Source: Zygnema cylindricum
Taxonomy: Eukaryota; Streptophyta; Zygnematophyceae; Zygnematales; Zygnemataceae
Reading direction: 5' to 3'
DNA: 64,000 bases
Assembly: GCA_037447655.1 (NCBI GenBank)
Contig: JBBHKE010001618.1
Span: forward strand, 1 to 64,000
Part shown: piece after piece, positions 1 to 64,000 of the stretch
Layout: every line of letters starts with the position of its first letter
How positions within the stretch are numbered: the first letter of the stretch is position 1
The notes under the pieces: model-generated
What the model was told of the DNA's origin: nothing
Seen by the model: the letters and a program-made list of their open reading frames with translations, nothing else
Databases searched by the model: none
Made by a program: the position numbers and the translations under genes

Positions 1-9
1 GTTAATTCT

Positions 10-125
10 TAGTGTTGTGTATCGGTAAAAAACTTATCGCGATAACACCGATACCGATAGTTATCGGTTATCGAACGGTCAGAGCTTCCGATATATCGGT
101 CTGGGACCAACAAATTCCATATCGG
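10..125 (-). mobile_element. hAT-like transposon terminal fragment
   Basis: The first ~116 bases closely match, in inverted orientation, the right end of the complete hAT-like element at 38,524-39,342. Both start TAGTGTTGTGTATCG and continue with a run of CGATA/ATCGG motifs. The similarity stops where a MITE with a CGAATCGTTATTA end begins. Only one end is present, so this is a truncated copy. Confidence 0.7.
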
Positions 126-608
126 CGAATCGTTATTAACACATATGTACACGAATCGTTATTAGTGTCAAAGTCACTAATTTGGGTTCTTAAAATTTTG
201 ATTTTTTTCCTCAAATATGATACATGATTTTCATTTTTCCTTGACGTTAGTTAAGGTAACGTACAAAATAGCGTAAAGAACGAAAGTACAATAATATCTA
301 AATAGTATAGTATACGGTCGATATCGGACCGTACATAAATGTACCTTTTAAAGTGAAAATTTAAAAAAAAATGAAGTAAATCAGACACGCACGCATAGGA
401 ACGTGCGCTCAAAAAACGGGATTAGTCTGACACGTAAACTAGCCAGGACATGTACGGATATTTAAATTTCACGACGGCGTACAATTTCTAATATTTTGTA
501 CTAATACATATATTAATGTATATAATCTTACGGCGAATATTCCTTTTTTGTTGTTCCCAAATTAGCATAATGCCGAAAGTAGAATACACCTTTTCAAAAA
601 ACAAAAAA
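126..608 (+). mobile_element. MITE copy 1 (CGAATCGTTATTAGTGTC family), right end lost
   Basis: From about 153 the sequence matches the complete copy at 2,313-2,853 in the same orientation: TIR, AATTTGGGTTCTTAAAATTT block, the paired GCGCACG/CGTGCGC stretch and the ATAATGCCGAAA block. Similarity stops near 608, before the right TIR. A duplicated piece of the TIR lies at 126-138. No coding capacity is seen. Confidence 0.65.
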
Positions 609-631
609 AAAAATCTTAGGCCGCTTCTCCA

Positions 632-836
632 TTAGGCGTTGACAGTAATCGTACGAAAACGTTTACTGGCAGTAATACTTCGTTCACTTCTCCATAAGGT
701 CGTGTCAGCAATGGAATCTATCGCGTACGTGCTTTCTTTCGATTGGATGCACTTAGGTTCCTGTTGTGACGGCGAGCAGTCAAAGATTCCAAAAGCACAA
801 TATCTGAACTTGTATCCGTACATCCAGTCACAAAAT
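632..836. repeat. Dispersed repeat, inverted relative to 20,091-20,277
   Basis: This stretch resembles the reverse complement of 20,091-20,277: shared CAGTAATCGTACG-like start, CACTTCTCCA block, GCGATTGGA-like block and AAAAGCACAA block, with clear divergence between. Neither copy has a convincing ORF with an ATG. It is probably a non-coding dispersed element or an old pseudogene of unknown origin. Confidence 0.4.
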
Positions 837-839
837 TAA

Positions 840-2010
840 ATAACGTGAATGTACAATTTGTACATTCGTGCTTTTTATTTTTTGTAATTGTTTTGCCGTT
901 CGTGTTTCGCCGTGTAGCCGCAAATTCTGGATGTCAGCGGATCGTGGAGGAGGCGTCACGATACATTCTTCAACATTTTTTTTTTTTGTGGTTTTCGTTG
1001 GATTTGATTCCCGCCTGTCCTAAGGCGCGTGGCAACTGTCCGATGGCGCCCGGCTCGTACGTGACCTTTCCAAGTGTAAACGTTTTACACGTCCGGTGAT
1101 TGGCTATTGTCCTCCCTGAGGACACTAACGAATAACTAAACGAAGTGGACCTTTTGCTTCGAAAACTCATAATATGACGGTCGACATTGTCGCCCAAAAG
1201 TTTGGAAGATCTTGACGAATCTCCTGTAATGATGTTTTATAAAAAACAAAAAACAAACAGTACGACCCTGTACTAAAATGAGCTGGATATATACGAAAAT
1301 GCACTTTTTCCAGTAATGAACCCCACTTTTCACCCTTAATTTGGGTGACGTTCCATCAGGTGAAAAGTGGTGTAGTTTACAAAAATCCGCGACCCTCCGT
1401 ATCAAATTGTACCGCCAATTTTGTTTTTATACGAAAAAACAACATTATAGAGAATTTGGCCGATACTCTCCGAATGTCTTGGAGGTAATACTGGCCGTCG
1501 GATGTTCATCTGCCAGGAGTTCGCTTCATTTTTTTTGTAACTGTCAACTCACCTCGAGGAGGTGGGTTGGCATATACCGAAAAAAAAACGTGACACGATG
1601 GACGATTTAGCTACGTGTCACGATGGAAAACCAACGAAAAATCTTTAGATTTGCACATGACACGCGCTTTCCAAAATACAACCGAAAATAAAAACGAAAT
1701 TTCGTAACATTCCCTCGTCACGCTATTTTTGGTAACTTTTGTTCGTCACACTATTTCTCTCAAAAGATTTTTATTATGTTAGAAAACTGAAACCCTAAAA
1801 AATGAGTTGGCGTACACAGTGTCGTCTGCAAAAAGTATAAAAGTGTTGTCGTATGATTACTTCCTACGCAGGTACATGGTACGCAAATCAAGATCTGAAG
1901 TTAAGTTTGTCGGTGTTAAAAATTTGAAAGATATTCAATAGCGGATCGTAGCTTGCGTGGCACCAGTCAATTTAGAACACGTGGCTTACAGACTCTACAT
2001 GATGGAACAT
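840..2010. other. Intergenic, no gene seen
   Basis: AT-rich DNA with short ORFs only, none with a recognisable domain. A perfect 12-bp inverted repeat (CCACTTTTCACC at 1,323-1,334 and its complement at 1,359-1,370) could form a hairpin with a 24-nt loop; its role is unknown. Confidence 0.5.
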
Positions 2011-2016
2011 CGACTC

Positions 2017-2284
2017 AATCGACCCGGTCTGCAGAGTTTGCCGTACAATTAGAAAAACGTATGATGGAACTTCACCCTTAGTATACATTACGCTAATAGC
2101 GATTGGCGGTGTACCGTAAGTGTGCAAAGCCTTCCGAGGTCACGCTCCATGAGGAGAATTCCTGTTGGAAGGTACATTCAGTACAGTACTGTTATCCATG
2201 CAAGATTTTGTAATTTTCAATCGAACCGGTCTGTAGAGTTTGCTGTACAATTAAAGAAACGTATGATGGAACTTCACCCTTAGC
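2017..2284. repeat. Direct repeat pair, ~66 bp each
   Basis: Two similar blocks at about 2,017-2,082 and 2,219-2,284 share the motifs GTCTGCAGAGTTTGC / GTCTGTAGAGTTTGC and CGTATGATGGAACTTCACCC. They lie about 200 bp apart, just upstream of MITE copy 2, and the second runs into the GCATCAATTACGGTAAATTT block that is also internal to the MITE. They probably come from nested or partial element copies. Confidence 0.5.
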
Positions 2285-2312
2285 ATCAATTACGGTAAAT
2301 TTTCTTCAACAC

Positions 2313-2853
2313 TACACCGCGAATCGTTATTAGTGTCAAAGTCACTAATTTGGGTTCTTAAAATTTTGTTTTTTTTCCTCAAATAGGATACATGATTTTA
2401 TTTTTCCTTGATGTTAATTAAGGTACCGTACAAAACAGCGTAAGAACGAAAGTACAATAATAATTAAATAGTGTGTTGCACAGTTGATGTCAAACCGTTT
2501 ATAAATGTACCTTTTCAAGTAAAAAATTTACAAAAAATGAATTAAATCAGACGCGCACACATAGGAACGTGCGCTCAAAAAACCGGATTATTCTGAAACG
2601 TAAATTAGTATGACATGTACGGATATTTAAGTTTCACGACGGCGTACGATTTATAATATTATGTACGAATACATATATTAATGTATATAATCGTACGGCG
2701 AATTTTCCATTTTTGCTGTTCCCAAATTAGCATAATGCCGAAATTAGAATACACCTTTTAAAAAAAAAAAATCAAATTCTTAATTAGCATCAATTACGGT
2801 AAATTTTCTTCAACACTATTTAAACTGTGACACTAATAACGATTCGCGGTGTA
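2313..2853 (+). mobile_element. Complete MITE, ~540 bp, copy 2
   Basis: Bounded by near-perfect terminal inverted repeats: ACACCGCGAATCGTTATTAG at the left and its complement ending CGATTCGCGGTGT at the right. An extra right-end TIR copy follows at 2,862-2,885. The interior has no ORF of note. Related copies lie at 126-608 and 37,302-37,834. I see no convincing target-site duplication, so the superfamily is open; it is clearly a short non-autonomous TIR element. Confidence 0.75.
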
Positions 2854-2885
2854 TCTAAATTTGACACTAATAACGATTCGCGGTG

Positions 2886-5650
2886 TTCTGTACCGAATTA
2901 TTATTATTATTCAATTATCAACTCTATTAATATTTCCCTGCGTAGCGACGGTCCGTGTCCTTTACCACTGGGGTGACTCGCGGGGTCGTGTGGACTTCTG
3001 GGAAACGGTCAACCAGGGAGAAGTACAAGACTACAAGTCCTGTGATTCGGGACGACCGTACATGCATGCCATATTGCCATGTGACGGATAGCGTTCGTAC
3101 ATCGTGTCAGCAGCCACAAGACAGAAATGTACGACAGTAAAGAGAATGGTTGTGAAGTGTACGGACGAACCTTCGCCGTTTTAAGGTTTATATTTTTTAA
3201 CTTTTTGAAGGACCGGAAAACCGCAAAATCTGAGATCTATTTACGACGCAATCTTAGGGTTCTTAATCACCAGCTGGCGTATTGCCGTATTCTCCCATGT
3301 ACGGATGCTCACTGGCTCGACGTTATTGTCCGGAATGCGTAGAACCCGCATGTTATGTACGGATCAAACGGCCGTTATGGCACGGAATTACGGCTGTCGT
3401 ACATCTGGTCGTTTAGTGGGCAGTTTGGGATGAAGGGAACACAAACATGTGCGAGATGTGTACGGCCATCGTGATATGAAAGGAAAGTGTATGTACGAAA
3501 TTGAGTACAACATGGTACAAGACTTGTCGTCTTGCGCCTCTGAGAAATCAGCGGCGTTATGGCCAATTGCAGCCGGCCGAGGAACTAAATGCACTTGTTG
3601 GCGACGCAGAGAAATCGACGCAGCCGATTGGATTTCATTTTTTGTTTTTAATTTCTCCAATGAGAATCTTGAGGAGTGGATTTGGCGTTTCCAGCTTTCC
3701 ATTATCGTACCCTATTGCATAATTGCGAAATCCGTACTATCTTGTACGAATTCAAGGGTTTGTTGAATAGTTCAAAAGTAGGTGACCGTACGCCCATACA
3801 ATATGCCCTTAAGACCCATATTGTATTGGCCGCAAAATGAAATAAAATAGGGACAGGGTTGAGTTGCACATCGATCGATAGAGAATTAAGCGACATGTCT
3901 AAATTTTGAAAAAAAATCGGACAAAAACAAATATTTCTGTGAGTTTTGAGGGACTTTTTATTTAAACCGTCAGATTTTGACGATCGGACGGTCACTGATC
4001 AAAGTAGGCAATTTTAAAAAGATCACATGAAAAGCCCATAACACAATTTACGAAAGGACAATCTGTCATATTAGCGTCTTCAATTTTGAGGGCCACACTA
4101 AATAAAGCCTCAAATTGACCAACCAGGCAGTATGGGACGATAAAAAAAATAAAATACCACACTGCCAAAAAAATTACCAAAACCTACGGACCAACCCCGT
4201 TGGCGTTCACACAGTCGAAACGCGGCTGTCAGACGAATGTGTGTGAACAGGATTTTTTACGACATGGTATTTTTCCCATTTTAGAACGCACATTCTCATG
4301 CGTCCGCGGTTACTAAATCTAATTTATTGTACTTTTTAACTTGAAAAAGGTACATTTATGTACGATATGACACTGACCGTACACCACTCTATTTAAGAAA
4401 CAACGTACTTTCATTTTTTACGGTACTTGGAAAATAACCCTAATTAGAGTAATGTAAAATATAGAGTAAACTACGCTATTTGAGAATTTTCCCGGTTTTT
4501 TTTTTTCCCGGTTTTTTTTCCCACGGAATGTCATCCTACGCCGTGTCAGTTCGCTGAAAAATTCCGTCCGGTGGCGTGCGCTGTACTTTGATCTTACGTT
4601 AGATTCGGACGTTCGTACAGGAGTGTGCACGACGCACACACATACAGTATGCCTACGTTGCGAGAGTTTTGTGCAAAGTTTTGTGCGCCTACCAAAGGCC
4701 TACCATAAAAAAGCCTACTTTTGAACTATGATTTGTTCAACAAGAGCTCCGGTACGGCGTACCATACCATGTCCTTTGGTGTGGGGAATAAACAAATTGC
4801 GCCAGATTGATAGGATTCATCTCGATTTATCCCTTTTTCATGTGAAGATTTCATTGGAAACGGATTTTCTTGCTGGCTAAAATAATTAATTTAAGTGCAC
4901 ACTGTGTGAACACGCTTAAAAAGAATTTTTTAAAGAGCGCTTGTTGCCTATGTCGGGTGCTACAGTACAGTGCTGTAGCCTACTCGATTCGAGTCAAATT
5001 ATCAAATTATATCCAAGTGGGGAAAGTCAGCAAGTGTACGGCGACCACCACCACGACCTCGATTCCTACGCCACTTACGACAAAGACCGTTTCGGATTCT
5101 GCCTCGACAGGTTCGGACTTGCAAGTATCCAATCCGGTGCGGTTTTCCCGCCACGGATCGAACCGCCGCCGAGGCAGGCTCGTCGGCACGTGTCGCCATC
5201 GCCAGATCGCGACAAGCGTCGACTACGCCTTCCGATTGGCTGCCAATGCAAGCTGGCGCCAACCGCGCGCCGAGAGACCGCGCGACCGTAAAATCCGAAA
5301 ATTTTGAATTTAAATCCGAAAAAGCCAAAACATATCTGACACGTAGGACCGAAAAACGTGCTGGCGTGGCGTCCAGCCTCTCCGGATTCGCCGCTCTCTA
5401 TTTCAAAACCTCCGGTGGTACTTGTCCGTACATGTTCTTTAACTTTTCTGGCCCTCGTTCTGACCCCCCGTGAATTGACCACCCCCAGTCAAAACCTATG
5501 CCCTAAAAATTCGTCTTATTAGCGTCCGACCCCCACGTTTGTCGTTTTGCGCTCTTTTCCTTTATCCCACTCCCTGCCACGCGGCATTTCCTTGTGCCAG
5601 CCGCGGGCCGCTCACCGTCCCAGCCTGGCGGGACGTTTTGTCGTTTCTTC
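2886..5650. other. Intergenic, no gene recognised
   Basis: Many short overlapping ORFs occur on both strands but none carries a recognisable domain, an intron-exon pattern or a credible start context. GTAC-containing motifs are very frequent, as elsewhere in the window. The GC content rises from about 5,040, which may mark the distal promoter of the gene at 6.8-7.8 kb. Confidence 0.45.
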
Positions 5651-5654
5651 CCTC

Positions 5655-6330
5655 CCTTACGTCACCAAAATTTCCGTACGCCAATTTCCGCTCCATCCCC
5701 CGTCACGTCACGTTTTCAGCGCCAGAAGGTCGGCCAATCAGATCGCTCCGTGAACTTATGGCGTGACGTGACGATCCTTCTCCGCCAATAAAACACTTTC
5801 GGATCGCCACAGTCAACAGCACGTGCGAAAACGTACGGACCAATCATATCCGTGCTCGACTCCGGCTGTCGTGACGTCACGGCGCATTGACCAGCCGGAG
5901 TCCGTCGTTTTGTGTCCGTACACATGCGTACGTCACGTCACGCCACGCTCCCACAGTTTCTTTCCCGTTCTCTGACGGCCGCCCAGTCTTCGCCTGCACA
6001 CGTCAGCATGCCGATGGATGTCACGTTTGTCGCGTGACGTTACGTCACCTCCCTCCCTCCCTCCCTCTCCCTCCCCCCCTATCCTACTAACGCCGCCCTA
6101 CTCTCTCTCCCCCTCTTCACATTCCTTCCACGAACAACTCCTCTCTCTCTCTCCCCCTCCCACGCCATACCCTCTCTCTCCCCCTTCCCTCTCCCCTGCT
6201 CCCCCTCTCTCCTCCTCCTCCCCCATGTGCGTCCGCTCCTCCTCTAAGATCTCGAAGATCTGCCACGTGTCATCTTCGCCTCCCTCCCAGCGAAATGCTC
6301 TCCATGGACGCCACGTGGCAAAATCCAGGA
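5655..6330 (+). promoter_or_regulatory. Candidate promoter: TGACG/bZIP cluster, G-boxes, pyrimidine patch
   Basis: Six or more ACGTCA/TGACG-type sites lie within 400 bp: about 5,659, 5,701-5,712, 5,762-5,773, a palindromic TGACGTCA at 5,872-5,879, 5,931-5,940 and 6,031-6,048. A long CT-rich patch follows (6,045-6,235), then two CACGTG G-boxes at 6,264-6,269 and 6,312-6,317. In plants such motifs are bound by bZIP factors (TGA, HY5, ABF types), and pyrimidine patches sit near transcription starts. Position and orientation suggest it drives the plus-strand gene ending at 7,769. This is inference from motifs only. Confidence 0.5.
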
Positions 6331-6660
6331 ATTGGAGAGGCCGTTCACACGTGCGGCGGTTTTACTTTCTGGAACACTCCCCTCCCTCCCCCCCCTCGCC
6401 AACCCCGGGCCTGCTTCACACGTGCGGCGCGGGGGAGTGGGAGGAGGGGCCGCTGAGTCCGTCCAGGGGACTCGTACGGAAGGGGGGAGGGAGAGGGAGG
6501 AGGGAGGGAAGAACTCTGGGGTGACATGTGGAATGGGAGGAGAAGAGGGGGTGGGGGGAGGGGAGGGAGAGGGAGAGTTCGCGTTTGAAGGGAGGTGTAC
6601 GGAGGAGGGAAGCTCGGAGGAAGACGCGGGGTGGAGAGGTGGAAGAGGTATACCGTTGGG
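6045..6660. repeat. Low-complexity CT-rich then GA-rich tract
   Basis: About 190 bp of almost pure pyrimidine (CTCTCTCCCC-like) is followed, after the G-box region, by about 230 bp of purine-rich sequence (GGGAGGGAGAGG-like) at 6,430-6,660. Long ORFs here in all frames come from the biased composition and start at non-ATG codons, so I do not call them as genes. Confidence 0.7.
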
Positions 6661-6667
6661 GAGTTCC

Positions 6668-6900
6668 GCCTTGGAAGACCGGCGGGCAGCTTCGGAGAAA
6701 ATCCTGATTTTTTATGTATTTATCTTATTTTTTTTCCGGGCAGGTGGGCAGACCGTACAAATGCGGGTCTGTTCTGAGAGGACGAGCGGGCAGCTTTGCA
6801 AAAATTCCTGATTTTTTTTTATTATTTTTTTTTTTTTTCGGGCAGGCGGACCACCAAATCCGGGTCGGCTCTGGAGGACGAGCGGGCAGCACTAAAAAAA
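6668..6900 (+). repeat. Threefold ~100-bp repeat of a 3' splice site plus exon start
   Basis: The block 'GGAGGACGAGCGGGCAGC' occurs three times with variation (near 6,672, 6,773 and 6,870). Between copies there is a T-rich tract ending CGGGCAG, a classic 3' splice-site shape. The third copy leads into the open exon at 6,846-6,993; the first two break up after the AAATTCCTGA segment. This looks like tandem duplication of an intron end and exon start. Confidence 0.6.
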
Positions 6901-7769
6901 ATTCTGGAGGTCGCCCAGGCGCACAAGGACCGCCTGCTACAGGAGCACTGCCAGGTGGCGGGGGGCGGCTGGACGCACGACTGCGGACCAATGGTGAGCA
7001 GACTTCGCACGTGTGGGAGTGTGTACCGCGGGGTGGTTCGATTGCAGGCGTAGAATTTGAATTTTAGGGTTCGAATTTTGGGATTTTGGGGATTTTGGGG
7101 ATTTTGAGGATTTTGGGGATTTTGGGGATTTTGGGAAAACGGGGAATAGAGAGAAAAATGGGGACTGGATACTCGTTATTATCGTTATTAGTGTTGCTGT
7201 TATTATTAATATTGCTGCTATTGTCACCCCACAATTTTGTTCTATCGACAATAACAAAAAATGAGCAAGTGAGCAGAAGTCAGATTGCTTTCAAATTCAC
7301 CAAAAACTTTGGCTCCCCGCAATCTTTTTCGTATTTTATTTTATTTTATTTTATTTTATTTTTATATTTTCAACATTTGTAACATTTTTAACATTTTCGA
7401 AACGTTTGACATTTTTTGTCCCTTCCGCAGGTCCAAAGTCAGTCTCGACGTGGTGTCACGTCACGCGAATATCGCCGATGCGCGTCCTCCGAATCGGGCG
7501 GCCGACTTTCGAATCGCGGTCTCCGAAATCGGTCGTATTTTCGCCAAATTTCCGAATCCGCGCCGAAATCTGCGCCGCCCGCAACTTCTCGAGCGCTGTC
7601 AAAACCGGCGCTTCCGTACAACTCCAGAAGCAGTTCGATTAACAATTCGAGCGGGCAAAGCTGTACGAATCAAATTAGGAATATGGAGGGGGAAGTTGTC
7701 GTCGTCAATACGGACGAATATATTGTGGTGCGAGTGAGAAATAAAAAAAACTTGAGCGCTTCTTTGTAG
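6846..7769 (+). CDS. Likely spliced gene of unknown function (last two exons)
   Basis: I do not recognise this protein. Two exons fit together: 6,846-6,993, preceded by a T-rich tract and CGGGCAG and followed by the donor ATG|GTGAGC, and 7,431-7,769, preceded by CCCTTCCGCAG and ending in TAG. The first exon ends in phase 0 and the second opens in phase 0, giving about 161 residues. The first exon encodes a charged, probably helical segment (ALEDERAALKKILEVAQAHK) followed by a Gly/His/Cys patch. The second encodes an Arg/Ser-rich, probably disordered stretch, then a short beta-like segment (EGEVVVVNTDEYIVVRVRN) at the C terminus. Upstream exons and the true start are unresolved; the first exon must begin before 6,846. 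The intron (6,994-7,430) contains TTTGGGGATT and TTTTA microsatellites. A non-coding or decayed locus is possible. Confidence 0.45.
7070..7136 (+). repeat. Microsatellite, GGGATTTTGG-type units
   Basis: About seven tandem units of roughly 9-10 bp (TTTGGGGAT) lie in the intron of the 6.8-7.8 kb gene. A second simple repeat, (TTTTA)n, lies at about 7,330-7,362 in the same intron. Confidence 0.8.
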
Positions 7770-10657
7770 TTTATCGCTTCTTTTATAATTTGTTTCCTTT
7801 GTTAGTTGTAAGGTTTGGGCTTTTGTTCCATTTTCTTTTCCTTTTTTCTTTGTTGGTTTTGTAACCATTTGGTCGTTGCGTTGTTTTAAAGTAAAGAAGT
7901 CAAAATTATTGGAGTCGAATTAAGTGTTCGAATCAAGGTATCCAAGTCGAAGTATTGACACTTGTGAAGAAAAAAGAAAACTAAACTCGTGTCTTACGGA
8001 TGGTTGACGAACTTGTGCAACATAGAAACCCGGAGTTTGTCTCTTTTGTCGAGGAAAGGTCGAAGAGATTCCTGTACCACTATTTATTTGTTATGTTATG
8101 TTAGGTTTAGGAGTTATGGGAAATTGTGGGTGAGAGTAGGTGAAGGGAACAATCCCTTCCATTCCTCCGTTCCGTTTTGAATCCGTTCCTCCGTTTGAAT
8201 TAAAGTTGTACCATAGTTGTATATTTAATGCAATGCATGAATAGTGATTTGTAAAATCAATCGGTCTTTCGAAAAGGAAAAAATATGTCTATGTTCGACT
8301 TTAGACATGTTTCTACCTTGGCACTAGGAAAAAGTTTGAAAAGATAGTTATGGATGTCGAATAGGAAGGATTAGCTTATTTGTGACATTTGTCGATTTTG
8401 TGATGTAATACACGTCAATCTCTGTTTCTTTCATTCAAAGTTTGAGAAGGACACCATTGCTTAATAGGAGTATTCCCATGGAATAATTTATGGATTTGGT
8501 TATCTTTCCCGTATGCGGTAATCGTGATGTTTCATCATGCGTTCGAACTTTTCTCTTTTTTGGAAACAGATGTGTTTGTCGTTTTAGTGTGTGATTAATT
8601 ATGCTTCATGTCATCATGCCTTAAATATTTCGTCCTTTGGGAAATGGATTTATGAGGTCACGGTGGGACTTGAAATATCTTCTGCTATTTTCAGATAGAT
8701 GTCTTAAAGGAAAATCAAACCAAAAAGGTTGATACTATGTTAACCATTTTGTTTGTCTATTTAGCAGATTCTCAAATCACAAAGTACGTCAACTATGATG
8801 TAAAAGTACAAAGTTGGACATGAAAATGTGCAGGATAAACATTCTTTCAATGGGATTTTGATTAGTCTTGATTTGTTCAAACTTTATCTTTGTTTTTATG
8901 TAACTCTTTCACAAGCCTGTCGTGTCCATCGAGGTGAATAATTGAACCTGAAAAAGCGTCTCTTACGACCATTTTCTTCCTGGACCATTCAGTCCCACAT
9001 CAAATACTTAAAAACATTAAACAAAAGAGTATCTAAAATCTTATGGATTTTTAAAATAGACGAAACGTCACATTAATGTATCACATTATCAATTCAGTCA
9101 AGTAACAAATCAATCTACAAAAAACACATGTAGAAACTTACAGGCGAGCTACACTTTCAAAAAGCAAACGCCATATACAACATCACAGAACCGATGTACT
9201 TTTTATTCAAGAAAGCATCTGAAACAACAAAATATACTATAACATCAGTCAAACTATCTGAATAGCTTGGGTAATCAGTAATCGAAAGCTAAAACACTGC
9301 AACAAAAAATGTTACTATTCTCAGACAATACGTCCTACAAAAGCATATTAATACTCTTGCACGTAAACCTGTACTATGTTGGAAGCCAGAGTTTGACACA
9401 AAAGGTTCCACATCTCTATTTCTATTTTTTTATTTCATTGTTCGCAAAGACTTAGAAGGCCGCAAACTTTGTGAGGTATGGTACACCTTATGTTATTAAA
9501 AACTTACATGTAGTGCTAAATTGTGTTACATTTGTTACTATAGTTGTCTATCCAAAGTGCAAATGCTATATATTTAATAGCCCCGTATTTTAGGCATATT
9601 ATACCTAGAAAACACATAATACACATATAAGACGGGGAAATAGCCTTTGAATGCGTATTCAAGCTTTTGATCCCTGCTTAGAGTAAAAAAAACATTGTCG
9701 CAAGCTGCATGTATGTGTTATTAATCCGAATGACTCAGTTCCGAATGACAAAGCTAGTCTGGAACCTTTTAAAGAATCAGCTTTAAGAAAAAAAACAATT
9801 AGTATTGGTAACGTTGTTTTCTGGTCAGAGGGACAGACCAAATTTGATGGTATTAACCCTGATAAAGATGTAGCGTAGTGCCACGGCAGCACTGTTATTT
9901 TGGTACCAACGGTCAATACTTAAATCATACGGTTTGTACGAAATGGTTTTATGATCATAAATGGCCCATTCTAGGGACAAACATTACAAGGGTTAGATAT
10001 CCACAATCAAGAGATAAATCCTCAATAGAGTGACTAATAAAGGAAGAAAACAGAAGAGCCACCTGTCTGCCCACACCAACACTTCAATTAGGGTTTCAAA
10101 ATTTCCATAAATACAAAAGCTTAAATTGCTGGAGGCAATAACTGGCTAATTACACAGGAAGATAGAATCCATAATACTGCAATTCCTGGCCGAGCTCCCA
10201 GCCTTGCACCTAAAAACATCTCTGGAACTACTATTCTGTACACTTACGTAAACAAAAATTCTCATAATTTCTTGGCCCGACAACTCCTTTTAATGATTTC
10301 AAAGTGGCTCCTTTTAATGATCTCAAAGTGACCCCTCTTAATGATCTCAAGTCGGCTTTAATTTGACAAGACAATCAACAAAATTTGAGTCGAGGGATAA
10401 AGGTAAACGAACTAGAGGTAGTGGTAAACGGACTAGGTAAATTGAAGGAGAGAAGCCTCTTCAATCGCGACCGCTATCTCCCAACACAATCCACCTCCAA
10501 CGAAGGATGACGAGTTAAATGAGGACGAACCCCTTGTGTGATTGTCCCTAGTTTCGCTAAACGAGACATCTGGATGATGTCTACTAACTAATCCCGAATG
10601 GCTCAATAACCTTAATTATCTTAACCCTTTCTTTTGGGGTGAAACAGTCTGAATGGC
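7770..10657. other. Intergenic between convergent genes, nothing recognised
   Basis: AT-rich sequence between the stop codon at 7,769 (plus strand) and the stop codon of the zinc transporter at 10,658 (minus strand). It should contain both 3' UTRs and polyadenylation signals. I see no ORF with domain content, no TIR pair and no LTR. A short tandem repeat at 10,284-10,355 is listed separately. Confidence 0.5.
10284..10355. repeat. Three ~28-bp tandem repeats
   Basis: Units of the form CTCCTTTTAATGATCTCAAA occur three times in a row with small differences, about 300 bp downstream of the zinc-transporter stop codon. Confidence 0.7.
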
Positions 10658-13600
10658 TCACACTTGTTCAATTTGCACAGTGAGATCTGTCACACCGATG
10701 TCGTTGAATACACTATGGACATGCTTCAATATTCGTTGCTCATCCGCACCACGAGATACCTGCGTTACAATAAGAAAACAAGAGAGGAAAAAGCTTGGTT
10801 GGTTGGATTTGATTTATATTATAAGATAAAAATACAGGCCCTGGACAAAATCGCCACACCCAATTTATGCACACAAAAAGAAGTAGTTCATTCGGTTCAT
10901 CGGTTCATCGGCTCAATACCTGAGAGAGTTCACGGATGACCAGGTCTCAATGGAGCCCACCGACTAAGATATGACAGAATGTTCAGAAGCTACAGAGAGT
11001 CGATAGCCACTTACCCGCATGTTTAGAGTTCCCACGATAGCTCCAGGAACCATTGCCCAAAATCGCACTTCAAAACACTCTAACACACCCTCATATGCTC
11101 CTGCCTGCATCCATCGCCCCATTCATTTTGACCTTGTCTTCTAACCATTCTAACATAACATAACACTGTGAATCACTATCAGCAATAATAACACTAATTC
11201 GGTCAAGGTATTTTTTGCCCTCTGACCACAAAATAATTTTAACAATCAAAATATTTGTGCCATTGATTTGACTGCCAATAAACAAGTGCAATTATGGATA
11301 AGGCAGAGTCCTCCCACTAACCTTCAGAACTACAGATCTTGTTGACGATAATGTTCGATGCAATTAGTCTAGATCCACTACTTTTGAACTAAGTCTGTTA
11401 TGGTTTTTTTAGTGAAACCAAACAAATCTGTTTGCTAAAAAACAGTTTTTACAATGTGACCAGAATCAACTTGCAAAAGTCACACATGAATTTGTGAGAA
11501 TTTAGGATAAAATTTTGAGAGTTATGTTAAGCAAATTTACAGTGACTACAGTGAGAGGTGCAGTAAGAAGAAAATTTGCTGTATTATGTAACAAATATTC
11601 TTCACGGCCCATCTAGTCTGTGATTAAGGATGTCTTTACCTGACGTATACATTTGTGTAAAGCATCCTCGGAAATACCAGCTGGAGCCATTTGGAGCAAT
11701 AGTCCCCCAGACGCTCGCAACATTGGAAGAGTTATAAATAACACAATTCCGGCTACAAGGCCGAGGCAGATTGTTTCAGCACTGTAAATCCTGAAAGCAT
11801 GAAATTAAAATTGCAATAACCATTGTCAGAACAAAAGCCTCCAGAGCTCGACATGCAAAAGTAACTTAGAATGACAAACTGGTTTTGTTCTAGATAAGCA
11901 TAGCCGATATCAAGCAACAAGCAAACAAAAATTGATTTTGAGTAGCTAAAATCATGCCTTTTCAATTACTATAGCTTGTCATTATCCTTTGTATGAAATA
12001 ATCCACTATCTTTAAAAAAGCGCAACTTCATTCTCCTGAGCTTACCAATTTTCACATTTGTCTCTCTACCTCACTTTAAGCACACGTCCGGAAATTTTTT
12101 CCTTCACAATACACATTCTAACAGTTGTAAAAGAAGAAACCACTCACCCCATTGCTATAAACCATGATGCGAGAATTACGCCAGCACTGCAAAGGCGCAG
12201 ACCAGGGAGAGGTTAGAAAGCTTCAAATTAACGACTTACCCTCAACATTACCACACATGTCTATCTGCTTGGAGAACCATTTCAATAAATGTCAATGACC
12301 TACAGGCAGTCCAGATATTGATCCGTGCGTAAATTCAGGAACTAAAAGTGAGACGACGGAACTCAACAACATGAAAAACAAAGGAATTGCATTCAACATC
12401 ACAAAACATGTGAGAAAAACATAGATAATACTAGTCCTATTGCATTCAAAAAACTATTGTTTGTTGTCCCAGCCACAAATAGAGAATAGACAGCTCCGGC
12501 TCTCATGAAAGAACCAACGGCTTGATATATTGCAAATTACCTGCGTATTGAGTCTGATAGGAGATGCAAGAAAATAGCATGATGATTCATGTCCTGTGGT
12601 CGCCTATATTCTGCATGCAACAAGGCGCACGTCTGCCAATGAATTTAGTTCATATTTTTCCAGACGGATAATAATTAAAATACACAGATCTTGAGACCAC
12701 CTATACCTTAACAATAGTAAAGGTAAGATATAGCTTGTACTTTACAAAGGTCACCAAGTATACACAGAAGTACACTTGAGAAACAATCATGTCTAAACTA
12801 AGCAACATGAGGTCTGAGGTAGCTGGTCGAAAACTAATTCAGGTGTACAAAAACTGTATTAAGAGAGATGCATTGAGAGAGGTTTGGCTGAAATAAAGTT
12901 GTTAAAAACTTAAGATGAAGCCCAGAATGAAAGGTTAACCAAATTATAAATGTGAAATAAAAACACTAAAACACAATACGCATTCCACGGGCAACTAAAA
13001 CAGCACATCAATGAATGAGGTTCGATCGTCAAAATAGTGGATGATCGTAAAAATAGTGGAAATCTTAAAAATGGGCGCTCTCAAAGGTTCCCTAAAGTTT
13101 TTAACGTCCACAGTAAGAACAACGGAACCAATCCTATTCCACATACATACGTACTAAAGAAGCCCCAAGACGGCATATGTGCCCTGTATATTCCTATACA
13201 CCCTCCCTTCCTCCTTTCACCTAGAAGCCACAGGACGTAGTTTGGCAAAGGAACCCTCGAATAATCCCAAGGTTATGGAGGGCTTTTAGCAGAAAATGCG
13301 AGGAGGTTTGAGGAGATGATCATACGCATATTGACGCGGGCATATCTTCGAAAAAAGAAAACCCCGAGTAGGTTCACAAGGAGATTTGCTACTGCTGACA
13401 TCACAAGATAATGCCTGCACCAGCACACAGCCAATTGGAAAAGGCAAGAGAGAGAGAGAGAGACAGACACAGAGAGAGAGAGGGGGAGAGAGAGAGAGGG
13501 GGAGAGAGAGGGAGGGAGGGAGGGAGGGAGCTGTGGATCAGATCGGATCAGATCCATAATCCGCACTGCATAATGCTAATAGCAATTGGCAGTATGCTTG

Positions 13601-16600
13601 GCCAGCAGAAATCACTGTCATCGGGCAAAGCAAGAGCTTAGCTGTAAATATTGGTGTAACAGTGTAAAAAGAGATACGTGAAAACTATGATCAGCAACCT
13701 AGGCTGGCCATATTACATAGAGAAATGCACAGATTCCACAACCTGTTCCTAAAAATTGACACATATGACAAATTCAAGAACAAGTGGACCCAGACACTTA
13801 CTTGTGCTCTGATTCATCTTCAATGTATGCATGGAGAGCCTCCACAGACAACGAGAAGGAAAGGAATAATAAAAACAGCTGTAAACCACAGAAGGTATGT
13901 CACAAGGAAATCAGTGTAGGTACCAAGCTCACATTGCAGGACGGGAGAGGGAGATATCAAAAATCACATTGCATAGACCTTCATCGGTAAAGGATTAAGA
14001 CAAATTGACTCAGAGAACATAATCACCTGACGGACAACCAGCTTTATTGAACGGACTTGAAAGACCTACCTAGGCGTTTCCAGAAAGGTAGACATTGTTT
14101 GCTTTTAGCCATAAATGGAACGCCTAGGTATGTTTACATATCCAGACCACTCAGATTCTTACGACCGAGAAAGAAATATTCGTAATTAAGGGACACATAA
14201 AAATCCTAAAAAACCAGGTGAAATATGATAAGCAAAAAACACGGGAACATCCAACTTACAGCATTAGTGAAGGCAGCAATAACCTCGAGACGGCCATACC
14301 TGCTCCCCTTTGCAGGAAAAAGTTGACAAAAATGTCAGTTTTCCATATACTGATGGCCACTACACTATTAAGTTTGAACAGGATCTGTTATAATGTATTT
14401 TTTTCATATACTGATGGCCACCAAACACTACATACTCTGGACAGGATCTGTTAATAGGCATTTTTTTCATTTACTGATGGCTGCTAAACTCTAAATAGCT
14501 TGGACAGGATTTATTGGACTGTTTTTGCGCTGTTGAATAAATTCCTTCATAAAAACGAAGCTTCATAAAATCGGAACGTCATAAAATCTGTGTTACCATA
14601 TGAAGGGCTGTAAAGTTGAAACAATTCTCCAGAAAGTTATCCAGGTGGATACAAAGAAATTGTGATTTGAAATGCAGCCTTAGAGAAAATTCCTGTTGGA
14701 GGACACGTGTGGAACATGTCTTACCCCAGATAAGTCATGGAATGAGGGAGAGACAAAAATGTCGAAACCAGAAACTCATAGCTGGGGGCAAATGGGACAG
14801 ATAGTCGTTGAAAAGTGAAAATACGTGGTACTTAGTGAACCATACAACTAAAAATGAATGTTGTAATCGAGAATCTGGCCCACAATTCTATGAAATGTCA
14901 AATCCTAGAGCCACTATCAGAAAACTTTCTGGAGTGTTTTGAACATGTGAAGGGGGTCTAACTGCAATGAAAGCCACATGTGACAGCAAAAAGACCCAAA
15001 ACAAAGAAAGAACAACTAAAAAATCATGGGCTCACATCCTGCTTAATATTCTATTCAAATAAGGTTATCACCATAAAAAAGGTTTACTTATAAGAATCCC
15101 AGCGACTAGGAAGGGGAGGAAAACAGCAAAAAAGGAAAGGAGGAAAGGAGAAAAATAGGAAAGGAGAGAAAGGAGGGAAGGAGGAAAGGAGGAGACAGCT
15201 CACATCATACCCATATGTGAAGTGAACATCAGCTTTCTTGCGTCCCCAAACCATGGCCGTCAATGACAGAATAAGTACACAGCAGCCGAAAGAGAGATGA
15301 AAGGAATCCGATACTAGCTCTGAACAAACAAACAAAGTCACCCGTCCAGAAAAGGTTAGAAGCAATAGACTGCGCCTTTTTAACCAAGAAAAATATTCCA
15401 TTTGCAATTAAAACAACCATAAAAAACCAGAAAAACCCGAGAAAAAAACCTTAAAAACCTTAAAACACGAAAAAACCCTAAGCCCCTCCCCTCAAGGTTT
15501 TTTTCATTTCTACACTTCAAAATCTAAGGTAACTGGACAATGTTAACAAACACCATTCTCTAATCTTATGCTGTTGTCAAATGTTCCTTCAAGAGGAAGT
15601 TTATCTCTCCACATGATTAATGTTGTGAAAAATAACAACTTAATAGGTCATGACTTATGCTGTTGTCAAATGTTCCTTCAAGAGGAAGTTTATCTCTCCA
15701 CATGATTAATGTTGTGAAAAATAACAACTTAATAGGTCATGACATTCATTGAAAACTTACAAAACTGGTATTGCAATAAAAACAGTCAAAGCCTCACCAT
15801 ATGAGATCTTTCAAAAAGAGACATGTCTTCTCTCCCCTGTTTAAGACACGCAATCACATGCTCTTGAATGACAATTTTCTAAAACTTGCAAATTAAACTG
15901 ACAAAACACCAATATCACTCAACAACTAAACACATTCCTTCTTAGACACAGGACTGTAAAATTTTAATCTTTTAAACTTAAAACTTAGCCTGCAATTGAC
16001 AGCAAAGGAACCGTAGAGAGAAAGAGGGAGAGGGATGAAGAAGAGGAAAGGAGAGGAAAGGACAGAAGGTTGAGTTCCCAAGGTTGGTTGTCATGTGTAG
16101 GAAACGTTACTTTTTCACCTTCTAAGGCAATAAAATGTACAACAAATGTTTATAAAAGAAACACAAAAAAACCATAAAGCACCAGGCCAGAATCTGAACA
16201 TATTTGAACCACGGTAAATTGGTGCCGCTTAAAAAATGAAGAAAAATGAATATTATTACATGCGTACCTATCTTGCCCGTGAACAAACCAAAAACAAACT
16301 CAGTTGTGGAATATGCAATGTTGAGCGCAATAAGGATAGCCAAGCGTCCAGTGTCACGTCCCCGGAATCTGAATGAATTCATGAGAGAAACAACTCGTCC
16401 GACCATCGGACCTCTTCCAAACTTTGTAGGAGTGCCTTGAAAGCCGAGAGACGATTTAGTCCTTCGCACGGAATCGTCAAAATCGTCAAAAAGAGAAATG
16501 CTGTAAGAGTCCGGAGTTCCCAAGGATCGAGACGCGTAGCCCGCCGACCAGCTCCTTCTTCTCTCGTCTGTTGCAAACTTAACTCCATGTTCATTTATTC

Positions 16601-17243
16601 TTGAAGAAGTCGGAGATGTATACATCGACGACCTAGCGTGAGGAGTTAGATGATTTGGTAATGATGGTGGACCAGTATTAGAAGTCCGCAATTTGCCTCC
16701 AGCAATAAAGGCGTCTCGAAAATTTGGAGTGTCGGATGGAAATGGACGAGGAACTGAGAAGCTTCCGGAGGGCATGTGTGGATCGCTCGGAGCTCCTCCG
16801 TTTGGAGCTTGATCCAGCGGTCTAGAAACAAAAAAGGAGCCATTGAAGATATCGGACGACAGAGAAGATCCGGAATTGTTTCGTTCAACGTCGGTGTGTG
16901 ACGTGACAGCCGGTTGTGCTTCATGCCACGTGTGACGATCCATGGTAGGAGTCATAACGCCGCCGAGTGTGGCTCCAGGAGTGGCATTTGGAGAAGTCAT
17001 TCCACTATAATAGGGATTTAGCTGAACCAAGGGACTTTCCAAGGAGAGTTGAGACTTGTAGACAGGTGTCACAGCCTCCATAATAGTTGAGGCAGGTGTT
17101 GGAGAATGCCTGAGAGAGTGGCTGTGTGAAGGAGTGTGTGAACTATGGTCATGAGATTGACTGTGAGACTTATGATCAAATGAAGGAGACATGAAGTTAT
17201 CTACATGGACATGCTTATGATGTGAGTGAGAACAAGCAGCCAT
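10658..17243 (-). CDS. MTP5-like: Cation diffusion facilitator zinc transporter, MTP5/ZnT5-7 clade (10 exons)
   Basis: Predicted Zn(II)/H+ antiporter subunit; plant MTP5 and MTP12 act as a Golgi/early-secretory heterodimer like animal ZnT5-ZnT6. Exons, minus strand: 17243-16268, 15319-15211, 14299-14260, 13878-13802, 13414-13326, 12610-12541, 12186-12148, 11790-11640, 11104-11015, 10759-10658. All junctions are GT-AG and phases match, giving 580 residues. Residues 1-295 are a long Ser/Pro-rich, probably disordered tail with His clusters (HSHHKHVHV near the start; HSQSHDHSSHTPSHSHS). TM1 is near 300-322, TM2 (LVSDSFHLSFGCC) near 327-350, then YGRLEV, TM3, TM4 (VANLLVNLLGVFFF) and TM5 with the zinc-site motif HLLSD (H446, D450). 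TM6 and a C-terminal domain ending TDLTVQIEQV follow. The TM2 site reads HLSFG, so the aspartate of HxxxD is absent. The start is ATG 17,243 in context GCAGCCATGG. Exon 2-10 boundaries are predictions. Confidence 0.9.
13448..13530. repeat. GA/GGGA microsatellite in intron 4 of the zinc transporter
   Basis: Purine-only tract of GAGAGA followed by GGGA repeats, lying just upstream (in gene orientation) of the exon at 13,414-13,326. On the coding strand it is a CT-rich stretch and may add to the polypyrimidine signal of that 3' splice site. A second purine-rich tract (GGAAAGGAGG) lies at 15,105-15,195 in intron 2. Confidence 0.8.
14335..14517. repeat. Three tandem ~65-bp repeats in intron 2 of the zinc transporter
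   Basis: Three degenerate copies share the motifs TTTTCATATACTGATGGCC and GGACAGGATCTGTTA. They lie in intron 2, directly upstream (gene orientation) of the 40-bp exon at 14,299-14,260. Confidence 0.75.
15565..15742. repeat. Perfect 89-bp tandem duplication in intron 1
   Basis: The block 15,565-15,653 is repeated without visible change at 15,654-15,742 (starting CTTATGCTGTTGTCAAATG). It lies in intron 1 of the zinc transporter. The identity implies a recent event, or an assembly or collapse problem. Confidence 0.85.
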
Positions 17244-17258
17244 GGCTGCCGGTTCCAC

Positions 17259-18480
17259 GAAAACTACGGAAAGATAAATTAGGTCATCACGTTCATTTTG
17301 TGTTTTGCTTGAAAAGATTCAATGCGTCCGTACATTTCTACGAGCGTGCCAAAAAAATTCGAACAAAATTCCAGTTTCAGTTTGATCTCTCAGTTTGTCG
17401 TTTTGTACGCAAAGAGCAATCGAACGGCAGCCGTGGAGAGTTTGACTTTGCTTTTATTCTTATCCGTTATTTTTTTTCCCCCGTATGAGGATCCCCCGTT
17501 TTCGTTCGTTTGAAAAAATGATATCGCTGTCAGAATAGTGCAGTTGAACACAGTTCCATAAGAAATAGGAGGTCCCTGAATTTTGAATTTGAATGCTTCT
17601 GTACCTTTTCGTACAGTGACTACAGTACGGCGATGTACTATAGTTTACTGTACTCTAATGCCATACCCGATTAGCGTTTATGTTATTTAAGGCCTCTGAT
17701 GTTTAAACCCATTTTTCTCTGGACACACCTGTAGAATTATTGATCTGACGGTTGCGAAGGAAGGTTAAGACATATTTTTCGATGGAGGTCTGCTCGGAGA
17801 AATGAGTGGCGAAAAAACATCAGCTATACTACTGTAGTTATAAACGTTGTACTGTATTGAATCTTGCAACTTTTTGGCCATTTGGAGGTTCCGAAAGCGT
17901 CTATGTGACCCGTATTCTGAGCGCGACCTTATGCTTAGGGTTTATTTTACTTGGGTTTGTGTTTTTAATATTAAAAAAAACAACCCAAAGGAATAATAAA
18001 CGACCCTAAGCATACGAGCCCTTTTCGCGTACCCGATCGCGCGACGTGCCGAAGGTGCCGAAGGGGTGCCGCGGGTCCCACACTTGTATGGAGGGTTATT
18101 CGATACCCTTGTTGTACTGCATTACACCACTGGATCGTGCATCTTTACGCTTCACAGCTTTGCAGTGTGGTTTCCATTTGGGCATCTTTCTCTGTAAAAC
18201 AAAGAAGATTTCAAAATAACTTAAACAAGGCATATAAACATGAGTCATATATTTACCTCGACCGCTAGGTAAGGGGAAAGGCAAAAAATTGACCGTCTGC
18301 TTTAAATGCAAAACTTACAAGAAAAACCTACAAAGAAAAAATATTTTGGGGTGGTACAGTACAGTATTGTAATGTAAACCTTAAAGGATTAGGGCGATAT
18401 TGTACACAAAGCAAAGCTACTACACGTGTAAATTCTTTCTAAGATACCGGTAAAAAAACTTCGTTCTTTGTCTCTTAAGT
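17259..18480. other. Upstream region of the zinc transporter, no gene seen
   Basis: Contains the presumed 5' UTR and promoter of the minus-strand zinc-transporter gene. No ORF here shows domain content. A foldback element at 17,929-18,015 and a GC-rich patch with repeated GTGCCGAAG motifs (18,035-18,080) are the only structures I noticed. Confidence 0.45.
17929..18015. repeat. Short foldback (inverted repeat) element, ~87 bp
   Basis: The ends TATGCTTAGGG and CCCTAAGCATA are perfect complements, and the pairing continues imperfectly inward (GGGTTTATT with AATAAACGACCC; TTGGGTT with AACCCAA) to a short AT-rich loop. It could be a tiny MITE or a microRNA-like hairpin; nothing distinguishes these from sequence alone. 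Confidence 0.6.
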
Positions 18481-18483
18481 ACC

Positions 18484-19440
18484 ATGACTTTAACCAAGCT
18501 CTCCTTTAAACTCGTGCAATACTACCCAGATGCTCGAAACCGAGTCACACATTATCATTTTATCATGGTTGACACTAGCTTCCAACTTCAACAACGCATA
18601 TCTGAGCAAGTGGTCGCCATTGATTTTGTAAACCTTTTGGAGGCGCTATCTTTTGCTCAATCGCGTGCTCCTCTACGTTCGTATTATAAGCTTGGGGCTA
18701 CGTGGCTAGAAGCAACACCAACTATTTTGACACTCCGTCTATCGTCTGGCCCATTTACTTTTGCTCAACGCTTGTGGTTAGGTTTGCCTCATCCTTCGCT
18801 TTTGGGGGGGGCTCGTTGGGTTTGCAATCTACCCATTGAAGCTGAGGGAATCCATTTGCTTCTTTGCTCGCATGGGGGGGAACCAACTGTCACGCATGAT
18901 TGGCGCCGAGGCGGGCTACACGATCACATGTGAAATATCTTATATACTTCACCTCGGGCCCAATCTAATGGTTCTCGGAGCCCTCAGGTTGACTTGGATT
19001 TTCTTCATGGTGCTGGGAGGACTCTTGGCGATGTGGTCATCGCGGATCCGATTGAGACACACATTTTAGCTTGTGCGGCTTCGCATTCTTGCGTGGCGGC
19101 TCGGGACGCAACGACTACAAAGGAAAGAGACTACGCTCACCGGGACCCGTTAGACTAATTTGTCCCATTTGCATTGGAGATTTTTGGATCTTTGGACAAG
19201 TCATTCGATGACTTCCTACGCTATTGTGCGTGAAAAACGTTTGAATCCCAAAGTCCAATGAGTCCTCCACCGAGTCTTTTGGTTGCGTTATACCGTCAAC
19301 GTGTCTCAATTGCACTTCAACGAGCGGAAGCTGCGGCTCTCATTTGGCGTAGCACACTAGCCGAAGACCGACGGGGTCTTCTAGACCTTCGGTCAAGGGA
19401 CCCGGTTCACATCTATGATTTCCGTGGCTGTGGAGCTTAG
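18484..19440 (+). pseudogene. LINE-like retrotransposon C-terminal remnant
   Basis: The longest piece (18,484-18,933) contains LPIEAEGIHLLLCSHGGEP, which resembles the His/Cys-rich tail that follows the reverse transcriptase in a family of plant non-LTR elements. Further pieces in shifted frames follow in the expected order: VDLDFLHGAGRTLGDVVIAD, then AYRDP-like and FVPFALEIFGSLDKSFDDFL, then LLVALYRQRVSIALQRAEAA. Several frameshifts and at least two stops separate them. No reverse-transcriptase core, 5' end or poly-A tail is recognised. Family assignment is from memory of such proteins in non-seed plants. Confidence 0.6.
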
Positions 19441-20359
19441 CTTGTTTATGGGTAGTCTAGTCTAGGTTTTCTCATTTTGTAGGCGGTCTAAGGGTGAATC
19501 TCCATCAAGCGAAAAGTGAGGTTCATTACTAAAAAAGGTGTATATTCGTAAAGTTCCAGCTCATTTTCGTACCTGGCCGTATTATGTTTTTTTTTGTTTA
19601 TAAAGCATGTTTACAGGAGATTTGTTAAGATTCTCTAAGCTTTTTGGCGAAAAACTTCCACCGTCAAATTTTTAATTTTCGACGCAAAAGCCTTTTCTAT
19701 CCTGTTTTTGGCGAGTCTCCTCACCTGTCCTCGGGAGGAGACTTGCTAGGTACGGGACGTGTCCAATGGTCCACTTGGAAACAAAAAGGTATCATCCACA
19801 GCGGACGAGCGATAACGACCTCACAATTAGCAAAGTCCGCGTGCCTTCATAGAGGGCGGATTTGAAAGCGACGAAAAAATCTTAGTGCAGGATATCTCTC
19901 TAACGACTCTTTCCTTTCGTGGAAAGAAGTTTGCGTACAAAACATAATGGCAAACGATAAAATTACAAATTTTCATTTTGAAAAGAATTTTGAAACATTC
20001 GGTGCAATGAAATGACAAGATCATACAAATATACATTCGCGTAGCACTGCTAGATATTTATATATGTGTTTTTTCGTACATACGTCGATTAGATTTTGTG
20101 CTTTTCGAATCTTTTCATATTCTCGGCTGGTTGAACAAGATCCGACGTGGCTCCAATCGCAATCCTGCAATTCAACAACTGGTGCCTCGCTGGCACAACT
20201 TGGTGGAGAAGTGATACAATTATTACTTCCACTAAATGTGTCCGAACGATTACTTTGAACCCTTGATGGAGGTTCACCCTAAGTTTTTATGATTTTGTTT
20301 TAGTTCTTCGCTATTGTTAGTATTTTTTTGTTTCGTTTCAGTTTTTAGGCGTAGAATAT
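19441..20359. other. Intergenic between LINE remnant and copia F
   Basis: Holds the repeat at 20,091-20,277, which is related in inverted orientation to 632-836. Otherwise nothing recognised. Confidence 0.45.
20091..20277. repeat. Dispersed repeat related to 632-836
   Basis: The reverse complement shares ordered blocks with 632-836 (AGTAATCGT, CACTTCTCCACC, GCGATTGGAG, AAAAGCACAA). No coding function is inferred. Confidence 0.4.
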
Positions 20360-20432
20360 TGCAATTATGTGGTCTCTATTTACCCAGAGAATGAGCAGCC
20401 TATGTAAAGCCTCTAGGATAATATTTGCCCTG

Positions 20433-21596
20433 TCATGTCGCAAGACGTCGGCGAGTATTATTGCGGATTCTTATACTAATTGGGGTTTAAGGGAATATTA
20501 CAGGCCGGTGGCAAAGGGTTCAACTGAAGGTACGAACGGAACTGAGGTCCTACCATGTTACCGGCATGAAATCAGATTGCGGTACGACATCGGATTTCGC
20601 GAATTCGAACGGCTCGAATCTTGACACCTTATGGACTCAAACAGTTACATACCTGACACATGTCCAAGTCATGAACCCTGGAAGGTTCATGCATTATCTT
20701 GGTAGCATAGGGAGGGTTTTCATCCTCGAGGTGAAGATGTAAGGCGTCACGAGGCGGCCACGTAGCGGCCACCTCTAGAAACTGGCAGCATTTGTACATA
20801 GAAAGTTGCTTGCTCAGAGACATATATAAAATAGTATAGCTGTACGATATGTGACAGCATAGGATAAAGGCCATATGGCCGCGTAGGATTAGTTGCAAAT
20901 TACAACACGGGAATCCAACACTGGAGAGTTGTCGTTTTTTTGGCAATCTACATTCTCGGGATTTGTCGAACCTCTTTTTGGTTTTGAGTTAGCATGCTTT
21001 TGCGGGATATTTAGTATCAGTTGGTTGTTGAGTTAGGGTTTCTCTTTCTGGATCCTTAGTCTTTGGCTAGCTTTGTCTCTGAGCTTCCCTAATCTCTCTT
21101 TTCTGTACTAAGTCCTTACCTAATCTACCGGCGGAAGCCAGCCTGGAAGGTTTCTCTCCAGACTGTGTCTCGCTTGCCGTGCGCTGCGAATTGTGGGGTG
21201 TGAATTTGTGTGTATTATTGTCGTTGCGTGGTTTTGGTCGTTTGTCTCCTTTTTCTTCTGACTTTGGGAGTGTCGGTTTTGTCGGAGGTCTCATCCGGTC
21301 CAGGAGAGTCTGCAGTCTACTAGTTAGACTCTTGTAGGGAATATTGAGGACTTCAGGGCCTAGTGGCAATTGTCGCAAATATTAAATTCCATCCTTATTC
21401 CCTCTCTACCTACCAAAATTGTCTTCGTACTTTTATTTGTTTGTTTGTTTTCTTGAGCTAAATCTTTAATATTTCTGATGGTATATATTCTTTGCCCGCT
21501 GGTTTTAGCATACATATGTGTTGTCTATACATTCTTGGCAACGCTAATTGGGTGTGATGCATGCCATTAAACGAGGGTATGCTCATGCACGAGAAC
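20433..21596. mobile_element. ~1.16-kb unclassified insertion inside the F 3' LTR
   Basis: It starts TGTCATGTCGCAAGACG, a typical start for a gypsy LTR, and contains a TATATAAA box near 20,823. I find neither a matching ...CA end nor a clear target duplication; the right junction reads GCACGAGAACCCC. It may be a solo LTR of another family with a damaged end. A minus-strand ORF (21,067-21,378) is basic and low in complexity, with no recognised domain. Confidence 0.45.
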
Positions 21597-22208
21597 CCCT
21601 TCTACTTTCCTGCTGAATAAGCAGCGCCCAAGCACACAAATATTTCGACCACACTCACCCCTATGAGGACAAGACTCCCCTGAGTCAAACGCAAAAATAA
21701 TCACTAAATTTGCTCCCTTGAGAAGTAAGCTATAGCTGTTCAAAGATGACCTTTATAGTTACAAGCTCTCTTAGAGAAAGCTACCTAAATTTCACTAAGT
21801 CCTCGTCTGCCTACTTACGGCTGCCTACTACTAAACCCTAGTCCAATAGAAACACTCTATAGTACAAGAAGGTACACTAGGCGATGTACTTATTATACGG
21901 CCATTGTACGACATGGCTTTCAAAGTGACGCCTGTCAAAACAGGAGCCATGGTTCCTCCTCCCATCTTCTCCGGTATCCAATAGTATGGTGCCACGTGGC
22001 GTCGCGTGACGCTATCCCCAAAAGCCGCAAAAAGTTTATTGCGGGTGGCGGCTGCAATTGTGGCCGTCCGATCATTTGTATTTATGCGGCTTCGATTCGC
22101 TTCCATGCATGAATTGATTAATGCGTGTTTTCGTTAGTCACTTGCAAATTAGCCCGTTGAACAAATAGTTAAATGTGCGTGAAACGTAATACGTATATCG
22201 TTTTGTTA

Positions 22209-22279
22209 GTGCCTTAATGGATAAGGCTCAAGTCTAAATAGAGTTCTGTTGACCCCCGTTCAAATCCGGCTAGAGGCAG
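22209..22279 (+). ncRNA. tRNA-like module in F 3' LTR (type A)
   Basis: D-arm-like hairpin GCCTT-AATGGAT-AAGGC at 22,211-22,227, B box GTTCAAATCC at 22,258-22,267, closing-stem remnant GTGCCTT with GAGGCA, and TTTT at 22,282-22,285. The spacing of A-type and B-type boxes is that of a tRNA gene. It lies antisense to the coding strand of element F. Confidence 0.6.
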
Positions 22280-24219
22280 TATTTTGCTATAAATAGTAAA
22301 ATACCTTCTATTTCATTCTCCCTCCTAAATGACGCGGCAGCTGTGGCGTGCCTTTGGTTCTCTCTTTCTCTCTCTTTACATTCTAACTAAATTATAGAAG
22401 TGAAATATTAATTACCTCTTTTCAACACTCCCGTTAGTTCTTAGTCACTTTTCAATTTTAATCCACAGTTTTCTCTACAATAAATCAACTTAGGGGAAGG
22501 TACTGGTTTTGTCATCATGTCTGCAATCATTTCTTTATCAGTTTTATGAACCAATTTAATGATTTTATTTTCAACCTTCTCTCTGACAAAGCTTAGTCTA
22601 ATATCCATATGCTTAGCTTTGAAGTGATGTTTCAGATTAGCTGCAATAGAGATAGCAGCTTGATTATCACAAACAACATTAAGAGTTCATGTCTTCATGA
22701 ACCCAAGTTCTTCAAAGAGAGATTTCACCCACATTAATTATTTGGTGGAAGCACATGAAGCCATGTGTTCAACCTCTATAGTGGAGTGAGCAACTACTTT
22801 TTGTTGCTTGCTACTCCAACAGCATGCACCAGATCCAATTTGCAACACATATCCAGTCGTACACCGCCTTAAAGGCACATCTTCATAACTGGCATCACTC
22901 CAGGTTGTGATGTCAGTGTGCTCCACTCCCAAATGCAACCATAATACCCATGTCCCTACCAGATACCTCATCACCCTTTTGGCAGCCTCCTAGTCTCTCT
23001 TTCTTGGTTCATTTAGACTCTTGCTGAGGAGTGTTACGGCTGCAGCTATATCCAACCGGGTACAATTCATAAAACATATAAAACTGCCTAGAATCTGCCG
23101 ATAAGGGATATTTTCCTTAAATCTTCTTTCTATCTCATCTATCTCATCATTAATGAATCAATATATCTCCCTCTTCACTCCCCTCAAACACTTTCTTCAA
23201 ATCCATAGGTGTACTACATCCGTTTGCTTTTTCGATCTAAATTTTTTATAGCATATTACTAATTGTTTCCTTCTGAGTGAGTCTTATAATCCTATTCCCT
23301 CTCTCTCTCCATTTGAATTCCCAAAATGTACTTTGCTTGGCCGAGATCTTTCATTTCAAAGGGGCTTAGTTTGTTAATTTTATCTTAGGACTTGCTTAAG
23401 ACCAACAAATCATCCATATAAATAGCAATAAATATCACTCCATCCTCATCCTCAAATAAATATATTGAGTGATCTGAACTAATTCTGATATACCCCAAAC
23501 CGGTCAGAAATTCGTCCAGCTTTATATTCCATTGTCGCGGGGCTTGCTTAAGCCCATAAAGATATTTTATTAGTTTGCAAACCTTCCTTTCTTCCCCACT
23601 TTCCACGAATCCTTCCGGTTGCCTCATGTAAATTTCTTTTTCCAACTCTCCGTGCAAAAAGGTCGTTTTAATATCCATCTAGTGTATTTCCATATCCTCC
23701 GCTGCGACTATATTTAAAAGGATTCTAACAAAAGGAAATTTGTCTACAGGTGCAAAGGTTTCTTCGTAGTCTATCCCCTCTTTTTGAGTATATCATTTTG
23801 CAACTAACCTAGCTTTGTAGCTCTCAATGGTATTATCTGGGTTTAGTTTAAGTTTAAAATCCCACTTACATCTGATCGGTTTTCGGTCCGGTGGACAATC
23901 TACCAACTCCCATGTATTGGCTTCCATGATAGAGGCCATTTTTTCATTTATAGTTGTGATCCACCGGCTACTTTCTGGAGTGTTTATGGCCTCTAAGTAT
24001 GTCTGAGGTTCATTTGGGTGAGACATCTTTGTGAGTTGGTTATTTACTTGTCTTTCTTGAAGTCGTTTACTACTTCTTCTTCCCCTTTCAAAATTTGACG
24101 CCGGTATGGAAGGCATCTTTGGGTTTCGTTTAGGGAGATTTTCAGCTCCCCTATCTTCCAATTCAGATGTCTCATCGAGTTCCTCATCGGTTTCCACTTC
24201 GTATTGTGGGGTTGCCTCG

Positions 24220-25400
24220 TCAAACTCTGAGACCTCTATCGGCCCTCAGAGTAGGCAGATCCAAAGAAAAGCTAATCTAGATAGTGTCCACTCCAACTTG
24301 ATATAAACCCAAATGACTGACCCCTTGACAGTCAAAACCCCAATACAACTTCACCCCTGTGAAATAACACTTTCTGTGTGCTCAGTTCCACCACAGAATG
24401 CAAAGTTAGAATATGAGATTTGGACACATTCACCCACTTTGACTTTCCCTTAGAAATACCGCCACCCTGGCAGACAAAATTTCTGACCGATTACACTCGT
24501 GTGTAGCTTGGACTCCCTTGAGTCCACAACAAAAAGAGTTACTGAAAGCGGTGAAGTAAATTGATAGTTATGGCTGGCCAAAGTTTGCCATTTATAAAAG
24601 GTGATCTCTGGGAGAGGCAGCTACCTACTAGAATATTCTAAGTCTTAAAACTCCCTCTCTCAACTCCCTAGTACTGAGGTACGAACTAATCGCAATACTG
24701 TGAAGTACATAAAGGTACAAGTGCCCGTGTACCTTTTGTACGACCATCGTACGATATGGCCAAAACGTCGACACATGCCATATCCGGATTAGTTCATATA
24801 ATCCCCGGAGATGCCACAGGCCAATGTTATTATGCCACGTGTCAATTGACGTGGCGGTGACCGCAAACAACCAAAAACCCATTCTGTGATCCGACATTTA
24901 TCGCGGCCGTCCGATCAGAACCAACTTCCAATTGTAGCCGTCAAAAATTGATGCGTGGTATTTGTTTCGCTGACGAAACAATATGCGTGGTATTTGTTTC
25001 GTCACCTATCGTACTCCCTACTATATGAAACTGTATCTATGCACGACGAATCTATTCCCCGTTAAATGACTTAGTCTACTAGTAACTGTTTATATATTTA
25101 TCAAACCCAACATAGTCTAGCACTAGTTCTAGACTTAACGGATAAAGCTAACGGTTATGGGTGACTTGGCGGTCGGCAGGTTCCAGGATCAGATCTTGGG
25201 TCCGTCAAGTACCTTTTGGTAAGTCTACCTAATTTACCCCCTTGTCTTCTCTGGAGAGCTTAGGCAGCCATGGCTGTAGCTCCCTATCCAACCTTCAGTG
25301 ACTACAACAAGTGTGGGGGCTTCGAGTGGGGAGTTAGAGGCAGACTGCCTCTGCCTTTTTCTAACCTATTACAGAACTAGAAAATACATAAATATCAACA
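24220..25400 (-). repeat. Solo LTR (type B, copy B1) inside copia F
   Basis: Flanked by an exact 5-bp duplication CCTCG (24,215-24,219 and 25,401-25,405). It starts TCAAACTCTGAG (TG mutated to TC) and ends ATATCAACA. It contains the GACTCCCTTGAGTC hairpin at 24,511, a GCCACGTGTC G-box near 24,833, a tRNA-like module at 25,132-25,210 and the GGCAGCCATGGCTG motif. It interrupts the linker between integrase and reverse transcriptase, and its orientation is the same as F. No internal sequence remains, so it is the product of LTR-LTR recombination. Confidence 0.88.
25132..25210 (+). ncRNA. tRNA-like module in solo LTR B1
   Basis: D-arm-like hairpin CTT-AACGGATA-AAG; T-arm-like hairpin CCAGG-ATCAGAT-CTTGG at 25,183-25,199; nine-pair stem between ACTTGGCGG and CCGTCAAGT; TTTT at 25,214-25,217. 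Compared with B4, the pairing is kept by G-U substitutions. Confidence 0.6.
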
Positions 25401-27024
25401 CCTCGGATGTTGTCCTTTCCTCATTCTTCTTTAGTAGATCTGCAGATTTTTTTTTTCTCCCTCTTCTTTCTCTTCATTTTCAAAGTCAAAGTTTGAAAAC
25501 TCATCCGTTTCAAATCTGATTTTGACTTCCTTATTATATTTGAATGGATCAATGGACTTCTTTTCATTCATCACCACTATGTGTTTTACCAAAATTATAT
25601 CTCTCTTTTTCAAGTCATACACTCGGCATCCTTTTGTGCTCTCATCATATCCTACAAGATATCTTGGTTTTCCTCTCCCCTCAAACTTCCATTTAGTCTT
25701 ATCGGAATCCAAACTGTAGACTTGACTTTTGAACACTCTCAAGCTAGACAAATCAGGCTTTCTTCCTGTCCACCTCTCATACAGAGTTTCCTCCTTAATT
25801 GCTGAAGTTATGACTATTTTTGATGAAATTAGCAGAGTTCATAGACTCCGCCCAAAACTGCAACCCTATCCTCTTATCAATTAACATACTTCAAGACATA
25901 TCTCCTAAAGTTCTATTCACTCTTTCTGCTACTCTATTTTGTTTCGGATTATAGGGAACAGTTTTGTCATGATGAATTCCTTCTTATTTAAGATATTCTT
26001 CAAATTCCCTTGAGGTGTATTCTTTATCACTTCTTATCTCTTTTATTGAAGTTTAGTGTAGTTTTTCACTCCATACTTTATCCTCTTTGAAACATCTCAA
26101 TACCTTTGACTTATGTCTGAGAAAGTATACCTTCGTGTATCTAGACCAATCATTTGTGATAGTTAACATCCACCTCTTCCCCCCATGTGCAGCATATCTA
26201 GCAGGTCCCCAAACATCGGTGTGAATTAGATCTAATACTTTCTCTCTCCTAAATGTGGTTGCCTTTGGAAATGGGAGTATATGAATCTTCCTTTGGGCAC
26301 ATCCATTGCAATCATCAAATGTCTCATCATCCTCAAAAGTAATACCCTCCACAATTTCTTTTTTCTTCATTTTCTTTAATCTATCTAGATGCACATGCCC
26401 CAACCTTTTGTGCCAAATCATCACCTCACTTCCACACGAGTAGAGAACACTCTTATCATTGCAAAGAACAATTATGAACATTCTTTGACTGCCCTTCTCA
26501 GCTATGAAATAAACCTCGTTATCAAAGCTTGCTATAAAGATTCCTTTCCTAGTTCCTGTTTCAAACTCCTTTTCATCTAGGACAACTGTTGAGACCAAGT
26601 TCTTACTAAGCCGTGGAATGTAAAGAACGTATGAGAGTGTTACAATTGAGGCCTTTCCATCAACTAGAAACTTCAAGCCAACAGTTCCAACAAGACTTGT
26701 GGTTTCTACTCTACCATCTCCGTACTCTATCTCAACAGTTGGAATCTTTCTCAATTTAGTGAACCACCTCTTATCTTTGCACATATGCATTGAGGCCCCT
26801 GAGTCTATGATCCACCCATCCTCAGGTGGATCCCTCTTACCTCCGAAAGCACACTTTTGTTTCCGTGGAATGTCAACATGCTTTTCAATGCTTTTCGGAT
26901 TAAAAAAAAGCTCCTCAAGCTCCTTTTCCTGTTCGGTTTCTTCGTTCTCTTGCTCATCATGAACTTGAGTTAGGAAAGACTTTTTCTTTCCTCCATTTCT
27001 TGAGGTCCCTTCCCCATCTTTCAG

Positions 27025-28030
27025 TCAAAGATCTGCAAGTTTGTCACAATCTGCCATATAGTGTCCCGGTTTCTTGCAGAAGTGACATAATCCTCCTCGA
27101 GAAGTTCCTCTCCCCTGTCTATCAAATCTGCCACCTCCTTGTCCTCTTCCTCCAAAGTTTTGATAGGGATCTTTCTCTTTTTCTCTCATCACGCTTCCGC
27201 CAATCACCTCCTGCAGACAATGCTTAAACAGTTGGACTCCCTCTCCTAAGCTCTATGTTGCTCTCTTTCACTAAAATCATTCCTACTGTGTCATCCCAAT
27301 TACAATTGCTATCGCCTATGTCCTACAATCTATTATGATATTCTCATACTCTTCATGTAGTTTCATCATTAATGTGTTCACTCTTTCTCTCAGACCATGA
27401 GTTACCTGCACTCTCTAGCTCTCCAAATAATGCTCTTAAATCATTGCAATAATTATTCATGCTTCCTCCCTTATAAGTATAAGCTGCAATCTTTTTTTCT
27501 GGCTGTTGTTGTTGCTGTATTGATCCACTGTTATATTTGTTAACTAGTGATATCCAAATCTGAGATGAAGATTTGACATGCATAAGGGGAATGACAATGC
27601 TCTTTGCTACACTTTTAAGAATTAAGAGCTTAGGAACCTTGTCTTTGTAGTTCCACTTCTCATTCTCTTTCCGTCTGAACCCTCGTCGCTGTTGCTGGTG
27701 GTGCTGTTGCCGGTATCGCCTGCGGCAATGGTGTCACTTGAGTTGCAATTCCTTCCTTTTCTCCTTCCATAATAATCTCCTCTCCTTCCTCGTCTTCATC
27801 TTCAGTGATGGTGGCAACAGTTCTACCTACTGTAGAGGCGGAGGTGCCAAAAAAACGCGTTCCTCCAAACCCAGGTGGAGGTAGGCATCGAACTTGTCCG
27901 GCCACTATGCTCATAGGTGTTTCTCAAATAGTTCTCCCTCCATCATGATTTCCCAATAAAGAAAGTTTGATCCATCAAATATAGGCACCCTAGAGGGTGG
28001 GCCTATAACCTGCAATTCTGTGGTCTCGAT
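27025..28030 (-). pseudogene. Copia F gag, starting inside the LTR, broken
   Basis: The reading frame runs across the LTR end (28,011) and the primer-binding site: ...ETTELQ-VIGPPSRVPIFDG. The start position (28,030-28,028, 20 nt inside the LTR) reads ATC here but ATG in sister LTRs. Downstream are the gag pieces LPPPGFGGTRFFGTSAS, KSSSQIWISLVNKYNSG with KIAAYTYKGGSMNNYCNDL, and a CCHC zinc knuckle CHFCKKPGHYMADC at about 27,050. Stops and frameshifts interrupt it. Gag packages the element RNA; this copy is dead. Confidence 0.7.
27995..28010 (-). promoter_or_regulatory. Primer-binding site of copia F (half initiator tRNA-Met type)
   Basis: Directly after the 5' LTR the coding strand reads GGTTATAGGCCCACCC. 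This matches 14 of 15 positions of the complement of the plant initiator tRNA-Met anticodon arm (GGTGGGCCCATAACC). It is the half-tRNA priming arrangement known from Drosophila copia, not the common TGGTATCAGAGC type. Confidence 0.75.
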
Positions 28031-28912
28031 TGACCCAAAGAATGAGCAGCCAATGTAAAGCCTCTAGGATAATATTTGCCCCTTCTACTTCCCCGCTGGA
28101 TAAGCGTCGCCTAGGCACACAAATATCTTGACCACTCTCACCTCGTGACGAGAAGACTCCCCTGAGTCAAACACAAAAAGAATCACTGAATTTGCTCCCC
28201 TGAGAAGTAAGCTATAGCTGGTCAAAGATGACCTTTATAGTTACAAGCTCTCTTAGAGAGAGGTACCTGAATTTCACTAAGTCCTCGTCTGCCTACTTAC
28301 GATTGCCTACTACTAAACCCTAGTCCAATAGAAACACTATATAGTACAAGAAGGTACACTAGGCGATGTACTTATTGTACGGCCATTATACGACATGGTT
28401 TTCAAAGTGACGTTTATCAAAACGAGAGCCATGGTTCCTCCTCCCATCTTCTCCAGTATCCAATAATATGGTGCCACGTGGCGTCGCGTGACACTATCTC
28501 TAAAGGCCGCCGAAAGTTTATTGCGGGTGGCGGTTGCAATGGTGGTCGTCGGATCATTTGTATTTATATGGCTTTGATTCGCTTCTGTGCGTGAATTGAT
28601 TAATGCGTGTTTTTGTTAGTCTGCTGCAAATTATTCCGTTGAATCAATAGATAAATATGCGTGAAATGTTGCACGTATATCGTTTCGCTAGTGCCTTAAT
28701 GGATAAAACTTGGGTATAAATAGTAGTCCCTAGACCGCAGTTCAAATCCGGCTAGAGGCACTATTTTGCTACAAATAGTATAGTACCTTCTATTTCATTT
28801 TGCCTCCTTCTAAATGACGCGGCAGCCATGGCGTGCCTTTGGTTCTCTCTTTTTCTCTCTTTACATTCTAGCTAAAATATAGAAGTGAAGTATTAAATAC
28901 CTCTTCTCAACA
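28011..28912 (-). repeat. 5' LTR of copia F (type A)
   Basis: 902 bp, TGCAATTCTG...TCTCAACA on the plus strand. It carries the GACTCCCCTGAGTC hairpin (28,155-28,168), a GCCACGTGGC G-box near 28,471, the tRNA-like module (28,691-28,761) and GGCAGCCATGGCG near 28,822. Divergence from the 3' LTR indicates an old insertion. Confidence 0.85.
28691..28761 (+). ncRNA. tRNA-like module in F 5' LTR (best cloverleaf-like copy)
   Basis: Exactly 71 nt, closed by a 7-pair stem GTGCCTT / GAGGCAC (one G-U). It has a D-arm-like AATGGATAA loop, B box GTTCAAATCC at 28,740-28,749, and TTTT at 28,764-28,767. The 5' strand of the T stem is degraded. Canonical anticodon pairing is not clear, so a charged tRNA is unlikely; a Pol III promoter is plausible. 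Confidence 0.62.
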
Positions 28913-29574
28913 AATACTTTTTTGTGACTCTTGTAGTCCCAAATGTTTTTTTAGTTTTACCATTTTTGTACATAGATGGTTTTGCCATCGCAATTGTTGC
29001 AGTAAAAACTTTCCCTTTAACCTATGCGTTGATTAGGTGCGCTCAAAGATATGTCGTACATGCAGTTGAGGATACCGCGAAGGCCATTCAAAAGTACAAT
29101 TCATTTTGCAAAAAATGTCACGTGGCATGGCCTCGACATCTGATAAAACCGAACGGTCGCACCAACAATTTTGTGCCCAGTGAAATTCTTTGAGCTGCAC
29201 GTTATTTTGTTGCATTGTTCATATAGTGATTACAAGTAAGGTTCGTTAGTTTTCTTGCTTTCGGATTGAAAGGTGTGAAAGGGTCCAAAATGCGCCGTGA
29301 CTTTCACACTTTGCAAAATATTGCCTGAGTACCTTAGATTTTTTGGGTCACTAGTAATTCAAAGCCCGTTACACGAACATGGTTCGTGTTGTGTGTGTTT
29401 ATGCTTGTAAAAGTTGTTGTACACTATACATTTCGGAACAACCACATGTGGGTTTTTTTATGAACTATACAAATGTAAACTTTATGTGGGAATATCAACC
29501 ATAGGGTGAATGTTTTACAACACAAATATAGACAATTTTAAACTGAGAGAATGTCACATGTAAGATAAAATTCC
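28913..29574. other. Spacer between copia F and copia E1
   Basis: No gene. A segment at 29,370-29,440 (CCGTTACACGAACATGGTTCG...) resembles 34,131-34,200 on the other side of E1, so E1 may have inserted between older repeat copies. Confidence 0.4.
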
Positions 29575-29856
29575 TGTTGGAATTTATAAATCTTTATTTC
29601 AGTTTATAGGGGTAAAAATAACTTAGGATATTTTTTCTAGTAATACTTACCTTAAGTAGTGTTAGAGTAGCAAAAGGTACAGTAGAGTGTATTGTACTTT
29701 TGCAGGGACACGTGTTGGCGAAAGAACGTATGCAGGTTTTTCGGAGTAGCGCTGACAGTCAAGCATACGTGTCAAAAAGTTGACGATGCGATTCACATGA
29801 TCGGACGAACGGGATCTGTCTCGAGTATTCCGGAAACATATGATACAGATCGACGG
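29575..29856 (+). repeat. Truncated 5' LTR of E1
   Basis: Matches 33,032-33,313 with about eight differences. The match stops at GATCGACGG, after which protease sequence begins (GACACGGGAGCATCT). A short shared GG/GAC at the joint suggests end joining by microhomology. Confidence 0.85.
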
Positions 29857-32800
29857 GACACGGGAGCATCTGCCCATATGTGTTGGAACAAGGCGGCTTT
29901 TACAAATCTGCAGCAAACATCTCCAAAGAGTATCTACTATGCTTACGGCATGAGTGTTCAAACCTCAACTCAGGGTGATGTATCATTGACGGTAGATGTG
30001 GGGGGAAAGTCGGTAGAGAGAACACTTCACAATGTTTTGTATGTTCTAGATTTTAAGAAAAATCTTTTTTCTACATCATTAGTGGAGAGCAAAGGCTTTA
30101 AAGTTGTTCTGAAAGGAGGGAGACAGGTTGTTAGCGAGAAAGGGAAAGTTGCAGTAACAGGAACTAGAGATGCTAGCAAAATGTACCGGATGGACATCGC
30201 TGAATATAAAGAAAATGATGTTCTCTACTCCAGTGTCGAATCTGATAATGAGTTGTGGCATAAGAGATTAGGACACATGAATTATAATAGTCTAAAGGAA
30301 ATGGTGAACTCGGGAAAAGTTGATGGAGTTTCTCTCACATCTCATCTTATAAAAACATGTGATGGTTGTTCACTAGGCAAGATTCACAAATTGCCATTTC
30401 CACAGGAAACAGACCATAGATCGGAAAAAGTTCTGCAGCTCATCTATTCTGATGTTCTCGGTCCTTCACAAGTGGCTTCGGCTGGAGGTGTCCACTATAT
30501 GGTCACATTCACAGATGACTACTCGAGGTACACCAAAGTTTACTTCATACAACATAAGAGTGAAGTGTTTACTCACTTCAAACACTACAAAGCGTGGGCG
30601 GAAAAGCTCCATGGGGTTCCAATATTGGCGCTAAGATCGGACAACGAGGAGAATACACAACAAAGGAATTCCAAGAATTTCTCCTTCAGGAAAGTATCAG
30701 TCACAATCTTACAGTTCCATATACACCGGAACAAAATGGTGTTTCTGAGAGATTAAATAGGACATTGACAGAGAGTGCTCGGTCCATACTTGCAGATAAA
30801 GGGCTAGATTTGAAATTTTGGGCTGAAGCGCTTAATTGTGCTATTAATATTAGAAATAGAATTGCTTCTAGGTCTTTTAGCACTACACCTTATGAGCTTT
30901 GGACAGGGGAAAAACCTGATGTTAGTCACTTTAAGATCTTTGGCAGCAAGTGTTTTATTTTAGATACTTCACAGGATAGATGGAAAATGGAGGCTAAAGG
31001 CTTACCTGGGATTTTCATGGGGTATGATGATAATGCGAAAGGATATAGAGTCTTTGTACTTGAGAAACAGAAAGTGATTGTTTCTAGAAATATCCAGATT
31101 AAAGATGAACAGGATTCGGTTGACCTTTTTAAAGTGCCAGATCAACCGGGAAAGGAAAAGCATGAATATGTCATTTTTCACCATACGCAGCGAGTATACT
31201 TTCCACCGACATGTGCACCTCTTCCTTCAGTTCCTCTGGTGCCTTTACAAGATGCTTCACTGCAGGTGGAAAGAACTACTACACATTCTGTCACAGATCA
31301 CGTTACGGGTCAAACTAAACAGAAAAATCAGAGGTTGTCGACAATCTCAGCCTCAAAATTTCCGGGGGGAAAGAGATCTAGCAGCCGACTTCAAGCAAGC
31401 TCTCACTTTGTTTTTTCTGCAGCTACATAGGAACCTCTAACGATCCAGGAGGACTTCTCATCACCTGAGAGAAATCAGTGGATCGAGGCGGCAAACGATG
31501 AAATAAAGTCCATTATGGAGGCACAAACATGGGAGGTAGTGGATCTTCCTCCGGGCAGGAAAGCCATCGGCAGCAAATGGGTATTCAAGGTGAAGCTAAA
31601 TCCGGACAACACCATAGAAAGGTATAAGGCCCGACTAGTGGCCAAGGGGTATAATCAAAAAGAAGGTATTGACTTTGAGGAAACCTTCTCCCCAATTGTT
31701 AGATTTCCCACTGTAAGAACTTTGCTAAGTCTAGCGGCTATAGAAGATATAGAAATACATCAGATGGATGTTAAAACTGCTTTCTTGCATGGAGAGTTAG
31801 AAGAAACAATTTATATGAAACAACCTGAAATGTATGTTGAAAAGGGAAAGGAAGAATTAGTGTGTAAATTGATGAAATCTTTGTATGGGCTAAAACAAGC
31901 CCCGCGTCAGTGGAATCTGAAGTTAGATGAGTTTTTAACTGGGCTAGGTTTTAAGAGAATTAGCTCAGATCATTCTGTATATGTTCTACAAGGAGAAGAT
32001 GGGGTAATTTACATTGCTGTATATGTGGATGATCTATTATTAATAAGTAAGTCAATGGATGAAATAAACCGCATTAAAGCGGCTTTAAGGTCTAGGTTCG
32101 AGATGAAGGACCTCGGTGAGGCCAAATATATCTTAGGAATACAGGTAGAACGAGACAGAAACAAGAGGTTGATTATGTTGACTCAGAAAGAAGCAATAGG
32201 TGTCATACTAGAAAGATTTGAAATGAAAGATGTGAAAGGATCCGTAACTCCCATGGAATTTAGGCCGAAATTGGAAGGAATTGATACAGATTCAGGCATA
32301 ATTGTTGGTGAGAGACTAGAGACAGGGGAAGAAGAGTTTATGGCATCAAAGCCATATAGACAGGTTGTTGGAATTCTTATATATTTTATGAATTGTACGA
32401 GAACCGAAATTGCGGTAGCTGTGGGAGTCTTGAATAAAAGTCTGCAAAATCCTAAAAGGGCAGACTGGGAAGCAGCGAAAAGAGTGTTGAGATATCTTGC
32501 AGGTACTCGAAATCTCAAGCTTGTTCTCGGAGGAGGAGAGGTGAAAATCCAGACGTGGAGCGATGCTAGCTATGGGGACATGCCAAGCCGGAAATCTACG
32601 ACCGGCTTCGTACTGAAGATTGGAGATGGAACTTGCTGCTGGAGTAGCAAATTACAAAAGGTTACAGCTCAATCCACAATGGAGTCAGAATATATGGCAG
32701 CAGCTTCCGCCCTGAAGGAGCTCCTATGGGTCAAGTCCATTCTACAGGAACTTCGGTATATGCAAACTGGCCCTCAAGCTATATGGTGTGACAACCAAGC

Positions 32801-33008
32801 TGCCATAGCAATTGCCTCTAACCCCAGCCATCACTTTAAGAGCAAACACATGGATGTTAGATTCATTTTGTTAGAGAAAAAATACTTGCAAAATTCGTTA
32901 AATTTTGTTATTTACCAGATGAGAAGATTGGTGGCTGACATGTTAACAAAAGCCCTTCCTGCTCCTAAGTTACAGTTTTGCAGAGATGCTGCTGGACTAA
33001 GAGAGTAA
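29857..33008 (+). pseudogene. Copia E1 pol, one frameshift and one stop
   Basis: Protease DTGASAHMCW at the junction; GAG_pre-integrase HKRLGHMNYNSLKEM and CDGCSLGKIHKLPFP; integrase core YSDVLGPSQVASAGG with TFTDDYSRYTKVYFI. A one-base loss near 30,650 (after ALRSDN) shifts the frame. The next frame (to 31,430) has EQNGVSERLNRTL and ends at an in-frame TAG. Reverse transcriptase (from 31,515) has KWVFKVKLNPDNTIERYKAR, TAFLHGELEE, YGLKQAPRQW and YVDD near 32,028. RNase H has WSDASYGDMPSRKSTTGF and CDNQAAIAIASNP, ending ADMLTKALPAPKLQF. Apart from the two lesions the sequence is intact, which fits a recent insertion. Confidence 0.9.
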
Positions 33009-33031
33009 CTGAGTCTAAAGATTTAAGGGAG

Positions 33032-34050
33032 TGTTGGAATTTATAAATCTTAATTTCAGTTTATAGGGGTAAAAATAACTTAGGATATTTTTTCTAGTAA
33101 TACTTACCTTAATTTGTGTTAGAGTAGCAAAAGGTACAGTAGAGTGTATTGTACTTTTGCACGGACACGTGTTGGCGAAAGAACGTATGCAAGTTTTTCG
33201 GAGTAGCGCTGACAGTCAAGCATACGTGTCAAAAAGTTGACGATGCGATTCACATGATCGGACGAACGGGATCTGTCCTGAGTATTTCGGAAACATATGA
33301 TACAGATCGACGGTACCACCGTCAATCGAATCTGTTCCAACGGACGCGATTCACCTGGGACCATAAGCGTGATTCACGAGGGACCATAAGCGTGATTCGC
33401 GTGGGACCACAAGTGACGAAGCACTCAGGTGCTTCGTACTACACGACCACATTCGGCTGGACTTTAGCGGTCACCGCTGACTAAGCATTTGGAACGTTTT
33501 GTGTACGGTTAGAACGTTTTGTGAACGGTTCAATTTTTGTACATTTTTGAATAACATTAGTTTGTCGTTTAGTGTGATATAAAATAGTGTTCTATTAATC
33601 AGGTTTTTAGAAAATAGTTATTAGGGTTTTTGAGGTATAGTGACGTACGGGTTGGATGCTTTGTCGTTAGTCAGGATAATAACCGTAGTAATTGTTACCC
33701 GAATTAGTGTAGATCAGTAGATACACATTGTGAGTATATAAATTAGGACTTAGCCAATTTTGTAGTATTCAGTTTTGGGAATATGATTTTCTAAGGGCAG
33801 TTTTTGGGAAACTTCCAAACATCATATCTTATGGTTTACTGGGTCATTGGGCTGCAATTTTGGGAATTGTCAGTTTACTATATTGTGTATCACTGCATCA
33901 AATTTGAAACATATTGGGGTTCTGAGTCATATTTTGTGTCAGTTCAAAGTTGGCTGTTGAGTAAGTACTTTGATAGTTTTTGCTGTTTTTCATGTCTACT
34001 TCTACTACTACTGCTGGTTCTCCGCCTGCAACAGTGGTTGTAGAACAACA
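33032..34050 (+). repeat. 3' LTR of E1 with in-LTR gag start
   Basis: TGTTGGAATTTATAAATC...GTAGAACAACA. An ATG at 33,992, 59 nt before the LTR end, opens the frame MSTSTTTAGSPPATVVVEQ. The same frame, at the same distance, is present in D1 and D2. Because the target duplication ATTCC fixes the LTR end at 34,050, the gag start is inside the LTR. Confidence 0.88.
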
Positions 34051-34055
34051 ATTCC

Positions 34056-34212
34056 GAGCCAACAAAAATGTTTTGAAGTTCATAAACATACTTTATCTAC
34101 TTCACAACAGGAATATAAAAGTACAAAAAATGTCCGTTACACAAGCAAGGTTTGTAGCGTGTGTGTTTATACTTGTATAAAGTGTTTAGCTAGTGTATTG
34201 GTTTGAGCCCTA
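34056..34212. other. Spacer right of E1
   Basis: Short non-coding stretch; its end resembles the left flank of E1 at 29,370-29,440. Confidence 0.35.
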
Positions 34213-34690
34213 GTTGTCCAATTCGTACGGATTTGGATTTTTTTCCGATTTTTACGGTATTCGCGACTTTTATACTTTTCGTAAAATTCGTTTAGGCTTC
34301 GCTGTACGAATATGTACGAAAACTTACGGAAAGCGTAATTATAAATAATCCTTAATAAAACCTTAAAATGTACGGAAAACTAACAAAATGTACAACAATA
34401 TACGGAAAGTGTACCCTACAAACCTAATAGTATGGCAAATCTTTGACATTCGTAATCAAATATAAAGGAATGTACGACAATGTACCGTATAAACCTTAGA
34501 ATCCTCTCTTTAATTTCCCTAATATGTACAAAAATGTACGACCACTATAGGTAACTGTAAAAACAATGTAGCGCAGCTGTATTGAAATATTCGGGAATTT
34601 ATGGAAATGTACCCTACAAACCCTAAAATATATAACCCTAAAAGGTACAAAAAGTACGAACAATATACGTACATGTATGAAAAGTGTGGG
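34213..34690 (+). repeat. Left arm of long inverted repeat
   Basis: Begins TAGTTGTCCAATTCGTACGG and consists of AT-rich sequence with many GTACGGAAA and CCTAAAA motifs. It is complementary, with divergence, to the right arm that ends at about 39,775 (ATACGAATTGGACAACTA). The two arms enclose about 4 kb. Confidence 0.6.
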
Positions 34691-34784
34691 GTAGCCATGT
34701 TGTTTTTACAAAGCTTTAGTCCTTTCTCCGTGAGAGCTGAGGACTTAAGTTATTTCTGGTTGAGTTCGTTTCATAATTACCAAA

Positions 34785-35518
34785 ATTAGTGTGACAGTCA
34801 AGTTGGGAGTTCACGGTTCATTTACACTTGGGACAGGCGTCGTCACTTGAGAGAAATACGTGAGTATGTCCTCCGTGGACGTACGGAAATTCGGCAGGAC
34901 CACGGGACTTCGTGAAGTCAATTCTACGATGCCAAATCCTCTAATCGGAGGGTTGACACCCGCCACCAACAAATACTGACGAGGCGTGACTAGATCACTA
35001 TCACTTTACGTTGTTTGAACTTCGGTGTAAATATTTGGTAGAACAGAATTTTGTCTGTAGTGAATTAGTTGTTTAGTGTTGAGAATGTGGTTTATGACAT
35101 ACCTTCAGTACACACGTATACTCATTGTATTTGTTGTGTTAGAATGTTAGATGTACGGCTGGAATACCTCCGTACAGCTTAGTGTAGATTCAGTGTATAG
35201 AAGTAGGACTTAGTGAATTTGATTCATTGGGAACAAATGATATAAAAACTGTACACTCAGTTTAATGTAATTTCATTTCTAAATATCTCACATATTTGTC
35301 AGCATAATTAAGTGAAATTTGTTTGTATGTTCCTTTGTATATTATGTACACTGTGGTAAAAATTTAGGACCAATGGGTTCTTTTACCGAAAGTTATAGTC
35401 TGTCAAAGTTGTTGTTCTGCCATCGATCTTTGTGGAAGCTTCCTCTCTTGATTTGTTCTACAATGACTACTGTTGCATCTCCTTCATCTTTAGTGCCAGC
35501 AATTGTCTTAAAACAACA
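34785..35518 (+). repeat. Decayed E-type copia LTR remnant
   Basis: Motifs match the E1 and D2 LTRs in order: ATTAGTGTGACAGT start, GTGAGTATGTCCTCC, GTACGGCTGGAATACC, GTAGGACTTAG, and the terminal ATG frame MTTVASPSSLVPAIVLKQ (35,463-35,518, 56 nt) ending AACAACA. The gag frame keeps the same phase relative to the LTR end as in E1 and D1 (56 and 59 are both 2 modulo 3). Confidence 0.55.
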
Positions 35519-35860
35519 AGCTATTCTCAAACATACAAAATGTAAGGAAATTTACTCTAAAGCCCTAAAAATCCCTTAAATAACCCTAAAAGGTGCGAAA
35601 ATGTCAAAACATTGTCAGTAAAATGAAAAGAAATGTATAACTATATAATCACATGCGCATTTTAAAACATTTTTTTCATCGTTAAATGCATACTGTGCGT
35701 AGTATTCGCGCGTTTGTGTCATGCGTATTATGCGCACGGGACATCTATGGTTTGAGCTTGTCATAATCTGCATGCTATGCGCCACTTTTGGCGCACCCCG
35801 CTTACTTTTAACGACGATTTTTCAAGGGGCGTTACGGCCTGTAGTTTGTACCGGGACTGT
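35519..35860. other. Spacer, no gene seen
   Basis: AT-rich, with CCCTAAAA motifs like those in the inverted-repeat arms and a GCGC-rich patch. Nothing coding was recognised. Confidence 0.4.
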
Positions 35861-35864
35861 TGAC

Positions 35865-36196
35865 AACTTTAGATTGTGGCGGCAGTAGGGCGGCCTGTAC
35901 CGCGACTCATTGCAACGCTGCATTGTACCAACGGTACGGCAGACCGTACCGCGACGCACGGCAACGCTACATTGTGTTAGCGGTACGTCGGTCTGTATCG
36001 CGACACACGGCATAGCTAGCGGTACGGCGGTCCGTACTGCGGACGGACAGATAAAAACCCAAGACAAACACGATTTCCAGAAAGGCGACAAAGAAAGAAG
36101 CGTTACATTACGACAACGGTACGGCGGTCTGTACAGCGACGGTTGGTAACATTACATTACGCCAGCGGTACGGCGATCTGTACTGTGACGGGCGAC
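35865..36196. repeat. Minisatellite, 49-bp type units (left block)
   Basis: Degenerate tandem units of GGTACGGCGGTCTGTAC, GCGACGGTTGGCAACG and TTACATTACGCCAGC pieces. Each unit contains a GTAC-CGGCGGTCT-GTAC near-palindrome. The block is cut by the solo LTR at 36,202 and resumes at 37,246. Confidence 0.7.
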
Positions 36197-36201
36197 AACA
36201 T

Positions 36202-37240
36202 TGCAATTCTGTGTCCTCCATTGGACTACAGAATACAGGAAGCCTCTAGATAGTATTTAACTAACCCACTTTAAGCCACAACCACTTCTGCCTCAGAAGG
36301 CAAACTGACAATTTGACTGCACCCCTGTGTAGCCTGGACTCCCCTGAGTCCGTAGCAAAAAGAATCACTGAAAACGGCCAACCAGGCGATAAGTTATGAG
36401 GCAGTAAAAATGCCAATTTGTACAAACTCTCAAAGGGAGAGATGACTACCTACCTAAATTTTCTAAGTCTTGATTCTCTCTAATAACTCCTATCTACTGA
36501 AGTACGGACCAATCAGATTACTGTATCGTACACAAAAGTACTACTGCCGATGTACCTTTTGTACGGCCTATGTACGACAAGGCTATTAAGTGGACGCGTG
36601 TCCGCTTTTCATTCGTCCGTACATTCCTCAGAATTCCTATGACCGAATGTCATCTCTCCACGTGGCTCCAGGTCATGCCACGTCACAAAACGCCAAAATG
36701 ACCACTCCGGGATTTCGGCGATGATGTGCGCCGTTGGATTTTGTGCCAAACGCAATCTTAGCCGTAATAAATGCTTGCGTGACATTTGTTCCGATGTCGA
36801 AATAAAATGCGTGGTATCCGTTTCGAATTAGCGTCGTACGACGTACTTTATAAAACTGAATCTATGTACGCCGTATAAAGTTCTAGTTAAATGAATTTTA
36901 GTCACGTAAACTAAATATATATCTATCACATACCATCGTACTTAGCATTGGTCCTAGTCTATTAGGATAAAGCTGACCGCTACCGGTCAACTTGACGAAC
37001 CGCAGGTACCGGGATCAAACCTCTGGTCCGTCAAGTATATTTTTAGTAACCTACTAAAAAATAGCTGTCTGTTGAACTAAGGCAGCCATGGATCAACCTC
37101 TCTCTCTTACCTTCAGTGACTACAACAAGTATGGGAGTTAGGGAGCGGAGGTGGAGGCAGGCTGCCCGTCCTTTTTCTTTCCTTTTTATAAAGACATATT
37201 TAAACCTAGAAGATACTCTAGAAATCTATAAATTTCAACA
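36202..37240 (-). repeat. Solo LTR (type B, copy B3) in the minisatellite
   Basis: Exact 5-bp target duplication AACAT at 36,197-36,201 and 37,241-37,245. Ends TGCAATTCTG and ATTTCAACA. It carries the GACTCCCCTGAGTC hairpin (36,337-36,350), CCACGTGGC at about 36,659, a tRNA-like module (36,957-37,035) and GGCAGCCATGG near 37,082. Read on the minus strand it holds the gag start ATGGAGGACACAGAATTGCA, whose ATG is exactly 20 nt from the LTR end. Confidence 0.92.
36957..37035 (+). ncRNA. tRNA-like module in solo LTR B3
   Basis: T-arm-like region around GGGATCAAACC; eight perfect pairs between ACTTGACG and CGTCAAGT; D-arm-like TTAGGATAAAG; TTTTT at 37,040-37,044. Confidence 0.58.
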
Positions 37241-37245
37241 AACAT

Positions 37246-37301
37246 TACATTCTTCCAACGGTACGTCGGTCCGTATTGCGGACGGTCGCACTACAACGAT
37301 G
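37246..37301. repeat. Minisatellite block between solo LTR and MITE
   Basis: TACATTCTTCCAACGGTACGTCGGTCCG-like sequence continues the 49-bp repeat, interrupted on both sides by insertions. Confidence 0.65.
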
Positions 37302-37834
37302 CACCGCGAATTGTTTTTAGTGTCAAAGTTTAAATAGTGTTGAAGAAAATTTACCGTAATTGATGCTAATCAACAATTTGATTTTTTTTTAAAAAGGTAT
37401 ATTTAATTTCGGCTTAATGTTAATTTGGGAATAGCAAAAATGGAATGTTTTTCGTACGATGATATACATTCATATATGTATCCGTACAAAAAATTATAAA
37501 TCCCACGCCGTCGTGAAATTTCAATATCCGTACATGTCACACTAATTTACGTGTCCGACTATTCCCTTTTTTGAGCGCACGTTTTTATGCGTGCGCGTCT
37601 GATTTAATTCAGTTTTTGTTAAATTTTCACTTGAAAATGTACACTTATGTACGGTCTACATCGACCGTACACCACACTATTTATATTTTATTGCACTTTC
37701 GTTTTTTACGCCATTTCGTAAGGTACCTTAATTAACGTCAAAGAAAAACTAAAATCATGTATCCTATTTGAGGAAAAAATCAGAATTTTAAGAACCCAAA
37801 TTAGAGTTATTGACAGTAATAACGATTCGCAGTG
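37302..37834 (+). mobile_element. MITE copy 3, inserted in minisatellite
   Basis: TIRs CACCGCGAATTGTTTTTAG (left) and AATAACGATTCGCAGTG (right). The interior matches MITE copy 2 mostly in the opposite orientation (ATTTTAAGAACCCAAATTAG block at the right end). Minisatellite sequence continues on both sides. Confidence 0.75.
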
Positions 37835-37837
37835 TAC

Positions 37838-38205
37838 ATTGTGTCAGCAGTCCGACAATGTGTACACCGACGGTTGGCAAAGTTATGTTTCGCCAGCCGT
37901 ACAACAATTTGTTCAGCGAGGGCTGGCAAAATGTAAAATTATGCCAGCTTGGAAGCTGGTGGCAGCGTAGAAAACTGCAAGCGGCCGGCAACGTGGAATA
38001 TTGCCAGCCGGCGGCAACGTAGAAAATTGCAAGCCGGTGGCAGCGTAGAAAATTGCCAGCGGCCGGCACCGTAGAAAATCGCCAGCAACGGCAGCGTAGA
38101 ATTCCGAGGGTTGGCAATGTTACATTACGCCATCCATACGGCTGTCTGCACAACGACGGTTGGCAACGTTACATTGTGCCAACCGTACAGCGACGGACAG
38201 AAAAA
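37838..38205. repeat. Minisatellite, right block with 26-bp short units
   Basis: From about 37,961 five to six tandem units of about 26 bp (GGCAGCGTAGAAAATTGCCA plus GCGGCC) occur. At both ends they merge into the 49-bp type (GGCAACGTTACATTACGCC with CGTACGGCTGTCTGCAC). The short unit looks like a deletion derivative of the long one that then amplified. Confidence 0.8.
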
Positions 38206-38424
38206 AATCGGGATAGACACGGCGCCTATATAACGGTTTCGAGTGAGGCGACCTAAGGTCTGAAATTTATATATTGATAGGGTTATTGGTTATGTTTTTT
38301 TCATAGATCTCTCATGTGCATACAACACACGCATGAAACGCCTGAAGTATATCGAATATGCGGACGGAACAAAATTCAAAAGTTTTTAGAATGCGTCGAC
38401 TGCCTTTGACTCGTACTAACAATT

Positions 38425-38515
38425 TTTAGGGTACATTTTCGTACATTTCGTATATTTCAGTACAACTGCCTTACATTTTACGTTCATCTACGTACAGTGT
38501 CCATATTTTTCCGTA
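38425..38515 (-). repeat. Right arm of long inverted repeat, part 1
   Basis: TTTTTAGGGTACATTTTCGTACATTT-like sequence (written here in general form) complements the inner part of the left arm. It is interrupted by the hAT-like element and continues at 39,351. Confidence 0.5.
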
Positions 38516-38523
38516 CTTTTTAG

Positions 38524-39342
38524 TAGTGTTGTGTATCGGTAAGGATTTGCCGATAACCGATATGGACCTTAATCAATACATTATATCGCTATTATCACCG
38601 ATAAATAGCAGATATTTATCGGTAATTATCGCCAATAACACCGATATCGATAACTATCGGCGATATGTGTACGGACCGTACATATGAATGTACGGACCGT
38701 GCATATCAATGTACGGTTTGTACACTCAACTGTACGGTTTTGGTATGGATCCAAAAAACGATGTACCTTTCACATCCGACGCCACAGCTTTGTCCATTTA
38801 TTCCTTGTGATCCACTAAAGACTTGCCACGTGTCAGTCTGTCAGCTTTTTTGGCATAAGCCGCCAAAACAATCATTCCGGGATGTCGGCGCTCACGTTGG
38901 CCGTTCGCTCGTAATCTCTCATTCCAAGTCGTCCGTTCGATTGCGGCGGCGCGCAGAATATTATTTTGCGTCCGTTGTACTTTGTGTCCGCCGTTCTTTT
39001 TCCGTTCCATGTTCACCAGTTTGTCTGTACAGATCCGTACGCTGCTGTAAAATTACTGTTCAGTTATCTAGCCAACGTTTTTTGTGTTGCGTCCGTAATA
39101 ACTTCAGTTAAATAGTTACGGAATAGATTCGTATACGTGGCATGCCACGCTATATAATGCAAAAAGTAAAATACAGTATAAAATAAGGTACTATAGAATG
39201 CGTACTATATATATTTAAAGTTATCACCGATATGGAATTTGTTAGTCTCGGACCGATATATCGGGACCTCTGACCGTTGGATAAACTATAACTATCGGTA
39301 TCGGTGTTATCGCGATAAGTTTTTTATCGATACACAACACTA
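38524..39342 (+). mobile_element. hAT-like non-autonomous element, 819 bp, with 8-bp target duplication
   Basis: The perfect 8-bp duplication CTTTTTAG lies at 38,516-38,523 and 39,343-39,350. TIR is TAGTGTTGTGTATCG. The left subterminal zone (38,669-38,735) has four tandem ~21-bp units starting GTACGG, and both ends are rich in CGATA/TATCG motifs, as expected for transposase-binding sites. No transposase is encoded. A CCACGTGTCAG G-box lies near 38,829. Confidence 0.92.
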
Positions 39343-39350
39343 CTTTTTAG

Positions 39351-39785
39351 GGCTATTCCTTTTAGGGCTTTATGGTACATTTTTTTACATTCCGTTATAC
39401 TTTAGTACAGCTACGTTACATTGTTCATACATTTACATACAGTATTTGTACATTTTTGTCCTTTTAGGGTTATTTAAGGGGGATTTTAGGGGTTTTTACT
39501 TTTTATGGTACATTCTTTTACGTTACCTCACATTTCAGTACAATTGCCTTATATCTTTCGTACTTTTAACGTTTGTAAGGAACACTTTCCGAATAATGTC
39601 GTACATTTCCGTTTATTATCCGTTCTTTTTCAAATTTTTAAGGATTATTTTTGGTGACACTTTCCGTATATTTTTTTACATCTCCGTTCATTTTCGTACA
39701 ACAAAAACTATACAAAATTTAAGAAAAGTATGAAATCAACGAATACTACGCAGTTTTCATAAAAAAGTTGAAATCCATACGAATT
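39351..39785 (-). repeat. Right arm of long inverted repeat, part 2
   Basis: Complementary, with divergence, to 34,213-34,690; the outer end reads ACGAATTGGACAACTATGG. The arms total about 0.5 kb. No clear target duplication is seen outside them. Confidence 0.6.
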
Positions 39786-40700
39786 GGACAACTATGGACG
39801 AGACAGGCTTCGCGCGCGCGTCTTTTTTTTGAAATTTTATTATAAATATTCACATTTTACGAAAGATTAAAAAACTACAAAATTTCGTAAAAATGTCAAA
39901 ATTCGTACAAATGAGACATCTACAGTTTTTTTTATAAAAAAAAAACTCAATAGAGAAAAAATCCCTAAACATACTTATACTTGCGACGCGCCGCGGGGCG
40001 CGAGGCATCGTAAAGCGAAATGGGAGTGAAAGGCGACGTTGACCCTTTCACACCCAACCTACTGTACTGTACAGTACAGTAGTCTGTCGCCATTGCGCGT
40101 TGCTAGGTTCGTTTGATTTAGGGCACTTTCCTATGTGCTAAAGTTATAGTTATTTTATGTCGTTTTCCTCTATGACTTAGAAAAAAACCAGAAAATCAGC
40201 AGCCGTACCAAAAAAATGAAATTGACACCGTACAAGTTGCGTTCCCTTAAAAATTTAGCTGTACCGCGGATTGTCGTCTATCGCGATGCAGCTTGTCGTT
40301 TAGAGGTTGAGCAGGCGAGAGTAGGACTTGGTGTGTGTAGCAGAATCCGAGTAGGACAAATTGTAACCGTCCTATTGGTGTAATTTCGCACGGAATAGCG
40401 TAAAATCAAAAGCTTTCCATTTTTTGCATGCGTTTCCCCATTGGAATGGAAAGCCCTCGGTTTCGCTTGTCGTATGTAATAACAGTAACTGAGAGTAAAA
40501 CCCGTTCGCCGTTAGAACGCTTTCCAGAAAATTAGACGCATGCGCGTCTTTACGCTTGGGTGTCCACTCGGGCAGTCTTCAAACGTTTTAGAAATGTTTA
40601 CACACGAGAAATTTACTCACAAAAAGTATTAAAGCATGAAAAATCAAATGTTTTGTTTTGTCCTCTGCCCTTGTCTTTTCCTCGGCACCCACTGTGTGTA
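39786..40700. other. Intergenic; 24-bp perfect palindrome at 40,059-40,082
   Basis: A perfect palindrome of CTACTGTACTGT and its complement lies at 40,059-40,082. A GC-rich CGCGCCGCGGGGCGCG patch is at 39,984-40,002. No gene recognised. Confidence 0.5.
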
Positions 40701-40709
40701 CCTACCCGT

Positions 40710-41110
40710 TAGTAATGCTTCAGCCCAAAACAATTCAAGTAAAGAGGCAAAATGCATCATTGACCAGGCCATATCAAGAAGAGTGTGATTGAGCCTTTCG
40801 GCATCCCCATTTTGTTGAGGGGTAAGTGGGGAAGTTGTTTCATGGATTATGCCACATTATGTTAAAAGTTCTGAAAATTCGTGCGATATATATTCACCAC
40901 CATTATCACTTCTTACGGTTTTTATCCAAGAGGAGAATTGATTTTCAACAAGGGATTTAAAGGTTTGAGAATGGGCGAAAGATTTAGATTTGTGTTTTAT
41001 GAGAGATATGTGAGTAAAACGAGAGTTATCATCAATGAAAGTAATGAAATACACAAATCCACTCAAGCTTGGTACTCGCATGGGTCCACATACATCGCTC
41101 TATACTATTG
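40710..41110 (-). pseudogene. Copia integrase fragment of a different lineage
   Basis: The minus strand encodes GFVYFITFIDDNSRFTHISL and TVRSDNGGEYISHEF (41,081-40,857). After a stop it continues with GIIHETTSPLTPQQNGDAER and FWAEALLTG. These are the D-D-E core and the conserved segments of the Ty1/copia integrase. HETTSP..PQQNG differs from the HNLTVPYTPEQNG text of elements E1 and D, so this is a separate copia lineage. No LTRs found. Confidence 0.8.
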
Positions 41111-42140
41111 AACCACTATGTTTAGTTAGTTTTTCCTTTTTGAGATGTCAGTCCTAAAAAACTAAGTCTTCAATATACTACTAAAATTAGTGTTCTTGTA
41201 CTTCTTGTACCTTCTTTGTACATAAATGTTTAGCATAGAAAAATTCCCACTAACTCTTAGAATCTTTCTAGCTAGTGAAACTTTTACCATTACTAGATGT
41301 TCTTAGATTAGTTCTACCTCCGCTTCAAGATATACCTAGATTAGTCCTACCTTCACTTTTGTATAGTGCGGCTTCCACGTTCGACTTACAATATAAAACT
41401 CAAACGTCTCATTGTCTTTCGATTCATTCAACTATATTGAACTTAAGTCCACGGCAACCTCTTTTGTCCTTCTTGTTTTATTTTTTGCTTGTTCCTTTTA
41501 TCTATTTTTTTCTGTTCTTTTTTCTTTGTTTATACTTATTTATTCTCTTATGCCGCTAACATATTATGAAAATTTGTAGAAGTCTTTGAAAAGATACATT
41601 TTCTGTTAAGCTTTTCATTTCCTCTCATTTGGAATTTAAAAACATCCAAAGAAAAATTAAAAAAGTAATAAAATAAAATAAAATCAGATAGTAGAGAAAA
41701 ACCAACCCCGAAAGCTCTCGCTTGCTTACTTCATACCCATTTTTTTTCTATCTCATTCCCTTCCTCTTCCCTCTAGAGAGAGATGTCATTGTTAAAATCG
41801 AATTTGAATGTACAGAAATGGGTAGTTTGAGTACTAAAAATAAACATAGTTTTAGAGTGGACCACTTGCACTACGTCCACAAGAAAATCGAAGCCAAAAA
41901 AAAATGTTGAAAGGAATGTTAAACGTGCTCACGAATCATACACCAACCTCACACAGTGAAATCTTACAAAAAAAATCATTCACACAACGCACAACTCCTC
42001 ATATCGACCAAATATCAGCATATTGAGCGGAAGGCCTTTCAATGCAAAAATCTCACTCTTACTTTCTTACTCAATAAATTTCTTGCTCTCACCAAATACT
42101 CTTTGATCCATGCTGACCAATAAACACTCCTTGATAAGTG
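41111..42140. other. Intergenic, nothing recognised
   Basis: AT-rich. Short ORFs are hydrophobic by composition only. A short repeated GATATACCTAGATTAGTCCTACC-type pair occurs near 41,280-41,360. Confidence 0.4.
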
Positions 42141-42145
42141 ACACA

Positions 42146-42545
42146 TTGAATAAACTTAGGGTGGACCCCATGTAACTGTAATTTAGCGAACTTATTTTGT
42201 ATTTTAGCCCAAATTCGGCATACCTTGATTTCAAGTGTCTCTATGTGTTTACGCGAAATTGTTACTTAAGGCTGTGACAATTGTATACGTCGACAATGCC
42301 CATGACAATTGTCAACGTCTACAATCTGTGATGACGCACTGGATTGTTCAAAATTGTTTTTGACGTCGTATAACATTCCGTGACATTAGTAGACGTCTAC
42401 CTTTTCAACCCTGATACACATTGGCGCCTTGGCAACTCTTCACCTTCGCAGATTTTTCACCTATTCGTGAAATGGCATTGCTGCCTCGAAAAACCCTACC
42501 AAAAAAAAATGGTACAATATACAAGCAGACAAAAACGAACATTCT
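42146..42545 (+). mobile_element. PIF/Harbinger-like MITE, copy 1
   Basis: Starts at a TTA (42,156-42,158) followed by GGGTGGACCCCATG. It is about 400 bp and nearly identical to the next copy, which it abuts head to tail. Internal GACGTCTAC / GTAGACGTC inverted motifs are present. TTA and a G-rich TIR suit the PIF/Harbinger (Tourist) type. Confidence 0.6.
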
Positions 42546-43273
42546 ACACTGAATAAACTTAGGGTGCGACCCCATGTAATTGTAAATTAGCGAACTTACT
42601 TTGTATTTTAGCGCAAATTCGGCATACCCTGATTTCAAGTGTCTCTATGTGTTTACGCGAAATCGTTACTTAAGGGGGTGACAATTGTATACGTCGACAA
42701 TGCCCATGACAGTTGTCAACGTCTAGAATTTATAATGATACATTAGATTGTTCAAAATTATTTTTGACGACGTATAACATTCCGTGACATTAGTAGACGT
42801 CTACCTTTTCAACCCTCTGTCTATGGATACTGTATTGGCGCCTTGGCAACTCTTCACCTTCGCAGATTTTTCACCTATTCGTGAAATGGCATTGTTGCCT
42901 CGAAAACCCTACCAAAAAAAAATGGTACAATTTACAAGCAGACAAAAACGAACACCCTTGTACTATTTTTCATAGTAAAAAAAAAAAAAAAATTTGTTAC
43001 AAGTGACAATATGTTTTCCTGTTTGTGGAAGATGTGTAACTTTATTTAAAACATATTGCCGACGTGTTTGATGATAAGTTTGAAGATGACGTGACTGTGG
43101 GTCTCAAAATGAATAACGACAACTTTTAGTACATCTAAGTTAGACGATGACGCAAATTGTACTCTACTATTTTGCAATTTCTTTGTCTGGATGCAGCTTA
43201 GCATCTGACGCTAAGTTTTAAAGGAAAATGACGGAAAAAAACCCGTACTCAGCCGCATGGGGCCCCACCCTTA
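42546..43273 (+). mobile_element. PIF/Harbinger-like element, copy 2, complete ends
   Basis: Left TTA at 42,559-42,561 with GGGTGCGACCCCATG; right TIR CATGGGGCCCCACCC at 43,256-43,270, then TTA at 43,271-43,273. The 3-bp TTA duplication and complementary ends support a Tourist-like element. A poly-A tract lies at 42,977-42,992. No transposase is encoded. Confidence 0.65.
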
Positions 43274-43740
43274 GGGTATGTCCCCATGTATTTGTAAATT
43301 GCCGAATTTACTTTGGATTTTTGTGCAGATCCGACGGATCTGGATTTAAAGTGTCCCTATGTATAACACCAAAATTGTAGCTTACATCTGTGACGATTGT
43401 ATACGTTGATAATACATGAGACAGTTGTTAACATTTACAATCTGTGTTGTCACACGTTATATTTTGTAGCCGATTGTGACATCATGACTTTTCGTGACAT
43501 TGTAGACGTACCACTCTCTAGCATCTACCGCTTTATGGTTGAAGAAGATGCATTTTGTCTTTGCGTCTTCCGTCAAGTTGACTTGATATGGCATCAAAAT
43601 CTTGAGACCCGTGCAAAAAAAATAATTGTACCTAACGCAAATGGACAAAACAAAACAAACTATGTACTTTTCTTCGTCGTACTTAGCAGTAACAAACAAA
43701 ACATAACAAATGGTGTACTTTTCCTTGTCGCTTGAAATCG
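43274..43740 (+). mobile_element. PIF/Harbinger-like MITE, copy 3, diverged and partial
   Basis: It uses the same TTA as its left boundary, then GGGTATGTCCCCATGTA. It shares the GTAAATTGCCGAA, GTGTCCCTATGT and ACGTTGATAATAC blocks with copies 1 and 2 at lower identity. The right end is not found. Confidence 0.55.
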
Positions 43741-44668
43741 TTTGAAAATTTTGTAAAATGTCGACACGTGCGAATATATGTTCCTATTTGTTAATCAAAA
43801 ATACTTTGTTTCAAAATACATCGCCGATGTATTTTAAAATAAAGGTTGAACATAAAGTGTTTTTACTTGGCCGCGGGTCGAAGAATACAAGACAACAACC
43901 TCTAGTACTTTTTAAGTTTGACGATGACGAAAAATATAGGGGAGTTGAAAATCTTCCTAAACGAAACCCAAGGATGCCTTCCATACCGGCGTTAGGTTTT
44001 GAAGGGGGAAGAAAAAGTAGTAAATGACTCCCAAAAAGAAAAGTAAATAACCAACTCACAAAGATGTCTCACCCCCATGAACCTGAGACATGCTTAGAGG
44101 CCATAAACACCCTATAAAGTAGCCGGAGATCATTGCTATAAATGAAGAAATGGCCTTCTTCATGGAAGCCAATACATGGGAGTTGGTAGATTGTCCACCG
44201 GACCAAAAACCGATCGGTTGTAAGTGGGTTTTGAAACTTAAATTAAACCCGGATAATACCATTGAGAGGTACAAAACTAGGTTAGGTGCAAAAAGGTATA
44301 CTCCGAAAGAGGGGATAGACTAGGAACAAACCTTTGCACTTGTATTCAGATTTCCTTCTGTTAGAATCCTTTTAAGTTTAGCCACAACGGAGGATATGGA
44401 AATACACCAAATAGATATCAAAACGACCTTTTTGCACGGAGAGTTGAAAGAAGAAATTTACATGAGGCAACCAGAAGGATTCGTGGAAAGTGGAGAAAAA
44501 AGCAAGGTATGCAAACTGATAAAATCACTCTATAGGCTTAAGCAGGCCTTGCGACAATGGAATATATAGCTGGACGGATTTCTAACTAGTTTGGGCTATA
44601 TCAAAATTATTTCAGATCACTCCATATATTTATTTGAGGATGAGAATAGAGTGATATTTATTGCTATT

Positions 44669-45551
44669 TGAAATTTTGTGGTCTCCATTGACCCACAGAA
44701 TGAGCAGCCTATGTAAAGCCTCTAGGATAATATTTGTCCCTTCTACTTTCCCGCTGAATAAGCACCACCCAGGCACACAAATATTCAGACCAATCTCACC
44801 CCTGTGTGGAAAAGACTCCCCTGAGTCAAACGCAAAAAGAGTCACTAAATTTACTCCCTTGAGCAGTAAGTTATGGCTGGTCAAAGATGACATTTATAGT
44901 TACAAGCTCTCTTAGAGAGTGAGGTACCTAAATACTACTAAGTCTCGGTCTGCCTACTCACGACTACCTACTACTAAACCCTAGTCCAATAGGAACACTA
45001 TATAGTACAAGAAGGTACAATGGGCGATGTACTTATTGTATGACCATTGTACGACAAAGTCTACAAGGTGACACCTGTCAAATCGGAAGCCATGGTTCCT
45101 CCTCCTATCTTCTCCGATATCAAATAATGTGGCGCCACGTGGCACCGCGTGACGCTATTTCCATATGCCATCAAAAGCTCACTTCGCGTGGCAGCTATGA
45201 TGTCGGCCGTCCGATCAAAACTACACGGTTCAGATTCGCGTACATGCAAGAATTGCTCTTTTTGGTTAGTCTGCTGTTAATTAGCTGTTGCGTTAATGTT
45301 TAAATATTTATGAAACCCGTCGCGTGTATCGTTTCGTAACGCCTTAATGGTTAAAGAGTTAGGCCATAGAGAATCTAGAGCTCGCAGGTTCAAACCTAGA
45401 CTTAGGCATCATTTTGGCAAAATACCATTTACTTCAAAAACTGCCACTTTCTAAATATGGCGGCAGCCATGGCGCGCCTTTGATCCTCACTCTCTTTCTT
45501 CAAAGCAAAAATAAAATAGGGAAGTGAAATATTAATTACCTCTTTTCAACA
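44669..45551 (-). repeat. Solo LTR (type A) inserted at the RT YVDD site of G
   Basis: Exact 5-bp duplication CTATT at 44,664-44,668 and 45,552-45,556. 883 bp, TGAAATTTTG...TTTCAACA. Joining the flanks at the duplication restores the reading IFIAI-YVDDLLVL, so the insertion point is certain. It carries the GACTCCCCTGAGTC hairpin (44,814-44,827), GCCACGTGGC near 45,134, a tRNA-like module (45,339-45,410) and, on the minus strand, a gag ATG exactly 20 nt from its end. It is antisense to G. Confidence 0.95.
45339..45410 (+). ncRNA. tRNA-like module in solo LTR A
   Basis: GCCTTAATGGTTAAAG D-arm-like start, B box GGTTCAAACC at 45,388-45,397, GCCT/AGGC closing pairs, and TTTT at 45,412-45,415. Confidence 0.6.
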
Positions 45552-46469
45552 CTATTTATGTGGATGATTTGTTGGTCTTAAGCAAGTCCTTAGATAAGAT
45601 TAACAAACTAAAACGGGATCTTACAAGCCGTTTTGATATGAAAGATATTGGTGAATGGAAGTACATTTTGGGAGTTTAGATGGAGACAGATAGAGGGAAT
45701 AGGATAATATGAATCACTCAGAAAGAAAGAATCGGTAATATGCTATAAAAATTTCAGATAGAATAAGCAAACGGAAGTACTACTCCCTTGGATTTGAAAA
45801 AAGTGTCCAAGGGGAGTGAAGAGAGAGGAAAATTGTTCATTTATGATGAGATGGATAAAATCGAAAGAAAATTTATGGAATATATCCCTTATCAGCAGAT
45901 TATACAGTTTAATCTATTTTATGATCTGTACCTGACCGGATATAGATGTAGCTGCAGGTGTTTTTAGTAGAAGTCTAAATAAACCAAGATAGAGAGACTG
46001 AAGGCTACCAAAAGGGTGATTAGGTATGTGTTGGGGACAAGGGAATTGTGGTTGCATTTGGGATTGGAACACACTAATATCACCACCTGGAGTGATGCCA
46101 ATTATGGAGATGTGCCTTTAAGGCGGTGTCATCTGGATATGTGTAGCAAATTAGAACCAGTGCATGTTGTTCGAGTAGCAAGCAATAAAAAGTAATTGCT
46201 CAGTCCACTATAGAGGCTGAATACATTGCTTCCTGTGCTTCCACTAAAGAATTAATATTGGTTAAATCTCTTATTGAAGAACTTGGGTTCATGAAGTATG
46301 GAACTCAAAATATGTTTTGTGATAATCAAGTCGCCATCTCTATTCCAACCAATCCCCCTCACTTCAAAGCTATGCATATGGATATTAGACTAAGCTTTGT
46401 CAAAGAGAAGGTTGAAAATAAAATCATTAAACTCGTTCAAAAGCTGACAGAGAAATGATTGCTAACATA

Positions 46470-47464
46470 TGTAATTCTATGACCTCCATTGGTACACAGA
46501 ATGTCCCCCTTATATGAAGCCTATATGGTTATATATGTTCTTTTGACTTTGACAATGAATAAGTCCCACCAAAGGACGAAAAAACTCTAACCAACTACAC
46601 CTCTGTGTTGCCTAGACTCCCTTGAGTCGTTGCAAAAAGAATCACTGAATTTTCTCCCTGAGCATTAAGTTATGGCTAACCAAAGTTGGTTTATAAATAC
46701 AAGTGCTCTTTGGGAGAGAGGTTGAAAAACCAAAAATATTCTAAGTCCTAAACTGCCTCTCTAAATGTATTATTAGGGTACTCAACCAATCATTGGACTG
46801 TAAAGTACAAGAAGGTACAAGTACCGCTGTACTTCTTGTATAGCCATAGTACGACATGGCCGTTTCGCTGAGGCGTGTCATTTCTAGAGCCGAAGTTGCT
46901 TCTCCCGCAATATCCGTTATCCAACCATATGTTGCCACGTGTCATCCGCTGACATCAGGTCCACAAATCGCCAAACTGCTTTTCCAGCATTTTGGCTCCA
47001 TTGTGAGCTGTTTGATCAAATCTCGACATTTGATTTCGTTCGTCGAATTTAAATGTCGATTCGTATATTTCGTGCGGTCCCGATTTCGTGTAGAGCGGTA
47101 TGATTCCTATGCATAAATTGTACCGTAATTAGTTAAATGGAATATCTGGCGCGGTACATTTTTAAATAAATATCAAACTGTATATGTGTATTACTTTCTA
47201 CAAGACTTACCGGATAAGGCGGTCGGTTAATCCGTACGGCGATTATCCGGAGGTCACCGTATCAATTCCCATTAGTGACCGCCTACCTTTTGCAGAAACT
47301 TGTAGATCTATCTGCCTGTTATACAACTATCTGCCTGTCTCCTTACTAGCAAGGGACAGCCATGGCTGCTTGCAGGTCCTCAGTGACTACGACAAGTGTG
47401 AGGGCTGTAGTAAGACCACAAGAAGACCACATAAACAGACTACAAAATACTTCTATTTTCAACA
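46470..47464 (-). repeat. 3' LTR of copia C (type C)
   Basis: TGTAATTCTATG...ATTTTCAACA, 995 bp. It has the GACTCCCTTGAGTC hairpin at 46,615-46,628, GCCACGTGTC near 46,934, a tRNA-like module at 47,204-47,283 and CAGCCATGGCTGCTTGC near 47,357. The minus strand has the gag start ATG 20 nt from the LTR end. Confidence 0.85.
47204..47283 (+). ncRNA. tRNA-like module in LTR C
   Basis: D-arm-like CTTA-CCGGA-TAAG, a perfect 7-pair stem GGCGGTC (47,218-47,224) with GACCGCC (47,277-47,283), a weak B box TATCAATTC, and TTTT at 47,288-47,291. The 66-nt span from stem to stem is close to tRNA size. Confidence 0.55.
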
Positions 47465-47477
47465 CTCCCCTTATTTT

Positions 47478-50400
47478 CTAGTCTACCTTTTGCTTTAGTC
47501 CACGCTTCTCTCTACAAAATATCAATTTGGGAGAGGGAACGGGTTTAGTCATCATATCTGCTACCATCTCACCATTTGGTCTATATTCCAAACATATGAT
47601 TTTATTCTCAACTTTCTCATTAACAAAGCTCAAACAAATATCCATATGATTTGCTTTAAAACGGTGGTTAGGATTTGCTGCAATTATAAATGTAGCTTGA
47701 TTCTCACAAAATACCTTTTGCACTCTGCTCTTCATATATCCCAATTCTTGAAGCAAAGATTTTACCCACATCAATTCTTTCACAGCCGAACATGAGGCCA
47801 TATACTCAACCACCATGATGGATTGAGCGATGACCTTTTGTAACTTACTGCTCCAACTGCAAGCCCCATTCCCATTATACAACACATACCTAGAAGTATA
47901 CCTCCTCATCGAAGCATCCCCATAACTAGCATCACTCCAAGTGGTGATGTTGGTATTATCCACTCCTAAATGCAATCATAGATCTCTCGTTCCTATCAAG
48001 CACCGCATGACCCTTTTGGTCGCTTCCGTATCTTTTTTCCTATGATCATTCAGACTCCTACTTAAAACTCCCACAGCTGCAGCTATATCAGGACGAGTAC
48101 AGTTCATGAAGTAGATCAAACTACCGACAATTTGTCTGTACGAAATAGTTTGCATGAACTTGCTTTCCTCGGGTCTTAGCTCATTATCCTACATCAAGAT
48201 TCCCTCTTATGAGCTCCCCTCATTTCCTTTTCTTAAGTCCATTAGAGTCGCACAACTATGTGCTTTTTCCATTTGAATTTTTTCAAGCATATTCTCAATT
48301 GCTTCCTTTTGAGTGAGTCTAATTATTTTCTTTTCTCTATCCCTCTCCATTTGGATTCCCAAAATGTACTTTGCCTCCCCCAAATCTTTCATTTCAAATA
48401 TACTCTTTAGATCCTTTTTCAATGTATTAATTTTCTTCATTGATTTACTCAAAACAAGCAAATCATCAACATATATGGCAATGAAAATTATACCTTCCTC
48501 ATCCTCAAATAAGTAGATGGAATGATCCGAACTGATTCGTATATATCCCAAACTTGTCAAAATCTCGTCCAGCTTTTTTTTCCATTGGCGTGGAGCTTGC
48601 TTTAGTCCATAAAGGGACTTTATCAATCTGCACACCTTGCTTTCTTCTCTTTTCTCCACAAATCCTTACGGTTGTCGCATGAAGATCTCTTTTCCAACTC
48701 TCCGTGTAAGAAAGCGGTTTTGATGTCCATCTGGTGCACTTCCATGTCTTCCGCTGCCGCGAGACTAAGTAGAATCCGGACGGAGGGGAATCTAACAACT
48801 GGAGCAAAAGTCTCCTCATAATTGATTCCCTCATTTTGTGTGAACCCTTTTGCCACTAATCTGGCTTTGTATCGCTCGATAGTGTTATCTGGATTGAGCT
48901 TCAACTTAAACACCCACTTGAACCCTATTGGTTTTCTATCCGGAGGACAATCCACCAACTCCTAAGTGTTTGCTTCCATAATGGAAGCCATCTCATCATT
49001 AATAGCTGTCACCCGTCTACCACCTTCCGGACTATTAACTGCTTCTGAGTAAGTCTGGGGTTCGCTCAAATGTGATACCTTAGTTACCTTGTTTTTCACT
49101 TGTCTCTCTTGAAGTCTCTTGCTGCTTCTCCTTCCTCCTTCAAATTCTGATGTTGGGATGGAGGGTAATCTCGGGTTCCTCCGAACAACTTCACCTTCTC
49201 CCCTATCCGTGGAGTCCATCTCCGGTCGTTCATCGTCCATTTCTTGTATTTCCTCGTTTTCTTCCTCCGTTTGAATCGGAAGTTGTGACTCCAAAAGAGG
49301 GTCACTCTCGGTCAGACTTTTCTTTTCCTTTGCACGGTCAGGCAGAACCGGAATTCGGTTAGTAGAATGTGCATCTAACTCACTTTCGGATTCAATTATA
49401 ATTCTAACCGGTTTAGTGTACTTAAAGGGATCTAAGGATTTTCCTTCATCCATAACTACCAAGTGTTTTACTAGAATTATGTCTTCTCTTCCGAGATCAT
49501 AAACTCTATACCCTTTTACGTTCTCATCATACCCAAGTAAGTATCCCGGCTTTCCTCTAGCATCTAACTTCCAATCAGATTTTTTTGTGTTTAAACTAAA
49601 CACTTGACTTCCAAACACCTTTAAGTGTGATATATTAGGTTTTCTCCCGGTCCATCTTTCATAAGGTGTTTGACCTTTTACAGCTGAGGTAAGGACTCTA
49701 TTTTTGAGATAGTTAGCACAATTCATAGCTTCTGCCCAAAAACATTTCCTTATCTTTTTATCCGTCAACATACTATCCGTCAACATACTACAGGCACTAT
49801 CACTTAATGTCCGATTTAGTCTCTCGGCTACACCATTTTGTTCTGGGTTCTTTGAGACAGTCTTTTGGTGTTAAACCCCTTCATCTTTCAAGTAATCCTC
49901 AAACTCATTAGAAGTGAATTCCCCCCCCATTATCACTTCTCACTCTCTTTATAGGTGTCTCATGAAGCTTTTCACTCCATGATTTAAATTCCTTAAAATA
50001 AGGCGAGGCCTCAGATTTGTTTTTCAAGAAATATACTCTAGAGTATTTAGACCAATCATCGGTGATAGTAAGCATACCCTCCAACTGATGGCACTTTGGC
50101 GAGTCCCCATATGTCAGTGTGAACCAAATCTAAAACCTTTTCACCCTTATATGTTGCGGCTTTTGGAAAAGGCAACCTGTGAGCTTTTCCTTGAGCACAC
50201 CCACTACAATCATCCAAAGTCTCATTATCTCTAAAATATATGCCCTCAACTACACCCATTTTCTTCATTTCTTTTAATCTGTCTCGATGCACATGTCCCA
50301 ATCTTTTATGCCACATCATCAAATCACATACACCACCATAGTAAACTCCCGTCTTTCCATTACTGAAATTTAGCCTTAACATTCTTTGCTTACCCTTTTC

Positions 50401-50710
50401 AGCTGTAAAGTACACTTCATTCTCATAGCTAGCAACAAAGACTCCTTTCTTAGTACTAGTCTCAAAGGCTTTATCATCTAAGACCGACGTAGAGATAAGA
50501 TTTTGGTTCAACTCCGAAATAAAAAGAACATCAGAGAAAGTGACTATAGATGTCTTTCCATCAACTAGGACCCTCAGATCTACTAATCCCACTAAATTAG
50601 TGATCACTATTCTCCCATCCCTATACTCTATCTCTACAGTAGGGATCTTTCTCATTTTGGTCAATAATGGTTTTTCTCTACACATATACATAGAGGCTCC
50701 TGAATCAATG
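47478..50710 (-). pseudogene. Copia C pol, several lesions
   Basis: From high to low coordinates: protease IDSGASMYMC near 50,700; HKRLGHVHRDRLKEM with CSGCAQGKAHRLPFPKA; integrase pieces to 50,056; integrase C-terminal half and linker (49,786-48,962; PYERWTGRKPNISHLKVFGS). RT follows (48,958 down): KWVFKLKLNPDNTIERYKAR, YGLKQAPRQW, IAIYVDDLLVLSKS. RNase H is 47,975-47,478 with WSDASYGDASMRR and CENQATFIIAANPNH. Stops lie at the breaks, for example near 48,960 and 49,870. Of the minus-strand copies it is the least damaged. Confidence 0.85.
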
Positions 50711-50898
50711 ATCCATCCTTATTCATGAGCTTCTTTCACTCCACCGAAAACACACTTTTGCCTCCTTGGAATCTCCGGCTCACCTCTCACCTCTAACTCC
50801 TCATTGAGGAGAAGTTCTCCATTGTCATTATCGGCATCCTCTCCCACGACTTGTGTCGCAACAAACGCATTTTTTTTCCTTCCGGCCAATTTTCCAAT

Positions 50899-51840
50899 CT
50901 ATTCCTCCTTCAATCTCAACTCCGTCAACTTAGCGCACTCCGCCATATAGTGTCTGGACTTCTTACAAAAGTGGCAAAGCCCCTTCGGAGCCCTTGGTCC
51001 AGATCCGTCATGGTTTCCTTTTCCTCCTCCACCAAAGTTACCATATGGTTTCTTAGAATCCTTATCCCCCCAGTCAGTACCCGTAGCCAATGCTTGAACA
51101 CTCTTTCATCCCATTTGAATCTCTATTGTGTTTTCGCGACCAAAAATCATCCCCACAACAGAATTCCAGATCCAAAGATGATCTGACAAATGCTGGACCC
51201 TGTTAACAATGTTCTCATAATCAGCTGGGAGTTTCATTAGCAAAGTGTTCACCATCTCTTTCTCCATCTCCCTTTTCCTTGCACTTTCTAACTCCATGAA
51301 TAACCTAGCCAAATCATTACAGAAATCTAACATCTTTCCCCCTTTAAACACATATGCCTGTACCTTCTAATTTGCCAACTTCTGCTGCTAAATCGTACTT
51401 CTCTTGTAAATGTCAGCAAGAGCTTCCCACAACTCGTCTGCTCTCTCCACATGAAGATGAGGTGTAGCCACTCTGTGAGTGTGACGCCTCAGAATAAAAT
51501 GAGTCGCCACGATATTGTTGAAATCCTTGATTTCAGTATCATTCGCCTCTATTTTGTGAACAGGTGCTACTAGAGCCGATCCACTAGCCATCGGTGTAAT
51601 TTTCTCCTTCCCTTTATCCGACATGGTGCTTTTTCCAACATCCTCCACCCCCTCTGCCCCTGTATATCCTCCTGTGAACTGAGATCCTCCAAACCCAGGT
51701 GGAACTCCCAATTTAGCGGATGGCCGATGTAGAGAGGAACACACATGCAGAGTTTCAAACAAATCTGCCAACAGATATGAGAGCAATCCTCATATAAAAT
51801 TACCAAAAATCCCCATAAACAGTTTTGGTCCAAAAAGTTC
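50899..51840 (-). pseudogene. Copia C gag
   Basis: Pieces: LFMGIFGNF near the 5' end, VPPGFGGSQFTGGYTGAEG, AVATPHLHV..ADELWEALADIYK, KGGKMLDFCNDLARLFMELE, and a CCHC zinc knuckle CHFCKKSRHYMAEC (about 50,950). The knuckle would bind element RNA. Interrupted by stops and a frameshift. Confidence 0.75.
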
Positions 51841-51844
51841 CTTT

Positions 51845-52240
51845 AGTCCAAAATGACGAAGTCCTACAAATATACACTAGAGCTCACTACTGAATGTACG
51901 GAGGCATACCAGCCGTACGTAACCCGAATACTTCGTGACATGTCAAAATGAATAGATCTACACTAATACCTAATACACATAGGACAAAACATTGTTGCAA
52001 ATATTTACAAACCTTACAAATTTCATCAAACGAATCTGGATCGTCGAATATGAATATCATGTGATGGACGCAATTTTGCGTCCCACTTAATTACTTTTTC
52101 ACGTCTCTTTAATCTTCCTCGTACATCTATTCTAATCCGCAAACCATTCGAACCACATTAATTTCGGTAATTAAATACGCACGTGAACACGCGCACTCAC
52201 GAAACGTCGTAAGCGCACGAAACTAACTTTTCAAAAACCA
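51845..52240 (-). repeat. E-type LTR-like fragment, minus orientation
   Basis: The reverse complement shares GTACGGCTGG-TATGCCTCCGTAC and GTAGGACTT blocks with the LTR remnant at 35,150-35,220. It adjoins the gag of copia C, in the position where a 5' LTR should be. Boundaries approximate. Confidence 0.45.
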
Positions 52241-52244
52241 ACAA

Positions 52245-53071
52245 ACAGTAAGGTACGCTAGGCCAAAGTTGACCTTTATACCGAAGCTCTCTCGGACGGA
52301 GGCGGCTACCTTCTTTATTTTCCTAAGTCCTATCCCTCTCTAAAACTCTATCTTCTGACGTACGACACCAATCATAAAACTTTGTCGTATAGAAAGTTAT
52401 AGGTGCCTGCGTACATTTTGTAAGGCAATTGTACGACATGGCCAAAAAGTAGACATATGTCATATTTGGATTCGTTCCTGTGATCCTCGGAGATGCCGCA
52501 ACCTAATATGGTTGTGCCACGTGTCATTCAATGTGGCGATGACCGCAAACCGCCAAAATTTTATTTCGTGATATCGGCATCGTTCGCGGTCGTCCAATCA
52601 AAACCGGGTTTCAATCGTAGGCGTCATAATTACTTGCGCGGTATTCGTTTCGCAACCATATTGTACTTGGTACTTTACAAATTTGTATATATGCATTATA
52701 TTTATAGTTTTTGTTAAATGAATTTGTTCACGTAAATATTTGTTAAACCCTATATAATCTATCACTGGTCCTAAACTTATAGGATAAAGATAACAGCTAC
52801 CGGCTAACTTGATGGACGCAAGGTACCAGGATCAAATCCTGGGTCCGTCAAGTACCTTTTTAGTAAACCTACTAAAAACAAATGCATGTCTCTCTCACTC
52901 AACATCACAGGCAGCCATGGCTCTAGCTTCCTCTTAATCTTCAATGACTGCGACAAGTGTGGGAGTTGAAGAAAGGAGTTAGAGGCACACTGCCCTTGCT
53001 TCTTTTCTACTTTTTATCTTTTTACATATTAAGACATAGAAAATAATAAAGGAACCTTTAATTTTTACACG
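52245..53071 (-). repeat. Type B LTR fragment (copy B4)
   Basis: Similar to B1, B2 and B3: GCCACGTGTCATTC at 52,516, tRNA-like module at 52,776-52,853, GGCAGCCATGGCTC near 52,912, CTTCAATGACTGCGACAAG near 52,940, and an end at ATTTTTACA. The gag-proximal end is missing. From 52,712 onward it is identical to 56,444 onward. Confidence 0.7.
52776..52853 (+). ncRNA. tRNA-like module in LTR B4 (clearest T-arm)
   Basis: D-arm-like CTT-ATAGGATA-AAG; perfect T-arm CCAGG-ATCAAAT-CCTGG at 52,826-52,842; an 11-pair stem between ACTTGATGGAC (52,807-52,817) and GTCCGTCAAGT (52,843-52,853), stacked directly on the T-arm as in a tRNA acceptor/T minihelix; TTTTT at 52,857-52,861. The loop has A at the position of T54, a feature of eukaryotic initiator tRNA. 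Confidence 0.65.
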
Positions 53072-53078
53072 ATATAAT

Positions 53079-53740
53079 TGTTCTTGAGAGATAAGTCCAA
53101 AAACTATACTGCCACTAAGAACGAAGTACTTATTATCACGGTACAACTTATCTACTACTGTACAATGATTATTAGTGAGAAATTATACTAAGTGATTGTA
53201 TAAAGACTTGCCGGTGGCTTAGTTACCTCTGTTTGGATAAGTTTATCCGGTTGTTTGGAAAACATCTGCTAGCAAGTCACTTTTGATTCTCATATGAATC
53301 TCGTCCGTCAACTTGATTCATGTCAACTCCAGCTCCATTGTCTGTACCAAATCATATCATGTCAACTGCAGATGCGTTGTCCTGTCTACGTCGCACTTAC
53401 GTTGTCCATGTTGAATCATATCAAAATAATCGCAGCTGGGTTGTTTTATCTGCGTCGTTGCTTTGTTGTCTTTTTCAATTCATTGACAGTATTTTGGAAA
53501 CTTCTAAGTGTTGTATCTTATGGAATATTTTTTCAATTGGGCAGCAATTTTGGGAATTGTCACACTGTATGTGATGCTGTGTCAATGTAGATTTTAATGT
53601 TATTTAGAAACTTTGAGTGCTTTCTGTGTTATATCAAAGTTAGTTGTTTGATAGGATTTGTGGAAGCTTTTGCTAAAGTCTATGTCTACATCTACTACTG
53701 CTGGTGGACCTCCATCTGCAACTGTGGTTGTACAACAACA
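53079..53740 (+). repeat. 5' LTR of copia D1
   Basis: TGTTCTTGAG...GTACAACAACA. The end is set by similarity to E1, where a target duplication fixes it, and by the adjoining primer-binding site. The start is less certain, since the 3' LTR of D2 is about 1 kb. A gag ATG lies at 53,682, 59 nt from the LTR end. Confidence 0.65.
53205..53278 (+). ncRNA. tRNA-like module in D1 5' LTR
   Basis: 74 nt closed by a perfect 7-pair stem GACTTGC (53,205-53,211) and GCAAGTC (53,272-53,278). A-box-like TGGCTTAGTTACC follows the 5' strand, and TTTT (53,281-53,284) follows the 3' strand. The 5' end AAGACTTGCCGG resembles AAGACTTACCGG of LTR C. No clear B box. Here the module is sense to the element. Confidence 0.5.
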
Positions 53741-54635
53741 GGTTTTGGGCCTTTCGTCCAAAATTCCTATCTTTAATGTCTAGAAGTACGCATACTGGGC
53801 AGCTATGGTCGAATCATTTTTCGAAACTCCAGACTTGTTAGGGGTCTTGGATGGATCTCTTGCTCAAACCGATCCGAGCTAGGCGAAGAAGACCTCTCTC
53901 GCTCAAAACAATATGATTTTTAGTATCTCTAAGAGTCTGGTTATGTCTCAGCTCAAGATGAAAAAGGCGAGCGAGATTTAGACTTCACTGAAAACTTCCT
54001 ACGAAAAGGCGAACGTCCAAGAAGAGCTTCTGGTGGCTGGCCGAATCTGGGACTACAAATACTCAGGGGATCTATGGCCGAGTATTGTGACAAGTTTAGG
54101 GAACTCATTGATGCACACTCTTCAGCTGGTGGAACTTTTCCAGAGTTCCAGCAAGCTGCTTTACTTATTAGAGGTCTCCCTAGTCATATGAAGAGTGTCT
54201 GCAGCTTTGAAAGGGCATAATAAGTATAGCTGGACCTTTCAGTTAGCTTACAATCTTATACTAGAAGAAGAGTCTACAAGTAAGGTCCTTGATAGTGAAA
54301 AGAAAGTAGAGGCTTTCAGTACACACTTTGAAAGAAAATATCAATTTAATCAGAACAGAAACTCATTTAACCAAACTCAAAACCAGTTTAATCAGAATCA
54401 GAACCAGTTTAATCTGGACAGTCAGGGGCCAAATAGTCAGTCTTCTAACGCTTGTTTTTACTGTTCTGAGAAAGGACATGGTTATAGGTTTATTCCAAAA
54501 CTGAAAAAGGCAAATGAAACTGGTTTATACAGGCCTAGATGGCAACAAAGCCAGTTTCACCAAGGCTCTTCTGGCAATCCATCACGCGGAAATGCATTTT
54601 TTCAGCCTTTGCAGATGATGCAAATTCATCTCTGA
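53682..54635 (+). pseudogene. Copia D1 gag, starting inside the LTR
   Basis: MSTSTTAGGPPSATVVVQQ reads across the LTR end (53,740) and through the primer-binding site as QVLGLSSKIPIFN. Then YAYWAAMVESFFETPDLLGV and TAG stops near 53,880 and 53,978. Later come GRIWDYKYSG-like text and a zinc-knuckle relic CFYCSEKGHGY whose last cysteine is lost. Several frameshifts. Confidence 0.75.
53741..53755 (+). promoter_or_regulatory. Primer-binding site of D1 (half initiator tRNA-Met type)
   Basis: GGTTTTGGGCCTTTC follows CAACA. It agrees with the F site (GGTTATAGGCCCACC) and with the complement of the initiator tRNA-Met anticodon arm over the first 11 bases except one. The same site is at 57,473 in D2. 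Confidence 0.6.
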
Positions 54636-54649
54636 GCTTCAATGATGAA

Positions 54650-55770
54650 GAAGATGCGGAGTTATTTGTTATGGCGGCAACAATGGAGGGTCCCAAAGAC
54701 GGTGGATGGATCATGGACACCGGGACATCGGCCCACATATGCTGGGACAAAGCAATTTTTACAAATCTAAAGCAAACTCTTCCGAAAAATATCTACTATG
54801 CATGTGGCATGAGTGTCCAGTCATCGGCCCGGGGTGATGTATCTCTAATGGTAAATGTGGGGGGAAAGTCTGTAGAAAAAACTCTACACAATGTTTTACA
54901 TGTTCCAGATTTTAAAAAGAATCTCTTTTCCATGTCTTTAGTAGAGAGTAAGGGTTTTGAGGTCACCCTTAAAGGGGGGAGACAGATTGTTAGTAAGTTA
55001 AGAAAAATAGCAGTAACAGAAACAAGAGATGCCAGTAAGATGTACAGGATGGACCTGGCTGAATGAAAAGAAATAGATGTTTTGTATTCCAGTTTGTCAT
55101 CTGAAAATGAGTTATGGCATAAGAGGTTAGGACATATCAATTATGAAAGTTTGAAAAAAATGGTGAATGATGGGAAAATTAAGGGTGTTTCTCTCACATC
55201 TCAGCCTGTAAAAACCTGCGATGGCTGCTCACTAGGCAAAATTCATAAATTGCCATTCCCACAGGAATCGAAAAACAGATCTACAAAAGTTCTACAGCTC
55301 GTTCATTCGGATGTCCTCGGCCCATCCCAAGTACCGTCGGCTGGAGGAGTACAGTACATGGTCACTTTCACTGATGATTTCTCCTGGTACACAACAGTCT
55401 ATTTTATCAGGAACAAGAGTGAAGTGTTCACTCATTGCAAGCACTATAAAGTCAGGGCTGAGAAACTACACGGAGTGCCAATCTTGGCGTTCAGATCGGA
55501 TAATGGAGGTGAATACACCTCTAACGAATTCAAGCAATTTCTACTTGATGAAGGTTTAAGTCACAATCTGACGGTTCCATATACTCTTGAGCAGAATGGT
55601 GTTTCTGAAAGATTAAACATGACACTAATAGAGGTTGCTAGTCGATGCTTGCAGACAAGGGTATAGATCTGAAATTCTGGGCTGAAGCACTTAATTGTGC
55701 GGTCTATATAAAGAATAGAGTAGCATCCAAGTCTGTCAGCACTACACCTTATGAGCTGTGGACAGGAAAG
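54650..55770 (+). pseudogene. Copia D1 protease and integrase
   Basis: Protease GWIMDTGTSAHICWDKAIF near 54,697-54,755; GAG_pre-integrase HKRLGHINYESLKKM (about 55,117) with CDGCSLGKIHKLPFP; integrase core VHSDVLGPSQVPSAGG, TFTDDFSWYTTVYFI and SDNGGEYTSNEF; then EQNGVSERLN. A stop at about 55,066 separates protease from integrase, and a frameshift follows near 55,650. Closest to E1. Confidence 0.85.
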
Positions 55771-56803
55771 TGAAACTCTGAGACCTCCATAAGTCCTCAG
55801 AGTGGACAACTTCCAAGAAGCCTCTAGGATAACCATGACCCCTTTGTGTTTCAGCAAAAATAACTGCCACCCTGGCAAAAAAAAACTCTGACCAACTTCA
55901 CCCTTGTGAAGATAAGACTCCCTTGAGTCGATAGCAAAAAGAATCTCTGAATTTGCTCTCCTGAGCAGTAAGTTATGGAGGGTCAAAGGTGACCTTTTGT
56001 ACAGAAGCTCTCTGGGAGAGAGGGTCCTATCTTCTACTTTTTCTAAGTCCTATCTCTCTCACAGACTCTATCTACTGATGTACGGAACCAATCAGATTTC
56101 AGTTTCGTACACAAAAGTAGAGCTGCCAGTGTACTTTATGTACGGCCATTGTACGACATGGCCAAAATGTCGACACGTGGTATGTCCGGATTCGCTCCGT
56201 TAATCCTCGAAGATGCCGCGATCCAATATCATTCCGCCACGTGTCATCCGATGTGGATATGACCACAAACCGCCGAAATCCTCTTCTGCGATCTCAGCGT
56301 TAATTCCAGCCGTCCGATGAAATTCACATTTAATCGTAGCCGTAATAAATACATGCGCGGTATTCGTTTCACTAAAGAAATAAATGCGCGGTATTGGTTT
56401 CGTATCCGTACCGAAATCCAAACTTTTACATTTACTGGATATATGTTAAATGAATTTGTTCACGTAAATATTTGTTAAACCCTATATAATCTATCACTGG
56501 TCCTAAACTTATAGGATAAAGATAACAGCTACCGGCTAACTTGATGGACGCAAGGTACCAGGATCAAATCCTGGGTCCGTCAAGTACCTTTTTAGTAAAC
56601 CTACTAAAAACAAATGCATGTCTCTCTCACTCAACATCACAGGCAGCCATGGCTCTAGCTTCCTCTTAATCTTCAATGACTGCGACAAGTGTGGGAGTTG
56701 AAGAAAGGAGTTAGAGGCACACTGCCCTTGCTTCTTTTCTACTTTTTATCTTTTTACATATTAAGACATAGAAAATAATAAAGGAACCTTTAATTTTTAC
56801 ACG
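55771..56803 (-). repeat. Type B LTR (copy B2) inside the D1/D2 tandem
   Basis: Starts TGAAACTCTGAG right after D1 and ends ATTTTTACA. It has the hairpin GACTCCCTTGAGTC at 55,916-55,929, GCCACGTGTC at 56,237, a tRNA-like module at 56,508-56,585, and a gag ATG 20 nt from its end on the minus strand. No target duplication: the left flank is GAAAG and the right is CGATA, followed by the D2 LTR, so the right junction is recombinant. From 56,444 it is identical to B4. Confidence 0.8.
56508..56585 (+). ncRNA. tRNA-like module in LTR B2
   Basis: Identical to the B4 module (offset 3,732 bp): T-arm at 56,558-56,574 and TTTTT at 56,589-56,593. It is part of the identical tract, so it is not independent evidence. 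Confidence 0.6.
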
Positions 56804-56810
56804 ATATAAT

Positions 56811-57472
56811 TGTTCTTGAGAGATAAGTCCAAAAACTATACTGCCACTAAGAACGAAGTACTTATTATCACGGTACAACTTATCTACTACTGTACAATGA
56901 TTATTAGTGAGAAATTATACTAAGTGATTGTATAAAGACTTGCCGGTGGCTTAGTTACCTCTGTTTGGATAAGTTTATCCGGTTGTTTGGAAAACATCTG
57001 CTAGCAAGTCACTTTTGATTCTCATATGAATCTCGTCCGTCAACTTGATTCATGTCAACTCCAGCTCCATTGTCTGTACCAAATCATATCATGTCAACTG
57101 CAGATGCGTTGTCCTGTCTACGTCGCACTTACGTTGTCCATGTTGAATCATATCAAAATAATCGCAGCTGGGTTGTTTTATCTGCGTCGTTGCTTTGTTG
57201 TCTTTTTCAATTCATTGACAGTATTTTGGAAACTTCTAAGTGTTGTATCTTATGGAATATTTTTTCAATTGGGCAGCAATTTTGGGAATTGTCACACTGT
57301 ATGTGATGCTGTGTCAATGTAGATTTTAATGTTATTTAGAAACTTTGAGTGCTTTCTGTGTTATATCAAAGTTAGTTGTTTGATAGGATTTGTGGAAGCT
57401 TTTGCTAAAGTCTATGTCTACATCTACTACTGCTGGTGGACCTCCATCTGCAACTGTGGTTGTACAACAACA
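56811..57472 (+). repeat. 5' LTR of copia D2 (identical to that of D1)
   Basis: Same sequence as 53,079-53,740. It includes the tRNA-like module (56,937-57,010) and the gag ATG at 57,414, 59 nt from the end. Confidence 0.65.
56937..57010 (+). ncRNA. tRNA-like module in D2 5' LTR
   Basis: Identical copy of 53,205-53,278, with the GACTTGC/GCAAGTC closing stem and TTTT just after. Confidence 0.5.
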
Positions 57473-60400
57473 GGTTTTGGGCCTTTCGTCCAAAATTCCT
57501 ATCTTTAATGTCTAGAAGTACGCATACTGGGCAGCTATGGTCGAATCATTTTTCGAAACTCCAGACTTGTTAGGGGTCTTGGATGGATCTCTTGCTCAAA
57601 CCGATCCGAGCTAGGCGAAGAAGACCTCTCTCGCTCAAAACAATATGATTTTTAGTATCTCTAAGAGTCTGGTTATGTCTCAGCTCAAGATGAAAAAGGC
57701 GAGCGAGATTTAGACTTCACTGAAAACTTCGTATGAAAAGGCGAACGTCTAAGAGGAGCTTCTGGTGGCTGGCCGGATCTGGGACTACAAATACTCAGGG
57801 GGATCTATGGCCGAGTATTGTGATAAGTTTGGGGAACTCATTGATGCACACTCTTCAGCTGGTGGAACTTTTCCAAAGTTCCAGCAGGGTGCTTTGCTTA
57901 TTAGAGGTCTCCCTACTCATATGAAAGGAGTGTCTACAACTTTAACATGGCATAATAAGTCTATCTAGACTTTTCAGTTAGCTTACAATCTTATACTAGA
58001 GGAAGAGTCTACAAGTAAGGTCCTTGATGGTGAAAAGAAAGTAGAAGCTTTCGGTATAGATTTTGAGAGGAAAAGTCAGTTTAATCTGAACAGAAACCAA
58101 TTTAACCAGAATCAAAACTAGTTTAACCAGGGCAGTCAAAGGCTAAATGGGCAATCTTCTAACGGTTGTTTTTATTGTTCTAAGAAAATACATGGTTATA
58201 AGTATTGGGTGAAACTTAAAAAGACAAATGAAATTGGTTTATACAGGCCTAGATGGCAACAAAGCTAGTTTCACTAAGGCTTTTCTGGCAATCCATTACG
58301 AGGAAATGCACTTTTTTTAGCCTTTGCAGATAATGCAGATTCAACTCTGAGCTTCAATGAGGAAGAGGAGGCGGAGTTATTTGCTAAGGCGGCAATAATG
58401 GAGGGTCCTAAAGGCAGTGGATGGATCATGGACACCGGGGCATCGGCCCTTATGTGCTTGGACAAAGCCATTTTTACAAATTTAAAGGAAACTCATCCGA
58501 AATATATCTACTATTCCTGTGGCATGAGTGTCTAGTCCTAAGCCCAGGGTGATGTATCTCTAATGGTAGATCTTGGGGGAATGTCTGTAGAATGAACTCT
58601 CCACAATGTTTTACATTTTCCAAATTAAAAAAAAAATCTTTTCTACTTCTTTAGTAGAGAGTAAGAGTTTTGAAGTCTCCTTTAAAGGGGAGAGACAGAT
58701 TGTTAGTAAGCTAGGCAAAACAACAGTTACATAAACCAGAGATGCTATTAAGATTTAGAGGATGGACATTGCTGAATGCAAAGAAAAATATATTATTATT
58801 CAAGTGTGTCATCTGAGAATGAGTAATGGCGTAAGAGATTAGGCCATATCAATCATGAAAGTCGGAAGAAGATGGTGAATGCAGGGAAAGTTAAGGGTGT
58901 TTCTCTCACATATCAGTGTGTGAAAACCTTTGATGGCTGCTCACTAGGCAGAATTCATAAATTGCCATTTCCACAGAAGTCGGAAACCAAATCCCTAAAA
59001 GTCCTCTAGCTCGTCTATTCGGATGTCTTCGGCCCATCCAAAGTATCATCGGCTGGAGGAGTATTGTTTATGGTCACTTTCACTCATGATTTCTCAAGGT
59101 ACACCAAAGTTTATTTTATGAAGAACAAGAGTTAAGTGTTCACTCACTTGAAGCAATATAAGTTCTGGGCGGAGAAACTACACAAAGTTCCACTCTTGGC
59201 GTTCAGATCGGATAATGGTGGTGAATACACCTCAACAAAGTTTGAGCAGTATCTACTTGATGAAGGTATAAGTCACAATCTGACAGTTCCATATACTCTA
59301 GAGAAAAATGGAATTTTTGAAAGACTAAACAAGACGGTTACAGAAATTGCTAGGTCCATACTTGCAAACAAAGGTATAGATCTGAAATTTTGGGTTGAAG
59401 CATTAAACTGTGCGGTCTATATAAAGAATAGAGTTGCACCCACATATGTCACCTCTACACCTTATGAGGTGTGGACACAAAAGGTACCAGATGTTAGTCC
59501 ATTTAAAGTGTTTGGGAGTAAGTGCTTTATTTTAGATAACTCACCAGATAAGTGGAAAATGGAAGCCAAAGGCTTAGCACGAATTCTCTTGGGATTTGAT
59601 GATAATGCAAAGGGGTATAGAGTTTATGTCTTAGATAAACAAAAAATCTTTGTGTCTTCAAATATTCAGATTAAAGATGAACGGGATTAGGTTGATCTGT
59701 TCAAAGTCACAGATGGGACAACATAAAACCAAAGACAAGAGTATGTCATTTGTCACCATCAACAACATGTGTATTTTCTGGTGCAACCCCTTCCTATATA
59801 TCACCTTCTGCTACTACACCGTTTGTTCTAGCTACAGATCATTCTCACCTACATCACACTACCGAGGAACAAACAGCTACACCTTCGAATCATGCAACAG
59901 TTTCAACACCAAGGAATCGGAGATTGCCAACCATTTTAGCGTCATAATTTTTGACCATCAAAGAGGCTTTTAATTACCGGAAAGAAACCACTAAATTGGG
60001 GCGGCCAACGATAAATGTAGTCGATTATCGAGGCACACACATGGGAGTTGGTGGACCTGCCTCCGGGGAGGAAAGCCATTGGAAGCAAGTGGGTCTTCAA
60101 AGTCAAATTGAATCCGGACAACACTATTGAAAGATATAAGGCTAGACTTGTGGCCAAAGGGTACAACTAGAAAAAAGGTATTGACTTTGAGGAAACCTTC
60201 TCCCCAGTCGTCAGATTTCCCTGTCATGATTTTGTTGAGTTTAGCTGCTATACAAAACATCGAAATACATCAAATGGATGTTAAGACAGCCTTTTTGCAT
60301 GGAGAGTTAGGAGAAACTAATTATATGCAAGAGTCTGAAATGTATGAGGAAAAACGAAAAGAAAAGCCAGTTAGTAAACTAATAAATCTCTGTATGGGCT

Positions 60401-61510
60401 GAAACAAGCCTCAAGACAATGGAATCTTAAGTTAGATGAATTTCTAACTAGTCTAGGATTCAAAAGAATTAGTTCAAATTATTCAACATATGTATTACAA
60501 GGGGAGGATAAGATTCTTTATATCGCTGTATATGTGGATGATCTTTTACTAATAACTAAATCCAAAGATGAAAAAAACCGTATTAAAGCTTCTTTGAGGT
60601 CTAGGTTTGAAATGAAAGACCCCAGTGAGGCCAAATATATCCTGGGCATACAAGTTGAAACGCATAGAAATAACAGATTGATTATGCTTACCCAGAAAGA
60701 AGTTATAGAGAACATGTTTGAGAAGTTTGAGATGAAGGATGTGAAGGGATCTATAACTTCCATAGAATTTAGACAGAAGCTGGAGGGGAGTGAATCAGAC
60801 TCAAGCATTATGGTTAGTGAAAGCTTAGAGTCAGGGGAGGAAGAGTTTATGGCTACTAAGCCATACACACAGGTAGTGGGGAGCCTTAATTATTTTATGA
60901 ATTGTACGATACCTGATATTGCTGCAGCTATGGGAGTCTTAAGTAAGAGTCTTCAGAATCCTAAAAGAGCTAATTAAGAAGCAGCAAAGAGGGTTCTGAG
61001 ATACGTGGCATGTACCTAAAACCTAAAGCTTATTCTCGGAGGAGGAGAGTTAAAATTACAAACTTGGAGCAACTCCAGCTAAAGAGATACGCCAAGCCAA
61101 AAGTCAACAACCTGTTTCATTTAAAAAATTGGGAATGGAACTTGTTGCTAGAGCATCAAATTACAGAAGGTCATAGCTCAGTCTACGATGGAGTCAGAAT
61201 ATATGGCGGCTAGTTTTGCCCTCAAGGAACTTCTATGGGTTGATGCCACTTTGCAAAAACTTGGGTATATGCAAAGCGGTCCTCAGGTTATCTAGTGTGA
61301 CATCCATGCCGCCATTGCTATTGCCTCTAACCTCATCATCGCTTTAAGAGCAAACATATGGATGTCAGATTACATTTTGTTTGAGAAAATGTACTTGCAA
61401 GAGTGATAAAAATGAGATATTTACCGGATGAAAGATGGTGGCTGAAATGCTGACTAAAGCTCTTTTTGCTCCTAAGATGAAGTATTGCAGAGAGTCTATT
61501 GGGTTGAGTG
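57414..61510 (+). pseudogene. Copia D2 gag-pol, many stops
   Basis: Gag begins in the LTR as in D1 and continues with AGRIWDYKYSGGSMAEYCDK (57,765 on). Protease GWIMDTGASALMC near 58,420; integrase from 59,136 (FRSDNGGEYTSTKF, FWVEALNCAVYIKNR). RT pieces: KWVFKVKLNPDNTIERYKAR near 60,090, HQMDVKTAFLHGELGE (60,270), YVDDLLLITKS (60,529 on), EAKYILGIQVE. RNase H: RVTKSTTCF-like relics near 61,100 and MDVRLHFV near 61,360. At least ten stops or frameshifts. The oldest-looking of the E/D lineage here. Confidence 0.82.
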
Positions 61511-61538
61511 AGTAAGTGAGTCTAAAGATTTAGGGGAG

Positions 61539-62543
61539 TGTTGAAAGAAGAAACCTTAACACTCAGTAAATAGAGCAGTGAGGAGAGACCAAGTATTTAG
61601 ATTTTTTTTGGTCTAGGTAAGTTGTAATACTTACCTCATTTAGTGTGACAGTAGCAGAAGTACTTTTGATTATATTGTACTTCTACAGGAACACGGGTCA
61701 GAAAATGAACATCATATGGGTTTTACGGAAAGGCACCGACACACTTTACCACTCGTCATACATCGAAAGAATATTGTTGAAGAATCGGACGGACAGAGAC
61801 TCAACCGATTGTCCAGAAGATTGGTGGAACAACATTCAATGACGACCGTAGACGTGAATTGAGTGGAGAGAGGAGATTCACGTGGGACCACAGAATGACT
61901 CATCAATTTGTACGCCCCAGGCGACATGGACCAATTGATCGACAGTCAGTTGGACTGTAGTATCCACTAATAACTAAGTACCTCGAACATTGCTGTACAG
62001 GAAAATGATTTGTATATCTAAAACAGAGTAGTTTGTAGAGTAGCGTATTATAATTTAGTGTTCCACTAAGTATATTTTTGTCTGGTAGTCAAATAAGGTT
62101 TAGATATACTCACAAGGTTTGGACGTACTCAGTACTGATTCAGTACCTTATCGTCTTGTAGTACAATGCTGTTGTTCCAGGTGTAGACATCAGATTAGTT
62201 AGTTCTTAGTAGATACTCCTTGTGAGTATAAATTTTAGGACTTAGTCAATTTTGTATCATCCAGTATTGAGATCTAACTCTCTAAGGGATTGTTTTTGGG
62301 AAACTTCTAAGTGTTGTATCTTTTGGTATACACTTTCTATTGTGCTGCAATTTTGGGAATTGTCAAAATACATGTGATACTCTATTATTGTGGATTTTGG
62401 TGTTATTTGGACGTTGTGAGTGCTTTTTGTGTTATATCAAAGTTGGTTATTTGATAAGATTTGTGGAAGCTATTGCTGAAGTCTATGTCGACATCTACTA
62501 CTCCTACTGGACCTCCACCTGCAACTGTGGTTGTAGAACAACA
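61539..62543 (+). repeat. 3' LTR of D2
   Basis: TGTTGAAAGAAG...GTAGAACAACA. The ATG at 62,485 opens MSTSTTPTGPPPATVVVEQ, 59 nt before the LTR end, as in E1 and D1. Confidence 0.8.
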
Positions 62544-63399
62544 ACATAGGCCGGCTTTGAGAAGTTAACCTCGTTTTCCGACCACCTTTTCATTCTATTC
62601 AGGATGCACTTCTTCCATTTCATTAGGTCCAGACATGTACCCAGACAAATTATCCCGTTATTTGTCTTAACATACCAGGCTTGCCATCGTTTGCACAGCC
62701 TACACTAGTCTCATACCCACACTCTCATGCGTATCCACATAACGGACCGGGCACGGTTCAGAATACTCATACGGGCAGCTTAGAAGAACCTTTTGTTGGA
62801 AAACAAGAATACCTTTTACACTTCATTCCGGGCACCACCGCCGCTTTGGGACTCATCGGGTGGCAGCGGTGCACCTTATTGGGTCGTGTCATGGTCCCCC
62901 AATCATTGTTATTTGTCTTGGGCATGGGGTTTGTAGCTGATCGATGCACACAGTTCCATCCATCTTAATCTACTAGGGGTGGGCATTCACCATTTAAACA
63001 TACAGCATCTAAGTCCTCACCTTCTCATCGGGGTACAACTTTTCAGCCCTCACTTTTTCCTTCCTCTGCGAAGTGTGACAATGATCACACTATTTATGAT
63101 TTTTTGGAACCTAGTCACATGAGTTGGTCACTCGTAGCATACACCGCTGCTAGATCCCATGTACCGTTACAGGCATCCCCACAGTAGACAGCTGCATTTC
63201 CATCTAGAAGTTGGCATCTATCAGTAAATTGTTTACATCAACTTCCAGTCGAGTATGAGTTGGGATACTCCTTGATAGCTGATCAACAGCTGACATTGGC
63301 ATAGGCCATGGAAGCCATGACCATTAACACGCCTGAAAAACTAACATAGAAATACGAACAGGACTAACAAAAACTGAACACGAAATTTAAGATGGAGTC
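62544..63399 (+). other. Region 5' of gypsy RT, possible decayed gag/protease
   Basis: An ORF at 62,681-62,968 is open but matches nothing I recognise. Given the gypsy pol downstream, this region may be its degraded gag, though no zinc knuckle or protease motif is visible. Confidence 0.35.
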
Positions 63400-64000
63400 A
63401 TAAACTGACATATAGATGTGTTTGCTTTCTCCATGAAAGACTTAGGTTGACACACTAATTACAAAATGTGTATTGAGTTAGAAGATGACAGACCGAAATT
63501 CAAGGTAAAGCATCGTCTATCATAAACTGAATGGGAATCCGTAGACAAAAGATGCGCAAAAATAAAAGAGGCAGGTCTGCTTTATAGGTCCGATTCCACT
63601 TTTGCGGCGCCCACCGTCATGCCTCGTAAAAAAGATGCAGAGGGGAATTTTACAAATTGTCGCATGTGTGGGGACTATCGAGAACTAAATTCACGTATAA
63701 TCTAGGACCGACATCTAATGCCGTTGGCAAAGGACATTTTTAATCATGTAGGAGGAGCTTAATATTTTAGCATCCTAGATTTGCAACAAGGGTTCAATCA
63801 AATCGAAATAGAAGGAAAAGATCAACACAAAACTGCATTTTGGGGTTGTGATAGATGTTGGGAACGGGCAATTATGCCTTTTGGAATGAATAATGCACTT
63901 GCAGTGTTCCAGCAGGTCATAGACTCAGTCTTGAGGGGATGTAAGTTTGCCCGTTGCTATATCAATGATTTAAACATCGCCTCCTCCACTATTGAGGAAC
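63400..64000 (+). pseudogene. Ty3/gypsy reverse transcriptase fragment, runs off the window
   Basis: Plus-strand text in order: VFAFSMKDLG, FKVKHRLS, EWESVDKRCAKIKEAGLLY, STFAAPTVMPRKKDAEGNF, RMCGDYRELNSRI, FSILDLQQGFNQIEIEGKDQ, HKTAFWG, IMPFGMNNALAVFQQVID, SVLRGCKFARCYINDLNIAS. These are the conserved blocks of Ty3/gypsy RT; the catalytic YxDD reads YIND. TAG, TAA and TGA stops interrupt it (near 63,418, 63,523, 63,703 and 63,760). The element continues beyond 64,000. Confidence 0.85.

Follow-up and report, generated by a model that had tools for sequence, protein, structure and literature searches.

Do the LTRs of coding copia elements in Zygnema cylindricum carry Pol III promoters? The original prediction for the window, that is, the whole 64-kb stretch of DNA analysed here, placed a tRNA-like Pol III unit in eight LTR copies of types A, B and C and in two LTRs of type D. 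All eight A, B and C coordinates fall within real LTRs, as judged from TSDs, PBS or PPT sites and gag-pol domains. The module is held by seven LTR sequences that are distinct from one another and fall into three diverged groups, A, B and C; the eighth, B4, is a repeat.

LTRs and modules

The module-bearing LTRs and the features adjoining them are as follows.

20360..28912, minus strand: copia element A, consisting of LTRs A1 and A2 with a decayed gag-pol in between
20360-20430 and 21596-22427, minus strand: LTR A1, the 3' LTR of element A, interrupted by a 1165-bp insert
24220..25400, minus strand: solo LTR B1, TSD CCTCG/CCTCG, nested inside element A
27996..28010, minus strand: PBS-like sequence GGTTATAGGCCCACC, immediately adjoining LTR A2
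28011-28912, minus strand: LTR A2, the 5' LTR of element A
36202..37240, minus strand: solo LTR B3, TSD AACAT/AACAT
44669..45551, minus strand: solo LTR A3, TSD CTATT/CTATT, within a plus-strand copia RT fragment
46470..47464, minus strand: LTR C, adjoining a purine tract and the minus-strand pol of a second element
55771..56801, minus strand: LTR B2, inserted into a D-type pol

The module-bearing sequences are genuine copia LTRs, as is evident from their 5-bp duplications, PBS, PPT and gag-pol domains. They are 883-1181 bp long, and six of the seven copies have TG...CA ends; the exception, B1, ends TG...GA, one terminal dinucleotide having decayed (GA instead of CA). Exact 5-bp TSDs flank A3, B1 and B3, and element A is flanked by AATAT to the left of A1 and AATAC to the right of A2, matching at four of five positions. 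LTR B2 has no matching TSD, and no partner LTR of the C-type element was found in the window, so that only one side of its insertion site is known. A PPT lies next to A1 and C and a PBS next to A2, with copia gag-pol domains alongside (Pfam). Element A spans 8.5 kb, nested inserts included, and its minus strand matches Retrotran_gag_2, Pol_BBD, gag_pre-integrs and SH3_retrovirus of Pfam, together with a weak match to RVT_2 (28.1 bits vs a cut-off of 31.6).

In each A, B or C module, an A-box-like block is followed by a B-box-like block and then by a T-run, always in this order.

22210..22285, plus strand: module A1, A-box-like 22210-22220, B-box-like 22258-22266, T-run 22282-22285
25131..25217, plus strand: module B1, A-box-like 25131-25141, B-box-like 25187-25195, T-run 25214-25217
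28692..28767, plus strand: module A2, A-box-like 28692-28702, B-box-like 28740-28748, T-run 28764-28767
36956..37044, plus strand: module B3, degenerate A-box-like 36956-36966, B-box-like 37013-37021, T-run 37040-37044
45340..45415, plus strand: module A3, A-box-like 45340-45350, B-box-like 45388-45396, T-run 45412-45415
47203..47291, plus strand: module C, A-box-like 47203-47213, B-box-like 47260-47268, T-run 47288-47291
52773..52861, plus strand: module B4, letters identical to B2, within the identical run 52712-53998
56505..56593, plus strand: module B2, degenerate A-box-like 56505-56515, B-box-like 56562-56570, T-run 56589-56593

The three parts claimed for every A, B and C copy are thus present in each, and the T-run has 4-5 T in all seven distinct copies and also in B4. 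The B box has no break over its seven constrained positions in five of the seven copies and one break in B1 and in C. Breaks over nine positions of the A box number 1 in A1, 1 in A2, 2 in A3, 2 in B1, 4 in B2, 5 in B3 and 3 in C. The spacing from the end of the A box to the B box is 37 nt in A1, A2 and A3, 45, 46 and 46 nt in B1, B3 and B2, respectively, and 46 nt in C; the T-run follows the end of the B box after 15 nt in group A, 18 nt in group B and 19 nt in C. Both distances fit the geometry of a tRNA gene. Because B4 has the same letters as B2, it is left out of the count of distinct copies; the view that B2 repeats B4 holds for an identical 1287-bp run including the module, but the parts to the left are only 75% alike.

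The module claimed for the D-type LTRs at 53201..53284 (plus strand) is rejected because it lacks a B box, the best candidate having 2 mismatches, and because neither of the D LTRs at 33031 and 61540 shows a counterpart. As predicted, the two D copies amount to a single sequence (691/691 identical).

Orientation and conservation of the module

The boxes read on the plus strand, opposite to pol, PBS and PPT, which are all on the minus strand; the module is therefore antisense to the element. It is located in the distal U3, near the outer edge of the LTR, 441-534 nt upstream of the LTRs' own TATA-like site, which occupies a single aligned place in all seven copies. The module therefore cannot start the element's own RNA. 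This orientation had been overlooked, and it rules out the module as a promoter of the genomic RNA. A role as a source of primer, also proposed earlier, is unlikely because, by inspection, the site by A2 looks like the PBS of the iMet anticodon-arm type used by copia elements.

Identity between groups is 0.76 for the A block, 0.72 for the B block and 0.69 for the T stretch, whereas it is 0.32 from box to box, 0.25 from the B box to the T-run and 0.29 and 0.30 in 150 flanking columns per side, in an alignment that may favour matching motifs and covers three groups from one 64-kb window. With consensus-defined boxes and equal group weights, the values are 0.65 (A), 0.71 (B) and 1.00 (T). Only 2 of 372 distal placements reach the observed box conservation, namely the true one and its neighbour. 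In three of five trios of copies, the A block is the 14-mer that they share best; for A1, B1 and C it matches at 11 of 14 positions, compared with a maximum of 10 in 100 shuffles. Over the whole alignment, 24 of 832 placements are at least as conserved as the module, and so the statement that the LTRs differ strongly elsewhere is not confirmed; a distal block, GGCAGCCATGGC, scores higher (0.80 vs 0.76, the latter being the value of the A block), and the module is not where LTR conservation peaks. The comparison with flanking LTR sequence on which the original prediction had staked itself favours the boxes between groups but not significantly within them (0 of 6 pairs), and the inter-box spacer is the most variable 37-nt window aligned in group A.

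A strict search of both strands of the 64 kb (at most 2 mismatches in the A box, none in the B box, a sum of at most 2, and TTTT) finds four places, all of them modules (A1, A2, A3 and B3), against a mean of 1.57 and a maximum of 5 in 40 shuffles. An LTR pattern finds seven places in the window, which are the seven LTR copies having that part, and none in 100 shuffles. The same pattern has no match in viral_contigs and two bacterial loci in genome_contigs, which are taken as chance; of 22 pattern matches to a pol query in viral_contigs, none could be confirmed. Elsewhere in the window, the ORF at 16125-17318 has no Pfam match and by eye resembles a metal transporter.

Origin and function of the conserved blocks

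The module is rejected as a tRNA. ARAGORN finds no tRNA gene or tmRNA, and Rfam gives no match at the gathering cut-off. At E<=10, Rfam gives ten weak matches over 20-60 kb and four around A1, none to tRNA, and no matches around A2 and B2. No fold common to groups A, B and C was found, and the A box is degenerate in B2 and B3. A tRNA fold of the module is not confirmed. What stands of the idea of Pol III modules in coding copia LTRs is a type-2 layout of box, box and terminator that groups A, B and C have retained in common; the tRNA-like RNA and the D-type LTRs drop out.

These observations lead to the tentative hypothesis, our best explanation from the sequence, that the module is a Pol III promoter which the LTR captured, which has since degenerated, and which is retained either as a short antisense unit or as a TFIIIC-type boundary. 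An ancestral copia LTR would have taken up a tRNA-derived sequence or a SINE head in antisense in its distal U3. The lineage would then have split into A, B and C, with the cloverleaf lost or never kept, and the parts required by a Pol III type-2 promoter would have persisted, namely the A-box-like block, the B box, their spacing and the T-run terminator. TFIIIC, and perhaps Pol III, would most likely bind the module, possibly producing a short RNA of about 75-100 nt that points out of the element, and the outer edge of U3 may be marked or insulated, away from the Pol II promoter. A bolder extension, which we regard as rather unlikely, is a coding copia clade in which each LTR carries a short antisense Pol III gene. 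Its boxes and length would be fixed and its body, seen in the group A spacer, would change faster than the rest of the LTR, as a fast-diversifying small RNA or a scar of mutation linked to Pol III transcription; the gene might also serve as an outward portable boundary.

A serious rival, possible though on balance doubtful, is that the conserved blocks serve Pol II as cis-elements of U3 and that the Pol III likeness is coincidental. The first block retains letters outside the A-box consensus (CTTA..GGATAARG) though positions that the consensus does require are broken in B2, B3 and C, and its GGATAA core resembles a GATA/I-box site. Other short LTR blocks are conserved equally or better, and looser settings of the A-B-T search give no excess (47 places vs a shuffle mean of 43.95). 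Against this rival stand the T-run in 7/7 copies, the fact that order, orientation and spacing of the three elements are all correct, and B-box changes that fall mostly at free positions of the box.

It is improbable that the module is a neutral relic, left by a tRNA or SINE that inserted long ago into the ancestral LTR and now decaying, with boxes surviving by chance. Such a relic would suit the degenerate A boxes, the lack of a detected fold and the parity of boxes and flanks within groups, but chance survival of all three elements is hard to reconcile with identities of about 0.7 in the boxes vs about 0.3 in their surroundings between groups.

Fold z-scores on the plus and minus strands are -3.9 and -2.6 for B2 and -4.0 and -5.0 for B3; A1, B1, C and the plus strand of A3 fold weakly. 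Similar z-scores occur in other LTR windows (B2 and C). A sense-strand RNA structure of U3 at the 3' end of the genomic RNA, rather than a promoter, is likewise improbable: both strands of B2 and of B3 give good folds, and in B2, B3 and A1 the T-run is overlapped by a palindrome, but the groups share no fold, wobble pairs do not single out one strand, and it is the antisense strand that carries the boxes and T-run.

Known Pol III units and implications for copia elements

At tDNA and extra-TFIIIC insulators, the B box is bound by TFIIIC and acts as a boundary. This could be a mode of action for the captured Pol III promoter that we favour, but those are host sites, not parts of LTRs. In foamy viruses, a Pol III unit making a short RNA lies within the LTR of a coding retroelement. 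Two reports concern Pol III microRNAs of the foamy virus LTR (PMC7693620, PMC7104284); foamy viruses are animal retroviruses, and their units form miRNA hairpins.

The view that Cassandra has no established tRNA-like counterpart is outdated, since the Helenus (TRIMp3) TRIMs are small elements with tRNA-like LTRs (Kojima 2024, PMC10886601). Their LTRs contain a tRNA-like sequence with A and B boxes, to which the module described here bears a partial likeness, its B box being good, its A box variable and no tRNA being recognised by ARAGORN or Rfam. In Helenus the boxes are conserved and the tRNA is non-functional (PMC10886601). Helenus elements are non-coding and 311-1263 bp in total, and the box is proposed as the element promoter; in fungi, Helenus elements are flanked by 5-bp duplications, have a PBS that in most cases matches the iMet anticodon loop, and are proposed to be mobilised by Copia (PMC10886601). 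In contrast, the LTRs described here are 883-1181 bp on their own and flank gag-pol, and so do not belong to short non-coding TRIMs. The Helenus box presumably starts the element's own RNA, unlike the module here, which is antisense and not in the orientation for promoting it. Cassandra, a non-coding TRIM containing 5S, likewise has the promoter of a small-RNA gene inside its LTR, as the copia module putatively does, but it is of the 5S type and drives the element's RNA in the sense direction (PMC10886601), whereas the copia module is antisense in a coding element. Apart from PMC10886601, literature titles and the starts of abstracts yielded no account of such units, whether tRNA-like or driven by Pol III, in the LTRs of autonomous copia elements, which is not proof of absence.

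Kojima (2024, PMC10886601) argues that elements with coding capacity have to rely on Pol II promoters and should therefore have little LTR sequence in common with TRIMs driven by Pol III. A Pol III-like unit placed antisense in the U3 of such a coding element would avoid this conflict between Pol II and Pol III promoters. It could give rise to Helenus-like elements, serve as a chromatin boundary that the element carries for itself, or act as an antisense brake.

LTR copies and their host elements

Decayed copia elements are dense in the window, which has a GC content of 0.40. The claimed LTRs, resolved by self-comparison of the window and inspection of the ends, fall into three diverged groups, A, B and C.

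20360-28912, minus strand: copia element A with LTRs A1 and A2, target duplications AATAT/AATAC
24220-25400: solo LTR B1, TSD CCTCG
36202-37240: solo LTR B3, TSD AACAT
44669-45551: solo LTR A3, TSD CTATT
46470-47464: LTR C, adjoining the 3' end of a minus-strand pol
55771-56801: LTR B2, without a matching target duplication

A1 and A2 are 88% identical across an 835-column match in the self-comparison, and a 1165-bp insert interrupts A1. No second LTR partnering C was found by self-comparison of the 64-kb window. B2 and B4 have an identical 1287-bp run in common, and their left parts are 75% alike; since this run includes the module, that is, an A-box-like block, a B-box-like block and a T-run, the two are counted as one copy. 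The distinct LTR sequences thus number seven, and the insertions six should A1 and A2 form one pair; TG...CA termini are present in six of the seven sequences. The identical runs lie at 52712-53998 and 56444-57730 in neighbours otherwise 75-94% similar, which suggests recent conversion or unequal exchange within the B/D elements. All eight A/B/C LTR copies (20360-56801) have the same orientation, though several are separate insertions.

Directly after the A2 LTR, reading along the minus strand, comes GGTTATAGGCCCACC, which resembles the site for the iMet anticodon arm in copia elements. Purine tracts of the GGGAG type precede A1 and C. A Pfam search covering pieces of the region gave minus-strand matches to Retrotran_gag_2, Pol_BBD, gag_pre-integrs, SH3_retrovirus and RVT_2, located beside C or in the interval from A1 to A2; the RVT_2 match in that interval is weak. 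An iMet anticodon-type primer is described for fungal Copia in the text of PMC10886601. At 42164-43528, a 249-nt repeat is present in three copies (92% and 62% to the reference), with starts 404 and 712 nt apart.

Layout, strand and folding of the module

Every copy shows, on the plus strand, a block of GGATAA type (in A3, GGTTAA), followed by a B-box-like block and then a T-run. Box definitions are given for plant SINEs in PMC2774510. The A box is broken at one (A1, A2), two (A3, B1), three (C), four (B2) or five (B3) of nine constrained positions, and the B box at one of seven in B1 and C and at none in A1, A2, A3, B2 and B3. The minus strand carries pol, PBS and PPT, so the module runs antisense to the element. 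In the six LTRs measured, its distance from the start of U3, taken in the sense direction, is about 137-301 nt. TATAAA (five copies) or TACAAA (two) occupies one aligned place, columns 235-241, in all seven copies, at a distance of 441-534 nt from the A block, and we infer that it is the Pol II promoter; A2, B1 and B3 have similar hexamers at smaller distances from the module as well.

The original prediction of a tRNA-like module holds only for the promoter layout. Neither ARAGORN nor Rfam, at gathering or at E<=10, detected a tRNA, and the folds are unlike between groups, A2 being closed by AGTGCCT/AGGCACT and B2 and B3 by ACTTGA.../...TCAAGT from mid-unit. Wobble pairs fit neither strand decisively as the RNA strand.

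Modules had also been claimed in the D-type LTRs, and this claim is rejected: the best B-box candidate in 53201-53300 has two mismatches, neither of the other D LTRs, at 33031 or 61540, showed a counterpart, and the two D copies are identical at 691 of 691 positions and so amount to one. By eye, the D-type LTRs (33031-34045, 53066-53745, 61540-62545) appear to take in the start of the gag frame; their homology passes through an ATG as far as ...CAACA, directly after which one copy has a PBS-like site, GGTTTTGGGCC.

Conservation of the boxes and variation of the spacer

A strict A-B-T search on both strands of the window found four places, all of them modules, against a mean of 1.57 and a maximum of 5 in 40 shuffles; at looser settings there was no excess over shuffles. 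Conservation is the better argument that the module is beyond chance. In an alignment of the seven copies using part-length LTRs, between-group identity is 0.76 in the A block, 0.72 in the B block and 0.69 in the T stretch, compared with 0.32 from box to box, 0.25 from B to T, and 0.29 and 0.30 in the 150 flanking columns on each side. When the boxes are set by the consensus and the groups weighted equally, the values are 0.65 (A), 0.71 (B) and 1.00 (T). The advantage of boxes over flanks, on which the original prediction hinged, is seen between groups (0.69-0.76 against about 0.3) but is not significant within them, where the boxes are significantly better kept than local flanks in none of six pairs.

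For the consensus-defined boxes, 2 of 372 distal-half placements reach the observed mean, namely the true placement and its neighbour; across the whole alignment 24 of 832 score at least as well, because the other half of the LTR holds better-kept blocks. The distal block GGCAGCCATGGC has a between-group score of 0.80. In an alignment-free test, the best shared 14-mer is the A block in three of five trios, and GGCAGCCATGGC and a block with AGTTAAATG in the others; A1/B1/C, the sole trio shuffled, shares 11 of 14 letters, and 100 shuffles never gave more than 10. The best-kept block of the LTR is the palindrome-like GACTCCCYTGAGTC, at 21673-21697 and six homologous places, in all seven copies having that part.

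The group A box-to-box spacers are as follows.

22221-22257: spacer of A1
28703-28739: spacer of A2
45351-45387: spacer of A3

This 37-nt spacer is the most variable of 772 windows of the aligned LTR part, with 28 of 37 columns variable compared with 194 of 771 elsewhere. Pair tests on a narrower spacer of 28 columns gave p values of 2e-4, 3e-5 and 6e-8, the pairs being non-independent as they share copies. The spacer is free of indels, which is uninformative given 2-9 gap openings per about 840 columns. Group B has no excess of spacer variability (0 of 3 pairs). If A1 and A2 belong to a single element as its pair, some of the spacer variation postdates insertion, in which case selection is no more likely a cause than a mutational hot spot or conversion.

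Known relatives and possible role

Helenus elements, described in fungi, animals and Selaginella, are TRIMs whose LTRs are tRNA-like and whose length is 311-1263 bp (PMC10886601). The same text states that a tRNA part is present in "not a few" Repbase LTRs, only TRIMs being retained by the study, and its reasoning is that coding elements rely on Pol II (Kojima 2024); a word search of its main text found no "antisense". The copia LTR modules differ from Helenus in size, coding content and orientation; they are not Helenus members.

The main rival explanation, which we regard as somewhat less likely, is that the conserved blocks are Pol II cis-elements; it draws on the first block being conserved beyond the A-box consensus and broken at several consensus positions. 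Judging from one window and three LTR groups, we tentatively favor the possibility that the module stems from the capture of a Pol III type-2 promoter, now degenerate. It would have been retained, in antisense orientation, along the outer side of U3, where it may serve as a short transcription unit or as a boundary of the TFIIIC type.
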